A DNA stretch of 58,579 bases from Bacteroidales bacterium (GTDB lineage Bacteria > Bacteroidota > Bacteroidia > Bacteroidales > UBA932), in the NCBI GenBank assembly GCA_017549145.1, contig JAFYVM010000003.1, positions 1 to 58,579 on the forward strand, given 5' to 3'. Each line of letters starts with the position of its first letter. Position 1 is the stretch's first letter. Below, piece by piece: positions 1 through 58,579 of the stretch. Under the pieces are notes generated by a model. It saw only the letters and a list, made by a program, of their open reading frames with translations. It ran no database searches and was not told the origin of the DNA. The translations under genes were made by a program, and so were the position numbers.

Positions 1-60
1 GGTTTTGGAGGCTTTGGCGGCGGAAGCTTCGGTGGTGGCGGAGCCGGCGGAAGCTGGTAG
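1..60 (+). CDS. C-terminal tail of a TPM-domain (YgcG-like) protein, partial
   Basis: Only the last 19 codons are inside the window, ending in TAG at 58-60. The translated tail is almost entirely Gly, Phe, Ser and a final Trp. This Gly/Phe/Ser-rich end closing on Ser-Trp is characteristic of YgcG/TPM-domain membrane proteins, which have a signal peptide, a periplasmic TPM domain, a transmembrane helix and a low-complexity tail. The assignment rests on the tail alone, so another Gly-rich protein remains possible. The gene converges on the acetyltransferase gene that ends at 95, and I see no clear hairpin between them. Confidence 0.55.
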   Translation, partial: GFGGFGGGSFGGGGAGGSW

Positions 61-94
61 GACCTGTGTCAGGGCATTCGGGATACGATGCTCA

Positions 95-1057
95 CTACAC
101 CTCGACCTCGTACATAAGATAATGACACTCAGACATGCCTAGCTTTTGATAGACTGTCTGAGCTTTTTTATTGTCCTTGTCTACGTATAAACGAACTTGC
201 GAGACGCCTTCTGACGCTGCAAGCTCAAGCACTTTATTGTACATGCTCTTGAAGATACCATTTGAACGATACTCTGGAAGAACATATACACTTTGAATCC
301 AAAGATACCAGCAGCAGTTCCAATCGCTCCATTCACGTGTGAGCATCAGTGAGCCAATAGGTCTCCCATCAATCATTGCCAGCACATATCTACCTTTGTT
401 CTCGTCCTGTAAGACGGCTTGTACACCTTTTAGAGTGCGTTCGTACTCCAATTTAAATCCCTCTGATTCCATTGCCATATCAATCTGGAAACGTGTGATA
501 GTCTCGGCATATGACAGGGCGCTCGGAGCAACCTCTATATGAATGCCTGTACACGGCACGACGGCTTTCTTTATATATGCTTCGCGAGGAGCGCCGTCAT
601 CGAGGTAGATGACTCCACAGTGAGTGAATCCGTATTTGGCCAGGATGTGCTGCATTATGCAGTTGTCCTTATGAGTGTCAATACGGATCACGTCATATCC
701 CGACTTGCCAATATGCTCAAAGGCCCAGTCAAACATGGTTCGGGCTACATTGCGACCGGGTGCTGAGGTGGCGATACGGTGGATTACATAGTAAGGCTCA
801 TCATTAGTCCATTCGCCTTCGATATATGAATATGTGTGGTCAGGACCTTCAATCAGCGCCATTGTTCCTAAGATTTCAGAACCATCGCAGAGAACATAAC
901 AGTTACCATGGCTGATGTCATTGCGTACGACTTCGATAGTAGGGTAGCCATTGTCCCATTGGTGCATATTTCCGCTGGCACGCATGATGGCCTTTGCTCC
1001 CTCAAAGAGCTGCATCAACGAGTCCAGGTCTGAATATGTTGCGGGTCTGATTTCCAT
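95..1057 (-). CDS. tandem double-GNAT acetyltransferase
   Basis: The 320-residue product contains two GNAT (acetyl-CoA N-acyltransferase) domains in tandem. The first spans about residues 1-165, with an IHRIATS beta-4 strand, a degenerate acetyl-CoA loop (APGRNVARTMFDWA) and a YGFTHCG end. The second spans about 170-320, with the loop VLPEYRSNGIFKSM and the end YQKLGMSECHYLMYEV. The first P-loop lacks the usual Q/RxxGxG/A pattern, while the second resembles it only loosely (RSNG). The acceptor cannot be inferred. The gene is divergent from the methyltransferase gene, and the 66 bp between them carry a promoter for the latter. Tandem GNAT proteins exist, but single-domain enzymes are the norm. 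Confidence 0.85.
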   Translation of the reverse strand: MEIRPATYSDLDSLMQLFEGAKAIMRASGNMHQWDNGYPTIEVVRNDISHGNCYVLCDGSEILGTMALIEGPDHTYSYIEGEWTNDEPYYVIHRIATSAPGRNVARTMFDWAFEHIGKSGYDVIRIDTHKDNCIMQHILAKYGFTHCGVIYLDDGAPREAYIKKAVVPCTGIHIEVAPSALSYAETITRFQIDMAMESEGFKLEYERTLKGVQAVLQDENKGRYVLAMIDGRPIGSLMLTREWSDWNCCWYLWIQSVYVLPEYRSNGIFKSMYNKVLELAASEGVSQVRLYVDKDNKKAQTVYQKLGMSECHYLMYEVEV

Positions 1058-1076
1058 TGTAGCATTTGATCAAGGA

Positions 1077-1107
1077 TTGTAAAGGTAGCTAAATTTTCTT
1101 AAATTTG
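1077..1107 (+). promoter_or_regulatory. Bacteroidota-type promoter for the methyltransferase/VanW pair
   Basis: TAAATTTG at 1100-1107 matches the -7 consensus TAnnTTTG exactly. A TTG at 1077-1079 lies 20 bp upstream, as expected for the -33 element. Transcription would begin near 1114, which favours the ATG at 1124 over the TTG at 1112 as the start codon. Confidence 0.6.
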
Positions 1108-1123
1108 AGGATTGGATATCTTA

Positions 1124-1813
1124 ATGAAGAACACGATGGAAGACACTAATCATATAATTATCAATTATTATGACGAGATAGCTGAGAGCTATGATATTTC
1201 CCGTTTTGATAATACCTATGGTCAATATGTTGACTATCAAGAACGTCGTGTCTTAGATAATCTAAATATATCACCAGAAAACTCATTGGATTTACCATGT
1301 GGCACAGGACGTTTTCTGAACTATGCAGATTACGGATGTGATGCCAGCAAGAATATGGTAAAGATTGCCGCTTCTCATTGGAATGGAAAAAATCTGACAT
1401 GTGCTGATGCGAGGAATCTTCCTTACGAGGATAGCAGTTTCGATACAGTGATCACTATGCATCTGCTGATGCATCTGGATGATGAGACCATTGGGCAGAT
1501 AATGAAGGAAGTACATCGTGTTTTACGTTCCGGTGGAAGATGGATTGTGGACCTGTTGTCTGATAAGAGAAGAAAGTGGACAAATACCAAGCATAGCTGG
1601 CATTGTCATAAATCGATGAGTATAGCTGGTTTTAATCATTTTGTGGGAGACTATTTCCAAATGAATTCCGTGAGTGGTATAATGCTTTTCCCGGTGCATC
1701 GTATCCCGTCAGCTCTACGAATGCCATTGCGTCGAATAGATTATAGATTGGCTCAGACCTCACTTCTGAAAGAATATTCATCTTATCTGATTTACGAATT
1801 ATGCAAACGCTGA
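1124..1813 (+). CDS. class I SAM-dependent methyltransferase
   Basis: The product is a small-molecule-type methyltransferase of about 229 residues. Motif I is visible as SLDLPCGTGRFL (SAM-binding glycine loop). It is followed by the acidic strand YGCDASKNM, the motif ADARNLPYEDSSFDTVI, and a helix ending in EVHRVLRSGGRWIVDL, the usual Methyltransf_11 order. The start at ATG 1124 is chosen because it sits just downstream of a promoter match; ATG 1136 is possible. The gene overlaps the VanW-family gene by 13 bp, so the two are probably translated together. The substrate is unknown. Pairing with VanW hints at a cell-envelope role, but that is inference. Confidence 0.85.
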   Translation: MKNTMEDTNHIIINYYDEIAESYDISRFDNTYGQYVDYQERRVLDNLNISPENSLDLPCGTGRFLNYADYGCDASKNMVKIAASHWNGKNLTCADARNLPYEDSSFDTVITMHLLMHLDDETIGQIMKEVHRVLRSGGRWIVDLLSDKRRKWTNTKHSWHCHKSMSIAGFNHFVGDYFQMNSVSGIMLFPVHRIPSALRMPLRRIDYRLAQTSLLKEYSSYLIYELCKR

Positions 1814-2484
1814 TTGCTATAAAGCGTAGTTTACGTCTGATGCAGCGCAAGGTCAGGGATTATAAAAATCGTACACGGTTCTGCGCAAAAAGAAAGTTTC
1901 CTGAACTGCCTTATAAACTGACCCTGGAGCAGCCGATATTACCTTCATCCACGATGGCTGAAAAATGCTACAATCTAAAATATGTAGCGAAGCAGATAGG
2001 GGATTATATTATTTATCCCGGAGAGATTCTGTCCTTTTGGGAGGTGGTTGGCAATCCAGATAAATTGAGGGAGTCGCGTTGCATTCGCAATGGTAAATTG
2101 GCTATAGAGAAGGGTGGTGGATTATGCCAGGCGGCTGGTATCATATATCATCTGTCCCTTATAGCCGGGTTGAATATCGTTGAAAGGTACAATCATTCAG
2201 TCGATCTGTATGGTGATGGTCCAAGGGCTTGTCCGATTGGATTTGATGCAACTGTGTTATACGGATATAAGGACTTGCGTGTCAGCAATATGACCAATGC
2301 TACTTTACGTTTTTCATTAACTGTCGATGAAGGTGTCCTTCGTGCTGAACTGTATAGTGATAAGCCTTTGATGCAACGTGAGATCGGTTCACAGAAAACA
2401 GAAACCTCGAACAATATCAACGTAAAGACATTCTATACGGATACTAATGAATTTATCGCTGATAATAATTACAGGACATTGTAA
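1801..2484 (+). CDS. VanW family protein
   Basis: The 227-residue product carries the VanW core: ICYPGEILSFW-like strand (YIIYPGEILSFWEVVG), then KGGGLCQAAGIIYH, then VERYNHSVDLYGDGPRACPIGFDATV. The Gly-rich GGGLCQ and RxHS-like RYNHS segments are the hallmarks of the family. VanW is an accessory gene of vanB-type glycopeptide-resistance clusters, but its biochemical role is unknown and most homologues are unrelated to resistance. No signal peptide is evident. It overlaps the methyltransferase gene and is followed by a strong bidirectional hairpin at 2496-2535. No van genes are nearby, so a resistance role is not supported. Confidence 0.85.
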   Translation: MQTLIAIKRSLRLMQRKVRDYKNRTRFCAKRKFPELPYKLTLEQPILPSSTMAEKCYNLKYVAKQIGDYIIYPGEILSFWEVVGNPDKLRESRCIRNGKLAIEKGGGLCQAAGIIYHLSLIAGLNIVERYNHSVDLYGDGPRACPIGFDATVLYGYKDLRVSNMTNATLRFSLTVDEGVLRAELYSDKPLMQREIGSQKTETSNNINVKTFYTDTNEFIADNNYRTL

Positions 2485-2495
2485 CTGGAGCAAGA

Positions 2496-2535
2496 AATAA
2501 TGCCAGATCTTCAGGAAAGAAGGTCTGGCATTATT
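2496..2535. terminator. bidirectional hairpin terminator between convergent genes
   Basis: A perfect 12-bp stem (AATAATGCCAGA at 2496-2507 against TCTGGCATTATT at 2524-2535) encloses a 16-nt loop. It lies between the VanW stop at 2484 and the convergent esterase stop at 2553. The A/T ends of the stem give a U-rich end in both directions. Confidence 0.8.
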
Positions 2536-2552
2536 CGTATCAGGTGAACTCT

Positions 2553-3398
2553 TTAGAGTTTCTTCAACCAAGGAGTAAGTCTTGCCTTCATTGGCTGTAG
2601 GTAAGTGGTTTCGTGCTCAGCGTTGCCGTGGTGCCATCCGTGCTTTGTTCCTACTAGCTCGAGAAGTTCTGCTCTTGCACCTGCTTTGATCATTGCATTG
2701 TAGAATGCTTTACCGTTTGATGCAGGTGGTACTACAGTCTCTGACATAGCATAAGTGATGAATGCCTTAGGTGTGTCTGAAGATACCCAGAGTTCGTTTG
2801 AGTAGAACATCATTTCTTCGTTTGATGCGTCTGCTCCGAGGAAGTTTGTGCGTGAACCAGCATGTGTTCCTGTTGACATTGTGGTTACAGGGTACACAAG
2901 AATCTGGAAGTCAGGACGGATCTCAGAAGAGTAGTCAGAAGCAGTTGCAGCGTAGCATGCAAGATGTCCGCCGGCTGAGAATCCCATAACACCGATCTTA
3001 TTCTTGTCAATGAGCCACTTGTCTGCCATCTCGTTGAGAATTGTCAATGCAGTCTCCATATCGCCGATTGGCTTTGATGGATCGCCTGCCGGCAAGGTGT
3101 ATTTAAGAACTGCGAAAGCAACTCCTAGCTCGTTGAAGTATGGTGCCCATACAGCGCCTTCGTGACTGGCGTGTGATGAGTATGAACCACCTGGGCATGC
3201 GATTACAGCGACCTTGATGTTAGTCTCTTCTGTTGGAAGATAAACCTCCATATCAATCCCGTCTTCAGCTTTAGTGTAGGTGTATTTTAACTCTCTGTTG
3301 TACTCTTCTTCAGGTGTTTCAGGAATCTGAGGATTCTCTGTAGTGCATGCAGGAATCATCATAAGGCATGCTACAACACCAAAAATCAGTTTCTTCAT
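2553..3398 (-). CDS. alpha/beta-hydrolase esterase lipoprotein (acetyl/feruloyl-esterase-like)
   Basis: The product has 281 residues, with a lipoprotein signal ending at about Cys18 (MIPAC). It then has an alpha/beta-hydrolase fold of the BD-FAE/acetyl-xylan-esterase type, with an oxyanion segment ACPGGSY, a nucleophile elbow GFSAGGH (Ser141) and a C-terminal KHGWHHG (His253). The acid position, normally Asp before VxP, reads SETVVPP, so Glu220 appears to replace it. The likely activity is deacylation of carbohydrate esters at the cell surface. The start lies 12 bp after the stop of the SGNH/GLUG gene, and both are probably co-transcribed. The natural substrate is unknown. Confidence 0.85.
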   Translation of the reverse strand: MKKLIFGVVACLMMIPACTTENPQIPETPEEEYNRELKYTYTKAEDGIDMEVYLPTEETNIKVAVIACPGGSYSSHASHEGAVWAPYFNELGVAFAVLKYTLPAGDPSKPIGDMETALTILNEMADKWLIDKNKIGVMGFSAGGHLACYAATASDYSSEIRPDFQILVYPVTTMSTGTHAGSRTNFLGADASNEEMMFYSNELWVSSDTPKAFITYAMSETVVPPASNGKAFYNAMIKAGARAELLELVGTKHGWHHGNAEHETTYLQPMKARLTPWLKKL

Positions 3399-3410
3399 AT
3401 CTTTTAGTTA

Positions 3411-6400
3411 TTAAATGTGTGACTTAACCTGTTCCCAAATCTGGTCTGCCATTTCTTTCATACCAGCTACGTTAGGGTGAACGTTATCGTATGTGCTTGC
3501 ACTTCTGCTTGCGAACTTAACCTCTGCGTATTTAACGTTGTAATGGTTGCAGACATCACGGATAACCTGTGCGTACTCTTTGTACTGAATGTCCATTACG
3601 CAGTCTCCTATGATGCAGAAGATCTTTGCCTTAGGATATTTCTCCTTCATAAGGCGGATGAGCTTGTCGTATGCCTGAGCGAACTGATATGTGTCGAGAT
3701 CGTTTGTAGCAATGCTGAAGTCAAGTGTTCCCACAGGAAGCTTGAAGCTCCATGAGTCATTTGTTCCTCCGTTGATGAAGATCACATCAGGATTTCCAAG
3801 GTCTGCATATCTGTTAAGGAAGCCGTATCCTGGGTAACCGTTCTTCACTGTGTTCTGAACACATGTCGCTGTGTGTGAAGAGTTAGCCTCAAGGACAGCG
3901 TTTGTCATCTTGTCGTAGATGAGCTGGTACCAGTAAGTCTGGGTTACGCTTGTGAAGTCGCTGTAGTTGCTGTTCGGATACTGACCGTTGCTAGGGAAGA
4001 GGGTGTAGCCCTTATATGTGGTGATGGAGTCACCAAGGAGTGATACTCTCTTCTTTGAAGACGTAGCTGTGCTGCTTGCAATCGGACATCCGAAGACTAC
4101 AGGATAACCATTGGTTCCCATTACCCATTCCTCAGCTCTTACGTCGAAGATCATAGCCTTGTTGTATTCGTCAGCGCCTGCGTTGAGTGCGTTGATAAAG
4201 CATGAGTATGCTGTGCCTGTTGATGGCATTGAGACAGCACCATTATTCTTCATCTGAGCGTCAGTGAGTGACTGCTCTTTCTTAGTATAGCTGAATGAAC
4301 CGCTTGATGCACCTGCCTTGAAACCATCGATCCAATATACGTTAACGATAGTTCCGCTACTGCCTGTCGCGCCATTGTTACCTCTTAGCCAGCCATATAT
4401 TGAACCACGTGAAGAGCCAGAAGCTGCTCCGTTGAAGTAGAATGCTGAAGCCGGAGTAGGGCAGTAGCAGTTGTTGATAGTAACTGTATTTGCATAACCT
4501 GCAATACCGGCTATGTTAGCATTGCTAGAACCAGTTGATACCTTAGTCGGGAATGCAGCGCAGTTTACGATTGCAGTGTTTGCAAGGCTGGATGCTGCGA
4601 ATGAACCTACGATACCTGCAACTCCACCGTTTATGTTATTGTCATTTGTAAGTTCGTTACCGTAGTATATACAGTTGATCACGAGCAAGTTGTTTGAACT
4701 TACCCATCCGCCGATACCTCCTACGCATCCGCCTCCAGTACCAGTGTTGGCAACGTTGCAGTTTGCGCTACATTTATTTACAATACCATAGCCGTTTGCA
4801 CCTCCGAATATACCTCCTGCGATTCCGTTAGCAGTTGCTGTTACAGTACCACCATAAACATTGCAATTCTCAATTCGTGCTGTCTGTGCATTTGTACAGT
4901 CGGCGATGTTTCCAACGATACCACCGGCAAGCTTGTGGTTAGTCTCAATTGTTGAGTTCTCAACGTTACACTGCGATACAAGACCTCCTTTATTGAAGTG
5001 TCCAGCAATACCGCCCACGTTAAGACTGGTTGCCTTGATTGTACTTCCTGCTACGTTACAGCTGGTCACGTAACCGGTTGCTGTAGTCGAACCTACAATA
5101 CCTCCTACGTTCTGCTCACCGTTAATAGTCGCGTTATTTACTGAACATGATTTAACAGAACCAGTAGCGACGTAAGCTGCGATACCGGCAGCAGTATTTG
5201 TTCCGGTCAATTTTCCAGAGAATACGCTGTTGTTTACTCCACTAGCTTCAACAAGACCTACAATACCGCCTGTCCATTTCTTACCATTGATAGTACCGGT
5301 TACCGTACAACGGTCAATATTACCGCTTCCTCTCTGGTCTCCGCAGATACCACCGATACGGCTATATTTTGTGCTGGCTGCTCCGCTTGAGTTGAATGCT
5401 TCTGCTGAGTCGTCGTAGTCGCAATTGATGGTTCCGCTGAATGTACATCCGATGATTGCAAGACCTCTGTTGTGACCCGCAATACCTCCGGCGTCATAGT
5501 AGTGTGACTTGATAGTTCCTTCGCATATACAGTTAGATACCTGACCGCCTGTTGCGCTGTTGTTGACATATCCTACGATACCACCGACGTTGATACCGTT
5601 ATCTGAGATTGAACCTCCCTCCACAACTGAAGTAGAAGTTACAGTACAGTTCTTGATTGTTGCACCTCCGTTGAGAGCTCCTGCAATACCACCGACGTTT
5701 CCGCAGGCACCCTTCACTGTACCGTTGAAGGTACATCCGTCGATAGTTGCACCAGCATTGCTGACCTGTCCTACGATACCACCTGCCTGGTGTTTTGCAG
5801 ATGTTGTGGCAGTCACAGTTCCTTCGAACGAGCAGTTAAGAAGCTTACCTCCCATCAATTTACCGCAGAGACCTCCGTTGTCTGTGTTGGTACCTGTTAC
5901 AGTACCATTCTTAACATGGCAGTTCTCGACAAGTCCAACTGTAGCTGTGCTCTGAAGGCAACCCACAATGATACCTGTATTCCATGTAGTGGAATTGATC
6001 GAGGCATTCTCGAATGTCATATTCTTGATATGGGCATCACCATCGAGGTAACCGAAGAATCCCTGAGCTTTGTTAGAATTAGGGTTTGCAATGACGACGT
6101 TCTTGATCTTGTAACCCTTTCCATCATATTTTCCGCAGAAGAAGCTGAAAGGAGCTGCGTCGTTGGTGTTACCGATAGAGTTATGTGTGCCTCCCTCAAA
6201 GTCGATATCAGCAGTCTGGATATAATACGCAGTTCTGAATGGAAGGAATTCGCTGTCCTTGCTTGCTACATAAGTCGCAAGTTCCTGAAGGTCTTCCTTA
6301 GTCGCAATTGCATAAGGGTTGCGCTCTGTTCCGTTACCGCCACTGAAGAAGGTAGGAACAAAGTTTACAGATGCTCTTGCAAGGTGCTTTGCATTGAATA

Positions 6401-7223
6401 CTCCTTCGACCTCCTCAAATGTTGACACTCCGTCAGGGAAGATGGTTCTCACGTAAGAGTCTCCGTCCTCAAGATTGATTGTGAGTTTGAGTCCTGTGCT
6501 TGATGTGAAACGTCCGACAGGAAGCTGGATTGTCTGTGTCTTGCTCTGGTCAACAGTGACAGGGAGATTTACTTCAATCTTGTTGCTTGTACCATTTTCT
6601 GTCGCTGTGAGTGCGCGGGTTTCAGGGGCAATGGTACCATTGAATGAAAGATAACCATCGAAAACTGCATTTGCTGCAGGCTCAAGTGTAAATGACTTGA
6701 TAGGACTATCTGACTCCTTACCTGTCGGGTCGATGAAAACCTCAAGTGTAGAGAATACGTTATGGAAGCCTATTGTTACGACTCCCTTGTCAGCCTTTGC
6801 CTCGATAGGGCTACCTATCATAGGAGCATGAGCCGGGCTAACAAAGTCCTCTCCTTCGTATGTTACAGTCTTTGAGGCTTCGATTCCTACGAGGTTTTCT
6901 TCTGCGATAAAGGCATTGTAGTAAGCTACAATCTCGCTTCCGTCATAGTCTGCGATACCGTTGTCACTCGAGAAATACACACTGTTGCCGCTGTCGCTTG
7001 CAGTGTAGGTATATAATTCTCCTTTGTAGATGAGCTCGATGACATCTCCTTTAACCCATGTGGTCTCACCTTCGTTATATTGAGTCTTGGTGAGAGGGGA
7101 ACATTCGGCCTTGACTACAAGGAACTCAGATTGAGGGACATCTGGCTCTGGTGGGTCAATTTCCTTTTTACAGCCAACGCATAGAGTTGCAATGGCGGCA
7201 AGTGCGATTATCAGTTTCTTCAT
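3411..7223 (-). CDS. surface lipoprotein: fimbrillin-like N-terminus, GLUG repeats, C-terminal SGNH hydrolase
   Basis: This is a 1270-residue modular lipoprotein. A signal peptide ends at about Cys18 (LCVGC). Residues about 30-285 look like a fimbrillin/Mfa-like beta domain, with TKTQYNEGETTWVKGD near the start. Residues about 300-960 hold roughly fifteen GLUG-type repeats recognisable by GGIVG/GGIAG and NC/GC positions, which form a beta-helix-like stalk. Residues about 1057-1270 form an SGNH/GDSL hydrolase with block I LLGDSIT (Ser1066), block III GGTND and block V DNVHPN (Asp1246, His1249), so its catalytic set is complete. It probably removes acyl groups from a surface glycan or protein. 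Its hydrolase is paralogous to that of the gene at 33946. The esterase gene follows directly. Confidence 0.85.
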   Translation of the reverse strand: MKKLIIALAAIATLCVGCKKEIDPPEPDVPQSEFLVVKAECSPLTKTQYNEGETTWVKGDVIELIYKGELYTYTASDSGNSVYFSSDNGIADYDGSEIVAYYNAFIAEENLVGIEASKTVTYEGEDFVSPAHAPMIGSPIEAKADKGVVTIGFHNVFSTLEVFIDPTGKESDSPIKSFTLEPAANAVFDGYLSFNGTIAPETRALTATENGTSNKIEVNLPVTVDQSKTQTIQLPVGRFTSSTGLKLTINLEDGDSYVRTIFPDGVSTFEEVEGVFNAKHLARASVNFVPTFFSGGNGTERNPYAIATKEDLQELATYVASKDSEFLPFRTAYYIQTADIDFEGGTHNSIGNTNDAAPFSFFCGKYDGKGYKIKNVVIANPNSNKAQGFFGYLDGDAHIKNMTFENASINSTTWNTGIIVGCLQSTATVGLVENCHVKNGTVTGTNTDNGGLCGKLMGGKLLNCSFEGTVTATTSAKHQAGGIVGQVSNAGATIDGCTFNGTVKGACGNVGGIAGALNGGATIKNCTVTSTSVVEGGSISDNGINVGGIVGYVNNSATGGQVSNCICEGTIKSHYYDAGGIAGHNRGLAIIGCTFSGTINCDYDDSAEAFNSSGAASTKYSRIGGICGDQRGSGNIDRCTVTGTINGKKWTGGIVGLVEASGVNNSVFSGKLTGTNTAAGIAAYVATGSVKSCSVNNATINGEQNVGGIVGSTTATGYVTSCNVAGSTIKATSLNVGGIAGHFNKGGLVSQCNVENSTIETNHKLAGGIVGNIADCTNAQTARIENCNVYGGTVTATANGIAGGIFGGANGYGIVNKCSANCNVANTGTGGGCVGGIGGWVSSNNLLVINCIYYGNELTNDNNINGGVAGIVGSFAASSLANTAIVNCAAFPTKVSTGSSNANIAGIAGYANTVTINNCYCPTPASAFYFNGAASGSSRGSIYGWLRGNNGATGSSGTIVNVYWIDGFKAGASSGSFSYTKKEQSLTDAQMKNNGAVSMPSTGTAYSCFINALNAGADEYNKAMIFDVRAEEWVMGTNGYPVVFGCPIASSTATSSKKRVSLLGDSITTYKGYTLFPSNGQYPNSNYSDFTSVTQTYWYQLIYDKMTNAVLEANSSHTATCVQNTVKNGYPGYGFLNRYADLGNPDVIFINGGTNDSWSFKLPVGTLDFSIATNDLDTYQFAQAYDKLIRLMKEKYPKAKIFCIIGDCVMDIQYKEYAQVIRDVCNHYNVKYAEVKFASRSASTYDNVHPNVAGMKEMADQIWEQVKSHI
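4310..6320 (-). repeat. GLUG-repeat coding region
   Basis: Within the SGNH lipoprotein gene, about fifteen diverged repeats of roughly 35-45 codons each encode a GGIxG turn and a following xNC or xGC strand. The repeats explain the long open frames on the opposite strand here, which are not separate genes. Boundaries are approximate. Confidence 0.75.
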
Positions 7224-7252
7224 GTTATTGTGTGGTATAAATATTATTGCTT

Positions 7253-8035
7253 TCAGATTCCGCGTTCTTTGCAGATGGCTTCGTAGGCTTGAGATATTGT
7301 CTTGAATTTCTCTTCAGCAGCTTTCTGGACATCTTCACCGAGGGTCGCAACCTTGTCCGGATGATATTTTATAGCCATCTTTCGGTAGGCCTTCTTCACC
7401 TCCTCGTCGGTTGCGCTTGGGCTGATTCCAAGGATTCTGTAGTTGCTCTCACTGTTGCTATAGCTGCTGCTATTATCACTGCTGCTGCCCTGGCTGCCGC
7501 TATTGCTGTTATAGCGTCCGAACTGAGCAAAGATGGAGTCAATATCCTCTTTAGCAAGGCCGATATAGGTACCGATTACCTCAATGACATCAATCTCTCT
7601 CTGAATCAAACCGTCGCATACTCCGAGTTCTACAAGGTAGTGGTAGAGCTGGAGGCGCTGTGAGTAATCCATGCATGAGCGTACCTGTACGCAGACCTCA
7701 TATAAGTTAAAGTCCTTGTTGATCAGCTCTTTTACGATCTCCTCAGCATCATTCGCCGCATTTGCACCGAAATTCTTGATGAAGAATCTCCTTAGAGTAT
7801 TAAGCTCATGTGTTGTGGTTCTTCCGTCAGCTTTAATCACTGCTGCAGAAAGAACCAAAAGACTCATCAGGAAGCTGTTACGCTGTCCCTGATTCCATGA
7901 CTGATTTTCATTATTTGTCTCAACCTCCTCAGAGAGTTGCTCTAACTTAGATGTGATATAATATCCAAGGATGCCTCCGATAGGGCCGAACATAGCCCAT
8001 CCGAGTGCACCTACTATCCATTTTCCGAATCCCAT
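7253..8035 (-). CDS. TerB/DnaJ co-chaperone (DjlA-like)
   Basis: The N-terminus is a short Gly/Ala/Trp-rich hydrophobic segment ([20 protein letters not shown]), likely a membrane anchor or glycine-zipper. A TerB-like helical domain follows at about residues 50-175 ([20 protein letters not shown]). After a Ser/Asn/Gly linker, a J-domain at about 197-260 carries the HPD motif (KYHPDKV) that stimulates DnaK ATPase. This is the DjlA-type layout. The ATG at 8035 is preferred over the upstream TTG at 8041 because a TATATTTG -7 box at 8053-8060 leaves a short leader for it. The stop is only 29 bp from the SGNH gene start, so the genes may be co-transcribed. Confidence 0.85.
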
Positions 8036-8052
8036 TTGCAATCTATTTTCTG

Positions 8053-8060
8053 CAAATATA
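8053..8060 (-). promoter_or_regulatory. -7 promoter box for the TerB/DnaJ gene
   Basis: On the minus strand this reads TATATTTG, an exact match to TAnnTTTG, 18 bp upstream of the ATG at 8035. I did not find a convincing TTTG at -33. Confidence 0.5.
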
Positions 8061-8167
8061 ATATCTTTCTACATCATATTCCATATTGCACGCACTTTAC
8101 CAAATATACAGGTAATATTAAATGTGAAGCGTGGAATGTAACTCCTTGATCCTTAGTGTATTACATG

Positions 8168-8199
8168 AAGTGCGTGCCGCCAAAGGGGAGCACGCACTT
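8168..8199. terminator. GC-rich hairpin, probable terminator of the metX-to-phosphoesterase unit
   Basis: A perfect 10-bp stem (AAGTGCGTGC at 8168-8177 against GCACGCACTT at 8190-8199) has a 12-nt loop. It lies 48 bp downstream of the stop of the minus-strand phosphoesterase gene. There is no long U tract. A third copy of the arm sequence GCACGCACTTT occurs at 8088-8098. Confidence 0.6.
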
Positions 8200-8246
8200 T
8201 GTGTATCTCATTGTGAATCAGTTGGTTATATTTGTACTGAGTGGTA

Positions 8247-9911
8247 TTATTCTGCCATCTCAGTTGTGTAGGTGTTGAGGGAAAATTCTTTAGGACGCTT
8301 CATCACTTCTTTGCTGCTGTTAGCGTATTCGTCTTTTACTTCGATTACAAGTGTCGTGGTTGGGCTTGATGCCTGAACCCTGAATATAGTTCCTGAAAGT
8401 TGAGGGCCTGAGTCAGTCAGGCTTTTTTCGTACATTAACGTGAAGAGTGGGTCGTATGTTTCTACCTTGACTGCAGTGAGGTTTTTTTCGCTTCCATCAG
8501 CCATCTGTTCCTTGACTGTTATTCTCCATGATGGCTTATAGTCCCAGACGTTGATATATACGTAGTTGTTCTTGTCCTCGCCAACTATTTCACCAGTGAT
8601 CTTCGATGTAGTCAGATTCATCTGGTTCCTGTCGTATGCTCGGAACATGTAGTCTGAATTTTTGCCTATGGCTTTATACCTTGAGGTGTATCTTCTATTC
8701 TGGAACGTCAGGATCCTATAGCCTCCCGGAGTGCCGTCGGTGCATAGATTCAAGCCTTTAAGGGCTGGAACCCAGAAATTACCGCTTATGGCACCGCTGT
8801 TCCATTCTGTTACTTTCAGACCACTTACATCATAATTTTCTATGTTGTAGAGGTAGTGTGTGTGACCGCTGATGAACAGTACATTCTTGAATTTCTTGAA
8901 TGGGGCAGTGATTTCCTCGACTGACGCATTAACTGAGTCTGTGTTCCCTTTTTGTGGCTTGCCTCTGAAATTGAACAGAGGTATGTGGATGGAGACGATG
9001 ACTGGAGTGTCCTCTGATACATAGGAAAGGTCTTCTTTAAGCCATTGCATATCGTACTTGGTTACTCCACGCATGTTTCCTCTGCTGTCTTTGCTTGTTA
9101 TGTCTCCTTTATTTGTTGTGATCACATCATCCAGTGACACAAAGTGGACTCCGCTGATATTGTATGAGAAGCAGGTTGGGCCAAGTTTGCTGCGATATGC
9201 ATCCATACATGTTCTGTCTTCACCTGTTGCCTGAAATTCGCTCAAAGAATCGAACTGCATGTCGTTGTCATGGTTTCCGACGGTATTGAATACTCTGAGC
9301 CCATTCAGTTTTCTCATGGTCAAGATATAATTTGTTATTCCGATCATATCACCATGATACCAGTACCAGTCCCATGTCATATCTCCCAGTGTCAGACCAT
9401 AGACTGGCCACATATTGATACTTGGAAGATATTTGTTGATTTCACGAATAAATGTGTCATTGAATTCAGCAACGCTTTTCTCACTGAAAATCTGGATGTC
9501 GCCCATGACAATCATAGTGCTCTGAGCCTGATCTTCCTGGACTAATGAGAAGTCCACTCTTTCAGGTGTTGCCGATTTTGTTTTCAGACCTTTCCAGAAT
9601 CCTGCTGAGGGCAGGGAAGCCTCAGCCATAGTGTAACCAGATGGAATAGAAATAAATACGTAACCATTTTCCTTGGCGGATTTGATATTATACACTCCGT
9701 CATTGCCTGTGCGGACAACGGTAACTCCATCAGACACAGATACGTTTTTGAGTGGGCGATCGCCGCACATTACTTTACCGTATATGTTGGCACCTTCCTG
9801 TGGTGTCAGTTCTTCAGCCGGTGTCTCCGGGATTTGCTGCTCACAAGAAACTGCTGTCACGACTGACAGCAGTAAAATGATTATTCTAGAAAGGCGTCTT
9901 GAAGTTTTCAT
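8247..9911 (-). CDS. calcineurin-like metallophosphoesterase lipoprotein (MetallophosN/C type)
   Basis: The 554-residue product has a lipoprotein signal (TAVSC, Cys23) and a beta-sandwich N-domain (residues about 40-125, ANIYGKVMCGDRPLKNV) of the kind placed before phosphoesterases in Bacteroidota. The catalytic domain shows the metal ligands in order: MGDIQIF, TLGDMTWD, VGNHDND, VSIHIP and SGHTHYL. A C-terminal beta domain follows (about 400-545). The likely role is cleavage of a phosphomonoester or diester at the surface or in the periplasm; the substrate is unknown. It sits 16 bp after the small barrel gene and ends before a hairpin, so it is probably the last gene of the methionine/threonine unit. 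Confidence 0.85.
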   Translation of the reverse strand: MKTSRRLSRIIILLLSVVTAVSCEQQIPETPAEELTPQEGANIYGKVMCGDRPLKNVSVSDGVTVVRTGNDGVYNIKSAKENGYVFISIPSGYTMAEASLPSAGFWKGLKTKSATPERVDFSLVQEDQAQSTMIVMGDIQIFSEKSVAEFNDTFIREINKYLPSINMWPVYGLTLGDMTWDWYWYHGDMIGITNYILTMRKLNGLRVFNTVGNHDNDMQFDSLSEFQATGEDRTCMDAYRSKLGPTCFSYNISGVHFVSLDDVITTNKGDITSKDSRGNMRGVTKYDMQWLKEDLSYVSEDTPVIVSIHIPLFNFRGKPQKGNTDSVNASVEEITAPFKKFKNVLFISGHTHYLYNIENYDVSGLKVTEWNSGAISGNFWVPALKGLNLCTDGTPGGYRILTFQNRRYTSRYKAIGKNSDYMFRAYDRNQMNLTTSKITGEIVGEDKNNYVYINVWDYKPSWRITVKEQMADGSEKNLTAVKVETYDPLFTLMYEKSLTDSGPQLSGTIFRVQASSPTTTLVIEVKDEYANSSKEVMKRPKEFSLNTYTTEMAE

Positions 9912-9927
9912 GTTAAGTTAGGGTTGA

Positions 9928-10467
9928 CTAGAAGATTGTGAAACCAATTCCGATTTCGAGCATTGCCATGTTCCTGCCAGTCTTGTATTGCTTAAAATAT
10001 GAACAACCGACTCCTACATAAGGTGAGCTGCCTAGTCCATGGAATCCAAGGTTGATTGCAGCCTTTGCTTTAAAATAATTGATGTCGGAATTGATATATG
10101 TCGAGCCTCCTGATAGCACAAATTCTATTGCTGTGTGATCCTTCATAAGTACTGTGTATGAAGCACCTAATCCGAGAGTTCCCTGTTCGACATAGTTTTG
10201 TGTGCTCTGGCGGTTGACAAGAAGCAAATCAGCTGTGATTGGAACAAAGAGGGCCCAATTCTGATTGAAACGATATCCTGGGTTGATTGAGATTCCATAT
10301 AATCCGAAATCTGGTTTGCCCCAGCCTTGGAATTCGCCGCCAGCCAAATTGAATTCTGCAGTTGTGTACAAGTGGGGTACTTTCTCCCTGTAGTTTATTG
10401 TCTCTTGAGCAAATGTACTTACAGTAGCGATTACCATCGCTGCAAGGATTACCATAATTCGTTTCAT
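9928..10467 (-). CDS. small outer-membrane beta-barrel protein, function unknown
   Basis: The 179-residue product has a classical signal peptide cleaved after TVSTFAQ. It is followed by alternating amphipathic strands rich in Tyr, Phe and Gly (YGISINPGYRF, LGLGASYTVL, SPYVGVGCSYFKQYK) and ends in IGIGFTIF with a C-terminal Phe, the usual barrel-assembly signal. It resembles an 8-strand outer-membrane protein. I do not recognise a specific family. It lies between a M28 peptidase gene and a phosphoesterase gene in the same direction. Confidence 0.7.
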   Translation of the reverse strand: MKRIMVILAAMVIATVSTFAQETINYREKVPHLYTTAEFNLAGGEFQGWGKPDFGLYGISINPGYRFNQNWALFVPITADLLLVNRQSTQNYVEQGTLGLGASYTVLMKDHTAIEFVLSGGSTYINSDINYFKAKAAINLGFHGLGSSPYVGVGCSYFKQYKTGRNMAMLEIGIGFTIF

Positions 10468-10516
10468 AGCATAATGGATTAAATGATTATTGTCCGAAAG
10501 TTAAGTAATTATTTAA

Positions 10517-11776
10517 TTAGTCGGAAATGATTTCTATAAAATCTGTGATGATATTGAAGATAGGCTCGTAGTTAGTGAAGATTGAGTTTTTCCATGTGTC
10601 GTGTATGGTGTGGTAGAATTTGAATGCATCTCCATCCTCATTCATAAGGAAGATACATGGTACATTTCTCTGAGCGAAAGGGTAGTGGTCGCTGTTTCCG
10701 GCCAGCTCGCCTCTATGCAACTCCTTGAAGTAACCCTTCTCTGCATTGATCTTCTCGAATACGGCGAATCCATCCATTCCTTCGTTGCTCACCTCGCAGT
10801 ACTGAACAGGATTATTGTCTGCAATCATATCAAGGTTAATCAGATATTTGATTTGATTTAGCGGAGCCACAGGATGCTCTGCATACCACTCAGAACCTCT
10901 GAGGTTTGCATCCTCTCCGGAGAAAGCGATGAAGTACATGTCATATTCTGGCTGGTTCTTAGCGTAATATGAAGCCAGAGTGATGATTGCAGCTGTGCCG
11001 GATGCATTGTCGTGTGCACCTGGATAATAAGTCTTTTTGCCAAGTTTGCCAAGGTGGTCGTAGTGTGCTGTAAAGACATAGCAGCTGTCATGTCTTTTGC
11101 CTTCTACCTTTGCGATTACATTGAAACACTCATAATCCTTGAGAAACTCATTCTCCATATCCACCTTGATGGTCTTTGCATCCATAGGGAAGTCTGGAGT
11201 TACCCAGATGATAGGTTTTTCTCTTACAACCTCTCCATAGGCCTTGTAGAATTTGAGAGGAGACTCCCAGGTGTAAATCAGACCGGAGTTGCTGCAGCCC
11301 TCTTTGCTCTGCAGTTTTCTGAAGTCTGCGCGATGCTTGAAGCTATACATGAAGTCGCATACGACATAGGCTCCCTTGTACTCTTCACTTGCAAGGTCTG
11401 CAAAGATCTTTTCAGAATTGTAATTGAGGGTGTCAATATAGTACAGCTTATATTCTCCCTTGCATGAAGGATTAAACTCTCTTAGAGTAAAGTCCACTCC
11501 CGGCACCTGCTTCTTGCCGTCAACGCTGAATTCCATCTTGCCAGGGAAGGTGTTGATGTCCAATTTGAAAGGCTGGCAGACAACCTCGTCGGCTCCAACC
11601 TTTTCAAACTCCTTGGCAATCCACTTTCCTGCCTTGTTTGCGCCGTCTTCAGCGTAGCCACGGCCCTGATATTTAGCAGAACTGAGTTCCTTTACAATCT
11701 TTTTGTAATGTGCCAGATCCTGTGCGCCAAGCTGTATTGAAACAGCTGCCACGATCAGAAGTAAGATTTTTTTCAT
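10517..11776 (-). CDS. M28 family zinc peptidase (secreted)
   Basis: The 419-residue product has a signal peptide ending about SIQLGAQ. It has the two-zinc M28 aminopeptidase core with expected ligands: TAHYDHLG (His), GAHDNASG (bridging Asp), SGEDANLRGSEW (catalytic and ligand Glu/Asp), LDMIADN (Asp) and NSDHYPF (His). All appear present. A protease-associated-like insertion occupies about residues 100-200. It probably trims peptides in the periplasm. The start lies 12 bp after the metY stop, so it is likely co-transcribed with amino-acid biosynthesis genes, perhaps as a peptide-scavenging partner (inference). Confidence 0.88.
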   Translation of the reverse strand: MKKILLLIVAAVSIQLGAQDLAHYKKIVKELSSAKYQGRGYAEDGANKAGKWIAKEFEKVGADEVVCQPFKLDINTFPGKMEFSVDGKKQVPGVDFTLREFNPSCKGEYKLYYIDTLNYNSEKIFADLASEEYKGAYVVCDFMYSFKHRADFRKLQSKEGCSNSGLIYTWESPLKFYKAYGEVVREKPIIWVTPDFPMDAKTIKVDMENEFLKDYECFNVIAKVEGKRHDSCYVFTAHYDHLGKLGKKTYYPGAHDNASGTAAIITLASYYAKNQPEYDMYFIAFSGEDANLRGSEWYAEHPVAPLNQIKYLINLDMIADNNPVQYCEVSNEGMDGFAVFEKINAEKGYFKELHRGELAGNSDHYPFAQRNVPCIFLMNEDGDAFKFYHTIHDTWKNSIFTNYEPIFNIITDFIEIISD

Positions 11777-11788
11777 AAGCTTTCCATA

Positions 11789-13066
11789 TTAGTCAAGCGC
11801 TGCTTTCAAGTCAGCGATAAGGTCATCTACGTTTTCAATTCCTACGCTCAGACGGAGCATGTTTGGATAAACGCCTGCTGCAATCTTCTCTTCAGGACTG
11901 AGCTGTGAGTGCGTTGTGGATGCCGGGTGTACAATGAGTGATTTAGCATCTCCCACGCTTCCCACATGAAGGATGAGCTCGAGGCGGGTAACTAAGGCTG
12001 CAGCAGCTTCAAAGCCTCCTTTGACGCGGAATGTGAGCACGCCACCGAAGCCATGCTTGAGATATTTGCATCCTAGTTCATGGTATGGATTACTCTTCAG
12101 TCCCGGGTAATTGACACTCTCTACTGCAGGATGCTTCTCTAAGAACTCTGCTACTGCAAGGGTGTTGTCGCAACTGCGCTGGGCACGGAGTGAAAGAGTC
12201 TCAAGGCCCAGAAGCATAAGGAATGAATTGAATGGAGACTGAGCAGGGCCGATGTTCCTGAGTCCGTCTACACGTACTCTTCCGGCAAAGGCTGCGTTTC
12301 CGAATACTTCTTTATATACAAGTCCGTGGTAACTCTCAGATGGTGCTGCGAGCAGTGGATATTTTTCTGCTGTCCAGTCGAAGTTACCTCCGTCCACAAC
12401 GACTCCTCCGAGTGCTGTACCATGTCCTCCGATCCACTTTGTGGCAGAGTGAACTGATACGTTTGCGCCCCATTCAAATGGTCTGAAGAGATAGCCTCCC
12501 ATGCCGAATGTGTTGTCCACCATGACGCAGATGCCCTTGCGGCGAGCCATCTCAATTATAGGCTCATAGTCAGGAATGTTGAACGCCGGATTGCCCAGGT
12601 TTTCAAGGTAGATGGCCTTGGTACGACTGTCTACGAGTGATTCCAGGTCCTTGACGTTGTCACTCTTTGCAAAGCGCACCTGGATACCCATGTCGCGGAG
12701 TGTGATGGCGAACATTGTGAATGTGCCTCCATAAAGGAATGGCTGTGCTACGATGTTGTCACCTGGACCACAGATGTTGGTGATTGTGAGGAATACTGCA
12801 GACTGTCCTGAGGCTGTTGCAACTGCTGCTACACCACCTTCAAGTGCAGCCATCCTCTTTTCAAACACTTCTGTAGTCGTATTTGTGATACGTGTATAGA
12901 TATTGCCGGCTCTCTTCAGTTCGAACAGCTCGGCACCATATTCCATGCTATCGAAGGTATAGGCTGTGCTTTGGTAGATAGGCACTGCTGTGCCCTTCGA
13001 TACAGGATCGATTTCCTGTCCGGCCCTGACCTGCAATGTCTCAAATTTATAGTTCTTCTTTTCCAT
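11789..13066 (-). CDS. metY: O-acetylhomoserine sulfhydrylase (PLP)
   Basis: The 425-residue Cys/Met-metabolism PLP enzyme makes homocysteine from O-acetylhomoserine and sulfide. The N-terminus FETLQVRAGQEIDPVSKG and the segment STAYTFDSMEYG are typical of MetY. The PLP lysine is in SATKWIGGHG (Lys210), preceded by the pyridine-binding Asp in VMVDNTFG. The C-terminal LRLSVGIENVDDLIADL is also diagnostic. About 425 residues is the normal MetY length, longer than MetB/MetC. The gene starts 3 bp after the aspartokinase-homoserine dehydrogenase stop and completes the direct sulfhydrylation route with metX. Confidence 0.93.
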   Translation of the reverse strand: MEKKNYKFETLQVRAGQEIDPVSKGTAVPIYQSTAYTFDSMEYGAELFELKRAGNIYTRITNTTTEVFEKRMAALEGGVAAVATASGQSAVFLTITNICGPGDNIVAQPFLYGGTFTMFAITLRDMGIQVRFAKSDNVKDLESLVDSRTKAIYLENLGNPAFNIPDYEPIIEMARRKGICVMVDNTFGMGGYLFRPFEWGANVSVHSATKWIGGHGTALGGVVVDGGNFDWTAEKYPLLAAPSESYHGLVYKEVFGNAAFAGRVRVDGLRNIGPAQSPFNSFLMLLGLETLSLRAQRSCDNTLAVAEFLEKHPAVESVNYPGLKSNPYHELGCKYLKHGFGGVLTFRVKGGFEAAAALVTRLELILHVGSVGDAKSLIVHPASTTHSQLSPEEKIAAGVYPNMLRLSVGIENVDDLIADLKAALD

Positions 13067-13069
13067 AAA

Positions 13070-15532
13070 TTACATGATGATGTCGTTCAACACTCCGGAT
13101 GCAGTCTGATATGCTCCTGCTCCAGCACCCTGGATCACGAGTGGAGAAGGGTAGAATTCAGTCTGGATGAGGGCGGCATTATCTGTTCCACAGAGGTTGT
13201 AGAGCGGGTGAGTGCTGTCGATAGATTCAAGACCGATTTTCGCCTTATAGCCGAACGGAGCCTCAGCATTCTTCACAAGTGATGCAACAAATCTCTGGCG
13301 AAGTCCCTTTGCCGCAGCCTCGTTATATCTGGTTGCGAACATTTCCTCATTTGCAGCGAGTTTAGCATAGAATGCGTCCACATCTCCTTCAAAGAACTCC
13401 TCAGGAAGTAGAGGTGATATGTTCACATCCTTTTCGTCGATACCGACTCCAGCCTCACGTGAGAGGATGAGAAGCTTACGGAGAACATCGCGTCCGCTGA
13501 GGTCCAGACGTGGATCCGGCTCTGTATAACCAGCATCCTGAGCTCTCTTGACTACTTCTGCAAAGGTACCCCCTTCGCCTCCAGCATAGTTGCTGAAGAT
13601 ATAATTGAGTGTACCGCTGAGTACTGCCTCGATGCGCAGAATCTCATCGCCGCTATGTACGCTTCGTGAGATGGACTCAAGGATTGGGAGTGCTGCGCCT
13701 ACAGTGGTTTCGTAACGGAGAGTCGCTCCAATCTCGATTGCTGCCTCTTTGAGCGCTGAATAGTGCTTGTATGGTGCTGAGAACGTGATCTTGTTACATG
13801 CCACTACAGAGTAACCCTTCTTGAATAGGTTCATATATTTGAACGCGATGTCAGCTGAGGCTGTACAATCCACGAATACAGAGTTCTCAAGAGTAAGGGT
13901 CGCAAGCTGAGTGAAGTATGCCTCATCTGCCGCATTCTCTCCTGCAGCGAGCTGCTCGGCTATATTTTCGAGTGAAAGTCCGTTCTTGTCAAGGATGAAC
14001 CTGCGGCTGTTTGCCAGTCCGCAAACATGAAGTCTTCTACCTGTGCGTTTCTCAATCTTTTCGCGATTCTTTCCGATAATGTCAACAAGAGCCTTTCCTA
14101 CTACACCATAACCTGCGATGAAAAGGTGGATGTCCTTACCGCTACGGCAGTCGAAGAACTCATTGTGAATGGTGCGGATGGCTGCTTCAGTGTCTTTAGA
14201 TGAGATGATCACTGACACATTACGCTCAGATGAACCCTGAGCTGTAGCGCGGACAGGGATACTGTTGTTGCCAAGAGCGGCAAGCATACGTCCAGTAGCT
14301 CCACTCTGATTAAGCACATCGTCTCCTACAAGGCATACGATTGAGAATCCTTTCTCTACTTTGAGCGGGTTGAGTTTGCCGAGAGAAATCTCGTAAGCAA
14401 AACATCTGTCTGCAGCCTCACGTGCCTTCTCTGCGTCCTTTTCAGAAACTGCGATACACATTGTGTGTACAGAAGAAGCCTGAGTGATGAGGATGATATT
14501 GATGTCGTTCTGGCTTAGAGTCTCGAAAAGACGGCTTGAGAAGCCAGGAATGCCGACCATGCCGCTGCCTTCCAATGAAAGCAGAGCGATATTGTCAGAA
14601 TTTGATATACCGATAACAGAACCCTTTGTGCGTGGCGGATTTTTTTCGATAAGGGTTCCATGAGCCTCAGGATCGAAGGTGTTCTTTACATAGATCGGAA
14701 TACCTTCTGCTACAACAGGCTGGATTGTAGGCGGATAGATGACCTTCGCTCCGAAGTGTGAGAGCTCGAGAGCAGCCTTGTATGAAATGTTGCTGATTGA
14801 ACGTGCTGTCGGAACAACCTTAGGGTTTGATGTCATCATGCCCGGTACGTCTGTCCAGATCTCAAGATTGCGTGCCTTGCAGCCCACTGCATATAGCGAT
14901 GCAGTGTAGTCTGAACCGCCACGACCGAGGGTTGTAGTACGTCCCTGCTTGTCAGAAGCGATGAACCCTGGAAGAACGAAAAGCTGAGTGATAGGGTTGT
15001 TCTCTATCATCTCATTCACCTTGGAATATGTCTTCTGTGCATCCACGATGTTCTTGTCACCCTTGGCTACAGTGCGGATAATCTGGCGTGAGTCAATCCA
15101 CTTTGTTGCAATGCCGATAGTGGCAAGCTTGGTCGCGAGAATCTTGGTAGACCAAAGTTCTCCGAATGCCTGGATGGCATCCAGGCTGGCTGGGGAGAGC
15201 TCGCCGAGGAGGAATACTCCCTGTGCGATGCTTCTGAGTGAGTCGAACAGACCGTCGCATACTTCCATCGATTCTTCCTGCTTTTCGCGTGGAAGGAAGT
15301 CCTTGATGATGACATGATGCTTCTCCTGCAGCTCATCAATCAGCACCTTGTAGTTTTCGTCTCTCTGTGAAGCGAGGGTTCCGATTTTGATGAGAGTGTC
15401 TGTACATCCGCTGATTGCAGATGACACGAGGATTGTTCTGTCGCGGTCCACCGCCTTGGTGACGATGTCGACTACCAGTGACATATTTTGTGCGTTCGCA
15501 ACTGACGATCCGCCGAATTTCAGTACTTGCAT
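13070..15532 (-). CDS. thrA: bifunctional aspartokinase / homoserine dehydrogenase
   Basis: The 820-residue fusion catalyses the first and third steps from aspartate to homoserine. Aspartokinase spans about residues 1-290 (VLKFGGSSVAN at the start, TLGRGGSDYTA in the middle). Two ACT-type regulatory segments span about 310-455 (SLEGSGMVGIPG, VCLVGDDVLNQSGATGRM), suggesting allosteric control by threonine or lysine. Homoserine dehydrogenase spans about 465-820, with the NAD(P) loop AGYGVVGKAL and the motif VLSGTLNYIFSN. Full length for the ThrA/MetL family. It lies between metX (6 bp) and metY (3 bp), so the products supply methionine as well as threonine. The symbol could equally be metL. Confidence 0.93.
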   Translation of the reverse strand: MQVLKFGGSSVANAQNMSLVVDIVTKAVDRDRTILVSSAISGCTDTLIKIGTLASQRDENYKVLIDELQEKHHVIIKDFLPREKQEESMEVCDGLFDSLRSIAQGVFLLGELSPASLDAIQAFGELWSTKILATKLATIGIATKWIDSRQIIRTVAKGDKNIVDAQKTYSKVNEMIENNPITQLFVLPGFIASDKQGRTTTLGRGGSDYTASLYAVGCKARNLEIWTDVPGMMTSNPKVVPTARSISNISYKAALELSHFGAKVIYPPTIQPVVAEGIPIYVKNTFDPEAHGTLIEKNPPRTKGSVIGISNSDNIALLSLEGSGMVGIPGFSSRLFETLSQNDINIILITQASSVHTMCIAVSEKDAEKAREAADRCFAYEISLGKLNPLKVEKGFSIVCLVGDDVLNQSGATGRMLAALGNNSIPVRATAQGSSERNVSVIISSKDTEAAIRTIHNEFFDCRSGKDIHLFIAGYGVVGKALVDIIGKNREKIEKRTGRRLHVCGLANSRRFILDKNGLSLENIAEQLAAGENAADEAYFTQLATLTLENSVFVDCTASADIAFKYMNLFKKGYSVVACNKITFSAPYKHYSALKEAAIEIGATLRYETTVGAALPILESISRSVHSGDEILRIEAVLSGTLNYIFSNYAGGEGGTFAEVVKRAQDAGYTEPDPRLDLSGRDVLRKLLILSREAGVGIDEKDVNISPLLPEEFFEGDVDAFYAKLAANEEMFATRYNEAAAKGLRQRFVASLVKNAEAPFGYKAKIGLESIDSTHPLYNLCGTDNAALIQTEFYPSPLVIQGAGAGAYQTASGVLNDIIM

Positions 15533-15538
15533 ATATTA

Positions 15539-16561
15539 TTACGGTAATAATGGTTCAATGATCTTAGTAAGCTGGTCGTTTTCCAGAAGGAAACCGTCGT
15601 GCCCGAACTTTGAGGTAATCTCATGGTATCTGGCTCCCGGGATGCATGATGCAATTAACTTCTGCTCCTCGACAGGGAAAAGACCGTCGCTGTCAATACC
15701 GATGATCGTGCAATCGGACTTGATTGTGCCGAGCGCCTTTTCAACTCCTCCGCGTCCTCTGCCCACATTGTTGCTGTCCACCGATCCGCAGAGATAGTAA
15801 TATGAGTAGGCATCGAATCTGTCGGAAAGTTTCTTTCCCTGGTATCTCTGGTATGATCCGGCCTTGTCAGCAAACAGGCAGTCTTCATCCTTTTCCCGCT
15901 GCGTTGCGTTGTATCCTGCATAGCTTCTATATGAGATGAGACCGATGCTTCGGGCGCATCTGAGGCCGTTTTCTCCGCCTCGCAGACTTGAGCACTCACG
16001 GAAGGTCGGGTCTGTTTCAAGTGCCATTCGCATTGACTCATTGAATGCAGTCAGCCATGGAGTCACTCTTGCTCCGCAAGCGATGTAAATGGCAGTCTTG
16101 ATGACTTCGGGCTCCATGATTGACCATTCGATGGATTGGAATCCTCCAATGGATCCGCCTACCATGAGGTCGATCTGTCCGATGCCAAGATGCCTGCGGA
16201 CAAGGTCGTTTGCGCGCACTATGTCGCGGACTGTTACTGCTGGGAAATCAAAGTAATATGGCTTGCCTGTAGAAGGATTCTCGGTAGCCGGACCGGATGA
16301 TCCGTATGCTGATCCGAGCATGTTCGCGCAGACTACAAAGTATTTTTCTGTATCGAAGAGTTTGCCGGGGCCAACGAGTTCCGGCCACCAATCTTCAGCA
16401 TCTGAGTTTGCAGTGAGGGCATGGCAGATCCATATTACCTTGCGGTCGTCGTTTTTATGCCATTCGCGTTCCGAACAATGATACACTACCTTCAGACTGT
16501 CAACGCTTCCACCTGCCTCAAACTCAAATATATCGTTATGTATGTATTCTTTTCTAACCAT
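15539..16561 (-). CDS. metX: homoserine O-acetyltransferase
   Basis: The alpha/beta-hydrolase-fold acyltransferase (341 residues from this start) activates homoserine with an acetyl group. Visible motifs are CHALTANSDAEDWW, NMLGSAYGSSGP (typical MetX), the nucleophile elbow GGSIGGFQ (Ser137), the acid in GIDSDGLFP and the histidine in SKFGHDGFLLE. The frame stays open to a farther start at 16633, but a TATATTTG -7 box at 16596-16603 lies inside that extension. The ATG at 16561 is therefore preferred. This is the first gene of the metX-thrA-metY cluster. The leader is only about 28 nt, so there is no room for a SAM riboswitch. Some family members use succinyl-CoA; acetyl is inferred from the MetY partner. 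Confidence 0.92.
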   Translation of the reverse strand: MVRKEYIHNDIFEFEAGGSVDSLKVVYHCSEREWHKNDDRKVIWICHALTANSDAEDWWPELVGPGKLFDTEKYFVVCANMLGSAYGSSGPATENPSTGKPYYFDFPAVTVRDIVRANDLVRRHLGIGQIDLMVGGSIGGFQSIEWSIMEPEVIKTAIYIACGARVTPWLTAFNESMRMALETDPTFRECSSLRGGENGLRCARSIGLISYRSYAGYNATQREKDEDCLFADKAGSYQRYQGKKLSDRFDAYSYYYLCGSVDSNNVGRGRGGVEKALGTIKSDCTIIGIDSDGLFPVEEQKLIASCIPGARYHEITSKFGHDGFLLENDQLTKIIEPLLP

Positions 16562-16595
16562 GTTACAAGATCTTATCTTGTTAGACGCAACGATA

Positions 16596-16603
16596 CAAAT
16601 ATA
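16596..16603 (-). promoter_or_regulatory. -7 promoter box for metX-thrA-metY
   Basis: On the minus strand this reads TATATTTG, an exact TAnnTTTG match, 35 bp upstream of the metX ATG. It helps fix the metX start. A -33 TTG at consensus spacing is not clear. Confidence 0.6.
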
Positions 16604-16670
16604 AGAAAAATTACCCACAAGAGCGAATAACAAAAGATTTATATAACTTTATGGTCAAAATTCTTGACCT

Positions 16671-18263
16671 ATGAAGCTGTTAAAGGGCGCATTGATTTAT
16701 GATGGAACTGGCTCAGAGCCGTTCAGAGGTGATATTCTGATCGAAAACGATAAGATTACAAAGGTAGAAGAGTCGATAAATCCCGAAGATGGTTGGGAGG
16801 TAATCGAACTTGATGGACTCTCTGTTTCTTCAGGTTTCATAGATGCTCATTCGCATAATGATTGGTTTGCTGTCAAGAAGGAACCAAAGAAGTATTTTGA
16901 GCCGTTCATCCGACAGGGAATTACTTCTTTTGTGACCGGTAACTGCGGATTGTCAGCAGTTGGTTTTGAGCCTGATACACAATATGTTGACAAAGTAGGT
17001 GGCGGCTTGTTTTCTTTCCAGAATACTACAGGAGTCTATCCGTCTGTGTCTGAATTCTTTACGGCTATCGATGGGAATACGCCTTGCAATATTGCAGTCC
17101 TGGCCGGACATTGTACTGCAAGGGCAAGCGTCGCAGGATATGAGAACAGGTCTCTGAATGAAGAAGAACGCAAGAGAATGCTCGATATCATGGAGACAGC
17201 CTTGAAGGAAGGAGCCTGCGGACTGTCCTTGGGCCTTATGTATGAGCCGGGAATTTATGCCGGTATTGACGAACTCAAGGAAGTGGCGGGATTGTGTGAG
17301 AAATATGACAGACCAATGACTGTCCATCCAAGAGCTTGTTCAGCTGTTTCAATGACTTATCCACTCTTAGGACGCCCACATCTGTTAAGGGCTTTAGACG
17401 AGCTCGTGGAGATTGCTGAGGGGACTCGAATGAAGCTTCATTATTCGCATGCAATCTTTGTCGGGAGACGCACTTTCCGATGCAAGGATGAGCTTCTTTC
17501 TATCCTCAATAATCTGCAGAAGAAGGGTGTTGATATAGGCTTTGACATATACAGCGAACTACTTGGAGTATCTGTAATTACCGTCGTTTTACCTGCATGG
17601 TACCAGTCTTTGTCTCGTAAAGAGAAACGTCATTGGTTCAATAAGTTAAAGCTTGGCATCTTAATAGATGCTTCAATTGCTCTTCTTGGCTTCGGATGGG
17701 ATGATATTCAGATTGCATACATCGGTCCGGGCTATGAAAAATATGAGGGAAAGACCGTGTCTCAGATCGCTAAGGAGATGGGTAAATCTTGTCTTGATAC
17801 CTACCTTGATCTGTGCGAGATCAGTGACTTCAAAGGTCGCGTGAACATGGGACCGTACAGCACTCCTGAAATTGTCAGCGAACTTTCAAAAGATGACAGA
17901 TGTCTCTATATGACTGATGCGTGGGTCGAGGATTACGGAGTCCAGAATCCGGCAATCTATGACTGCTTCCCTAAGTTCCTTAAATTCTCACTGGAAGGTA
18001 CAGGAGATACCATGCCTGCGACCATCAGGAAGATGACAGGTGGCGTTGCTGACAGATTCTCGATAAAGGAGAGGGGATATGTCAAGCCTGGTTATTATGC
18101 TGACATCACTGTCTTCAATGAGGAAAAACTTCGTAACGGGCAGCTTGATCAGGAGAAATCTTTCGGCATCGAAAAGGTCTTCATCAATGGAGTCAAGGTA
18201 TTGGACAACGAAATGCTTGATGCAGAGGCAATCAAGCATTCCGGTAGGGCTATGAGATCATAA
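16671..18263 (+). CDS. D-aminoacylase-like amidohydrolase (N-acyl-D-amino-acid deacylase)
   Basis: The 530-residue metal-dependent amidohydrolase of the D-aminoacylase/dihydroorotase superfamily would remove an acyl group from N-acyl-D-amino acids. The N-terminal beta sandwich ALIYDGTG leads to the metal-binding SGFIDAHSHND near residue 60, then VTGNCGLSA. A Cys in GNCG is a feature of D-aminoacylases. The C-terminus has RKMTGGVADRFSIKERGYVKPGYYADITVF, the closing sandwich. No signal peptide, so cytoplasmic. The stop overlaps the convergent regulator gene by 6 bp. Whether it belongs functionally to the glycan locus is unknown. Dipeptidase or other amidohydrolase activity is possible. Confidence 0.85.
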   Translation: MKLLKGALIYDGTGSEPFRGDILIENDKITKVEESINPEDGWEVIELDGLSVSSGFIDAHSHNDWFAVKKEPKKYFEPFIRQGITSFVTGNCGLSAVGFEPDTQYVDKVGGGLFSFQNTTGVYPSVSEFFTAIDGNTPCNIAVLAGHCTARASVAGYENRSLNEEERKRMLDIMETALKEGACGLSLGLMYEPGIYAGIDELKEVAGLCEKYDRPMTVHPRACSAVSMTYPLLGRPHLLRALDELVEIAEGTRMKLHYSHAIFVGRRTFRCKDELLSILNNLQKKGVDIGFDIYSELLGVSVITVVLPAWYQSLSRKEKRHWFNKLKLGILIDASIALLGFGWDDIQIAYIGPGYEKYEGKTVSQIAKEMGKSCLDTYLDLCEISDFKGRVNMGPYSTPEIVSELSKDDRCLYMTDAWVEDYGVQNPAIYDCFPKFLKFSLEGTGDTMPATIRKMTGGVADRFSIKERGYVKPGYYADITVFNEEKLRNGQLDQEKSFGIEKVFINGVKVLDNEMLDAEAIKHSGRAMRS

Positions 18264-19397
18264 GCCTTTCTTTCTATACTCCTGAGGAGTGCATCCTTTG
18301 AACTTGCGGAAGGTGCGGTTTACATTCGCAAAGTCGCTGAATCCCGCTTCGTATGCCAGATCTATGAGTGGCTTGTCTGTGGTTTTAATCAGATAGGCGA
18401 AGTGTTCTATTCTGATTTTCAGCAAGTACTGGTATATCGTCATTCCTATAGCCTTTTTGAAATGCATCTCGACGCTTCTTCTGGACAATGGGATAAGCTG
18501 GAAAATGTCTTCCATGCTTATGTCGTACCTATAGTTCTCATCTATATATTTCACAATGGTCATTATGTGAGGATCCGAGATATTGAATGCTCTGGTAGAG
18601 TTACGCTCTTTAATCTCAGATGGACTGATGAAAACGTTGAATGGCTGACGATTCTTGTTAAGAATCTGCTGGTGCAGAAGTCTGCAGGTCTCGTAGCCAC
18701 CATGCTCCACTTCAAGCTGTATGGATGATATGGTAGGATCTGAAATCTCGCAGAGCAGATCATCGCCATCAACTCCCAGTACAGCAATGTCTTCAGGTAC
18801 GTTTATACCTGCCATCTTGCATGTCTCGGTAATGGTCAGCGCATGAGCATCGTCACAGCAGAACAGGGCAGTGCCTTTAGGTAATGATTTCAGCCAATCT
18901 GTCAGTTTCTGTCTTTCGTAAACTGTTTTAGCTTCCTCCTCAAATTGTGAGTACAACGAATTTTCCTTCATCACTTCCTCTCTGAATCCACGACCTTTTT
19001 CTGTTGACCAGATGACATCCTTGATTCCGAAAAATGCGAAGCTGGTGAAGAATTTCTTACGGAAATATTCTGCAGCCATCTGACCAGTCCTGATGTATTC
19101 ACCTGTCAGGTTGGAGTAAATGTCAGATCGGCTTCTAGTATTCTGCAATACGATCGGTATATCCAGATTTGACAGAAGATCCAATTTTGACTCATCCCAC
19201 CTTCCGATTATCGCATCCGCTTTCCACTCCTTTGCCCATTGTGCAACCCATTCTTCTCTACCTCCTTCGAATTGGTAAGCTGAAGGAGTTCTGAAGAAGA
19301 GCCATGGACCATTTTCCTTGGAATATTTCATCATTCCGCGAAGGAGCTTACGGTCAAATTCGCTTGTACAGTCGATAAGAAGGATGATTTTTATCAT
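18258..19397 (-). CDS. XylR-type AraC-family transcriptional regulator
   Basis: The 379-residue regulator has an N-terminal periplasmic-binding-protein-like sensor (residues about 1-265; LLIDCTSEFDRKLLRGMMKY, CCDDAHALTITETC, AVLGVDGDDLLCEISDPTISSI-like LacI signature) and a C-terminal AraC helix-turn-helix pair (about 275-379; ISMEDIFQLIPLSRRSVEMHF, LAYEAGFSDFANVNRTFRKF). This is the XylR architecture, which binds a free sugar and activates catabolic genes. It is divergent from the 17-gene glycan locus with 132 bp between the start codons, so it is the obvious local regulator. The ligand is probably a sugar released from the substrate, not necessarily xylose. Confidence 0.88.
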   Translation of the reverse strand: MIKIILLIDCTSEFDRKLLRGMMKYSKENGPWLFFRTPSAYQFEGGREEWVAQWAKEWKADAIIGRWDESKLDLLSNLDIPIVLQNTRSRSDIYSNLTGEYIRTGQMAAEYFRKKFFTSFAFFGIKDVIWSTEKGRGFREEVMKENSLYSQFEEEAKTVYERQKLTDWLKSLPKGTALFCCDDAHALTITETCKMAGINVPEDIAVLGVDGDDLLCEISDPTISSIQLEVEHGGYETCRLLHQQILNKNRQPFNVFISPSEIKERNSTRAFNISDPHIMTIVKYIDENYRYDISMEDIFQLIPLSRRSVEMHFKKAIGMTIYQYLLKIRIEHFAYLIKTTDKPLIDLAYEAGFSDFANVNRTFRKFKGCTPQEYRKKGL

Positions 19398-19417
19398 TTA
19401 TTGCGCTTTTATGCCAA

Positions 19418-19425
19418 CAAATATA
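19418..19425 (-). promoter_or_regulatory. -7 promoter box for the XylR-type regulator gene
   Basis: The minus strand reads TATATTTG, an exact TAnnTTTG match, 21 bp upstream of the regulator start codon. Confidence 0.5.
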
Positions 19426-19458
19426 CTAAAACTTTCGTTATTTGAATGTAAAAATGCG

Positions 19459-19475
19459 TTATAACTATCTTATAA
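19459..19475. promoter_or_regulatory. candidate operator with paired TTATAA sites
   Basis: TTATAA occurs at 19459-19464 and again at 19470-19475. The copies are 11 bp apart, one helical turn, inside the divergent intergenic region between the regulator and the glycan locus. Each TTATAA is itself palindromic. This could be a binding site for the XylR-type regulator, but the region is AT-rich and chance is possible. Confidence 0.25.
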
Positions 19476-19490
19476 TTTTTTGATGGATGT

Positions 19491-19498
19491 TAAATTTG
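19491..19498 (+). promoter_or_regulatory. -7 promoter box for the glycan-utilization operon
   Basis: TAAATTTG matches the TAnnTTTG consensus exactly and lies 31 bp before the GH20 ATG. No good TTTG lies about 20 bp upstream, which fits a promoter that needs an activator. It is the only convincing promoter I see for the following 22 kb of plus-strand genes. Confidence 0.55.
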
Positions 19499-19529
19499 CA
19501 AAGTACACAACTATATAACACTAAAACTG

Positions 19530-21836
19530 ATGAAAAGAATACTGATTTTATTGACAGCGATAGCTGCAATTGTCTCTTGCCAGAGGGGGCAGACAATCAG
19601 TGTTGTGCCATATCCAAACGATATTCAGGTAAATCGTGGACATTTTGAGGCTGCAGGTGCAAGCATGAATTATGATGCTCAGATAGACCAACAGACCCTC
19701 AATGTGATCTTTCAGTTCGCTCAGCAGCTAAGCTTGGTTACTGGTGTTGAATCCAGCACGAATGCAGGCACGTCAGATAATGGCTTCGTCTTCATATTCG
19801 ACTCTGAAGTCAATCCTGAAGCTTATACCTTGAAGGTGTCGCCAAATTGCGTTTCTGTGACTGCATCCGGACTTCGTGGATTCAACTATGCTGTTCAGAC
19901 ACTCAAGCAGCTTCTTCCTGTCGAGATCTACGCTAAGGTAAAGTCGGATAATGTCAACTGGACTATCCCTTGCGTCACTATCAATGATGCTCCTAGATTT
20001 GCATACCGCGGTCTCCATCTTGACGAGGCGAGACATTTCTTCGGTGTGGAGGAAGTCAAGAGATACATCGACATCATGGAGGTGCATAAGCTGAACACTT
20101 TGCACTGGCATCTTACAGACGATCAGGGCTGGAGAATCGAGATCAAGAAATATCCGAAGCTCACAGAGATCGGATCAGTCCGCAGCGGCACATGCATCAA
20201 AGGAGATGGCAGCACCACAGACGGCATTCCTTATGGTGAGGGAATGTGGTACACTCAGGACCAGATTCGTGAAATAGTTGCCTATGCTGCAGCAAAGGGA
20301 ATTGACGTGCTTCCTGAGATTGACCTTCCTGGTCATATGCTCGCGGCTCTTGCCGCTTATCCTCAGCTCGGATGCAAGAAAACAAAATATCAGGTCTGGA
20401 GCAGTTGGGGAGTATCGAAGGATGTTCTCTGCGTGGGAAAGGGTGAGTCATATACTTTCCTCCAGAATGTTCTTGCAGAGGTGTGCGAGCTTTTCCCTTA
20501 CAAGTATGTGCATATCGGTGGAGACGAATGTCCTAAGGATAGCTGGAAGACTTGTCCAAAGTGTCAGGCCAAGATAAAGAGCCTAGGTCTTAAGGCTGAT
20601 GAGAAATATAGTGCGGAACATTATCTTCAGAGTCATGTGATGTCCCAGATGGAAGTCTTTCTTGCAAGCAAGGGTAAGAAGGTGATCGGATGGGATGAGA
20701 TTCTTGAAGGAGATGTTTCCAAGAGTGCCACCATCATGTCGTGGAGAGGCGAGGAAGGAGGAATTGAGGCAGCCGGTCTCGGACACGATGTGATCATGTC
20801 TCCTTACACATACTACTATCTGGACTACTACCAGTCAATCGACGTTGAAAATGAGCCTTTCGGTATCGGCGGATATCTGCCGGTCGAGAGGTGTTATTCG
20901 TATGAGCCATGTCCTCAAACCATGACTGAGCAGGGCAAGAAACATATTATCGGAGTTCAGGCTAACCTATGGACAGAGTATGTTTCTACAAACGAGCATC
21001 TTGAGTATATGCTCCTTCCAAGATTGACCGCCCTCTGCGAGGTGCAGTGGTGTAATGCTGACAGAAAGGATTGGAACAGGTTCTTGGATTCGGCAGATGA
21101 ATTCTGCAGGATCTACAAGACCATGGGATATACCTATGCACCACATCTCTTCGGAGTCAATGGTGAGGTTACATACAATCAGGACAAGAATTCAGCAATC
21201 GTAACGCTCTACACTCAGGGCGACAAGCCGATTTACTACACAGTTGATGGAAGTGAGCCTGATTGCAATTCATCAAGGTATAATGGACCTGTCGAGATCT
21301 GCCAGTCATGCACTTTCAAGGCTGTTGTAATCCGTGACGATTTCCCTGTCAAGCCATTCAGCTATCGAGTTCAGTTCCACAAGGCTGTAGGCCGTCCTGT
21401 AACTTTGATGGAAAATTCCAACACAGGTGATCTTCTTGTTGACGCCCTCAGAGGACCATTCATCCATAAGAGACATGAGTGGCTTCCGCTTACTGCTGAA
21501 CCTTTGGTAGCTGTTATCGATATGGAGGACAGTGAGCCATATTCAAGCGTGACCGTGGGTGCAATCGTAATCAAGCCTAAGCAGCAGTTCAACCCTACAT
21601 ATCTTTCTGTAAGCGTCTCTGACGACGGATCAACATATACCGAGGTTGCGCGTGATGAATATGCAACGGAGGGACAGTTTGAGCCAAACGGACTCAAGGA
21701 GTACAAGGTGACATTCCCTGAGACAACAGCGAGATACATCAAGGTCTCTGTAGGATGCCTTCCTGCAGTTCCTCAATGGCACCATTATTTTGGCCGCCCT
21801 GGTTGCCTTTCAGTTGATGAAATAATTGTTGAGTAA
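19530..21836 (+). CDS. GH20 beta-N-acetylhexosaminidase lipoprotein
   Basis: The 768-residue exo-glycosidase releases terminal GlcNAc or GalNAc. It has a lipoprotein signal (AIVSC, about Cys17), a GH20b N-domain (about 25-150) and a catalytic TIM barrel starting RFAYRGLHLDEARHF. The substrate-assisted catalytic pair Asp332-Glu333 is in HIGGDECPK. WHLTDDQGWRIE and LWTEYVSTNE are conserved. A chitobiase C-terminal-like beta segment (IYYTVDGSEPDCNSSRY, about 565-615) and an F5/8 type C-like carbohydrate-binding domain (about 640-768) follow. First gene of the locus; the MFS transporter gene starts 21 bp later. Confidence 0.93.
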   Translation: MKRILILLTAIAAIVSCQRGQTISVVPYPNDIQVNRGHFEAAGASMNYDAQIDQQTLNVIFQFAQQLSLVTGVESSTNAGTSDNGFVFIFDSEVNPEAYTLKVSPNCVSVTASGLRGFNYAVQTLKQLLPVEIYAKVKSDNVNWTIPCVTINDAPRFAYRGLHLDEARHFFGVEEVKRYIDIMEVHKLNTLHWHLTDDQGWRIEIKKYPKLTEIGSVRSGTCIKGDGSTTDGIPYGEGMWYTQDQIREIVAYAAAKGIDVLPEIDLPGHMLAALAAYPQLGCKKTKYQVWSSWGVSKDVLCVGKGESYTFLQNVLAEVCELFPYKYVHIGGDECPKDSWKTCPKCQAKIKSLGLKADEKYSAEHYLQSHVMSQMEVFLASKGKKVIGWDEILEGDVSKSATIMSWRGEEGGIEAAGLGHDVIMSPYTYYYLDYYQSIDVENEPFGIGGYLPVERCYSYEPCPQTMTEQGKKHIIGVQANLWTEYVSTNEHLEYMLLPRLTALCEVQWCNADRKDWNRFLDSADEFCRIYKTMGYTYAPHLFGVNGEVTYNQDKNSAIVTLYTQGDKPIYYTVDGSEPDCNSSRYNGPVEICQSCTFKAVVIRDDFPVKPFSYRVQFHKAVGRPVTLMENSNTGDLLVDALRGPFIHKRHEWLPLTAEPLVAVIDMEDSEPYSSVTVGAIVIKPKQQFNPTYLSVSVSDDGSTYTEVARDEYATEGQFEPNGLKEYKVTFPETTARYIKVSVGCLPAVPQWHHYFGRPGCLSVDEIIVE

Positions 21837-21857
21837 TAATATAGACATAATCACATA

Positions 21858-23168
21858 ATGAAACAGACTAACCGACAATTCATTCTTTCCATGATTATGC
21901 TGGGCGCGTTGTTCTTTATCTTCGGCCTGGTTTCATGGGTTAATTCAATCCTTGTCCCTTATTTCAAGGTTGCATGTGAGCTTGAAGCAGGTGTTCAGAC
22001 CTATCTGGTTACATTTGCCTTCTACATCGCGTATCTGCTTATGACCATCCCTGCGTCATTCCTTCTCAACAAGGTGGGATTCAAGAGGGGAGTGGAGCTC
22101 GGTCTATGGATTCTTGCTGCCGGTGCCATGTTGTTCTGGCCAGCTGCCATGACCCGTTCATACGAAATGTTCCTTGCAGCGTTGTTCACAATGGGTACTG
22201 CATTGGCAATTCTTCAGACAGCTGCCAATCCGTTCGTCACCATCATCGGTCCACGTGAAAGCGCAGCAAGACGTATCAGCATCATGGGTATCTGCAATAA
22301 GTTTGCAGGTGTCATCAGCCCGCTCGTCTTCGCAGCTGCTGTAATCCGCCCTCAGGATAAGGTTACAATGGAACTCGTACAGAAAGGTGAACTCACAGGT
22401 GCAGCTAAGGAACAGGCCCTCGATGCAATGATTCAGGGTGTGATCCTTCCTTATGTCATCCTTGCTGTAGTTCTCTTTATCTTTGGTTTCGTATTCTATA
22501 AGTCATCTATACAGGATATCGACCCTAACAAGGATAACAAGAGTGAGGTGGAAGGTGCCCAGGACAGAAAGTCCATTCTTTCTTATCCATACCTTGTTCT
22601 TGGTGTGCTTGCCTTGTTTGCTCACACCGGTTCACAGCAGATTTCTATCGCAACTATCATCGATTATGCACAGAGCATGGGCATTACAATGCTTGACGCA
22701 AAGGTGTTCCCATCATTCACCCTCGGATGCATCATGATCGGTTATCTTGCAGGTATCGTATGTATTCCTAAGTACCTTTCACAGCAGAAAGCATTGGTTG
22801 TATGTACAGTTACAGGTCTTGTACTATCAGCACTGGTACTCCTGACAAAGAACGTGTGGGTTGGCTGGTTCGGCATGGAGGCACGTCTTTCAATCTGGTT
22901 CCTCGTGCTTCTTGGAATTCCAAATTCCCTGATCTATGCCGGAATCTGGCCATTGGCAATCAAGAACCTTGGTAAATGGACAAATCTCGGATCATCAATT
23001 CTCGTCATGGCTCTTTGTGGTAACGCCGTGATGACACTTTCATATGGAGCTCTTGCAGATAAGGTGGGCCTTGACAATGCATACTGGTTGCTCATCCCAT
23101 GCTTCGCCTATATGATCTACTACGCAACATGCGGATATAAAGTTGAATATTGGATAAAACGTAAATAA
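21858..23168 (+). CDS. MFS sugar transporter (NagP/FucP-like)
   Basis: The 436-residue inner-membrane carrier has about 12 hydrophobic segments. It resembles the FucP/NagP/GluP group of sugar:proton symporters (FGLVSWVNSILVPYFK near the start; QTAANPFVTIIGPRESAARR in the middle, with the AANPF and RxSxMG-like motif typical of this group). Placement between GH20 and nagA makes N-acetylglucosamine the most likely cargo. The stop is 2 bp before nagA. An MFS carrier delivers unphosphorylated sugar, so a GlcNAc kinase is needed and is not encoded in this window. Confidence 0.88.
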   Translation: MKQTNRQFILSMIMLGALFFIFGLVSWVNSILVPYFKVACELEAGVQTYLVTFAFYIAYLLMTIPASFLLNKVGFKRGVELGLWILAAGAMLFWPAAMTRSYEMFLAALFTMGTALAILQTAANPFVTIIGPRESAARRISIMGICNKFAGVISPLVFAAAVIRPQDKVTMELVQKGELTGAAKEQALDAMIQGVILPYVILAVVLFIFGFVFYKSSIQDIDPNKDNKSEVEGAQDRKSILSYPYLVLGVLALFAHTGSQQISIATIIDYAQSMGITMLDAKVFPSFTLGCIMIGYLAGIVCIPKYLSQQKALVVCTVTGLVLSALVLLTKNVWVGWFGMEARLSIWFLVLLGIPNSLIYAGIWPLAIKNLGKWTNLGSSILVMALCGNAVMTLSYGALADKVGLDNAYWLLIPCFAYMIYYATCGYKVEYWIKRK

Positions 23169-23170
23169 TC

Positions 23171-24346
23171 ATGAAGACAGTAATCAAAAATGGACGCGTC
23201 ATCACTCCAAATGAAACAATTTCAGGTTATGTTCTTGTAGAGGATGGCGTTATTAAAGAGATTGGAGAAGGTGAATATGCAGCTGAGGCTGATAAGGTAA
23301 TCGATGCTGAAGGATGCTATGTATCACCTGGATTTATCGACCTTCACACCCATGGCGCCGGTGGTGCAGACTTTATGGATGGTACAGTGGAGGCTTTTCT
23401 TGTTGCAGCTAAGATGCATGCAGCACACGGAGCTACACTTGTTTATCCTACAACATTGACAAGCTCAAACGAAGTGTTGTTTGATACATTCGTGACTTAT
23501 GAGCAGGCTGTCGAGCAGAACACTGAGGGTGCTGCTTTTGGTGGACTTCATCTTGAGGGACCATATTTCAACCCGCTTCAGGCTGGTGCTCAGGATCCAC
23601 GTTATCTCCGCAACCCAGATCCAGCGGATTATCTTGAAATCCTTTCACGCTCAAACAATATCGCCAGAGTAAGTTTCTCTCCAGAGCTTGAAGGAGCTCC
23701 TGAGTTTGCAGCAGAGCTTTCAAAGAGAGGTATCATTGCTTCGGCAGGTCATACAAATGCTACATTTGAGCAGTGTGACGAGGCTTTCAAGAGCGGCAGT
23801 TCGTTGATCACTCACTTCTTCTCATGCGTCAGCACAATCGTTCGTAAGAATTCATACAGAACAGCAGGTGTACTTGAGTATGGATATTATCAGGACGGAA
23901 TGGCTGTAGAGATTATCGCTGATGGTTGCCATGTGCCAGAATCTCTCCTTAAACTTATCGTTAGAGTCAAGGGATTTGATAATGTTGTTCTCGTTACTGA
24001 CTCTATGCGTGGTGCAGGTATGCCTGAGGGTCCAAGTATCTTGGGAGGCCTTGCAGACGGTCAGGCATGTATCATTGAGGACGGCGTAGCAAAACTCATG
24101 GACCGTTCAGGTTTTGCAGGTAGTGTATGTACTACTGACAGACTTATCAGAACTATGACTACTCTCGCAGGTGTTACTGTGGAGCAGGCAGTCAAGATGG
24201 CTTCTTACAATCCTGCCAGAGTAATGGGTATTGCAGATCGTAAGGGTAGTCTTGAGGTTGGTAAGGATGCTGATATCGTTATCTTCAATGACAATGTAGA
24301 TGTTGCAGCTACAATCGTAGGCGGTCGAGTTGTGTACAGCAAATAA
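23171..24346 (+). CDS. nagA: N-acetylglucosamine-6-phosphate deacetylase
   Basis: The 391-residue amidohydrolase converts GlcNAc-6-phosphate to glucosamine-6-phosphate. Typical features are SPGFIDLHTHGAGGADFMDG (metal site), HLEGPYFNPLQAGAQ, SAGHTNATFEQ (metal His), HFFSCVST and the catalytic Asp in LVTDSMRGAG. Near-normal length. The cytoplasmic enzyme lies 2 bp after the transporter and 17 bp before nagB, a classical nag module embedded in the glycan operon. Confidence 0.94.
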   Translation: MKTVIKNGRVITPNETISGYVLVEDGVIKEIGEGEYAAEADKVIDAEGCYVSPGFIDLHTHGAGGADFMDGTVEAFLVAAKMHAAHGATLVYPTTLTSSNEVLFDTFVTYEQAVEQNTEGAAFGGLHLEGPYFNPLQAGAQDPRYLRNPDPADYLEILSRSNNIARVSFSPELEGAPEFAAELSKRGIIASAGHTNATFEQCDEAFKSGSSLITHFFSCVSTIVRKNSYRTAGVLEYGYYQDGMAVEIIADGCHVPESLLKLIVRVKGFDNVVLVTDSMRGAGMPEGPSILGGLADGQACIIEDGVAKLMDRSGFAGSVCTTDRLIRTMTTLAGVTVEQAVKMASYNPARVMGIADRKGSLEVGKDADIVIFNDNVDVAATIVGGRVVYSK

Positions 24347-24363
24347 TTAGAATAATAAATATC

Positions 24364-25128
24364 ATGTTAAAGAAAGAATTTAACGTAGACAAACTTTTGG
24401 TTAAGGTCTTTGATAACAGACAGTCTATGGGACAGACTGCTGCTGATGAGGCTGTCGCGTATCTCAAGGAACTCCTTGCTAATCAGGATGAGGTGTGGGC
24501 AATCTTCGGTGCTGCACCTTCACAGAATGAAATTCTGGCAGGTCTTGTAGCTGCTGAGGGAGTTGATTGGACACGTGTACATGCTATCCACATGGATGAG
24601 TATGTAAACCTTGCATCTGATGCACCTCAGGGCTTCGGTAACTTCCTTCGCCGTGCAATCTTCGACAAGCTTCCGTTTGCAAGCATCGAGTATCTCGGTT
24701 CAGAAGGTGATCCACAGGAAAAGATTGACAGATACAACAGATTGCTCGAGGAGCATCCAATCGATATTGTATTCATGGGTATCGGCGAGAACGGACACAT
24801 TGCATTCAATGATCCGCATGTAGCTGATTTCAATGACCCTGAGAAGATCAAGATCGTTGACCTTGACAGCAAGTGCCGTCAGCAGCAGGTGAACGACGGA
24901 TGTTTCGCAAAGTTCGAGGATGTTCCTGAATACGCACTTACATTGACAGTTCCAACCTTGTTCTCAGGACGCAGACTTTTCTGTGTAGTTCCAGCTCCTA
25001 CAAAGGCTGATGCCGTACGTGCAACTGTTCTGGGACCTGTTTCTGAGGTTTGCCCGGCAACAATAATGCGTCTGCACGACAATGCAACGCTTTATTGTGA
25101 TTCGGATAGTGGAAAATATATCCTATAG
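24364..25128 (+). CDS. nagB: glucosamine-6-phosphate deaminase family protein
   Basis: The 254-residue enzyme of the NagB/6-phosphogluconolactonase family is expected to turn glucosamine-6-phosphate into fructose-6-phosphate and ammonia. HMDEYVNL holds the family Asp, and GIGENGHIAFNDP holds the catalytic His region. Two deviations are visible: the phosphate loop reads FGAAPSQNE where GSTP-type is usual, and FNDP replaces the common FNEP, so the ring-opening Glu is an Asp. The neighbours support NagB, but another aminosugar-phosphate isomerase is possible. It starts 17 bp after nagA and ends 5 bp before uxuA. Confidence 0.82.
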   Translation: MLKKEFNVDKLLVKVFDNRQSMGQTAADEAVAYLKELLANQDEVWAIFGAAPSQNEILAGLVAAEGVDWTRVHAIHMDEYVNLASDAPQGFGNFLRRAIFDKLPFASIEYLGSEGDPQEKIDRYNRLLEEHPIDIVFMGIGENGHIAFNDPHVADFNDPEKIKIVDLDSKCRQQQVNDGCFAKFEDVPEYALTLTVPTLFSGRRLFCVVPAPTKADAVRATVLGPVSEVCPATIMRLHDNATLYCDSDSGKYIL

Positions 25129-25133
25129 TATAT

Positions 25134-26363
25134 ATGGAAAAGACTTGGAGATGGTTCGGTCGTAAAGACCGCATTACACTTGATATGCTGCGCCAGATAG
25201 GTGTGGAGGGCATAGTTACAGCCCTTCATGATGTCCCTAATGGCCAGGTATGGACTCGTGAAGCCATCCGTGACCTGCGTGAATATATTGAAAGCTTCGG
25301 CATGAGATGGTCAGTTGTCGAGTCCCTTCCTGTATGCGAGAGCATAAAGTATGGCGGACCAGACAGAGATCAGCTGATTGAAAATTATAAGGAGAGTCTT
25401 CGCAATCTTTCTGCTGAGGGTGTGCATACTATATGCTACAACTTCATGCCGGTTCTTGACTGGGCCAGAACAGATCTGGATCATCCAAATCCGAACGGAA
25501 CAACCAATCTTTATTTCTCATATTCAGAGTTTGCTTACTTTGATATCTACATTGTAGGACGTGAGGGTGCACGTGAGGAATGGGCTTCGTTCAAGGTTCC
25601 TGGTATTGATGTAGAGCGTGATATTCTGGCTGAGGTAGATGAACTTCGACAGAAGATGACCCCAGAGGCTGAACACAAGCTTGTAGAGAATATCATTGTC
25701 AAGACTCAGGGCTTTGTAAGCGGAAATATCCGTGAGGATGATGAGCGTCCGGTTGAGCTTTTCAAGCAGCTTCTTTCTCTATATGATGGTATAACCAAGG
25801 ACCAGCTGCGTGAGAATATGCGCTACTTCCTTTCGGCTATCATGCCTGTTTGTGAGGAGTGTGGAATGAACATGTGCGTTCATCCGGATGATCCTCCTTT
25901 CCCAGTGTTAGGACTTCCACGTATCGTTACATCTGAAGAGGATATCGAATGGTTCCTCAAAGCTGTGGATAATCCGCATAACAGACTTACATTCTGTGCA
26001 GGTTCTCTTTCTGCAGGTGCTCAGAACAATGTAGTGGAGATGGCAAGAAAGTTCGCTCCGCGTACGCATTTCATTCATTTGCGTTCGTGCCATATCTTCG
26101 ATAATGGAGATTTTACAGAAGCTAGTCACCTTGGTGGTCGTGCAAATATTATTGAACTCGTAAGAATATTCGAAAAGCAGAACCCGGAACTTCCGATGCG
26201 TGTCGATCATGGTATGACGATGCTTGGAGATGAGTCGCGTGGTTACAATGCAGGATACTCTTTCTTGGGAAGAATGTTCGCTATGGGACAGGTGCAGGGA
26301 ATCATGGCTACAGTAGATAATGAACTTAACCTTCAATATAAAATAACTGGATTCTATGAATAA
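25134..26363 (+). CDS. uxuA: mannonate dehydratase
   Basis: The 409-residue UxuA-family TIM-barrel enzyme dehydrates D-mannonate to 2-keto-3-deoxygluconate in hexuronate catabolism. Recognisable segments are TWRWFGRKDRITLDMLRQIG at the start, CYNFMPVLDWARTDL, MCVHPDDPPFPVLGLPRI, CAGSLSAG, HLRSCHIF and MRVDHGMTMLGD, including Cys/His/Asp metal ligands. Full length. Its 3' end overlaps the SDR gene by 8 bp. Its presence next to nag genes suggests that the substrate contains a uronic acid as well as an amino sugar. No UxaC isomerase or KDG kinase is in the window. Confidence 0.92.
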   Translation: MEKTWRWFGRKDRITLDMLRQIGVEGIVTALHDVPNGQVWTREAIRDLREYIESFGMRWSVVESLPVCESIKYGGPDRDQLIENYKESLRNLSAEGVHTICYNFMPVLDWARTDLDHPNPNGTTNLYFSYSEFAYFDIYIVGREGAREEWASFKVPGIDVERDILAEVDELRQKMTPEAEHKLVENIIVKTQGFVSGNIREDDERPVELFKQLLSLYDGITKDQLRENMRYFLSAIMPVCEECGMNMCVHPDDPPFPVLGLPRIVTSEEDIEWFLKAVDNPHNRLTFCAGSLSAGAQNNVVEMARKFAPRTHFIHLRSCHIFDNGDFTEASHLGGRANIIELVRIFEKQNPELPMRVDHGMTMLGDESRGYNAGYSFLGRMFAMGQVQGIMATVDNELNLQYKITGFYE

Positions 26364-27168
26364 TCTATTTGACATTAATGGTAATGTTACTGTCATTACC
26401 GGTGGCACAGGAGTACTCGGACGTGCTATTGCCAAATATCTTGCTCTTAATGGTGCAAAGGTTATTATCCTTGGTCGTAAAGAGGATGTCGGAAATAAGA
26501 TTGCTCTGGATATCTGTGCAGAGGGTGGCGTCTGTGAGTTTATGAAGACAGATGTCATGGATGCTGCTGTCGTAAAGAAGAATTGTGAGGATATTCTTGC
26601 AAAATACGGACGTATTGACACCCTTCTCAATGCAGCTGGTGGTAACATGCCTGGCGCTACTATTCCTCCTGACAAGAGCTTCTTCGATCTTCAGGTGGAC
26701 CAGTTCCAGACCGTACTCAACCTTAATCTCACAGGTACCGTGATTCCGACTCAGGTCTTCCTTGAGCCAATGGTAAAGCAGGGCAAGGGAAGTATCATCA
26801 ACTTCTCATCAATGGCGGCTTTCCGTCCTATGACAAGAGTTGCAGGATATGCAGCTGCAAAGGCTGGTATCTCAAACTTTACAGCATTCATGGCAACAGA
26901 GTGTGCAAAGAAGTTCGGAGAGGGAATCAGAGTGAATGCCATTGCTCCAGGATTCTTCCTTACAGAGCAGAACCGTTCGCTTCTGACCAATCCAGACGGT
27001 ACATACACGCAGCGTGGCCAGGATGTGATCCGTCAGACTCCTTTCGGACGTATGGGAGAGCCTGAGGAACTTTGTGGAACCATCCACTATCTGATGTCAG
27101 ATGCATCTAAGTTCGTTACAGGTACTGTGGCTGTGGTTGATGGCGGATTCAATGTCTTTGCTATGTAA
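26356..27168 (+). CDS. SDR oxidoreductase, probable D-mannonate oxidoreductase (fructuronate reductase)
   Basis: The 270-residue short-chain dehydrogenase has a Rossmann loop VITGGTGVLGRAI, NAAGGNMPG, the catalytic Ser in INFSSMAAF and YAAAK (Tyr and Lys) at the active site. The C-terminus FVTGTVAVVDGGFNVFAM is typical. SDR-type fructuronate reductases are commonly encoded beside uxuA in Gram-positive and Bacteroidota genomes; the 8-bp overlap with uxuA supports reduction of fructuronate to mannonate. The substrate is inferred from context only. SusC starts 23 bp later without a new promoter. Confidence 0.85.
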   Translation: MNNLFDINGNVTVITGGTGVLGRAIAKYLALNGAKVIILGRKEDVGNKIALDICAEGGVCEFMKTDVMDAAVVKKNCEDILAKYGRIDTLLNAAGGNMPGATIPPDKSFFDLQVDQFQTVLNLNLTGTVIPTQVFLEPMVKQGKGSIINFSSMAAFRPMTRVAGYAAAKAGISNFTAFMATECAKKFGEGIRVNAIAPGFFLTEQNRSLLTNPDGTYTQRGQDVIRQTPFGRMGEPEELCGTIHYLMSDASKFVTGTVAVVDGGFNVFAM

Positions 27169-27191
27169 TCAATTGTTATATACGGCATAAA

Positions 27192-30100
27192 ATGAAAGCG
27201 TATAAGTTAATAGCATTATTGTTAATCCTTTTGGGAGGGCCATTGTATGCTCAGAAGAAGGCAGTCTCCGGACTCGTTTCTGATGAACAGAATGTCCCAC
27301 TGATTGGTGCGACAGTCATGGTCAAGGGTACCCAGAACGGTACAATTGCCGATGTCAATGGAACATATTCATTGACAGTCAAGGAAGGCGATGTCCTTCA
27401 AGCTATCTTTACCGGTTACATCACTGAAGAGGTGACTGTCGGAAAATCCGATAAGATCAATTTCATTCTTCGTGAGGACCGTACCCTTCTTGACGATGTT
27501 GTGGTTATCGGTTATGGTTCGACAAAGAAATCAGATCTTACCGGATCAGTGACCAGCGTCAAGATGAACGACATCAAGGATATGCCTGCATATTCTGTGG
27601 ACAACGCGATGCAGGGTCGTGTTGCCGGAGCGGAAATCATGTCGACAACAGGTGAGCCTGGAGCGACTACAACTATCCGTATCCGCGGTACACGCTCTGT
27701 GGAGGCATCAAATGAGCCTTTGATCGTTGTTGATGGTGTTGTTGATGCGATTGCAGACCTTAATGATATCAATCCTGAGGATATTGAGTCAATCACAGTC
27801 CTCAAGGATGCTTCTTCAACAGCAATCTATGGTGCAAGAGGAGCAAACGGTGTCATTCTCGTAACAACACGTCAGGGAGGAGGAAGTCTCAAGCGTCCGA
27901 ATGTTTCTTTGCATGTGAACCTTGGTTTCTCACAGCTTCCTAGAAAGCTTGATCTGATGAATGCTTCGGAGTTCGCAAGATATCGTAATGATATCTACTC
28001 GCTTGATAAGTATGATCCGAAGCCTGATACTCCAATTTCTGGCCTTATCTATAAGGATCCTCTTTCAATGACAGGAACAGACTGGATTGATGAGGTTACC
28101 AGAATCGGTATGTATCAGAACTATGCTTTGGGAGTGTCAGGACGTGATAAGGACAACAATTATCTTGTTTCCCTTGCGTACAATAATAATGAGGGTATCA
28201 TGGATAACACCGGACAGCAGAGAATTTCCGGTCGTGTAAAATATACCCGTCAGCTTTATAAGTGGATGTCGTTTACATATAACGGTTTCTACACATGGAG
28301 AAAGCAGAATCCAGCAGTGACTCAGATCGGAGGAACAGCACAGTTCCGTTCGGCTCAGTATCTCAGCCCTATGATTGCTCCGAATGATCACTACAACCCG
28401 CTTGAAAGTGATGGAAGACGCTTTGATAACCCTCGTGCAGTGATCAACAATACGAATTACTATCGTCTTTTCAACACTGCTACGAACTCCTTGACTTTGG
28501 ATATCAAGCCAATCAAGAACCTTGCAATCAAGAGCCAGTTCTCGTATACTGATCTTTCACGCAGTGAATTCAAATATGTTTCCAGCCAGCTTCCATCAAA
28601 GGCTGAGAACGACGGTGGTGATGCGACAAGAATCGAGATAGGTGAGACTTCTCTTTCAAATGAGACAACTATCACCTATACATATAAGAGCAAGAACAAA
28701 CGTCATACTTTGATTCCTTTGCTTGGTTTTTCTGCGTATAAGAGAGTTTCAAATACTCTTGAGGCATCAGGAAAAGGATATACAGACGATAATGTTCAGT
28801 GGAACAATATGGTCGCCGTGCCTGATAAGAATACCTATAATATTTCGACATCTTATCTTGCCATGCAGAAAGTCTCTGCATTTGCACGACTTGACTATAA
28901 CTATCGTTCACGTTACTACCTGACAGTGACAGGACGTTACGACGGAGCTTCCAACTTCGCTGCTAACAACAAATGGGCATTCTTCCCATCAGCAGCTTTC
29001 AGATGGACTATTTCTAAGGAGAAGTTCATGAACAGCGCTTGGTGGATTGATGATTTGTCTCTCCGTCTCAGTGCAGGTCGTACAGGAAACGATGCCATCA
29101 CAGCGTATAGATCACTAGCTGCCCTTACTGCAAGCTCAAAGGGTTATCTTTTTGACGGATCTCAGCCAGCAGCTTTCTATCAGCACCGTGCGGCATCTCC
29201 TAACCTTACTTGGGAGAAGACTGATCAGTACAACGTCGGTATTGATGCGGCATTCCTTCAGAAGCGCCTCAATGTTACTGCAGAAGCATATTATTCGAAG
29301 ACACGTGATCTCCTTCTTAAGGTGCAGATTCCTGTTCAGACAGGTTTCAGTTCACGTTATGAGAACATTGGTATTACATCCAACAAGGGTGTCGAGCTCT
29401 CTGTCGAAAGTGTGAACATCGATGGTAAGGATTTCCAGTGGTTGACTTCATTCACCATATCTCACAACGAGCAGATGGTAGAAGACATCGGAACAGCTGA
29501 TTATGTTGAAGCTTATACTGCACCTACATCGAAGTATATGATGTACGGATATGTAAAAGGTTATCCGCTCAACTCATTGTGGGGATTCAAATATGCTGGT
29601 GTGTGGAAGAGCAATGAAGAGTTCGTGACCAACGAGCAGACCAAGGAGTATGCAGTGAATAAGAAGGACCTCGGAAGTCCAAGATATTATGACATCAATC
29701 ATGATGGCTCATTGAACCAGAAGGATATCGTATATCTTGGTAATGCCGATCCAATCCTTTATGGAGGTTTGCAGAATACCTTCTATTGGAAAGGTCTTAA
29801 GGTAGGAGTTTACTTCGTGTATTCACTTGGAGGTAGTATCTATAACATCTCTGAGTTGTTCATGGCTGGATCGACAAGTACCAACCAGTACCGTTACATG
29901 CTTAATGCATGGCATCCTGTAAGAAATCCTGATTCTGATTATCCAATGGCAGGACAGCAGGCAGGAGCAGCGCTTCCAAGTGACTTCATGGTACACGATG
30001 CTTCTTATCTGCGCCTCAAGACTCTCTCAGTTGCCTATACATTTGATTTCAGAAAGAAGGAGTCATCACTCTTCCGCGAAATTACAGTGGGATTATCAGG

Positions 30101-30245
30101 AGATAACATCTACTTGTGGAAATATTATAATGGATTCGATCCGGATGTCAGCAGTGAAGGAACATCATCTGTTCTCCGTCGTGCGGACATCGGAGCATAT
30201 CCTAAGGCAAGAACCGTAATGTTTAACCTGAATTTAAAGTTCTAA
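27192..30245 (+). CDS. SusC/RagA-type TonB-dependent outer-membrane transporter
   Basis: The 1017-residue SusC-like protein has a signal peptide ending GGPLYAQ and a CarboxypepD_reg-like N-domain (about 23-100, VSGLVSDEQNVPLIGATVMV). A plug domain with VVIGYGSTKKSDLTGSVTSV and GAKGVI-like YGARGANGVILVTT follows, then a 22-strand barrel ending in FNLNLKF. It imports oligosaccharides captured by SusD, using TonB energy. It starts 23 bp after the SDR stop and 4 bp before susD, in the middle of the operon rather than at its head, which is unusual for a PUL. Confidence 0.94.
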   Translation: MKAYKLIALLLILLGGPLYAQKKAVSGLVSDEQNVPLIGATVMVKGTQNGTIADVNGTYSLTVKEGDVLQAIFTGYITEEVTVGKSDKINFILREDRTLLDDVVVIGYGSTKKSDLTGSVTSVKMNDIKDMPAYSVDNAMQGRVAGAEIMSTTGEPGATTTIRIRGTRSVEASNEPLIVVDGVVDAIADLNDINPEDIESITVLKDASSTAIYGARGANGVILVTTRQGGGSLKRPNVSLHVNLGFSQLPRKLDLMNASEFARYRNDIYSLDKYDPKPDTPISGLIYKDPLSMTGTDWIDEVTRIGMYQNYALGVSGRDKDNNYLVSLAYNNNEGIMDNTGQQRISGRVKYTRQLYKWMSFTYNGFYTWRKQNPAVTQIGGTAQFRSAQYLSPMIAPNDHYNPLESDGRRFDNPRAVINNTNYYRLFNTATNSLTLDIKPIKNLAIKSQFSYTDLSRSEFKYVSSQLPSKAENDGGDATRIEIGETSLSNETTITYTYKSKNKRHTLIPLLGFSAYKRVSNTLEASGKGYTDDNVQWNNMVAVPDKNTYNISTSYLAMQKVSAFARLDYNYRSRYYLTVTGRYDGASNFAANNKWAFFPSAAFRWTISKEKFMNSAWWIDDLSLRLSAGRTGNDAITAYRSLAALTASSKGYLFDGSQPAAFYQHRAASPNLTWEKTDQYNVGIDAAFLQKRLNVTAEAYYSKTRDLLLKVQIPVQTGFSSRYENIGITSNKGVELSVESVNIDGKDFQWLTSFTISHNEQMVEDIGTADYVEAYTAPTSKYMMYGYVKGYPLNSLWGFKYAGVWKSNEEFVTNEQTKEYAVNKKDLGSPRYYDINHDGSLNQKDIVYLGNADPILYGGLQNTFYWKGLKVGVYFVYSLGGSIYNISELFMAGSTSTNQYRYMLNAWHPVRNPDSDYPMAGQQAGAALPSDFMVHDASYLRLKTLSVAYTFDFRKKESSLFREITVGLSGDNIYLWKYYNGFDPDVSSEGTSSVLRRADIGAYPKARTVMFNLNLKF

Positions 30246-30249
30246 GATC

Positions 30250-31773
30250 ATGAAGACATTGAAATATATTCTTGTGACTGCATTTGTCACACTTATGACC
30301 TCATGCTCTTTGAAAGAAGACAGGGTTTCAGTAACGGATCCGGAGAACTTCTTCCGTAACTACAGCGAATGTCAGTCAGTAATCAATGGCTGCTACATGC
30401 CGTTGAACACTATTCATAATGCTACATACTTTATAGTTACTGAATGTGTTACCGATCTTATGTACCTCGGTGGTTCAAACACCCAGGACGCATATCTTGA
30501 CTTTTCACCTGCAACTCCAAGATACGGTGATACAGCTTGGCAGCAGGGTTATACAGGAGTTTCAAGAACTAATTATGCGGTATGGGGAATTGAGAACGCT
30601 CCTGAGGGTGCCCTCACTGAAGAGAACAGAATTCAGCTTCTTTGCGAGGCTAAGGCTCTGCGAGGATTCTACTATCTCTTTTTGACCAATATGTTTGGAG
30701 ATGTTCCTTTCTATTTTGAGCCGATCTTGACGATGGAGGATCAGGATAGAGTCGCTGGACTAGGTCGTATGTCTGCAAAGGCTACACGTGATTCTGTCAT
30801 TGTTGACCTTATGGAGATTGCTCCTTTGGCAGCACAGACACGTACCAGTGATAATGACGGAGCAAGAGTAGGTTCAGCATTGGCATATATGATCGTAGCA
30901 AAATGCGCGATGTGGAATGCTGCAGAGGATCCTGCATATTGGGACACAGCAATTGAGGCTATCGAGGCACTTGAGGCTATATATGGAGATTTCTCTCAGT
31001 ATGATTATGAGGAGAATGTCCTGTTCCGCAATAAGAACACTCCAGAATCTATCCTTGAGATTCAGCACCTCTATCAGCAGGGAGGAGTTGCATATTACAG
31101 CAATCTGGCTCCAAGATGTATCCCTTCTCCATTGGAGGTAGTTGATGGTAAAGCTTACTTCGACGGAGTGGAGATTGCAGAGATCGGAATAAATGCAACA
31201 GTGAACACAGTTATCCGTCCTAACGAGTATTATGTAAAACTCCAGGCAAGAGGAAGTAGAGACAAGAGAGCTGTCGTGAATATGGCATGGGGTTATGGCG
31301 GCAAGGATTTCAAGAATGCCAAGGAGACAAAACCATACCTTGGTCCAAAATTCTGGTGCCCGGATATTCACTACACTTATGACGGTAATAACTATAAGGT
31401 CTATCGTTATGCTGATGCAATGCTTATGAAGGCTGAGTGTCTTTGCGGAAAGGGTGACTATGAAGGTGCTCTGAAGTACCTCAATAAGACCAGAGTACGT
31501 GCTGGACTTACCGAGTTTGTCGACCAGACTCCTGCAAACCTCATGGGTGAGATTATGATTGAGAGAGGAAAAGAACTTTTCGGAGAATTCCAGAGAAAAT
31601 ATGACCTTGTCAGATGGGGTGTTTTCTATGAGACAGTAAAGGAGACAACTTCATACAAGCCGATCATCAATGCGATCCAGCCTTGTCACAGATACTATCC
31701 GATCCCGGACTCAGAAGTTGCTAAGTCAAAATATGTACTTGATAATAAAGAATATGAGGAATATGGTTTCTAA
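30250..31773 (+). CDS. SusD/RagB-type glycan-binding lipoprotein
   Basis: The 507-residue surface lipoprotein has a signal with lipobox LMTSC (about Cys19). N-terminal SusD-like helices include FFRNYSECQSVINGCY and EAKALRGFYYLFLTNMFGDVPFY, the latter being the most conserved SusD stretch. The C-terminal RagB/SusD domain includes YADAMLMKAECL, LNKTRVRAGL, GKELFGEFQRKYDLVRWG and YYPIPDSEV. It caps the SusC barrel and binds glycan. The gene overlaps the next one. Confidence 0.94.
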   Translation: MKTLKYILVTAFVTLMTSCSLKEDRVSVTDPENFFRNYSECQSVINGCYMPLNTIHNATYFIVTECVTDLMYLGGSNTQDAYLDFSPATPRYGDTAWQQGYTGVSRTNYAVWGIENAPEGALTEENRIQLLCEAKALRGFYYLFLTNMFGDVPFYFEPILTMEDQDRVAGLGRMSAKATRDSVIVDLMEIAPLAAQTRTSDNDGARVGSALAYMIVAKCAMWNAAEDPAYWDTAIEAIEALEAIYGDFSQYDYEENVLFRNKNTPESILEIQHLYQQGGVAYYSNLAPRCIPSPLEVVDGKAYFDGVEIAEIGINATVNTVIRPNEYYVKLQARGSRDKRAVVNMAWGYGGKDFKNAKETKPYLGPKFWCPDIHYTYDGNNYKVYRYADAMLMKAECLCGKGDYEGALKYLNKTRVRAGLTEFVDQTPANLMGEIMIERGKELFGEFQRKYDLVRWGVFYETVKETTSYKPIINAIQPCHRYYPIPDSEVAKSKYVLDNKEYEEYGF

Positions 31774-32185
31774 ATTATTGAATAAAGGTCTGCTTTTAAT
31801 TGCAGCATTGCTCGTCTTTTCCGCATGTGATAAGCCTTTCGAGCTGGATCTGCCATTGGCTGTGGATTCGCATGAATATTCCCTGACCTCAAAAGCTGGT
31901 GAGGCTCGTATATTCTTTTACACAACCAATGATTGGACAATAACTTTTGAACCGGAAGATTGTATCTGGGCTACTCTCAACAGAACATCGGGAAATGGTC
32001 AGGAGCCTGTAGAGGAAATACTTTTCACATACGAAGAGAATGCTGATCCGGACAGACAGGTGATCCTTGTCATCAATGCCGGTGAACTTCAGGAGAGGAT
32101 CACCATGTTCCAGAAAGGAATAGTCAGAGAATGGTGGGACGGTTCAACAGGAGTTGATGATCTGATTGTCAAACCTGCTCAATAG
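31763..32185 (+). CDS. BACON-like surface lipoprotein
   Basis: The product has about 140 residues. The N-terminus MVSKLLNKGLLLIAALLVFSAC is a lipoprotein signal (Cys22). The rest forms a single beta-sandwich-like domain with features of the BACON family: ARIFFYTTNDWTIT, the NxTSGNG loop, then DRQVILVINAGELQERITMFQKG. BACON domains are thought to bind mucin-type or other glycans. The start is inside the SusD gene (11-bp overlap); ATG 31754 is an alternative. It probably serves as a surface glycan-binding protein for the locus. Confidence 0.75.
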   Translation: MVSKLLNKGLLLIAALLVFSACDKPFELDLPLAVDSHEYSLTSKAGEARIFFYTTNDWTITFEPEDCIWATLNRTSGNGQEPVEEILFTYEENADPDRQVILVINAGELQERITMFQKGIVREWWDGSTGVDDLIVKPAQ

Positions 32186-32225
32186 AAATAAATGAATAAT
32201 AAATAATAACCAAAATCAACGAATT

Positions 32226-32369
32226 ATGAAAAGTAATGAATTTTATGTCGCTCCAGACATTAAGATGGTTGACCTAGACCATGAAGGAGTGCTTTGCTCC
32301 TCACAATCAAACGGTGGCATCGACAATTTGACTCCAGGAAATGATTGGTCAGATGATTTGTGGAAATAG
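32226..32369 (+). CDS. 47-residue small protein of unknown function
   Basis: A short frame starts ATG 32226 and stops TAG 32367-32369, between the BACON-like and fimbrillin-like genes with gaps of 40 and 26 bp. The peptide begins MKSNEFYVAPDIKMVDLD, has a central EGVLCSS with one Cys, and ends in an acidic, Trp-containing tail (NDWSDDLWK). It has no signal peptide or membrane segment. Similar short peptides with a [E]xVLCSS-like core occur beside fimbrillin and PUL lipoprotein genes in Bacteroidales, from memory; their role is not known to me. Coding is supported by its fit in the operon and by in-frame composition. Confidence 0.65.
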   Translation: MKSNEFYVAPDIKMVDLDHEGVLCSSQSNGGIDNLTPGNDWSDDLWK

Positions 32370-32395
32370 TAACTAATTAACCAATAGGAATAATC

Positions 32396-33931
32396 ATGAA
32401 AAAGAATAATATATTTTATGCTTGCGCTGCAGCAGCGCTAGTGTTCGCTTCTTGCCAGAAAGAAAACACAGCAAATAATGTAGATAACGCGCTGGTACCA
32501 TCATCTGAGATGGATGTTATCTCAGCAGTTGTACCACAGTCCAAGACTACTACACTCGATGGAGTAAATGTGCTCTGGGAGAATGGTGATCAGATCCACC
32601 TTTACACAAGAACATGGAATGAAAGTACTTCAAAATATGCTGCAGGTTGGTGTGATTATACCACATCTTTGGATGCTCCAAGTGCATCAGCTTCCTTTGT
32701 AAAGGATGAGACAAATACCGCTACAGTAGATAATACCAGCGGCAGATATCTTGCTGTACATTATAAGGGTGCGACAGTTAATACTCAGTCCAGAGATTAT
32801 TATGCTGAGATTACTATCAACAAGGCTCAGGTTGCAAAAAATGGAGGAGATTTTGTTTCAAGCCTTCTTTATGCAACCAGCACTGATTCTCAGTTCACTT
32901 TCGCACACGCAGTATCGTACCTGAAGTTTACAGTCGATCAGAATACCACACCATTCACAAAACTTACAGTATCTGCAGTAAACGGCTCGGAGGTTGTAGT
33001 TTCACGAATCAGAATAGATTGGTCAACTGAGTCTGTTACAGCTGCTCCGTTTACCGGAAAGTCTCAGGATTCGAATAGCATGTCTGTTACTACAGATGAC
33101 TCTGAAGCGTTCGCACCTGGAACATACTATCTCGCAATCAATCCTGGAACATATGCTGACGGTCTCCAGTTTGCGTTCAGCAATGGAGTTGTAGAAGATG
33201 TGGTCACTACTCCTGCAAATATTGAAATGAAAGCAGGTGATGTTGCCAACCTCGGCACTGTCGGTAGTTTGAATCTAGATGTTGAAGGTCCAGTTCTTCA
33301 GCTTACTAGTGTTTATGCTGAAGGTGGTGAAAATCAGGGAGTTGTGTTCTGGGTTGATCCTGCAAGCCCGTCTAAGGGTAAAATCGTATCAGGTGCGGTG
33401 ACTAATGTAGCATGGGGCCCAGCTAAAGATTTGTCTGATGCAATGGATGAATATATTACATCTCATACTGTAGTAGAAAATCATGAATATGTAAAAAGTG
33501 CATCCGATTACAGTGAGGCAAATTATCCTGCTGTCTATTTCTGTGATAACCTTCCTGGTGGTGATTGGCGCCTTCCTTCACATGACGAGCAGATGCAGAT
33601 GTTCCAGACATATTGGGGTCTCGATGCATTGAAAGAATCAACAAACTACAATACAGATGCTAACAGCGCAGCAATGAACAAGTTCGATTCTGCATTGGCT
33701 CAGTGCGTTGCAGACGATCCGGCAACAGATTATGTTGAAACCAAGCTTAACCTCGGATTAGAGGCATCTACTGGAAGTGTAATGTATTGGTCTGGTGAAG
33801 GTCGTGCAGAAGCTCTTCCTAATTCGAGAGTTTATAGAGTTGTTTTCGCTCCTAAATTCACTTTCGCATCTTACGGTAACCCATCGACTGTACATTATGT
33901 ACGCTGTGTACGTGAAGTTGAGCTTCAGTAA
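32396..33931 (+). CDS. fimbrillin-like lipoprotein with C-terminal DUF1566/Lcl-like module
   Basis: The 511-residue lipoprotein has a lipobox FASC (about Cys19). Residues about 35-295 resemble a fimbrillin/Mfa-like domain (SKTTTLDGVNVLWENGDQI near the start, then AFAPGTYYLAINPG). Residues about 300-511 form a module shared with the next three proteins: NQGVVFWVDPASPSKGKIVS, CDNLPGGDWRLPSHDE, a YWS segment and a final VHYVRCVREVEL. This matches the DUF1566/Lcl C-terminal fold, which is lectin-like. There is no catalytic domain, so it is probably a surface glycan-binding protein. The gene is 14 bp before its paralogue. Confidence 0.8.
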   Translation: MKKNNIFYACAAAALVFASCQKENTANNVDNALVPSSEMDVISAVVPQSKTTTLDGVNVLWENGDQIHLYTRTWNESTSKYAAGWCDYTTSLDAPSASASFVKDETNTATVDNTSGRYLAVHYKGATVNTQSRDYYAEITINKAQVAKNGGDFVSSLLYATSTDSQFTFAHAVSYLKFTVDQNTTPFTKLTVSAVNGSEVVVSRIRIDWSTESVTAAPFTGKSQDSNSMSVTTDDSEAFAPGTYYLAINPGTYADGLQFAFSNGVVEDVVTTPANIEMKAGDVANLGTVGSLNLDVEGPVLQLTSVYAEGGENQGVVFWVDPASPSKGKIVSGAVTNVAWGPAKDLSDAMDEYITSHTVVENHEYVKSASDYSEANYPAVYFCDNLPGGDWRLPSHDEQMQMFQTYWGLDALKESTNYNTDANSAAMNKFDSALAQCVADDPATDYVETKLNLGLEASTGSVMYWSGEGRAEALPNSRVYRVVFAPKFTFASYGNPSTVHYVRCVREVELQ

Positions 33932-33945
33932 TTAAAACACTTATA

Positions 33946-36543
33946 ATGAAAAAATCATTATCTATACTTCTGGCAGCTTCTCTTGCAGTCTGCATTTCCT
34001 GCTCAAAACAGGAGATACAGGCTGGGGGAGAACAGCCGGAAAACAACATTCCTACAACCGAATGTCTGGACTATATCACCGCTGTCAGTCCTGGTACTCC
34101 AGTGAAGACCACGACAGCTGACGGTGTGAAGGTGTTATGGACAGATAGTGATAAAATAGGAATGTATGCAGGAGGAACATCTACAGCTGTATATACTACA
34201 TCGCTCTCAGCACCTTCGGCTCAGGCTAAATTTGGAAGAACTTCAGATGCCACTCCGGTCAAGGTCAACGATAGATATTATGCTGTATATCCTTCTTCTG
34301 CTATTGTAAAATGGAATTTAGAGACTGGTGGGAGCGAATCTTCAGCTCCTGTATGCTATGTAAACGTGCCTAAGCAGCAGACTGCTGAAGTTGGTGCGTG
34401 GGACAAAAAGGCTGCTGTTCTTATCGCCAATAGTGAAACAGAACAGTTTGTCTTCAAGCATGCTGTCTCGTATGTCCGTTTTGAGGTCACTGACCAGACT
34501 GGAGAATTTGTATCTGTAAGATTGTCTTCTGTAAACAAGGAGAAACTTTCTGATACGCAGGCGGGTATTCAATATCTTGCAACTGGCGGAGTCAAGATGG
34601 TTTCAAGTCTCACAGCTTCAGATTATGTCAGTCTGCGTAATTCAGAAAACGGTGTTCCTTTCGCAACTGGTGTTTACAATATTGCTATCATGCCAGGCGA
34701 TTTCACAGGAGGTCTTGTACTTAGCTTTGAGAATGCTGAGGGCCTTGTAGCAGAAAAGAGTGTCGGACCGTTGACACTCAATGCCGGTGAGGTTTCTGAT
34801 TGGGGCCAGGTGGAGAAGTTGACTTTCACAGAAGGAAACAATCCGCTTGAATTGGCTACCGTTTATAAGGAGAATGAAATCAACCAGGGAGTTGTATACT
34901 GGATTGATCCAGATAATCCATACAAGGGTAAGATCATTTCAGCTTCTTCAACTGAAGCTATGGATTGGTCAGAGAATATATCTGTAGAATTTCTCTGGAC
35001 CGAAAAGATTGTCAGCTTGACTGATGGTCTTCTCAACTATCAGCAGTTCAACGCTTCTGAGGTTTATACAAGCCAGAAGGAGAAATTCTATGCACTGCAG
35101 TATTGTGAGAAGATGAGAGAAAGCCATGGTGGAAACTGGTATCTTCCTGCACCTCAGGAGTTGAGTACTCTCGTCCAAGTTTACTATGGTTTATCAGAAC
35201 TCCCAGGATCAAGCTCAAATGAGATTGATTATCGCTTCGAGAATTCAGTACTCATTCCAAGTGTCATGAATGCAAAAGCTGAGTTTGATGCTGCTTTGAG
35301 ACTTCTTGGAGAGACAACAACCGCAACCCTTGATGGTGATGCAGACTGTGATGGAGTATCTGATAATAATGGTTATGGAGATGCAAGGGGAGTAACCTAT
35401 TGGACTTCCAAGGTAAATACTGGTGGTTCAGTTCAATATGTCAATATCGGAACATATTTCGTCAGTCATATCACTAAAGCCGCGACAAAGGGTTACGTAC
35501 GTTGTGTCCGTGATGTAGAACTCAATAGTACTGGCGGAGGTAATGCTGGCGAGGATCCAGGTGAAGAACCGGGCGAAAACCCTGGTGAAAATCCTGGTGA
35601 GAATCCTGGTGAGAATCCTGGCGAAGAGCCAGGCGGAAACCCTGGAGAAAATCCTGGAGACGGTGGGGATGACACAGGTGGAGACAATACTGGTGAAGGA
35701 GGAACTGATGTGGGTCAGGTAAATCCTAGTATCGATCCTCTTAATCCATTTGACATCTTCAACCAGACCAAGCGTGTGAGCCTAGTGGGAGATTCAATCA
35801 CCACTTATGAAGGTACTCTTGTGACAAACTTTGATTCTGAGAATGGCGGTGCATATTATCCGACGGGTAATGTAACTTCAGTTACAAACCAGTACTGGCA
35901 TAAACTCATTTATAATAAAATGAGCGGCGCCGTTCTCGACGTAAATAACTCACTTAGAGGATCCTGTGTAGTCAGACGTAGCACTCATCCAGATCTTGAC
36001 TATCCTGCACGTGTACAGTTACATGGTCTTGGAAATCCGGACATCATCTTCATCCATGGTGGTACAAATGACTGCTCGAAGCATAGTGCAGATTATGCTC
36101 CAAGACCTGGTTTCTATAGAGCTGATATGTATCCTGGTGATGCCTACGCCGGTATGGCACCTTCTACACTTCCTACAGCAGCTGAATTCAAGGCAGTCTA
36201 TGATGCTGCCGAAGCTGCTGATACATGGGAGGAGATTCTGGCTTTGGAGGATGGCTATTTTGTGCATGCCTATGTAAAGCTTCTGAACATGATCCACTTC
36301 AAGCATCCGAATGCTAAAGTGGTCATGATCATTGGTGACGCTCTTACAAAGCGTGCACAGCAGGCAATTCTTGAGATAGCTGACCACTATGGCAAGCTCT
36401 ATGGCTACAAATGTGTCAACTTTTTTGGATTGGCAGATAGTATCTCCAAGGCTTCTGGAGCACATCCGGATGATGCAGGATTTACTTATATGGCTGAAAA
36501 GATCTACCAGGAGGTAGGATCTTATATTGATCCGAGAAACTAA
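33946..36543 (+). CDS. fimbrillin-like / DUF1566-like / SGNH hydrolase lipoprotein
   Basis: The 865-residue lipoprotein (signal CISC, about Cys19) has four parts. A fimbrillin-like domain spans about 35-290. The shared DUF1566/Lcl-like module spans about 300-527 (GGNWYLPAPQE, GYVRCVRDVEL). A PGEN/PGEE-repeat linker spans about 533-575. An SGNH hydrolase spans about 607-865, with block I LVGDSIT (Ser617) and block III HGGTND. Block V reads SGAHPDD, so His840 is present but the Asp three residues earlier is Ser. Its paralogue at 3411 keeps DNVH. A Ser-His dyad may suffice. Probable surface deacylase for the locus. Confidence 0.83.
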   Translation: MKKSLSILLAASLAVCISCSKQEIQAGGEQPENNIPTTECLDYITAVSPGTPVKTTTADGVKVLWTDSDKIGMYAGGTSTAVYTTSLSAPSAQAKFGRTSDATPVKVNDRYYAVYPSSAIVKWNLETGGSESSAPVCYVNVPKQQTAEVGAWDKKAAVLIANSETEQFVFKHAVSYVRFEVTDQTGEFVSVRLSSVNKEKLSDTQAGIQYLATGGVKMVSSLTASDYVSLRNSENGVPFATGVYNIAIMPGDFTGGLVLSFENAEGLVAEKSVGPLTLNAGEVSDWGQVEKLTFTEGNNPLELATVYKENEINQGVVYWIDPDNPYKGKIISASSTEAMDWSENISVEFLWTEKIVSLTDGLLNYQQFNASEVYTSQKEKFYALQYCEKMRESHGGNWYLPAPQELSTLVQVYYGLSELPGSSSNEIDYRFENSVLIPSVMNAKAEFDAALRLLGETTTATLDGDADCDGVSDNNGYGDARGVTYWTSKVNTGGSVQYVNIGTYFVSHITKAATKGYVRCVRDVELNSTGGGNAGEDPGEEPGENPGENPGENPGENPGEEPGGNPGENPGDGGDDTGGDNTGEGGTDVGQVNPSIDPLNPFDIFNQTKRVSLVGDSITTYEGTLVTNFDSENGGAYYPTGNVTSVTNQYWHKLIYNKMSGAVLDVNNSLRGSCVVRRSTHPDLDYPARVQLHGLGNPDIIFIHGGTNDCSKHSADYAPRPGFYRADMYPGDAYAGMAPSTLPTAAEFKAVYDAAEAADTWEEILALEDGYFVHAYVKLLNMIHFKHPNAKVVMIIGDALTKRAQQAILEIADHYGKLYGYKCVNFFGLADSISKASGAHPDDAGFTYMAEKIYQEVGSYIDPRN
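35551..35668 (+). repeat. PGEN/PGEE tandem-repeat linker
   Basis: Roughly eight degenerate 12-bp units encode Pro-Gly-Glu-Asn or Pro-Gly-Glu-Glu between the DUF1566-like module and the SGNH domain. It is a flexible acidic linker within the coding frame; unit number may vary between strains by slippage. Confidence 0.85.
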
Positions 36544-36552
36544 AAAATTAGT

Positions 36553-38766
36553 ATGAAAAGAAATGTAATTTTGGCGATTGCCTTATGTCTGTCTTTGATT
36601 TCTTATGCGCAGAAGGCGCCCAAGAGGTCATTCCTGACTGAAACTGAACCAGCTGAGGTCAAATGGCAGAATGGGGAACTGGTCAACTTTTCAGATGCTT
36701 CTGACGGGCAAGGAGTAAATTATTACATTGATAAAGCCGACGGCAAGACCTTCTTCATGGGAAGAGGGGCTTGTCGCTCGGATGAAGGTGATTGGCTCGC
36801 TTTGTATCCTGCGGGAGCATTGAACTTCTGGGAAGGTAGTTGCATGCACTTCCTTATTCCTCACGAGCAGGTGGCGAATAAGACTGCTAATCCTATGTAT
36901 AGCCGCACCCAGACTATTGCGATGGATTTCAAACCGCTTACAGCTTATCTGTCCTTTGAACTTGCACCTGGACAGCCGCCTGTAAAGGAGATCCGTTTCA
37001 AGACAAATAAGTTCATCTCAGGTACTTACAAGGTAGATTTCAGTATGAAGACTGTCTCAGTACAGTTGGATACTGGTGAGAACAGATACAGAGAGATCGT
37101 TCTTAAGCCGGGAGAAAGTGGAGTCATTGAACCTGGTACATATACAATGGCAATTTACGCACGTGTACTTCCTGATGGAATGACTGTGGAAATTGAGTCT
37201 GTAGATGGAAAGGTGGAAGTAAGGAAGATTGCAAGGGAACTTAAATTTGCATTGGGAAAGACAAGAGACTTCGGAGTTTTGACTAATCTTAAGTTCGATG
37301 CTGATTCTAAGTCTACAGTAGGAGAAAAGTATGGTGACGTTGGTGTAATCTTCTGGAACAATCCAGATGATCCGACCAGAGGTAAGGCCGTTGCTGCAAC
37401 TGCTTCTTTAATGAACTGGTCTGCTGCCAACAGCTTGCACGGAATTCATACTTTCAAGGATAACTACGAGTTGGTTCATTCAACAGTTACTAATCTTCCT
37501 GCCTACAAGGCTTCTCCTGAGGACTATCCGGCTGTAAATGCATGTGAGGAAATGAGAAAGACTTATGGTGGAAACTGGCATGTGCCTTCTGCCCGTGAGA
37601 TGAAGTATCTCTTCAATGCTTATTATGGCAAGTCTGATTTAGCTCTGCCTGAAAACGGCGAGGAATACACCGATGAAGCATCACAGCAGGCAGCAGCCCG
37701 TTTCGATGCTCAGCTTGTAGCCCTCGGTGGTGAGAAGTTGCTCGCCATGTCAAATCATTATTGGATCTGCGGCCAGAACTCAAGTGGCAATATGCAGTAT
37801 GTCAATATGCGCAAGTTCTATCATTCTCATGCTGAACAGACACAGAAGAAATATGTTCGTTGCGTATGTGATTTCCATGGTACTGTAACTGGCGAGAACA
37901 CGTCATCCCCTCAGACTGAGGTTGGTAAAACCTTAGAGAGCGATAAGTGTTCTAAAATCATTGACGTCCTCTGGGATACAACCTTCACAGTGACAAAGGG
38001 TCTGGAGTATTACCAGATGGAAATTCTTACAGAGTCTCATGAGAAGATGGATATCTATCTTCTTAGAGTAGATCAGTCTCAGGGACTTGATGTCAGAGCA
38101 GCTACATCTGGAAATGTCACATCATCTGAATGGGTGAGACAGGTCCCTTCTGAGATGGCTGTTCATATGGATTCACCTGAAAAGCCTCTTTACGCCCTAG
38201 TAAACGCCGATTTCTGTGAGAACAGAATTCCAATCAGACCTCGTGGACCTCATCACAGTGATGGTAAGATCTGGGTGTCATCATATAGTATCGACCCTAG
38301 ACTTCCTCAGCAGGCTTTGAGCTACGTGGGTGTGACTTTCGATGGCAAGATGGTAATCGGTCCTAGTTCAGAATATCAGGGTGCCAAAAAGTCATTGAAG
38401 GAGTGTACTGGTGCTGGTGTGATCCTTCTCAAGGATTATGTCATCCAAGGTGGCTATGTCCTTGATCCTGGTAGAGATCCTCGTACTGCATTAGGATATA
38501 CTGCTGATAACATCGTATGGATTCTTGCAGTTGACGGAAGACATAAGGGAACAAACGGTATGAACTATATGGAGATGGCTTCGTTGTTCCAGGCTCTAGG
38601 ATGTATTGATGCCGTTAATCTTGATGGAGGTGGATCTACTCAGATGGTTGTAAGAGATCCCAATACCAATAAACTTGAGATGCGCAACTGGCCATCTGAC
38701 CCTACCAATGGTTTCGGTGGTCGTGAAAGAGCACGACTCAACGGTTGGTGCATTATTAAACACTAG
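36553..38766 (+). CDS. fimbrillin-like / DUF1566-like / phosphodiester glycosidase protein
   Basis: The 737-residue secreted protein has a signal peptide ending LISYAQ and no lipobox. A fimbrillin-like domain (about 25-245), the shared DUF1566/Lcl-like module (about 255-445; GGNWHVPSAREMKYL, NMQYVNMRKF, KYVRCVCDF) and a C-terminal phosphodiester-glycosidase (NAGPA-type) domain (about 460-737) follow. The last has RGPHHSDGKIW, YVGVTFDGKMVIG, ILAVDGRHKGTNG, NLDGGGSTQMV and a final Gly-rich segment. NAGPA removes GlcNAc from GlcNAc-1-phosphodiesters, so this enzyme may cleave sugar-phosphate diesters in the substrate. It lies 9 bp after the SGNH gene and 3 bp before its tandem paralogue. Confidence 0.85.
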   Translation: MKRNVILAIALCLSLISYAQKAPKRSFLTETEPAEVKWQNGELVNFSDASDGQGVNYYIDKADGKTFFMGRGACRSDEGDWLALYPAGALNFWEGSCMHFLIPHEQVANKTANPMYSRTQTIAMDFKPLTAYLSFELAPGQPPVKEIRFKTNKFISGTYKVDFSMKTVSVQLDTGENRYREIVLKPGESGVIEPGTYTMAIYARVLPDGMTVEIESVDGKVEVRKIARELKFALGKTRDFGVLTNLKFDADSKSTVGEKYGDVGVIFWNNPDDPTRGKAVAATASLMNWSAANSLHGIHTFKDNYELVHSTVTNLPAYKASPEDYPAVNACEEMRKTYGGNWHVPSAREMKYLFNAYYGKSDLALPENGEEYTDEASQQAAARFDAQLVALGGEKLLAMSNHYWICGQNSSGNMQYVNMRKFYHSHAEQTQKKYVRCVCDFHGTVTGENTSSPQTEVGKTLESDKCSKIIDVLWDTTFTVTKGLEYYQMEILTESHEKMDIYLLRVDQSQGLDVRAATSGNVTSSEWVRQVPSEMAVHMDSPEKPLYALVNADFCENRIPIRPRGPHHSDGKIWVSSYSIDPRLPQQALSYVGVTFDGKMVIGPSSEYQGAKKSLKECTGAGVILLKDYVIQGGYVLDPGRDPRTALGYTADNIVWILAVDGRHKGTNGMNYMEMASLFQALGCIDAVNLDGGGSTQMVVRDPNTNKLEMRNWPSDPTNGFGGRERARLNGWCIIKH

Positions 38767-38769
38767 AAA

Positions 38770-40272
38770 ATGCTAAGAAAAGAAAGCATATTCATAAGCC
38801 TTATTTTGTGTGCTATGACGTCATGTGTCAAGCCGGGACCGGAAAATGTTCCCGACGAGACACATGGCGCATTGTCGCACATGGCTGTCTATAGGAAGCA
38901 CGGCACTGATTTAGGTGTCATCTTCCATGTTGATCCGAATGATGACCACAAAGGAAAGGCTGTTTCTGCTGTGGGCGGCCTTATGAAATGGGCCAATTCA
39001 AATGACTTATGGAGAATAGACTCCTATAATGACAATTACGATTACGTTCATACAGTAATCACAACAACAGAAAAGTACATTGAGACTCCAGAACATTTCC
39101 CTGCTGTCAAGTTCTGTGATGACCTGCGACGCGAGTACGGCGGAAACTGGCATCTCCCTTCTCAGGATGAGATCAATACACTATTCAACGCCTATACTGA
39201 TAAATCGCATCGCTTTGATTCTCTGCTTGTATCACTAGGCGGAGACCCTTTGCTTGAAAAGAGTAGTAAATATTGGCTCTGCGCCCAGAACTTAAATGGT
39301 AACATGCAGTATGTCAATATGTCTAAAAATATGACCGGCGAAGATATTCAGATTACTGAAAACTATGTCCGCTGTGTCCTGGACATTGATAACACTGATT
39401 CTAAAGATAAAGTCGAATACCCTCAGACCAATATCGGAAAGCTTATCGAGGGCCCTTTGACCTCAAGGGTAGTTGACATTTTGTGGGATACAACCTACAA
39501 TGTTACGAACGGCCTCGATTACTATCAGATGAAGTTGAAGACTGAAGCTGATGAGGTCATGGACACATATTTTCTAAGAGTAGATCTTTCAAAAGAACTC
39601 GATCTCAGAGTTGCAGTTGCAAGGGATACAGAGCCGCCTACATGGATCAGGGAGACTCTTACAGATATGGCAGCATATCTTAATCATCCGTTAAAGCCTG
39701 TTTATGCTATGGTCAATGGAGACTTCTGCGATAACAGAAGCCCGATCAGACCGCGTGGCCCAGTTCATTGTAACGGAGAGATGTTGTGTACTACATACAG
39801 TCTTGACCCCGATCTTCAAGATCAGGGCCTGACCTATGTCGGAGTTACATACGACGGAAAAATGATTATCGGTCTACGTGAGGAGTACGATGAAGTCAAG
39901 ATGACTTTGAAAGATTGTACTGGTGGTGGCGTAGTGCTGGTAGATGATTCAAAGATTGCTGTCAGGGAATATACTTCAAGACATCCGCGAACAGCAATAG
40001 GACATACTTCCGGCAATATCGTGTGGATTCTTGCAGTTGACGGAAGACATAAAGGAACTCAAGGAATGACATATTCAGAGATGGCATCAATATTCTTCGG
40101 ATTAGGTTGTGAGGCCGCTGTCAATCTCGATGGAGGAGGATCGACGGAGATGTTGGCTCGAAACCCTTTGAATGGCAAGCTGGAAATATGTAACTGGCCG
40201 TCAGACCCTACAGACGGTGGCGGTGGTGAGGAACGACCAAGGCCGAATGCTTGGGCAGTTGTAAAGAAATAA
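38770..40272 (+). CDS. DUF1566-like / phosphodiester glycosidase lipoprotein
   Basis: The 500-residue lipoprotein (lipobox MTSC, about Cys17) is a tandem paralogue of the preceding gene that lacks the fimbrillin-like domain. The DUF1566/Lcl-like module spans about 35-212 (GGNWHLPSQDEINTL, NMQYVNMSK, NYVRCVLDI). The phosphodiester-glycosidase domain spans about 230-500 (RGPVHCNGEML, YVGVTYDGKMIIG, ILAVDGRHKGTQG, NLDGGGSTEML). The two catalytic domains share long identical blocks, so they arose by duplication. This one is predicted to be lipid-anchored and the other to be free. GlcNAc-1-phosphodiester cleavage is inferred from the family. Confidence 0.85.
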   Translation: MLRKESIFISLILCAMTSCVKPGPENVPDETHGALSHMAVYRKHGTDLGVIFHVDPNDDHKGKAVSAVGGLMKWANSNDLWRIDSYNDNYDYVHTVITTTEKYIETPEHFPAVKFCDDLRREYGGNWHLPSQDEINTLFNAYTDKSHRFDSLLVSLGGDPLLEKSSKYWLCAQNLNGNMQYVNMSKNMTGEDIQITENYVRCVLDIDNTDSKDKVEYPQTNIGKLIEGPLTSRVVDILWDTTYNVTNGLDYYQMKLKTEADEVMDTYFLRVDLSKELDLRVAVARDTEPPTWIRETLTDMAAYLNHPLKPVYAMVNGDFCDNRSPIRPRGPVHCNGEMLCTTYSLDPDLQDQGLTYVGVTYDGKMIIGLREEYDEVKMTLKDCTGGGVVLVDDSKIAVREYTSRHPRTAIGHTSGNIVWILAVDGRHKGTQGMTYSEMASIFFGLGCEAAVNLDGGGSTEMLARNPLNGKLEICNWPSDPTDGGGGEERPRPNAWAVVKK

Positions 40273-40288
40273 TAAAAATACAGATACG

Positions 40289-41170
40289 ATGAAAAGAACA
40301 CTTTCTATGGCTATTGTAGCCGCTGCACTTCTTTTAATGAATTGCGTTGAATCTGCAGGATGGGGACAGATAGGACATTCAACTATCGCGCAGGTCGCTC
40401 AGGACCATCTTACTCCTAAGGCTCAGAAGGCCCTTAGCAAGTACCTTGACGGTCTTCCCCTTGCTATCATTGCTTCTGATGCTGATATATACAGAGGACA
40501 ATGGACTGTGGACTTGGGATTCATTCCAACAAACCCTCAGGATGCACGAGTAAGTTTTGTGAGAAACTTTGACTTCTCGACTCCTTTGAACATTTCTCCA
40601 TGGTCACATTCAATTACTGTGGATATGGATTTCAATTGCTATCCTACTGACAACCTCGATGGCGCGTACATCAACAACGCTGCATACTATATTGACAATC
40701 TGTCAAAGGAACTCAAGGAGAATGCAGAAAATATGGACCCGTTCGAGAGATATAAGGCCATTGCAATCATTGTCCACCTGATGGGTGACATGCATTGCCC
40801 TATGCACATCGTATATCTTCCGGATAATGTTGTAAAGGGACATTATTTTGTAGAGTATAAGGGAAAACAGCAGGATATGCACGTTATGTGGGATGGAAAG
40901 ATCTTCGATGATTACTACAAGTGGAGCTTCTTGGATATGGCCTATCTTGTGGATACAGCAACTCCTAAGCAGATTGCTGAAATCATCAAGGGTGATGTCT
41001 ATGACTATGCTGAGAGCAGTGCAAGAGACAGCTGGCCTGCAGTCAGTGCATACAAGGATGGAGATTCTCTTCCAAGATCTTATGCAACTGATATCCGTCC
41101 GATCCTTTTCCAGCAGCTTCGTAATGGCGGTTATCGTCTTGCAGCGATCTTTAACGAAATCTTCAAGTAA
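40289..41170 (+). CDS. S1/P1-type nuclease (3'-nucleotidase/phosphodiesterase)
   Basis: The 293-residue protein belongs to the zinc-dependent S1/P1 nuclease family. The mature N-terminus would begin at the Trp of AGWGQIGHSTIAQVAQ, because the family uses the amino group of Trp1 as a zinc ligand. Further ligands are seen in IIASDADIYRG, SHSITVDM, HLMGDMHCPMHI and MHVMWDGKIFDDYY. The signal contains LLLMNC, so lipidation is an alternative. Classical members cleave single-stranded nucleic acid and 3'-nucleotides. Its place between phosphodiester glycosidases and a SASA esterase suggests that it acts on a phosphodiester or phosphomonoester in the substrate. Gaps are 16 and 6 bp. Confidence 0.88.
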   Translation: MKRTLSMAIVAAALLLMNCVESAGWGQIGHSTIAQVAQDHLTPKAQKALSKYLDGLPLAIIASDADIYRGQWTVDLGFIPTNPQDARVSFVRNFDFSTPLNISPWSHSITVDMDFNCYPTDNLDGAYINNAAYYIDNLSKELKENAENMDPFERYKAIAIIVHLMGDMHCPMHIVYLPDNVVKGHYFVEYKGKQQDMHVMWDGKIFDDYYKWSFLDMAYLVDTATPKQIAEIIKGDVYDYAESSARDSWPAVSAYKDGDSLPRSYATDIRPILFQQLRNGGYRLAAIFNEIFK

Positions 41171-41176
41171 CAGATT

Positions 41177-41977
41177 ATGAAATCAAGATTAATATCTGTA
41201 CTTATCCTGTTGCTGTTCACATGTTTTCTGAGTGCATCAGCGCAGAATAAAGTTGATTCGAACGAGTATGATGTGTTCCTGCTTATCGGTCAGTCCAATA
41301 TGGCCGGCAGGGGATACATGACAGAGAAGGATAAGGAAGTCTTTGATAAGAATGTGTTTATCCTCAATGATGCAGGTGAGGTGGTGCCGGCAACTAATCC
41401 GTTGAACCAATATTCATCGATCAGAAAGGGAATGTCCATCCAGCGTATCAACCCTGGCTTCAGCTTCTCAAAGAAGATTGCGAAGAAGACCAAACGTAAG
41501 ATTCTCTTGGTCGTGAATGCGCGTGGAGGAACAACTCTGTCTCAATGGACTAAAGGAGAAGGTGGAGAGGGTTACTATGAAGAAGCCGTACGACGCACAA
41601 AGCAGGCTATGCAATACGGTACCCTCAAGGCTATCCTCTGGCATCAGGGATGTGGTGATTCAAAGAAAACAGATGTGTATCTTGACAAGCTCGCAGTCTT
41701 TGTCCAGAATCTCAGAACTGACCTCGGAGCTGATGTGCCGTTCATCGCTGGTGAATTAGGACAGTGGCGCAGCAATGTTGCTGCATTCAATGAGATGATT
41801 CATTCCATCTCAGAATATATTCCAGATTCAGATTGGGTTTCAAGTGATGGCGGAGTGCCTATTGCATCTCCAGACCCTGAAGGAAAGCCAAATATGAAGG
41901 ACCCTCATTTTGATCGCAAGAGCCTGATCATCATCGGTAAGAGATACGCTGACAAGGTCCTGAAGATGTGCTACTAA
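41177..41977 (+). CDS. SASA-domain carbohydrate esterase (sialate O-acetylesterase-like)
   Basis: The 266-residue secreted SGNH-type esterase has a signal peptide ending about SASAQ. The SASA core includes LLIGQSNMAGRGYM (nucleophile Ser in GQSN), VVNARGGTTLSQW, ILWHQGCGDS and FIAGELGQW, with a C-terminal catalytic DPHFDRKS (DxxH). It would remove acetyl groups from sugar hydroxyls. It is the last gene of the plus-strand glycan locus and starts 6 bp after the nuclease. Its stop codon overlaps the end of a decayed cyclase gene on the other strand, and no clear terminator hairpin follows. Confidence 0.88.
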   Translation: MKSRLISVLILLLFTCFLSASAQNKVDSNEYDVFLLIGQSNMAGRGYMTEKDKEVFDKNVFILNDAGEVVPATNPLNQYSSIRKGMSIQRINPGFSFSKKIAKKTKRKILLVVNARGGTTLSQWTKGEGGEGYYEEAVRRTKQAMQYGTLKAILWHQGCGDSKKTDVYLDKLAVFVQNLRTDLGADVPFIAGELGQWRSNVAAFNEMIHSISEYIPDSDWVSSDGGVPIASPDPEGKPNMKDPHFDRKSLIIIGKRYADKVLKMCY

Positions 41978-42264
41978 GCAATCAGTATAGCTCTGCAAGG
42001 GGAGCCATCGGCCCCGGATAGATTCAGTGGTGCTGCATTTAAGAAATACACGCCTTCTGATACATCAGCCAGACGAATTCCCTCAAGCAGAATGACATCT
42101 GCATTCAGCAGCGCAAGGTGAACAGCCATTGGCTCATCTGCTGGTCCGACTGTCTGAGATTCATTTTGTTACCTCAGCATCTCCATTGACGCTATCGTCG
42201 TTTTCTCTGGAGCTGGGTCACCGGGATAAACCTGGCAATTAAAGACTTCTTGAGAGATGTCGTA
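41974..42264 (-). pseudogene. decayed cyclase-family gene (kynurenine-formamidase-like) with an internal deletion
   Basis: Read on the minus strand, 42264 to about 42172 encodes YDISQEVFNCQVYPGDPAPE and a following SM-containing stretch, the N-terminus of a cyclase-family metal hydrolase. A TAA at 42169-42171 interrupts it. From 42165 to 41974 the same frame encodes NESQTVGPADEPMAVHLALL and ends with LNLSGADGSPCRAILIA and TAG, the C-terminus of the same family. The roughly 100-residue centre with the HxGTHxD metal motif is missing, and the position before the first codon is a stop where an ATG would be expected. The gene is dead. Its stop overlaps that of the SASA esterase gene. Confidence 0.88.
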
Positions 42265-42420
42265 TTATAATGAAAAATGCATCATTCATGGTGCATATTA
42301 CCAAATCCATGGGATGACTTTATATTTAAGCATGATGCTGAAAGTAATGATATTCAGATATATTAGCAACTGACTGTTATGTTTTGAGGAAAAACGCAAC
42401 TAAATGAGTATATTTGAGCC
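42265..42420. other. intergenic stretch upstream of the Gre-factor gene
   Basis: With the pseudogene, this fills the 443-bp gap between the SASA esterase and Gre genes. I see no coding potential. TATATTTG at 42409-42416 matches a -7 box, with TTTG at 42383-42386 spaced 22 bp, slightly longer than usual. It ends only 4 bp before the ATG, so use of this promoter would give an essentially leaderless mRNA. Confidence 0.45.
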
Positions 42421-42888
42421 ATGGAATATTTATCAAAACAACGATTTGACGAGTTACTGACTGAGTTGAATTACCTTATCGACGTGGTTTATCCCGAGGT
42501 GAGGGAGAATGTTGCAGAGACTAGTGCCCAGGGGGACCGTAGCGAGAATGCTGGATATCGTGAAGCTAGACGAATCCAGGCCAAGACCATCAGCCGTATC
42601 AAATTCCTGCAGAGGGTTTTGGAAAATTCCAGAGTTATAGATCCGGAGGCTCTTCCGAAAGATCGCGTTTGCCTTCTAAGTACGGTCGAATTCACGAACC
42701 TGGCGACAAATACCCGCATGAAGTTCCAGATAGTCAGCCCTCACGAGATGAACCTTGAAGCTGGCAAGATTTCTCTGAAATCACCGATTGGAGCAGCTCT
42801 AATGGGCAAGAAAGTTGGAGAAATAGCTGAGGCTCAGGTACCGTCCGGAACTCTTCGCCTTAAGATAGAAAGCATCACACTCGACTGA
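42421..42888 (+). CDS. GreA/GreB-family transcription elongation factor
   Basis: The 155-residue product has an N-terminal coiled coil (MEYLSKQRFDELLTELNYL) with the acidic tip SAQGDRSENAGYREARR, matching the GreA QGDLSENAEY tip that enters the RNA polymerase channel to stimulate transcript cleavage. The C-terminal FKBP-like domain has ISLKSPIGAALMGKKVGE, a GreA/B signature. About the usual length. Gre versus GreB-like paralogue cannot be decided, so no symbol is given. The stop lies within the left arm of a terminator hairpin. Confidence 0.9.
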   Translation: MEYLSKQRFDELLTELNYLIDVVYPEVRENVAETSAQGDRSENAGYREARRIQAKTISRIKFLQRVLENSRVIDPEALPKDRVCLLSTVEFTNLATNTRMKFQIVSPHEMNLEAGKISLKSPIGAALMGKKVGEIAEAQVPSGTLRLKIESITLD

Positions 42889-42900
42889 GTGCGATGCTTT
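42869..42900 (+). terminator. hairpin terminator overlapping the end of the Gre gene
   Basis: AAAGCATC at 42869-42876 pairs with GATGCTTT at 42893-42900, with an inner CACTC/GAGTG stem, giving a long nearly continuous hairpin. It includes the stop codon and ends in TTT followed by ATT. It can work in both directions. Confidence 0.75.
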
Positions 42901-42902
42901 AT

Positions 42903-43169
42903 TCAATTGACTCTTCTTAATATATATTCAAAATCGCAATTAAAATATTCATAGGTTGAAAGGTCGGTCATTTGCTGATCTTCATATCGTATGACCCAAG
43001 TGTCTTCTGTAAGTGTGTATGGAAGACTATATTCTCCCACCACGGTCTCTAATGTTGCTGACCATCCATCACCAGCATCTTCAGAGGCTGACTGAAAGAC
43101 CTGTTTCGGTATATATAGTTTACGATCAATAATGGAGTATTGAATGCATCCCGGATATGTGACAAACAT
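42903..43169 (-). CDS. small hypothetical protein, possibly the C-terminal remnant of a longer gene
   Basis: An 88-codon frame from ATG 43169 ends right at the Gre terminator. The product has no signal peptide or recognised domain. The frame stays open upstream for 20 more codons without an ATG before reaching a stop, and the sequence there (KPYHGEKGSIFIS) also looks protein-like. This suggests a gene that has lost its 5' end. It lies in a zone with other broken genes. Whether it is expressed is unclear. Confidence 0.3.
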   Translation of the reverse strand: MFVTYPGCIQYSIIDRKLYIPKQVFQSASEDAGDGWSATLETVVGEYSLPYTLTEDTWVIRYEDQQMTDLSTYEYFNCDFEYILRRVN

Positions 43170-43205
43170 GGAAATGAATATCGAACCCTTCTCTCCATGA
43201 TACGG

Positions 43206-43237
43206 TTTGTGTCTACGAATATTTTAAGTTAAATTTG
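43206..43237 (+). promoter_or_regulatory. strong Bacteroidota promoter for the GH92 gene
   Basis: TTTG at 43206-43209 and TAAATTTG at 43230-43237 are separated by exactly 20 bp, a full consensus TTTG-N20-TAnnTTTG promoter. The ATG follows 27 bp downstream. It is the best promoter match in the window. Confidence 0.75.
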
Positions 43238-43264
43238 TGAGTGAATAATCCTCATTCTTAACGT

Positions 43265-45484
43265 ATGAAAAAAGTCTTTCTGTCATTTATGTTCGCATTG
43301 GCTTTCTGTGCCACTTATGCTGACGACTACACAAAATATGTAAATCCTTTTATTGGTACACAGACCGATGACACAGGTTCGCTAAGTGGAAGTACCTTTC
43401 CAGGTGCAACTATGCCGCAAGGTATGGTTCAGCTCAGCCCAGAAACCGAGAACTACGTAACATGGGATCCTTGCTCAGGCTATGACTATAATAAGAATAC
43501 GATATATGGCTTTACTCATACGCATCTGAGCGGTACCGGTTGTACTGACCTCATTGATGTGAGCTTGATGCCAGTTACTTGGGATGTTACTCCGAACCTA
43601 TTGCAGGCTGGCGACTTTGGCCAGACTTATAGTCATGAGGCTGAGGCGGCAAAGCCAGGTTATTATATGGTGCATTTGCAGGAAAGTGGTGTCAAAGTTG
43701 AGCTTTCTGCTACAGTGCGTACTGGAATTCACCGCTACAACTTTCCAAAAGGAAAGCTGCAGACTGTAGTGCTCGACCTTAACCGAAGCACCTATAGGGG
43801 AGACGCTTACTATACAGGAAAACGTGCCTATGATATTATTCAAAGTCAGATCCGCATTGTGGACGACTATACTATTGAGGGTTATCGCATCATTACAGGT
43901 TGGGCCAAGATGCGCAAAGTGTATTTTCGTGCAGAGTTCTCACGTCCTTTCAAGTCTTATATGTTGATGGATGGTGGCCGCAATGTCGGAAAGAGCGATG
44001 TGGTCAACGGAAGAGCTTTGCGTGGCGCACTCACTTTTGATGCTGACGAAAGTCAGGAACTCACCGTAAAGGTGGCTATCTCTCCAGTTGATAGTGAAGG
44101 CGCACGCCTCAATATGAAAGCAGAAGCTTCTAGCTGGAATTTTGACTACTACGTGCAAGCAGCACACGATATATGGCAGAAGGAATTGGCATGCATTGAC
44201 ATTGAGGGTACAGACGAACAGAAAACAATTTTCTACACAGGACTCTACCATGTGCTAATGCAGCCAAATACTATGAGTGATGTGGACGGTCGCTATATGA
44301 CCACTAATTACGAAATCAAGCAGATGCCGGAGGGACAGGTGTATCACAGCACATTCAGCTTGTGGGATACATTCCGCGCTGCACATCCTCTATATACACT
44401 CATTGCACCGGATGTGGCCGCTCAGTTCGTACGCGACATGCTGTTACATCATGATACATACGGCTATCTGCCTATCTGGGACCTCTGGGGCCAGGAAAAC
44501 TACTGTATGATAGGAAACCACGCCATTCCAGTGATTTCTGATGCTATTTTTGCTGAAATACCTGGCATTGATGTAGAAAAGGCTTATAAGGCAATGGTAG
44601 AAAGCAGTACACGCAGCCACCGTAACTCGCCGTTCGAGGTATGGGAAGAGTATGGATACATGCCACAGAACCTGCAGAAAATGAGTGTGAGCATTACTCT
44701 TGAACAGGCTTTCGATGACTGGTGCGTAGCTGCCGTAGCAAAGAAGCTTGGCAAGACAGAAGATTATGAACGTTTCCACAAGCGTAGCGAATCATACCGC
44801 AACCTCTTCCATGAGGAGTCTGGTTTCTTCCGTCCAAAGGACGATAAGGGCGAATGGGTTGAGCCTTTTGATCCCCTCAGCTACGAAGAACCTTGCTTCA
44901 TTGAAGGAAATGCCTGGCAGTATATGTGGTTCGTACCTCATAACCCTCAGGGTATGATTGACCTGTTTGGTGGCTCGGAGGGCTTCATCAAGAAACTTGA
45001 CGAAAACTTTACCCTCACTGCGACCAGTGGAGAGCGCAATGGTAATGCCAGCGGATTCATAGGGCAGTACGCACATGGCAACGAGCCAAGCCATCATACC
45101 GTATACTTCTACAACTTTGCAGGAAAGCCTTCACGCACACAGGAACTTGTGGATCAGGTACGCAGAAGCTTCTATAACGCCACTCCATGCGGATATGCAG
45201 GTAACGATGACTGTGGACAGATGTCTGCATGGTATATTTTCTCAGCCCTCGGCTTCTATCCATTCAATGCCGGTTCTGCAGAATATGTAATCGGTACGCC
45301 GCTCTACACTAAAGCAACCCTCCACTTGGCTGACGGAAAGGACTTTGTCATAACTGCACCAAACAAGACTGACGAGCGCATTCATGTGAAGAAGGTGAAA
45401 CTCAACGGTAAGACCATTACGGATTATAAACTCACTCACCAGCAGATTATGGAAGGTGGTACCCTCGACTTCCAGATGAAGTAG
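43265..45484 (+). CDS. GH92 family alpha-mannosidase
   Basis: The 739-residue secreted glycosidase has a signal peptide ending about ATYA. It starts with the GH92 hallmark YVNPFIGTQTDD and FPGATMPQGMVQLSPET, followed by YGFTHTHLSGTGC. Later signatures include SLWDTFRAAHPLYTL, NGNASGFIGQYAHGNEPSHH and GNDDCGQMSAWYIFSALGFY, the calcium and active-site loops. GH92 enzymes are calcium-dependent exo-alpha-mannosidases acting on N-glycans or yeast mannan. It has its own promoter and is separated from the glycan operon by the Gre gene, so it may be regulated independently. Confidence 0.94.
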   Translation: MKKVFLSFMFALAFCATYADDYTKYVNPFIGTQTDDTGSLSGSTFPGATMPQGMVQLSPETENYVTWDPCSGYDYNKNTIYGFTHTHLSGTGCTDLIDVSLMPVTWDVTPNLLQAGDFGQTYSHEAEAAKPGYYMVHLQESGVKVELSATVRTGIHRYNFPKGKLQTVVLDLNRSTYRGDAYYTGKRAYDIIQSQIRIVDDYTIEGYRIITGWAKMRKVYFRAEFSRPFKSYMLMDGGRNVGKSDVVNGRALRGALTFDADESQELTVKVAISPVDSEGARLNMKAEASSWNFDYYVQAAHDIWQKELACIDIEGTDEQKTIFYTGLYHVLMQPNTMSDVDGRYMTTNYEIKQMPEGQVYHSTFSLWDTFRAAHPLYTLIAPDVAAQFVRDMLLHHDTYGYLPIWDLWGQENYCMIGNHAIPVISDAIFAEIPGIDVEKAYKAMVESSTRSHRNSPFEVWEEYGYMPQNLQKMSVSITLEQAFDDWCVAAVAKKLGKTEDYERFHKRSESYRNLFHEESGFFRPKDDKGEWVEPFDPLSYEEPCFIEGNAWQYMWFVPHNPQGMIDLFGGSEGFIKKLDENFTLTATSGERNGNASGFIGQYAHGNEPSHHTVYFYNFAGKPSRTQELVDQVRRSFYNATPCGYAGNDDCGQMSAWYIFSALGFYPFNAGSAEYVIGTPLYTKATLHLADGKDFVITAPNKTDERIHVKKVKLNGKTITDYKLTHQQIMEGGTLDFQMK

Positions 45485-45491
45485 GGTAATC

Positions 45492-45836
45492 TTACATATT
45501 AGAAATAGCTAATGTATCTCTTCCTGCCTGAGTCATCAGGCCACGGTTTTCAAGATCTTGGCATCTCTGCTTATTAAGCTCTGTCCAGTGACTTTTCTTC
45601 CTTCTGGGAGATAGTCTCTGGGCAAGTCTTCCATCCGGGAGCCTTTTAAGGGTACTGTCAATCCATCCGAAGCAGAGAGCTTCTTCCACAACGTCAATAT
45701 AGGGGAGGATTCCTGGTGGGGGAGTCTTGCTCCTGCTCATGACCACCCAGCATTCCTTCTCTTTGGCGTGATTTTCCTGCAACCACGCTCTAAGTTGTGA
45801 GCGCTCTGAGAATTCTAATAGCAGCGTGATTTCCAT
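45492..45836 (-). CDS. YdeI/OmpD-associated family protein, C-terminally truncated
   Basis: The 114 residues match the N-terminal half of the YdeI family: RAWLQENHAKEKECWVVMS, VEEALCFGWIDSTLKRL, AQRLSPRRKKSHWTELNK and the end LMTQAGRDT. Normal members are about 190 residues and continue with a helical C-terminal half, which is missing here. The frame stops 8 bp before the end of the convergent GH92 gene. The loss of the second half points to a truncation, so function is doubtful. Family members have been linked to resistance to cationic peptides or bacteriocins in some bacteria, from general knowledge. Confidence 0.65.
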   Translation of the reverse strand: MEITLLLEFSERSQLRAWLQENHAKEKECWVVMSRSKTPPPGILPYIDVVEEALCFGWIDSTLKRLPDGRLAQRLSPRRKKSHWTELNKQRCQDLENRGLMTQAGRDTLAISNM

Positions 45837-45872
45837 GGTCTATTAAATTTACCAGGATAAATTTAGGCAAAT

Positions 45873-46265
45873 CTACCTCAGTTTGCCAAGAAATATCCCA
45901 TCCAAAAGAGCTAAGTCTGCCGGTAGCCATTGTACAGAATTGAGCGTCTCCTTGGTGAGCCAAGCAGACGCTTCATGCTCATTAAGATGCATTGATTCGG
46001 AATTCAGCGAGCAAATGTAGCAATGCATGGTCAGATGAAAACTAGGGTAGTCCCATTCTACTGTTTCTAGCAGATCGCCAACGGAAATATCAGCATCAAG
46101 CTCCTCCTTGATTTCGCGTACTAATGCAGCTCGTGGCTCTTCGTCTGGCTCTATCTTACCACCAGGGAATTCCCACCAACCCTTCCAATCGCCATATCCA
46201 CGCTGAGTCGCGAAGACTTTCCCTTCCTTTATGATTATTGCGGCTACTACTTCTATTGTCTTCAT
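45873..46265 (-). CDS. Nudix hydrolase, MutT-like (8-oxo-dGTP pyrophosphatase)
   Basis: The product has about 130 residues. The Nudix box GGKIEPDEEPRAALVREIKEEL matches Gx5Ex7REUxEExGU, with the glycine near the end replaced by Asp-Ala (ELDADISV). WWEFPGGKIE and the start IEVVAAIIIKEGKVFATQRG are typical of MutT-type enzymes that clean oxidised dGTP. The ATG at 46265 (MKTIEV) gives the family-typical start; ATG 46277 is possible. A stand-alone gene. Confidence 0.87.
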   Translation of the reverse strand: MKTIEVVAAIIIKEGKVFATQRGYGDWKGWWEFPGGKIEPDEEPRAALVREIKEELDADISVGDLLETVEWDYPSFHLTMHCYICSLNSESMHLNEHEASAWLTKETLNSVQWLPADLALLDGIFLGKLR

Positions 46266-46360
46266 TATGCATTTCATTTAGCACGATAAAGTTAATAAAA
46301 GTAATATAATACTCGACTTTACTCCATTGGAATCTGAATAAGTACGAGTCAAGAGAAAAA

Positions 46361-47365
46361 TTAATTTTTTTCAGATTTTAGGGTGATGACTGTAACTTCT
46401 GGGTTGACTCCTATGCGGAATGGGGCAGTGCAGCCTAGGCCGACATTGATGTATAATGTCTGATCTCCGTTGTCATACCTGCCTGCAATCTCATTGAATG
46501 ACCATTTGGCGGGAGTCCAACCGAATATCTTGATCTGTGCGCTATGAGTGTGTCCGGACAGAGTAAGAGGAATATCTGTATCTGGCAGAACCTCTGCTTT
46601 CCAGTGGCTCGGGTCATGTGTGAGCAGGATTCGGAATCCGTCAGTTCCCTTCATCGCTTTCTTCAGATCGCCTCGATGAATGGTAGGGAAGCCTTGGTTG
46701 TTGTAGTTGGCATTGTCTACACCCAGGAAGGTGATCTTTGAGCCATCTTTAGCCTCTACTACAGCGTTTTCGTTCCTGAGAAGATTCCATCCGAGGATCT
46801 TTTCCTGGTATTCAGCGAGCTCCTCTACGGCTTTCTCTCTGTTATAGTTCTGCTTGAACCCGTAGATCATAAAGTCGTGATTTCCAAGTACTGAGAGGAC
46901 TCCGTGAGCGGCGGATATCTTTCTTAGGATATCCGTGTAAGGTTCAGCCTCGCTTCTTCCGATAGTGACCATGTCGCCGGTAAAGCAGACTAGGTCTGGA
47001 CAATGCTTATTTATCTCTTCGATAAATGTATTGAGGCGCTCAGGTGAGTCATCGAAAGTGGAAAGATGCAGGTCAGAAATATGCACAATCTTGAATCCGT
47101 CAAAGGCCTCGGGTATATCCTTATTAGTATATTCAAGCGCTACAGACTCTACTTCCCATCTTCCCCAGAAATATCCATATGCCAATAAACTCCAGAATAA
47201 CGTAGCAATAGTAAGCGCTGCTATTCCGAAATATTTATAGCTGAGACCAACTCCTGCAATCTTACAACCCACCCATCCTAAAAACCAGAGGATGTGAGGA
47301 ATCAGCGCCAGGATGAGTCCGGCTATTATGCATAGAATAATCAACATACTTCGATGGCTGTTCAT
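46361..47365 (-). CDS. membrane-anchored metallophosphoesterase (YkuE/YaeI-like)
   Basis: The 334-residue protein has two N-terminal transmembrane segments (about 7-30 and 45-68) and a calcineurin-type domain with ligands in order: HISDLHLSTF, FTGDMVTIG, LGNHDFM, THDPSHW and LSGHTHSAQ. It resembles the UDP-2,3-diacylglucosamine/YkuE group of membrane phosphoesterases; the substrate is unknown. It starts 4 bp after the threonine aldolase stop, so the two form an operon. Confidence 0.87.
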   Translation of the reverse strand: MNSHRSMLIILCIIAGLILALIPHILWFLGWVGCKIAGVGLSYKYFGIAALTIATLFWSLLAYGYFWGRWEVESVALEYTNKDIPEAFDGFKIVHISDLHLSTFDDSPERLNTFIEEINKHCPDLVCFTGDMVTIGRSEAEPYTDILRKISAAHGVLSVLGNHDFMIYGFKQNYNREKAVEELAEYQEKILGWNLLRNENAVVEAKDGSKITFLGVDNANYNNQGFPTIHRGDLKKAMKGTDGFRILLTHDPSHWKAEVLPDTDIPLTLSGHTHSAQIKIFGWTPAKWSFNEIAGRYDNGDQTLYINVGLGCTAPFRIGVNPEVTVITLKSEKN

Positions 47366-47369
47366 GATA

Positions 47370-48401
47370 TTACTGATTGATATACTCTATCAGTTTATCA
47401 ATTTCAGCATCAGTGGTTGTCCATCCTGTTACGAAACGCACGACGCTTTCTGTTTCTCCTCGCGGTCCCCACATCTCGAAGCTGACATTTTCCTTCAACT
47501 TGTCAACCACATCGTTTGGCAGTCTGAAGAACTGCTGATTGGTAGGGGAGTCTACCTCTACGGTGTATCCTTTTGCAACAAATGCTTCTTTTAGGCGAAC
47601 GGCCTTCTGGACTACTTCACGTGAGATTTCATAATACAATCCGTCAGTAAAAAGTGATTCGAACTGAACTCCTAGCAACCTGCCTTTAGCCATCAGTGCT
47701 CCATGCTGCTTGATGAGTGGCACTGGATGCTTCAGCAAGTCCGGATTAGTGATCACGACTGCCTCTCCGAAGAGTGCTCCGACTTTGGTACCACCAATAT
47801 AGAATACATCACTAAGTCTTGCAATGTCAGCAAGAGTAACATCATTTTCCTTAGCAACAAGACCATATCCTAGACGAGCTCCGTCAATGAATAGGGGAAT
47901 CCCTGCACCATGACACGCTTCGCTCAAATCCTCCAATTCCTTCAAGGAGTATAAGGTACCATATTCAGTCGGGAAAGATATATACAGCATTCCAGGAGCA
48001 ACCATATGCTCGTATGTGTCATCGCTATAGAAGTTGGATATAAAGTTTCTGACATCTTCAGCCTTCACCTTGCCGCCATGTGATGGTAATGTGAGGACTT
48101 TATGCCCTGTAGCCTCTATGGCTCCGGATTCATGCACATTTATATGACCGCTTTCTGCTGCAAGAACTCCCTCATGACGTTCCAGTACTCCATCAATTAC
48201 AGTGGAATTTGTCTGTGTGCCTCCCACAAGAAAATACACCCTCGCATCTGGAGCAGAACAAGCCTGCTTCACAAGTTCCTTTGCCCTTAGGGTATAATGG
48301 TCGCTACCATATCCAATAGTCTGCTCTGCATTTGTCTGCACGAGTCTCTCCATCACTTTGGGATGGGCTCCTGCCATGTAGTCTGTGTCGAAGTATATCA
48401 T
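47370..48401 (-). CDS. ltaE: low-specificity L-threonine aldolase (PLP)
   Basis: The 343-residue fold-type I PLP enzyme splits L-threonine or allo-threonine to glycine and acetaldehyde. Seen are TNAEQTIGYGSDHYT near the start, HINVHESGAIEATGHKV, LFIDGARLGYGL (PLP-binding Asp) and the lysine in YIGGTKVGALFGEAV (Lys206). Length is normal. It may connect to the threonine branch made by thrA elsewhere in the window but is not in that operon. It is upstream of a metallophosphoesterase gene (4 bp). Confidence 0.9.
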   Translation of the reverse strand: MIYFDTDYMAGAHPKVMERLVQTNAEQTIGYGSDHYTLRAKELVKQACSAPDARVYFLVGGTQTNSTVIDGVLERHEGVLAAESGHINVHESGAIEATGHKVLTLPSHGGKVKAEDVRNFISNFYSDDTYEHMVAPGMLYISFPTEYGTLYSLKELEDLSEACHGAGIPLFIDGARLGYGLVAKENDVTLADIARLSDVFYIGGTKVGALFGEAVVITNPDLLKHPVPLIKQHGALMAKGRLLGVQFESLFTDGLYYEISREVVQKAVRLKEAFVAKGYTVEVDSPTNQQFFRLPNDVVDKLKENVSFEMWGPRGETESVVRFVTGWTTTDAEIDKLIEYINQ

Positions 48402-48471
48402 AATTTATTATTGTCTAAACTTATATTCTGGTCGTTATATGGAAGCATTGTTGCTTTACTTCTGCGAAAAT

Positions 48472-48479
48472 ACAAAGAT
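48472..48479 (-). promoter_or_regulatory. possible -7 box for the threonine aldolase operon
   Basis: The minus strand reads TATCTTTG, an exact TAnnTTTG match, 71 bp upstream of the start codon. No convincing -33 box; a second weaker TAAGTTTA lies closer to the gene. Confidence 0.35.
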
Positions 48480-48482
48480 ATG

Positions 48483-49184
48483 TTAATCAAGGTTAATAAC
48501 CATATGTTTCATAGGGTGTCCAAAGAACTCTTTATTATCAAGAGCACTGAATCCTAGTCGTGTATATAGGGCTTCTGCCTGTGGCTTATCTTCATCTACT
48601 ATAAGTCCTACCGTTTTCAGCCCAAGAGATCTGGCTCGTTCTATTTGAGCTGCAAAAAGCTTGGATGCAATGCCTCTGCCTCTGTATCCCTCAAGCACTC
48701 CCACCGAGTCAATGTAAAATTCACCGGCTTCAGTTTCTTTTAGATGCGCAAACATAGAATCTTTGCCTAAGATGTCAACAATCGGTTGCTTTAATCTTTG
48801 ATAGTCGGCTCCATTATATGCACACATTGCTCCGACAATCTTTCCGTCAGCTACAGCAATGTAAGTGTTCTCATAGCTATAGATTGTCTGCTCGCTTTTG
48901 GCAATCTGTGTTATGAATTTATGAAGCTGCTTATGGGAAATATTTATGTCTTTCAATATGTCTTCCACTGGCCACGCAAGCATGAAAAGCTTAGCAATCT
49001 TTGAAGCATTTTTCTTCTGTGCCTTTCTTATAACTAACTCTTTTATTATCTTTTTGTGTCCACCTACCATATTGCGGATCCTCACAAAAACTCTCCTAAG
49101 CCTAGATATAACCTTTTCTCTGATTTTTCTAGGAAGGAGGTGAAGTGCGATAATAAGGAGGATAGTAAGAATACTTATTATCAT
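48483..49184 (-). CDS. membrane-anchored GNAT N-acetyltransferase
   Basis: The 233-residue protein has an N-terminal transmembrane helix (about 2-17, IISILTILLIIALHLL) and a very basic Lys/Arg linker (about 18-55), placing the enzyme on the cytoplasmic face. The GNAT domain (about 50-230) has the SVGVLEGYRGRGIASKLF acetyl-CoA loop (RGRGIA is the canonical Q/RxxGxG/A) and the end EALYTRLGFSALDNKEF. The substrate is unknown. A membrane-tethered GNAT is uncommon. Confidence 0.85.
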   Translation of the reverse strand: MIISILTILLIIALHLLPRKIREKVISRLRRVFVRIRNMVGGHKKIIKELVIRKAQKKNASKIAKLFMLAWPVEDILKDINISHKQLHKFITQIAKSEQTIYSYENTYIAVADGKIVGAMCAYNGADYQRLKQPIVDILGKDSMFAHLKETEAGEFYIDSVGVLEGYRGRGIASKLFAAQIERARSLGLKTVGLIVDEDKPQAEALYTRLGFSALDNKEFFGHPMKHMVINLD

Positions 49185-49391
49185 AAAATACAGATATTTT
49201 AAGTTAAATCGATTTCAGATATAATGAATCTGGACATGCGTCGCATGTCCACTTGATTTCTATGAATTCGCCTTCAGAAGCTGACTTTCTGTCAGTTGAA
49301 AGCGTCAGTTTGTTCTTCATCGATTGGTTTAGTTGTTTATATTATATGTGTGCAATTCTCTTGCCAAACAAACTATATCATGATATAACAA

Positions 49392-49423
49392 AAAAAGTCT
49401 TAGAGCATTCTCTAAGACTTTTT
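49392..49423 (-). terminator. rho-independent terminator of tRNA-Thr
   Basis: A perfect 14-bp stem (49392-49405 against 49410-49423) has a 4-nt loop. On the minus strand it directly follows the tRNA 3' end and runs into a T-rich tract. Confidence 0.88.
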
Positions 49424-49424
49424 G

Positions 49425-49498
49425 AGCCGATGGAGGGAATCGAACCCACGACCCCGAGATTACAAATCACGTGCTCTGGCCAACTGAGCTACATCGGC
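49425..49498 (-). tRNA. tRNA-Thr (anticodon TGT)
   Basis: The minus strand begins GCCGATGTAGCTCAGTTGG and ends in the acceptor complement CATCGGC plus discriminator T. The D-arm GCTC/GAGC, an anticodon stem with loop TTTGTAA and a T-arm GTGGGTTCGAATCCC are all intact. Anticodon TGT reads ACA threonine codons. No CCA is encoded. A TATATTTG promoter lies upstream and a perfect terminator downstream. Confidence 0.95.
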
Positions 49499-49525
49499 AA
49501 AATGTTGCCTTTTCAAAAGGGAGTG

Positions 49526-49554
49526 CAAATATAGTAATTTTGATTAAAATACAA
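49526..49554 (-). promoter_or_regulatory. promoter for tRNA-Thr
   Basis: On the minus strand TTG (49554-49552) is followed 18 bp later by TATATTTG (49533-49526), a good Bacteroidota promoter, about 28 bp upstream of the tRNA 5' end. Confidence 0.6.
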
Positions 49555-49586
49555 TACGTCGGATATAAATTTATAATTCAAAGTTG

Positions 49587-49594
49587 TATTTTTG
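49587..49594 (+). promoter_or_regulatory. -7 promoter box for the TSCPD gene
   Basis: TATTTTTG matches TAnnTTTG and lies 38 bp upstream of the ATG at 49633, in an AT-rich leader. Confidence 0.45.
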
Positions 49595-49632
49595 TATAAT
49601 CAAACATTACATAATATTAATTAATAACGGAT

Positions 49633-49917
49633 ATGAAGATAATTAACGATACATATAAAGACTCAGTAAGGTATTTGGTTGCGCAGACAGAAGGTGTGTG
49701 CTCAAAGGCAATTGAACTGCTTATTGAGGGAGATACTATTCTTGATGTGGCATTCCATGGCGGATGCAGCGGTAACCTGAAAGGCATTGCTGCATTGGCA
49801 AAAGGAAATAAAATTTCTGATGTGCAGCAGAGACTTCAAGGTATCACTTGTGGCCCTAAGAATACATCATGTCCGGATCAGTTCGCACAACTACTATCAG
49901 CATTACTGAATAATTAG
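49633..49917 (+). CDS. TIGR03905-type TSCPD-domain protein
   Basis: The 94-residue protein matches the small TSCPD family (related to a C-terminal domain of ribonucleotide reductases). Characteristic are the N-terminal YLVAQTEGVCSKAIELLIEGD, the central VAFHGGCSGNLKGI, ITCGPKNTSCPDQFA with the eponymous T/SCPD, and conserved cysteines that could bind a metal. Molecular role unknown. Full family length; a single-gene unit. Confidence 0.85.
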   Translation: MKIINDTYKDSVRYLVAQTEGVCSKAIELLIEGDTILDVAFHGGCSGNLKGIAALAKGNKISDVQQRLQGITCGPKNTSCPDQFAQLLSALLNN

Positions 49918-49938
49918 GGTCTTCATTTAGTAAGCGCC

Positions 49939-50271
49939 CTAAAAATAATATCCTAGACTGAAATAAAGATTAACCTTCTTTGAGATATTAGATGAACTGA
50001 CATCAAAACTCAAAGGGCCTAATTTCGTGTCGATAGAATATCGTAGATCTGCGCCCCACCAGTTTGATGCATTGTAGTCATAAAGGTCGCCCCACAGAAG
50101 TTCTTCAGAACACTTAAAGAAATTTTTCATATCGACACTCGAGCGGGCATAGTTGACCATTGCTGTAAGATATTTGGGACGTGTTCTGACAGATGTTGAG
50201 TCTTGACTATATGATGTTATAGAGGTTGTAAATAGCAATAATGCACACAAACCCTTAATCAATGTTTTCAT
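49939..50271 (-). CDS. short outer-membrane protein, apparent internal-deletion form of a patatin-like protein
   Basis: The 110-residue product has a signal peptide ending TSYSQ, then DSTSVRTRPK, a short joint, and a C-terminal barrel end (WWGADLRYSIDTKLG and final SLGYYF). In Bacteroidota patatin-like phospholipase/barrel proteins of about 700 or more residues, RPK directly precedes the GGGAKG loop, and a similar strand pair closes the barrel. This looks like the two ends of such a protein joined in frame, with the catalytic domain gone. It could be a pseudogene or a small real protein. Family recall only. Confidence 0.5.
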   Translation of the reverse strand: MKTLIKGLCALLLFTTSITSYSQDSTSVRTRPKYLTAMVNYARSSVDMKNFFKCSEELLWGDLYDYNASNWWGADLRYSIDTKLGPLSFDVSSSNISKKVNLYFSLGYYF

Positions 50272-50301
50272 TGGGAGGTTATATGTTTAAGGGGACTGAG
50301 C

Positions 50302-50335
50302 TAAAAAAGATCCACTCGTTGGAAACGGGTGGACC
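50302..50335 (-). terminator. rho-independent terminator of the glpK-glpF operon
   Basis: Stem 50309-50320 with 50324-50335 has 12 bp with one mismatch and one G-U pair, a 3-nt loop and, on the minus strand, a run of T (50302-50308). It lies 29 bp downstream of the glpF stop. Confidence 0.78.
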
Positions 50336-50364
50336 TCTTCGTCTTTACTTATCTTATTGTAGAA

Positions 50365-51093
50365 TTAATAGATCAGCATATAAGTGAATGCTGCAAGCAG
50401 ACCGCCGAGAATTGGTCCTGCAACAGGAACCCAGCTGTAGTCCCATCCGTTTCCGCCTTTGTTCTTGATAGGCAGCACTGCATGTGCGATACGTGGGGCA
50501 AGGTCTCTTGCCGGATTGATTGCATATCCTGTAGTCGCTCCCAATGACATACCGATTGCGACGATAAGCATAGTCACAGGGAATGCTCCAAGTTCTCCCA
50601 TGCCGACCTCTGGTAGGTTCTCTTTTGTTCCGAGAGCAAGGATAACAAATACCAAAAGCCAAGATGCAAGTGCTTCGCAGAAGAAGTTACGGCCTTTGTT
50701 CATGATAGCTGGCGCTGTGCAGAATACTCCGAGCTTGGTAGCCTGATCATCTGTTGCGTCGAAATGGTCTTTATAGAATATATACACCAGGACAGCGCCC
50801 GCAAATCCTCCAAGCATCTGTGCTGCTATATAAGGCAATACTGCACACCAGTCAAACTGACCGGCAATGGCGAATCCAAGGGTAACTGCTGGGTTGAGAT
50901 GTGCTCCCGAATATGGTCCTGCGATAAAAACGCCGCACATTACTGCGAGTCCCCAGCCTAGTGTGATTACTGCCCATCCAGCTCCCTGAGCCTTGCTCTT
51001 GTTCAGACTTGTAGCACAGCATACGCCGTCGCCAAGGAGGATGAGTACAAGAGTTCCTAGGAACTCGAAGATACATTTGGTCAAGAGTGTCAT
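50365..51093 (-). CDS. glpF: glycerol uptake facilitator (aquaglyceroporin)
   Basis: The 242-residue MIP-family channel has six hydrophobic segments. The two half-helix signatures are NPAVTLG (after AHL) and NPARDLAPR; the Asp after NPAR is the glycerol-facilitator marker. It conducts glycerol across the inner membrane. The gene starts 7 bp after the glpK stop; both form a glycerol uptake and trapping pair. Confidence 0.93.
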   Translation of the reverse strand: MTLLTKCIFEFLGTLVLILLGDGVCCATSLNKSKAQGAGWAVITLGWGLAVMCGVFIAGPYSGAHLNPAVTLGFAIAGQFDWCAVLPYIAAQMLGGFAGAVLVYIFYKDHFDATDDQATKLGVFCTAPAIMNKGRNFFCEALASWLLVFVILALGTKENLPEVGMGELGAFPVTMLIVAIGMSLGATTGYAINPARDLAPRIAHAVLPIKNKGGNGWDYSWVPVAGPILGGLLAAFTYMLIY

Positions 51094-51100
51094 AGTGCTA

Positions 51101-52591
51101 TTATTTATCGGTGAGTGTTCTTCTGATTGCGTCAGCCCAACCTTTCTTAAGGGCTTCTACTGTTTCTGCGTCAGCCTGTGGAGTGAACTCTTTCTCCACG
51201 CCCCACTGGCTCTTGATGTGGTCAATGCTGTCCCAATATCCGACAGCAAGTCCTGCCAGGTAAGCCGCTCCGAGAGCTGTGGTCTCAGTTACCTGAGGTC
51301 TGATGACAGAAGTGCCCAGGATGTCTGCCTGGAACTGCATCATCAAGTTGTTTGCAGTGGCACCTCCGTCCACCTTCAGTTCCTTGAGAGGACAGCCGGC
51401 ATCCTTTTCCATGGCCTGTACTATATCCATAGTCTGGAATGCTATTCCTTCAATTGCAGCGCGTGCTATGTGTCCTGCGGTTGTACCTCTGGTGATGCCG
51501 TATATGCTACCTTTTGCGTACTGGTCCCAATGTGGAGCGCCAAGGCCGGTCAGTGCTGGTACGAAGTAGACTCCGCCGTTGTCAGGTACGCTTGTGGCCA
51601 ATTCTTCTACTTCTTTGGCGCTTCTGATGATTCCAAGTCCATCACGAAGCCACTGAACTACTGAACCAGCTACGAATATACTGCCTTCCAGTGCGTAGTT
51701 GACTGTGTCTCCAATCTTCCATGCAACGGTTGTCAGCAGATTGTTCGATGACATTATCGGTTTCTCACCGCTGTTCATGAGCAGGAAGCAGCCTGTTCCG
51801 TAGGTATTCTTTACTGATCCTGGCTCTGTACACATCTGGCCGAAGAGTGCCGCCTGCTGGTCTCCTGCCATACCTCCAATAGGAACTTCGCATGCTAAGA
51901 TGGTTCCCTTGGTGTATCCATATACCTCACTTGAAGACTTAACTTCTGGCATCATGCTCTCTGGGATATCAAACAACTCTAAAAGCTCTTTGTCCCACTG
52001 AAGGGTGTGGATGTTAAAGAGCATAGTTCTGGATGCGTTGCTGACGTCGGTCACATGAACTTCACCACTTGTAAGCATCCAGACCAGCCATGTGTCGACT
52101 GTTCCGAATCTGAGCTTGCCATCCTGAGCTTTCTGTCTAGCACCTGGTACGTTTTCGAGGATCCAGTTAATCTTGGTTGCGCTGAAATATGCGTCAATGA
52201 TAAGGCCAGTCTTGTTGCGTATGGTCTCTGTGAGGCCATCCTTTTTCTTCAGACTGTCGCAGAACTCTGAGGTTCTTCTGTCCTGCCATACGATGGCGTT
52301 GTATACTGGCTCTCCAGTCTCGGCATCCCATACGATGGTTGTCTCACGCTGGTTGGTGATACCAATCGCTGCGATGTTGTCTCCGTTGATACCGATTGAT
52401 GTAATTGCTTCTGCAATGACAGATGCCTGAGAAGACCAGATCTCCATAGGATTGTGCTCTACCCAGCCTGGCTTAGGAAATATTTGGGTAAACTCTTTCT
52501 GTGAAGTTGCCTTAATCTTTCCCTGGTTATCAAAGATAATCGCTCTGGAACTGCTGGTTCCCTGATCAAGGGCAAGAATGTATTGTTTCAT
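51101..52591 (-). CDS. glpK: glycerol kinase
   Basis: The 496-residue FGGY-family kinase phosphorylates glycerol to sn-glycerol-3-phosphate. Visible are [18 protein letters not shown] (ATP-binding), [22 protein letters not shown], the IVWQDRRTS glycerol site, [10 protein letters not shown] and the C-terminal [18 protein letters not shown]. Length is normal. First gene of the glpK-glpF operon. Confidence 0.95.
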
Positions 52592-52690
52592 GATATTTAT
52601 GTGGTTAGTCGATTCACCTACAATTTTAATAATTTTATCTCAGGTAGTCAAATATTATAGAATTTCGTGCTAATCCTATGTGTCGGACGT

Positions 52691-55600
52691 TTATTCATGG
52701 GGGTTGTGTGCACCCTTCTTTACTACGATTTTGTCAAATGCTGCAAGCAGTCCAGGCAGAACGAAGATTATGAGCAGGATGGCTGAAAGAGCTCCTACAG
52801 ATATGCTGTGGAGGATCAGGGATATTGTAGGGTCCGTCAATAGCATTGACATGATGTATGGACACAGAATCAATATCAGTCCAGACGTCATGATCGAGTG
52901 GATGGTGTTCTTGTATGACTTGCGGAGAGCCTGCCATATCGGAAGCTTCATTCTCTTCTCGCGATAGTAGTCTGTGAACAAGATTGCGTAATCGATGGTG
53001 GCTCCCATCAGGATGCTCTGCATGACCAGATATGCGAGATAGTTCATTGGCTGTCCTCTCAGACCTCCCACGAAAACGCACACATAGACAGCTGACATTA
53101 CTATAAGAAGCAGGAATACCGGCACAATCATCGATCGGAAAGTCAAAGCTACCGTTATGAAGATGACGATGATTGTGAGCAATGTCACCACCATCATTTC
53201 ATGCGAGAACCCGTCTTTCATCTTCTTGTACATTACAGATTCTCCAATAAGGTAGCATTCTCCATCAAAAGTTTCGTCGCATTTTTCACTCAATCTTTCT
53301 ATGAAGTCAAAGGTTTCCTGTGACTCTGTTTTGTAGTCCGATATGATGGTTGCGATTGAATATCCTTCGCCTCTCAGGTTGCCAAGCCCCTCTGTCATAG
53401 ATTTTTTCATGGCAATAATGCTCTCTTTTGCAGATTCGTCGATGAATCGCTCATACATAGGGTCGTTGAGCATTGTTCCTGTCATGAAATCCATGAGGCC
53501 AGTTATCGACATCTTAAGACTGTCGGTGTCGCTGTTACGGCTTCCGTAGAACATGAACAGCAGGTCTACATCGCTTTGGGATACATTTATTCCAGCTTTG
53601 CGCAAAGTGCTGCCGATTTTTCCTGCAGAATATTTCCTGTTGGAACCGACCATGTCCAACAGAACTTCAACTGGGGTTCTCGTTGTGCGCTTCTCGACCT
53701 TCGGAGTTTCTGTTACAGTAGGGGACTTTATCTCTTTAACTGGCTCCGATACTTCAGGTGCAGGAGTTTCTGTTTTTGTTGTACTATCGGTCTGTGTGAC
53801 AATTTCAACAGGTTGGATTGGTCCGGCAGCTACTGCCGAGTCAATCTGATGCCTTACTTCCGCCAGCTCTTTTTTCTGCTCGTCAGAAATCATTCTTGCG
53901 TAGGCCTTACGCGTAAGGATATTTTTATTGATGTATTGGATAAACTCCTGGGCCGTCATGCCAGATTTTGAACATCCTGCTAATCTGTAGATTATGGATG
54001 CCTGTGATTGATCAAAGCCAAGGAATTCGGCCATCTCGCGCGAGGTCATCCTCTGAGTAGAATTCTCGAATGTAAATCTCGACGCTGGAGTGATTTGTAT
54101 GGTGGTGTCGCGTGAAGTTGGTTCACTGGAAACCGGTGCTTCCGGTTCAGCGACCGATGGGGAAGTGACATCTGCTGGCGTTTCTGTTATGACAGGAGCA
54201 GTATCTTCTATATGTTCTTCTTCCTTCATGAGCTTGTTCATCATATCCTGCATCATCCTGTCAATGTCAAAACCTGCAGCATATTCCGCAGGAAGCTCAT
54301 TTACGAACTTCTCAATATCTGAGAAACTCATCTTTTCGTTCCTTTCCGGATATGCAGCTGCATAATATACGATCCCAAGAAGGTCAGACGACAGCAGGGT
54401 ACTGTCGGTGGATTTTGCTCCTGCTGGAAGCATGGCGCTCATTTCCCTGATGAATCCGATCATCTCGTCAGCCGTGCGTTCCTTCAGCATAATTGACGGG
54501 TAGCTCATCGCATTCACCACATTTGAATCGCTTTTGAGTGAATCGATGAGAGGTATGATCTTCTCCTGCTCATTGGTCCTGTAAAGTAGCACTGTCTGAT
54601 TCTGTGGAGGGAATTCACGTGTGATTTCTGTAGGCCAAGTGTTTGAGAATGAAATCTCTGTGCGTTTTGAGAGGAAGTATGAGGCTACAAAGAATATTGC
54701 AAAAAATACTGCTATGAGCATGCGATGGCGTACTTCGAACTTCGCAAGTTTGTATGTGTGCAGCAGCGGTACTTTTTTTACTGTATTCCTGATGAGTTTG
54801 TCGAAGGCGAGTATAAGTGATGGTAGTACGAAGTAGATGGATACTAGGCTTAGGAATACTCCCTTAGACAGGACAAGGCCCATATCCAGTCCGATTTTGA
54901 AGTCCATGAATGCCAGCATTGACATACCGAGAATCGTGGTCATCGCACTACTGAGGATTGGCGGAGTAGTGTCTGTGAGGGCTTGCGTCATAGCCTCGAC
55001 TTTATCATGATTTCGTTCTCTTATCTGCCTGTATCGATTGGACAATATGATTGAATAATCCATGGACAGAATAAGCTGAAGAATGGCTGCAATGGCGCTT
55101 GTCACCACTGAGACTCCAGGAAGGAATGCATTGCTGCCCATGTTTATTGCCACAGCAATGCCTATTGCAATAAGAAATAATGCAGCCTCGATAAAGGATG
55201 CACACATTATCATCAGGATCAATGTCAACAGTCCGACACAGACGATGGCAATGAATACCATGTTGTCCGGGAGCAGATTCGTTGATGCAGTTTCCACTGT
55301 TACGCTGTCGCCATATCTGCTGCTTATTGACTTTGCCACTTCATCCGGAGATGCGCCCGGGTTCAATGCAAATTGGTAAAGCGTATATCGATCGTTGGAG
55401 CGATTGCCAATCATTGCAGCAATGCCGTCTAATCCCGTCAGTTCCGTAGCAAGAGAATCGTGTACGACCTCATTTGTGAACATGGCACTTACTCCTGCAC
55501 CGTTTATGTCGATACCTCCGAATGAAGACTTCAGGCTGTCCAACCCATGTTTCATCCTGGAATCGTCTGGGAGATAAGTGGTCATGTCTGAGACGACCTT

Positions 55601-55699
55601 GACCTCTGGAAGCATACACACCCCTGCTACTCCTAATGCAATCATCAGGAATAACAGGAGATGCCTATATCTCATAAGAATCCGTGCGATACGTTTCAT
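52691..55699 (-). CDS. MMPL/RND-superfamily membrane protein
   Basis: The 1002-residue protein has two six-helix RND halves. The first half contains HLLLFLMIALGVAGV (TM1), a soluble loop (30-150) and a helix block with SMDYSIILSNRYRQIRE, the MMPL Asp signature. A second soluble region (about 350-770) carries acidic Pro/Ser/Thr-rich linkers and two similar helical units. The last helix block has ATIDYAILFTDYYREKR. Such exporters move lipids or hydrophobic compounds across the inner membrane. The gene starts 5 bp after the M13 peptidase stop. The substrate is unknown. Confidence 0.87.
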   Translation of the reverse strand: MKRIARILMRYRHLLLFLMIALGVAGVCMLPEVKVVSDMTTYLPDDSRMKHGLDSLKSSFGGIDINGAGVSAMFTNEVVHDSLATELTGLDGIAAMIGNRSNDRYTLYQFALNPGASPDEVAKSISSRYGDSVTVETASTNLLPDNMVFIAIVCVGLLTLILMIMCASFIEAALFLIAIGIAVAINMGSNAFLPGVSVVTSAIAAILQLILSMDYSIILSNRYRQIRERNHDKVEAMTQALTDTTPPILSSAMTTILGMSMLAFMDFKIGLDMGLVLSKGVFLSLVSIYFVLPSLILAFDKLIRNTVKKVPLLHTYKLAKFEVRHRMLIAVFFAIFFVASYFLSKRTEISFSNTWPTEITREFPPQNQTVLLYRTNEQEKIIPLIDSLKSDSNVVNAMSYPSIMLKERTADEMIGFIREMSAMLPAGAKSTDSTLLSSDLLGIVYYAAAYPERNEKMSFSDIEKFVNELPAEYAAGFDIDRMMQDMMNKLMKEEEHIEDTAPVITETPADVTSPSVAEPEAPVSSEPTSRDTTIQITPASRFTFENSTQRMTSREMAEFLGFDQSQASIIYRLAGCSKSGMTAQEFIQYINKNILTRKAYARMISDEQKKELAEVRHQIDSAVAAGPIQPVEIVTQTDSTTKTETPAPEVSEPVKEIKSPTVTETPKVEKRTTRTPVEVLLDMVGSNRKYSAGKIGSTLRKAGINVSQSDVDLLFMFYGSRNSDTDSLKMSITGLMDFMTGTMLNDPMYERFIDESAKESIIAMKKSMTEGLGNLRGEGYSIATIISDYKTESQETFDFIERLSEKCDETFDGECYLIGESVMYKKMKDGFSHEMMVVTLLTIIVIFITVALTFRSMIVPVFLLLIVMSAVYVCVFVGGLRGQPMNYLAYLVMQSILMGATIDYAILFTDYYREKRMKLPIWQALRKSYKNTIHSIMTSGLILILCPYIMSMLLTDPTISLILHSISVGALSAILLIIFVLPGLLAAFDKIVVKKGAHNPHE

Positions 55700-55704
55700 C
55701 TGTT

Positions 55705-57738
55705 TTACCAGATAACGACTCTTTCTTCTTCTGGAAGGAGCATTGCTCCGTCCTTTATGTCGAAGGCTTCGTAGAAGGTTGCGATATTGCGGAGGGTTGC
55801 GTTTACGCGGTTCTTGCCGAGGGAGTGAACATCAACCTTGGTCAGACGTGCTGCTTCCTCATCGCGTATATTCTGTCCCCAAATTGTTGCATATGATAAA
55901 TAGAAGCGCTGAGCTGCTGTGAAACCGTCAATAGGTTCTGGTACGCCTGCAGTCTTGAATGAGTTCTGGAGAGCAGTATAAGCTACTCTAAGACCACCCT
56001 GGTCTGCGATGTTTTCTCCAAGGGAAAGAGCGCCGTCTGCCATAAGAGCAGGCTGATCGTCCTTGGCTGGAAGGATCACGATATTGTTGAACTGCTTCAC
56101 AAGGATGTCTGTACGAGCCTTGAACGCCGCAGCATCAGCCTCTGTCCACCAATTTGCCATGTTACCGTCTTTGTCAAACTCACGACCCTGGTCGTCAAAT
56201 CCATGAGTCATCTCATGACCGATAACCACTCCGATAGCACCATAGTTCACTGCGTCATCAGCAGACGAATTGTAGAATGGCGGCTGGAGGATCGCTGCAG
56301 GGAAACAGATCTCGTTGGTTGTCGGATTATAGTATGCATTGACTGTCTGAGGAGACATGAACCATCTCTCGCGATCTACCTCCTTGCCCAAGTCTGCAAG
56401 ATTATCTGCTGTATACCAAGCGCTTGCACGTTTGATGTTCTCCCAATATGAAACCTTAGGATCGATGGTAAGGGTCGAATAATCCTTCCACTTGTCCGGA
56501 TAGCCAATCTTCACAGTGAACGCAGCGAGCTTCTCATGAGCCTTAGCCTTTGTCTCATCCGACATCCATTCAAGGGCATCGATGTGCTGACCGAGCGCAA
56601 CCTGTAGGTTCTCCACCATCTTGGTCATGCGTACCTTGTCGCTTTCTGGAAAATACTTCTTGACATATACCTGACCGATGGCATCCGAGAGCAATCTGTT
56701 AGGCACAGCCATCGCACGTTTCCAACGCGGACGCATCTCCTGCTGGCCTGACATCTGACGTCCGAAGAAATCGAAATTCGCAGCATAGAGCTCATCGCCG
56801 ACGTAACCTGCTGCACTCGCTATTACACTTGCAGCCAGATATGTCTTCACTGTTTCGAGATCCTCGCCATTGTAAAGTGCGATTACAGCCTCAATTACCT
56901 CAGGCTGACCGACTACAACCTTGTCGAACTCGCCGATTCCCATCTGTCTGAAATATACATCCCAGTTGAAGTCAGGGTACTTAGCAAGTAGTTCTGCCTT
57001 TGTCATCGCTGTATAGTTAGCTGTCACATCACGAAGCTGTACATTGCTGCGAAATGACTTTGCCATCTTGGTCTCAAAGGCGAGAACCTTCTCTGCCGCT
57101 GCAGCTGCATCTTGCCAGCCCACTAGAGTGAACGCCTTGGTCAGCCACTGTACATAACCATCGCGAAGTGCCTGGTTCTGTGCGTCAAGATAATAGTCAC
57201 GGTTGCCCATTCCAAGTCCACTCTGCTCAATGTAGAGCACATTCATAGTACTGTTCAGAAGGTCTGCACCTACGCCTGTACTGAATAGTGGATTGCCTGC
57301 ACATGTATGGATGGTTGCAAGTGCGTAAGCAAGATTCTGAAGGTTATCCACAGACATGAGCATGTCGAGATCTGCCTTCAAAGGTGCCACACTTTCTGTG
57401 TTGAGACGCAACGAGTCCATACCCATATTATAAAGGTCTGCAATCTTCTGGTCCACAGTGCCCGGCTTATTCTTAGACTTGGCGATATCAGCAAAGAGGT
57501 CGTTAAGACGAACCTCATTAGTTTCGCGCAATTTGTCAAACGTACCGTAGCGAGCAAATTCAGGCTTTAGCGGATTAGCTGCCTGCCATCCACCGGTAGC
57601 GTACTGGTAAAAGTCATCATTGAGAGCCACGCTCTCGTCAAAGTTACTACGATCGATCGCAGGTACATCTTCTGCCTGCTTCACATTACATCCTGCAATA
57701 AGTGCCATGGTAGAGAATGTTAACACTAATTTTTTCAT
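55705..57738 (-). CDS. M13 family zinc metallopeptidase (neprilysin/PepO-like) lipoprotein
   Basis: The product has about 677 residues. The lipoprotein signal MKKLVLTFSTMALIAGC starts at ATG 57738; an upstream extension to a TTG at 57849 is rejected because it precedes the signal. Peptidase_M13_N spans about 40-420 and the catalytic domain about 480-677. Zinc site HEMTH (His508, Glu509, His512) with GFDDQGREFD, the Glu ligand in ENIADQGG, and substrate-binding NAYYNPTTNE are all present. It cleaves peptides at the outer surface or in the periplasm. The MMPL gene follows after 5 bp. Confidence 0.9.
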   Translation of the reverse strand: MKKLVLTFSTMALIAGCNVKQAEDVPAIDRSNFDESVALNDDFYQYATGGWQAANPLKPEFARYGTFDKLRETNEVRLNDLFADIAKSKNKPGTVDQKIADLYNMGMDSLRLNTESVAPLKADLDMLMSVDNLQNLAYALATIHTCAGNPLFSTGVGADLLNSTMNVLYIEQSGLGMGNRDYYLDAQNQALRDGYVQWLTKAFTLVGWQDAAAAAEKVLAFETKMAKSFRSNVQLRDVTANYTAMTKAELLAKYPDFNWDVYFRQMGIGEFDKVVVGQPEVIEAVIALYNGEDLETVKTYLAASVIASAAGYVGDELYAANFDFFGRQMSGQQEMRPRWKRAMAVPNRLLSDAIGQVYVKKYFPESDKVRMTKMVENLQVALGQHIDALEWMSDETKAKAHEKLAAFTVKIGYPDKWKDYSTLTIDPKVSYWENIKRASAWYTADNLADLGKEVDRERWFMSPQTVNAYYNPTTNEICFPAAILQPPFYNSSADDAVNYGAIGVVIGHEMTHGFDDQGREFDKDGNMANWWTEADAAAFKARTDILVKQFNNIVILPAKDDQPALMADGALSLGENIADQGGLRVAYTALQNSFKTAGVPEPIDGFTAAQRFYLSYATIWGQNIRDEEAARLTKVDVHSLGKNRVNATLRNIATFYEAFDIKDGAMLLPEEERVVIW

Positions 57739-58067
57739 ATGTTTTCTTCTTTTAGATAAATTCATATTTGTCAGTGTAAAGTTATATGATGTTGTATGAA
57801 ATTGCAAGTATTGTGGGTGTGTGCGCTTCCGCCCTAAGGTACGAGTCAAGAGGAATGTAAATATAATTATCTATAATAATATTAATATTACTAATTATAT
57901 ATATAATAATATATGTAGATATTAATATGAAATATATTATGCATATCTATTAATATTTGGCGAAAAACTTCTTGAAATACAATAGGTTACGATGTTTTAG
58001 TTTTAAAATCTGCTCTATACTTTTGCCGCATGAAAAAGTTGAAAATTTACTTTAAGTTATGTGTGAT
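57739..58067. other. AT-rich divergent intergenic region with three TATTAATA palindromes
   Basis: This 329-bp gap separates the divergent M13 and RhuM genes. Positions about 57855-57958 are almost pure A/T and contain the 8-bp palindrome TATTAATA three times (57880-57887, 57920-57927, 57948-57955). Near the right end, TACTTTTG at 58018-58025 is a -7 box for the RhuM gene. A minute frame (ATG 58030, 13 codons) ends in a TGA that overlaps the RhuM ATG as ATGA. I see no other coding potential. Confidence 0.6.
58018..58025 (+). promoter_or_regulatory. -7 promoter box for the RhuM-family gene
   Basis: TACTTTTG matches TAnnTTTG and lies 43 bp before the ATG at 58068. A TTTT-rich stretch around 57995 sits near -33 but is not TTTG. 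Confidence 0.5.
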
Positions 58068-58579
58068 ATGAAGAACGATGTTGTAATTTATCAGTCAGCT
58101 GATGGACTTGTGAAAATTGAGGCGATGATAGATCCCTCTAATGAAACTATCTGGGCTACGCAGAAGGCGATGGCGGAGTTGTTTGGAGTAACAGTACCGA
58201 ATATCTCTTATCATTTTAAGAGAATCTTTACAAGTGGAGAATTAGAACCTGAAATGGTAATTAAAGAAATTTTAATTACCGCACAGAGTGGCGTGAGAGG
58301 CCTTTCTGAGGAGAAAGTTAAGTATTATAATCTGGATGCAATTCTGTCCCTTGGGTATAGAGTTAATTCGGTTCAAGCAACAGCCTTCAGGAAGTGGGCG
58401 ACCTCTGTCTTAAAGCAATATATGCTTAAAGGTTACGCCGTGAATCAGAATGCAGTTTCAGAACAGAAGTATGAAGATCTGAAGCGTGCACTTGGCTTGT
58501 TGGAGAATGTGTTCAGCCAGAATTTCATCATGGCTGAACAACAGGCAAAAGAGCTGTTTGCTGTTGTAAAGGATTACAC
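58068..58579 (+). CDS. RhuM-family protein, partial at right edge (possibly RhuM-Fic)
   Basis: The first 170 residues are in the window. NETIWATQKAMAELFGVTVPNIS is the winged-helix-like start of RhuM proteins, and VKYYNLDAILSLGYRVNS and AFRKWATSVLKQYMLKGY complete the RhuM domain. The region after about residue 135 (LGLLENVFSQNFIMAEQ) resembles the linker of Bacteroidota RhuM-Fic/DOC fusions, which would place an AMPylation-type domain outside the window. RhuM was named as a Salmonella virulence-island gene; its function is unresolved, and it often travels with mobile or defence islands. The start is set by the ATG just after a promoter box. Confidence 0.85.
   Translation, partial: MKNDVVIYQSADGLVKIEAMIDPSNETIWATQKAMAELFGVTVPNISYHFKRIFTSGELEPEMVIKEILITAQSGVRGLSEEKVKYYNLDAILSLGYRVNSVQATAFRKWATSVLKQYMLKGYAVNQNAVSEQKYEDLKRALGLLENVFSQNFIMAEQQAKELFAVVKDY

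Follow-up and report, generated by a model that had tools for sequence, protein, structure and literature searches.

The run of genes at positions 19530-41977 of the window (the whole stretch of 58,579 nt analysed here, from a gut-type Bacteroidales) is a real locus, recognisable from its genes as a SusC/SusD polysaccharide utilisation locus (PUL), and on balance it is taken as a single PUL dedicated to an acylated glycan, which would carry GlcNAc held through phosphodiester bonds. An acylated, GlcNAc-bearing, phosphoester-containing target, put forward in a preliminary description of this DNA, is still the best reading, supported by an orthologous PUL in a genome of the same genus (G301) and by related SusC loci hosting Exo_endo_phos genes. 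Glycans with phosphodiester bonds are common, and include capsules, teichoic-acid-type polymers, and protist and fungal phosphoglycans. Neither a PUL described for such glycans nor a described PUL with the content reported below was retrieved when openly licensed PubMed Central papers were searched by text.

Organization of the locus

According to the list of open reading frames of the window, 16 genes, and not 17 as earlier counted, follow one another on the plus strand. The locus and its regulatory region include:

18258-19397, minus: XylR-like regulator (Peripla_BP_3 and AraC HTH; Pfam), 54% identical to the regulator inside the G301 PUL
19418-19498: divergent promoter region, with -7 box-like sequences TATATTTG (19418-19425, minus) and TAAATTTG (19491-19498, plus); motif match only
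19530-21836, plus: GH20 beta-hexosaminidase with lipobox-like N-terminus (Pfam); closest solved relative by sequence 6q63, E 7.3e-222
21858-23168, plus: MFS permease, NagP-like; NCBIfam NagP 325 bits (below the cut-off of 625), gluP 216.7 bits (above the cut-off of 202.55)
23171-24346, plus: NagA, GlcNAc-6-P deacetylase; TIGR00221 275 bits, above the cut-off of 225.65
24364-25128, plus: divergent NagB-like glucosamine-6-P deaminase; best nagB model 117.5 bits, below cut-off; PDB 2ri0
25134-26363, plus: UxuA, mannonate dehydratase; two NCBIfam models above cut-off
26356-27168, plus: SDR of the D-mannonate oxidoreductase type (UxuB function); NF006132 364.8 bits, above the cut-off of 281
27192-30245, plus: SusC TonB-dependent transporter; TIGR04056 815 bits, and tree
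30250-31773, plus: SusD (Pfam)
31763-32185, plus: BACON-domain lipoprotein of 140 aa (Pfam); 51% identity in G301
32226-32369, plus: 47-aa peptide gene; a 57% identical ORF lies directly upstream of the 511-aa homologue in G301
32396-33931, plus: 511-aa lipoprotein, probable surface glycan-binding protein, without Pfam match; aligns with the SGNH, NAGPA1 and NAGPA2 proteins
33946-36543, plus: Lcl_C-like region and SGNH/GDSL esterase domain, 865 aa (Pfam)
36553-38766, plus: NAGPA1, with N-terminal region, Lcl_C-like region and C-terminal PF09992 (residues 549-734; Pfam); fold match to 3OHG and vertebrate NAGPA
38770-40272, plus: NAGPA2, Lcl_C-like region and PF09992 (residues 311-497; Pfam); PDB 3ohg by sequence, E 8.4e-13
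40289-41170, plus: S1/P1 nuclease-family protein (Pfam); by alignment with two relatives, the expected metal-ligand residues of P1 nuclease look present
41177-41977, plus: SASA-family carbohydrate esterase (Pfam)

The distances at successive junctions are 21, 2, 17, 5, -8, 23, 4, -11, 40, 26, 14, 9, 3, 16 and 6 bp, when start 31763 is chosen for the BACON gene and the 47-aa ORF at 32226 is counted in. The tight spacing previously noticed (42 bp or less) thus holds, the largest gap being 40 bp with all genes on the plus strand, but the earlier statement that many genes overlap is wrong, with overlaps at only 2 of the 15 junctions. All the families listed in the preliminary description (GH20, MFS, NagA, NagB-like, UxuA, SDR, two NAGPA, S1/P1, SGNH and SASA) were retrieved by Pfam or NCBIfam models, which also identified SusC, SusD and BACON; the divergent XylR-type regulator was found as well, with its Peripla_BP_3 and AraC-type HTH domains. 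The 443 bp past 41977 contain no ORF of at least 100 aa, and are followed by greA; a GH92 gene lies 1.3 kb downstream of the PUL, with greA in between.

As in other Bacteroidota PULs, a single run includes adjacent SusC and SusD genes, surface lipoproteins, a glycosidase, esterases, catabolic genes and a regulator, and the putative glycan-active enzymes (GH20, SASA, SGNH, NAGPA), as read from the genes alone, are co-directional with gaps of 40 bp at most. In contrast to those PULs, the locus adds two NAGPA domains and an S1/P1 protein, and repeats an Lcl_C-like region over four consecutive proteins. An endo-acting surface glycosidase or lyase, common in PULs but not required, is absent from the Pfam matches of the 16 products, as earlier reported; two of these products, of 511 and 47 aa, match no Pfam family. 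A hidden endo-enzyme in the 511-aa protein was considered and rejected, since this protein can be aligned to the SGNH protein outside the esterase domain. The homologue of the 511-aa protein in G301, of 504 aa, is 32% identical to residues 1-526 of the SGNH protein of the window, and a 523-aa protein of G301 is 35% identical to the 511-aa protein. Because of these alignments, the latter looks like a stand-alone binding module. The Lcl_C-like region is shared, by alignment, by the C-terminal part of the 511-aa protein, the SGNH protein, NAGPA1 and NAGPA2. Lcl_C-like and N-terminal regions are poorly modelled, and the AlphaFold model of the 511-aa protein (mean pLDDT 42) is too poor to be used.

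Promoter motifs do not single out the one convincing promoter earlier described at the left end. The Bacteroidetes-type -7 box, TAnnTTTG, occurs 47 times in the window versus 33.9 expected from shuffles, in some cases within the coding sequence of the operon. The stricter TTTG-N17-24-TAnnTTTG motif has two matches, before greA and before GH92, which is chance level (shuffle mean 1.3; two or more in 31 of 100 shuffles). A sigma-70 scan of the 18100-38000 interval is uninformative here (54 sites versus 38.4 expected).

NAGPA-family proteins

Both PF09992 domains are C-terminal, in proteins carrying the Lcl_C-like region, and score 102.7 and 109.0 bits against a Pfam gathering cut-off of 25. The model of NAGPA1, confident only at about residues 450-737, has the NAGPA fold (3OHG, E 1.4e-19; vertebrate NAGPA, the uncovering enzyme, about 1e-12) together with the core motifs; D-G-R and D-G-G-G are conserved in all 27 aligned domains, which include 14 of the 16 encoded in the genome of the window (G000). 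With the NAGPA/DUF2233 family, which includes the vertebrate enzyme and Bacteroides ovatus BACOVA_00430 (3OHG), the domains described here share the fold and the DGR and DGGG motifs. In contrast, these domains, whose activity is predicted, are fused behind an Lcl_C-like region, and form a tandem pair in a SusCD operon. In the tree, NAGPA1 and NAGPA2 are sisters (support 0.990), and the pair groups with the second NAGPA of a PUL hosting GH20 and NHL genes (support 0.999).

The preliminary description suggested that the phosphodiester glycosidases could open the polymer backbone. This is not supported: the vertebrate member of the family removes a capping GlcNAc from GlcNAc-P-mannose (PMC12024695), and decapping or end-trimming is a more likely role. 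A rumen metagenome study only gives counts of the COG (PMC5114307).

On the vertebrate precedent (PMC12024695), the target might instead be a eukaryotic phosphorylated N-glycan or a phosphomannan-type glycan, with NAGPA uncapping GlcNAc-P-mannose, GH20 trimming the antennae, and the GH92 enzyme encoded 1.3 kb downstream removing alpha-mannose. We regard this scenario as quite unlikely: greA and 1.3 kb part GH92 from the PUL, the stretches surrounding the orthologous PUL in G301 showed no GH92 relative, and UxuA and SDR would not be explained by N-glycans. At the general-acid position of the alignment, the GH92 enzyme has Glu, like the solved alpha-mannosidases compared. GH92-family phosphomannosidases have Gln at this position, and a role of the enzyme on mannose-1-phosphate is not favoured either.

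The orthologous PUL and related SusC loci

The PUL of G301 encodes SusC and SusD proteins 75% and 64% identical, and NagA, NagB, UxuA and SDR proteins 80-94% identical, to those of the window. SusCD, GH20, SGNH and the NagA/NagB/UxuA/SDR set make up the common core. The G301 PUL lacks NAGPA, S1/P1 and SASA genes; two Exo_endo_phos genes and one gene for a histidine-phosphatase-family protein take the place of NAGPA and S1/P1, and a GH3 gene is present. No second copy of the exact gene set of the window was seen in the genomes sampled.

The association with Exo_endo_phos extends to the SusC lineage. In 19 of the 20 related SusC loci examined, an Exo_endo_phos gene lies 1-2 kb upstream of SusC in the same direction; the exception is L072, where the gene sits on the opposite strand at a distance of 8.7 kb, and where the 2.6 kb from SusC up to the upstream contig end yielded none. 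Outside the clade, only one of 21 SusC loci, chosen non-randomly for NAGPA or NagB, has such a gene; the count, at E 0.01, was the same before and after the HMM was widened with the L092 and L019 proteins. The family is frequent in the genomes concerned, with 297 matches over 20 genomes, and chance alone would place such a gene in about 11% of stretches of 20 kb (expectation 0.12 per 20 kb). Same-genus Exo_endo_phos loci share the SusC lineage (53-59% identity to the SusC of the window) and have a BACON match in all 20 stretches; GH3 is present in the two tested (L081 and L082). They differ in that Exo_endo_phos is found upstream of SusC, whereas the window features NAGPA and S1/P1. The SusC closest to that of the window on the tree, L092, is accompanied by S1/P1 (45% identical to that of the window) and Exo_endo_phos genes in the same direction, and a co-directional run in the genome of the window (G000:C52) includes Exo_endo_phos, SusC, NAGPA, S1/P1, an organophosphate-antiporter-like MFS and GDPD. 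Gene content, orthology, the difference in phosphoesterase families and the trees are established at the sequence level, and a target with phosphodiester bonds gains comparative support from G301 and the related SusC loci.

A phosphodiester glycan is one of several readings, because nucleic acids and monoesters are also substrates of the Exo_endo_phos, S1/P1 and histidine-phosphatase families. The Exo_endo_phos family includes nucleases, and solved S1/P1 relatives are nucleases. The SusC lineage might import nucleic acids or nucleotide-like compounds, NAGPA acting on UDP-GlcNAc-like molecules or cell-wall leftovers; UDP-GlcNAc is also hydrolysed by vertebrate NAGPA (PMC12024695). This is improbable, as GH20, NagA, NagB, UxuA, SDR and two esterase families in the window, and GH3 in G301, would be misplaced there, and Pfam assigned no nucleoside hydrolase or phosphorylase to any of the 16 products.

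An ordinary host- or plant-glycan PUL, in which a phosphate-free substrate provides GlcNAc and glucuronate, and NAGPA, S1/P1 and Exo_endo_phos have other or accessory roles, is also unlikely. In the genus, at least 13 of 20 loci fetched do combine MFS and NagA relatives with a neighbouring NagB relative, with no NAGPA, S1/P1 or Exo_endo_phos detected by HMMs, and family names are not proof of function. Yet, one SusC lineage is coupled to different phosphoesterase families, and GDPD and the organophosphate-antiporter-like gene reside in the parallel run of the same genome.

Predicted substrate and mechanism

GlcNAc and uronate are consistent with the catabolic genes of the locus. The uronate-bearing nature of the polymer, as originally proposed, is less well supported: UxuA and the mannonate-oxidoreductase-type SDR fit, but no uronidase or lyase is found by Pfam in the PUL. 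UxaC is encoded elsewhere in the same genome (G000:C10), and all three activities of the UxaC-UxuB-UxuA glucuronate pathway are encoded, as judged from family models only. Plant glycosyl inositol phosphorylceramide was weighed for its GlcNAc and GlcA, and set aside; its GlcNAc linkage is alpha, which does not suit GH20. Wall teichoic acid is kept as a candidate substrate.

For the acylated, phosphodiester-bearing glycan that we favour, binding at the surface would fall to lipoproteins, namely BACON, the 511-aa protein, and the esterase and NAGPA2 through their Lcl_C-like regions, and the SGNH protein would strip acyl groups. GlcNAc would be freed from terminal GlcNAc-alpha-1-phosphate, whether caps or ends, by NAGPA2 on the cell surface and by NAGPA1 deeper inside, and fragments would enter via SusC/D. 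In the periplasm S1/P1 may act on the remaining phosphoesters, SASA may deacetylate, and GH20 may take off beta-HexNAc. GlcNAc would reach central metabolism via the NagP-like permease, NagA and NagB, and hexuronate would be converted to KDG by UxuA and SDR, with UxaC supplied from another contig. The phosphoester step would be performed by Exo_endo_phos enzymes in related SusC loci, and here by NAGPA, which is duplicated and akin to the second such protein of a conserved NAGPA-GH20 PUL. We infer the substrate, locations, enzyme activities and order of steps, as well as the direction of the exchange, NAGPA having replaced Exo_endo_phos and not the reverse.

More tentatively, a Bacteroidales SusC/D lineage might be dedicated to phosphodiester-linked glycans through a plug-in phosphodiesterase, mostly Exo_endo_phos, and here tandem NAGPA with S1/P1, the catabolic core for GlcNAc and hexuronate being common to the Exo_endo_phos-bearing relative.

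Other NAGPA genes

A different type of NAGPA-bearing PUL was found in Bacteroides xylanisolvens XB1A, B. congonensis and Candidatus Cryptobacteroides merdavium. Its layout is FecR, SusC, SusD, one or two NAGPA, and two TIG/NHL proteins, with GH20 in some instances, and is seen in Candidatus Cryptobacteroides merdavium, G000:C66, G301:C28 and, without GH20 in the stretch read, B. xylanisolvens XB1A; FecR, sigma factor and TIG/NHL were Pfam-tested in G000:C66, and judged by layout in other loci. The likeness to the window claimed is that NAGPA directly follows SusD in this type, and GH20 is nearby in four loci (L013, L026, and the near-identical L028 and L029). In contrast, its SusC is only about 30% identical to that of the window, and no NagA, NagB, UxuA, S1/P1 or SASA relatives were found in the stretches read.

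Of the 16 GH20 genes of G000 and G301, 3 are within 10 kb of a NAGPA gene (1.0 expected, tail 0.08), 6 within 15 kb (1.4 expected), and 7 within 20 kb (1.7 expected); of 8 S1/P1 genes, 3 are within 10 kb (0.5 expected, tail 0.012). No weight is given to these figures, because the window is counted, distances were set post hoc, and most G301 contigs had no entered length. The genome of the window hosts 16 PF09992 domains, above any of 143 other genomes counted, of which 118 have at most 5 each, and 25, picked for related SusD or NAGPA genes, have 0 to 10. The notion of an expansion unique to the species was dropped, as G301 has 10 such domains and two other genomes have 9.

Gene content and organization of the PUL

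ORF calling assigns 16 genes to the SusC/SusD polysaccharide utilization locus (PUL), all in one direction and separated by gaps of at most 40 bp, with a XylR-like regulator divergent from them. By Pfam and NCBIfam matches, the first part encodes GH20, a NagP-like MFS transporter, NagA, a NagB-like protein, UxuA, a mannonate-oxidoreductase-type SDR, SusC and SusD. The second encodes a lipoprotein with a BACON domain, a 47-aa peptide, a 511-aa lipoprotein, an SGNH protein, two proteins with the NAGPA domain (PF09992), an S1/P1 protein and a SASA esterase. The preliminary description had the content right, but counted 17 genes, many of them overlapping, while overlaps occur at 2 of the 15 junctions. 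The host genome (G000) measures 2.35 Mb and is 83% complete.

19530-41977, the PUL
32226-32369, gene of the 47-aa peptide
36553-38766, NAGPA1
38770-40272, NAGPA2

A lipobox-like cysteine is found, reading N-termini by eye, in the GH20, SusD, BACON, 511-aa, SGNH and NAGPA2 proteins; NAGPA1, S1/P1 and SASA, judged in the same way, resemble secreted proteins of the usual kind. A weak Lcl_C match (Pfam, E between 3e-5 and 1e-4, short of the curated cut-off) occurs in each of the SGNH, NAGPA1 and NAGPA2 proteins, and this region aligns with the 511-aa protein; the region common to the four proteins is probably a binding module.

The orthologous PUL of G301

An orthologous PUL resides in G301, a genome of the same genus (contig C17, 38.8-71.4 kb). 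Identities to the window proteins are, on the uptake side, 75% for SusC, 64% for SusD, 51% for BACON, 57% for the 47-aa peptide (L062:2087-2236) and 39% for the 511-aa homologue; GH20 and the regulator score 57% and 54%. On the catabolic side, values rise to 88% for MFS, 80% for NagA, 87% for NagB, 92% for SDR, and 91 and 94% for two pieces of UxuA flanking the border of a fetched stretch. SGNH proteins and a 422-aa NAGPA1-like protein without the NAGPA domain are also present. In contrast to the window, gene order differs, and gaps between called genes reach 174 bp, the longest of them hosting the 47-aa ORF. Genes lacking a window counterpart include two Exo_endo_phos (PF03372) genes (752 and 321 aa), and those for a histidine-phosphatase-family protein, GH3 and a DUF5689 protein; no S1/P1 or SASA relative, and no NAGPA domain, was seen in the stretches around this PUL. 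The putative phosphoester-cleaving part thus differs between the two species, which share the uptake and catabolic core.

The 47-aa peptide has a central LC(S/A)S motif, and in G301 its gene is conserved just ahead of the one for the 511-aa homologue. Fainter look-alikes occur in loci L013, L082 and L066.

Exo_endo_phos genes in the SusC lineage

A SusD search of 398 family genomes gave 43 matches in 33 genomes (G000 included) at E 1e-60 or better; the best 20 besides the window (51-57% SusD identity) were examined, and the 22 lower ones left out. An Exo_endo_phos gene was present in all 20 related SusC stretches, according to an HMM built from five domains, three of which derive from two of these same loci. 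In 19 it is co-directional with SusC and 1.0-2.0 kb upstream; in L072 the sole such gene lies 8.7 kb away on the opposite strand. Outside the lineage, 1 of 21 SusC loci (L019) hosts one; these controls were no random draw but loci picked for NAGPA or NagB. As background, 20 genomes (~49.7 Mb) contain 297 PF03372 matches, equal to 0.12 per 20 kb or an expected 11% of 20-kb stretches with one.

The SusC tree pairs the window with G301 (1.000) and sets the 20 loci apart from both as a group of their own (0.978). The nearest other SusC to the window belongs to L092, on contig C35 of G301. There, S1/P1 (45% to that of the window), WbsX-type, SGNH and Exo_endo_phos proteins are encoded in the same direction as SusC, GH3 and a GxDLY-SGNH protein divergently. 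As G301 and L092 also carry Exo_endo_phos, its replacement by NAGPA in the line of the window would be the simpler history.

NAGPA proteins: plausible role and relatives

The preliminary description suggested that the NAGPA enzymes could open the polymer. We do not follow this reading, because the known activity is the removal of capping GlcNAc (PMC12024695). PMC12419801 describes NAGPA as releasing phosphodiester-linked sugars. PF09992 matches make up the C-terminal ends of both proteins. A NAGPA1 model built with 11 relatives is confident over approximately residues 450-737, and this part matches the Bacteroides ovatus structure 3OHG and vertebrate NAGPA, the uncovering enzyme; only chains 5h3k and 6ozd, listed also by the sequence search, fall besides below E 0.001.

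The NAGPA tree shows NAGPA1 and NAGPA2 as a sister pair, which joins the second NAGPA from a conserved arrangement: FecR, SusC and SusD, then one or two NAGPA and a pair of TIG/NHL proteins. This layout was found in G000 (contig C66, the one locus where domains were Pfam-tested), G301 (contig C28), Candidatus Cryptobacteroides merdavium, Bacteroides xylanisolvens, B. congonensis and further Bacteroidales MAGs. GH20 lies downstream in four loci (L013, L026, and the near-identical L028 and L029), and was not seen in the fetched stretches of the remaining ones. Among 400 genus genomes, scoring at most two candidates each, a match over the full Lcl_C-like region and NAGPA domain of NAGPA1 was obtained only in G000; one further match, in the same-genus genome G479 (29%), has three stops and starts within the Lcl_C-like region. 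Contig C72 of G343, also of the genus, has NAGPA matches at 8884-9717 and 9830-10642. G000, at 2.35 Mb and 83% complete, hosts 16 PF09992 domains (contigs C19, C45, C48, C52, C56, C65, C66, C70 and C77), more than any of 143 other genomes counted.

Parallel gene runs exist. Contig C52 of G000 (L019, L020) carries, co-directionally, Exo_endo_phos (42 bp ahead of SusC), SusC, NAGPA, DUF4886, S1/P1, MFS and GDPD genes; the MFS protein comes nearest to the organophosphate transporter models, with 227.7 bits for TIGR00881 and 199 bits for GlpT, neither score reaching its cut-off. On contig C21 of G301, NAGPA adjoins S1/P1 directly.

Amino-sugar and uronate genes

Of 400 genus genomes, 44 (G000 among them) have a NagB relative at E 1e-50. 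In 20 NagB loci (L100-L119), a simple gene caller that overlooks overlapped genes found both MFS and NagA relatives in at least 13, a SusC relative in 8 and a XylR-like regulator in 4; HMMs for NAGPA, S1/P1 and Exo_endo_phos matched none of the 20. MFS and NagA relatives next to a NagB relative make up a recurring amino-sugar module of the genus. Among the loci seen, G000 and G301 alone have UxuA together with the SDR beside the module; the L106 stretch has a UxuA-like gene (39%), and that of L108 an SDR (54%). UxaC of G000 is on a contig other than the window. The Pfam matches of the window PUL include neither a uronidase nor a lyase, and release of the uronate would therefore need enzymes encoded elsewhere.

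Other genes of the window

43265-45484, GH92 alpha-mannosidase, close to the solved 6f8z; preceded by a Bacteroidetes promoter-like match of a kind not rarer than expected by chance
50365-52591, minus strand, MIP-family channel (glpF-like) and glpK, ~8 kb from the PUL, which could serve the use of glycerol, if any is released
3411-7223, 1270-aa GLUG-repeat protein with a GDSL domain at the C-terminus
8247-9911, calcineurin-like phosphoesterase with MetallophosN and MetallophosC domains
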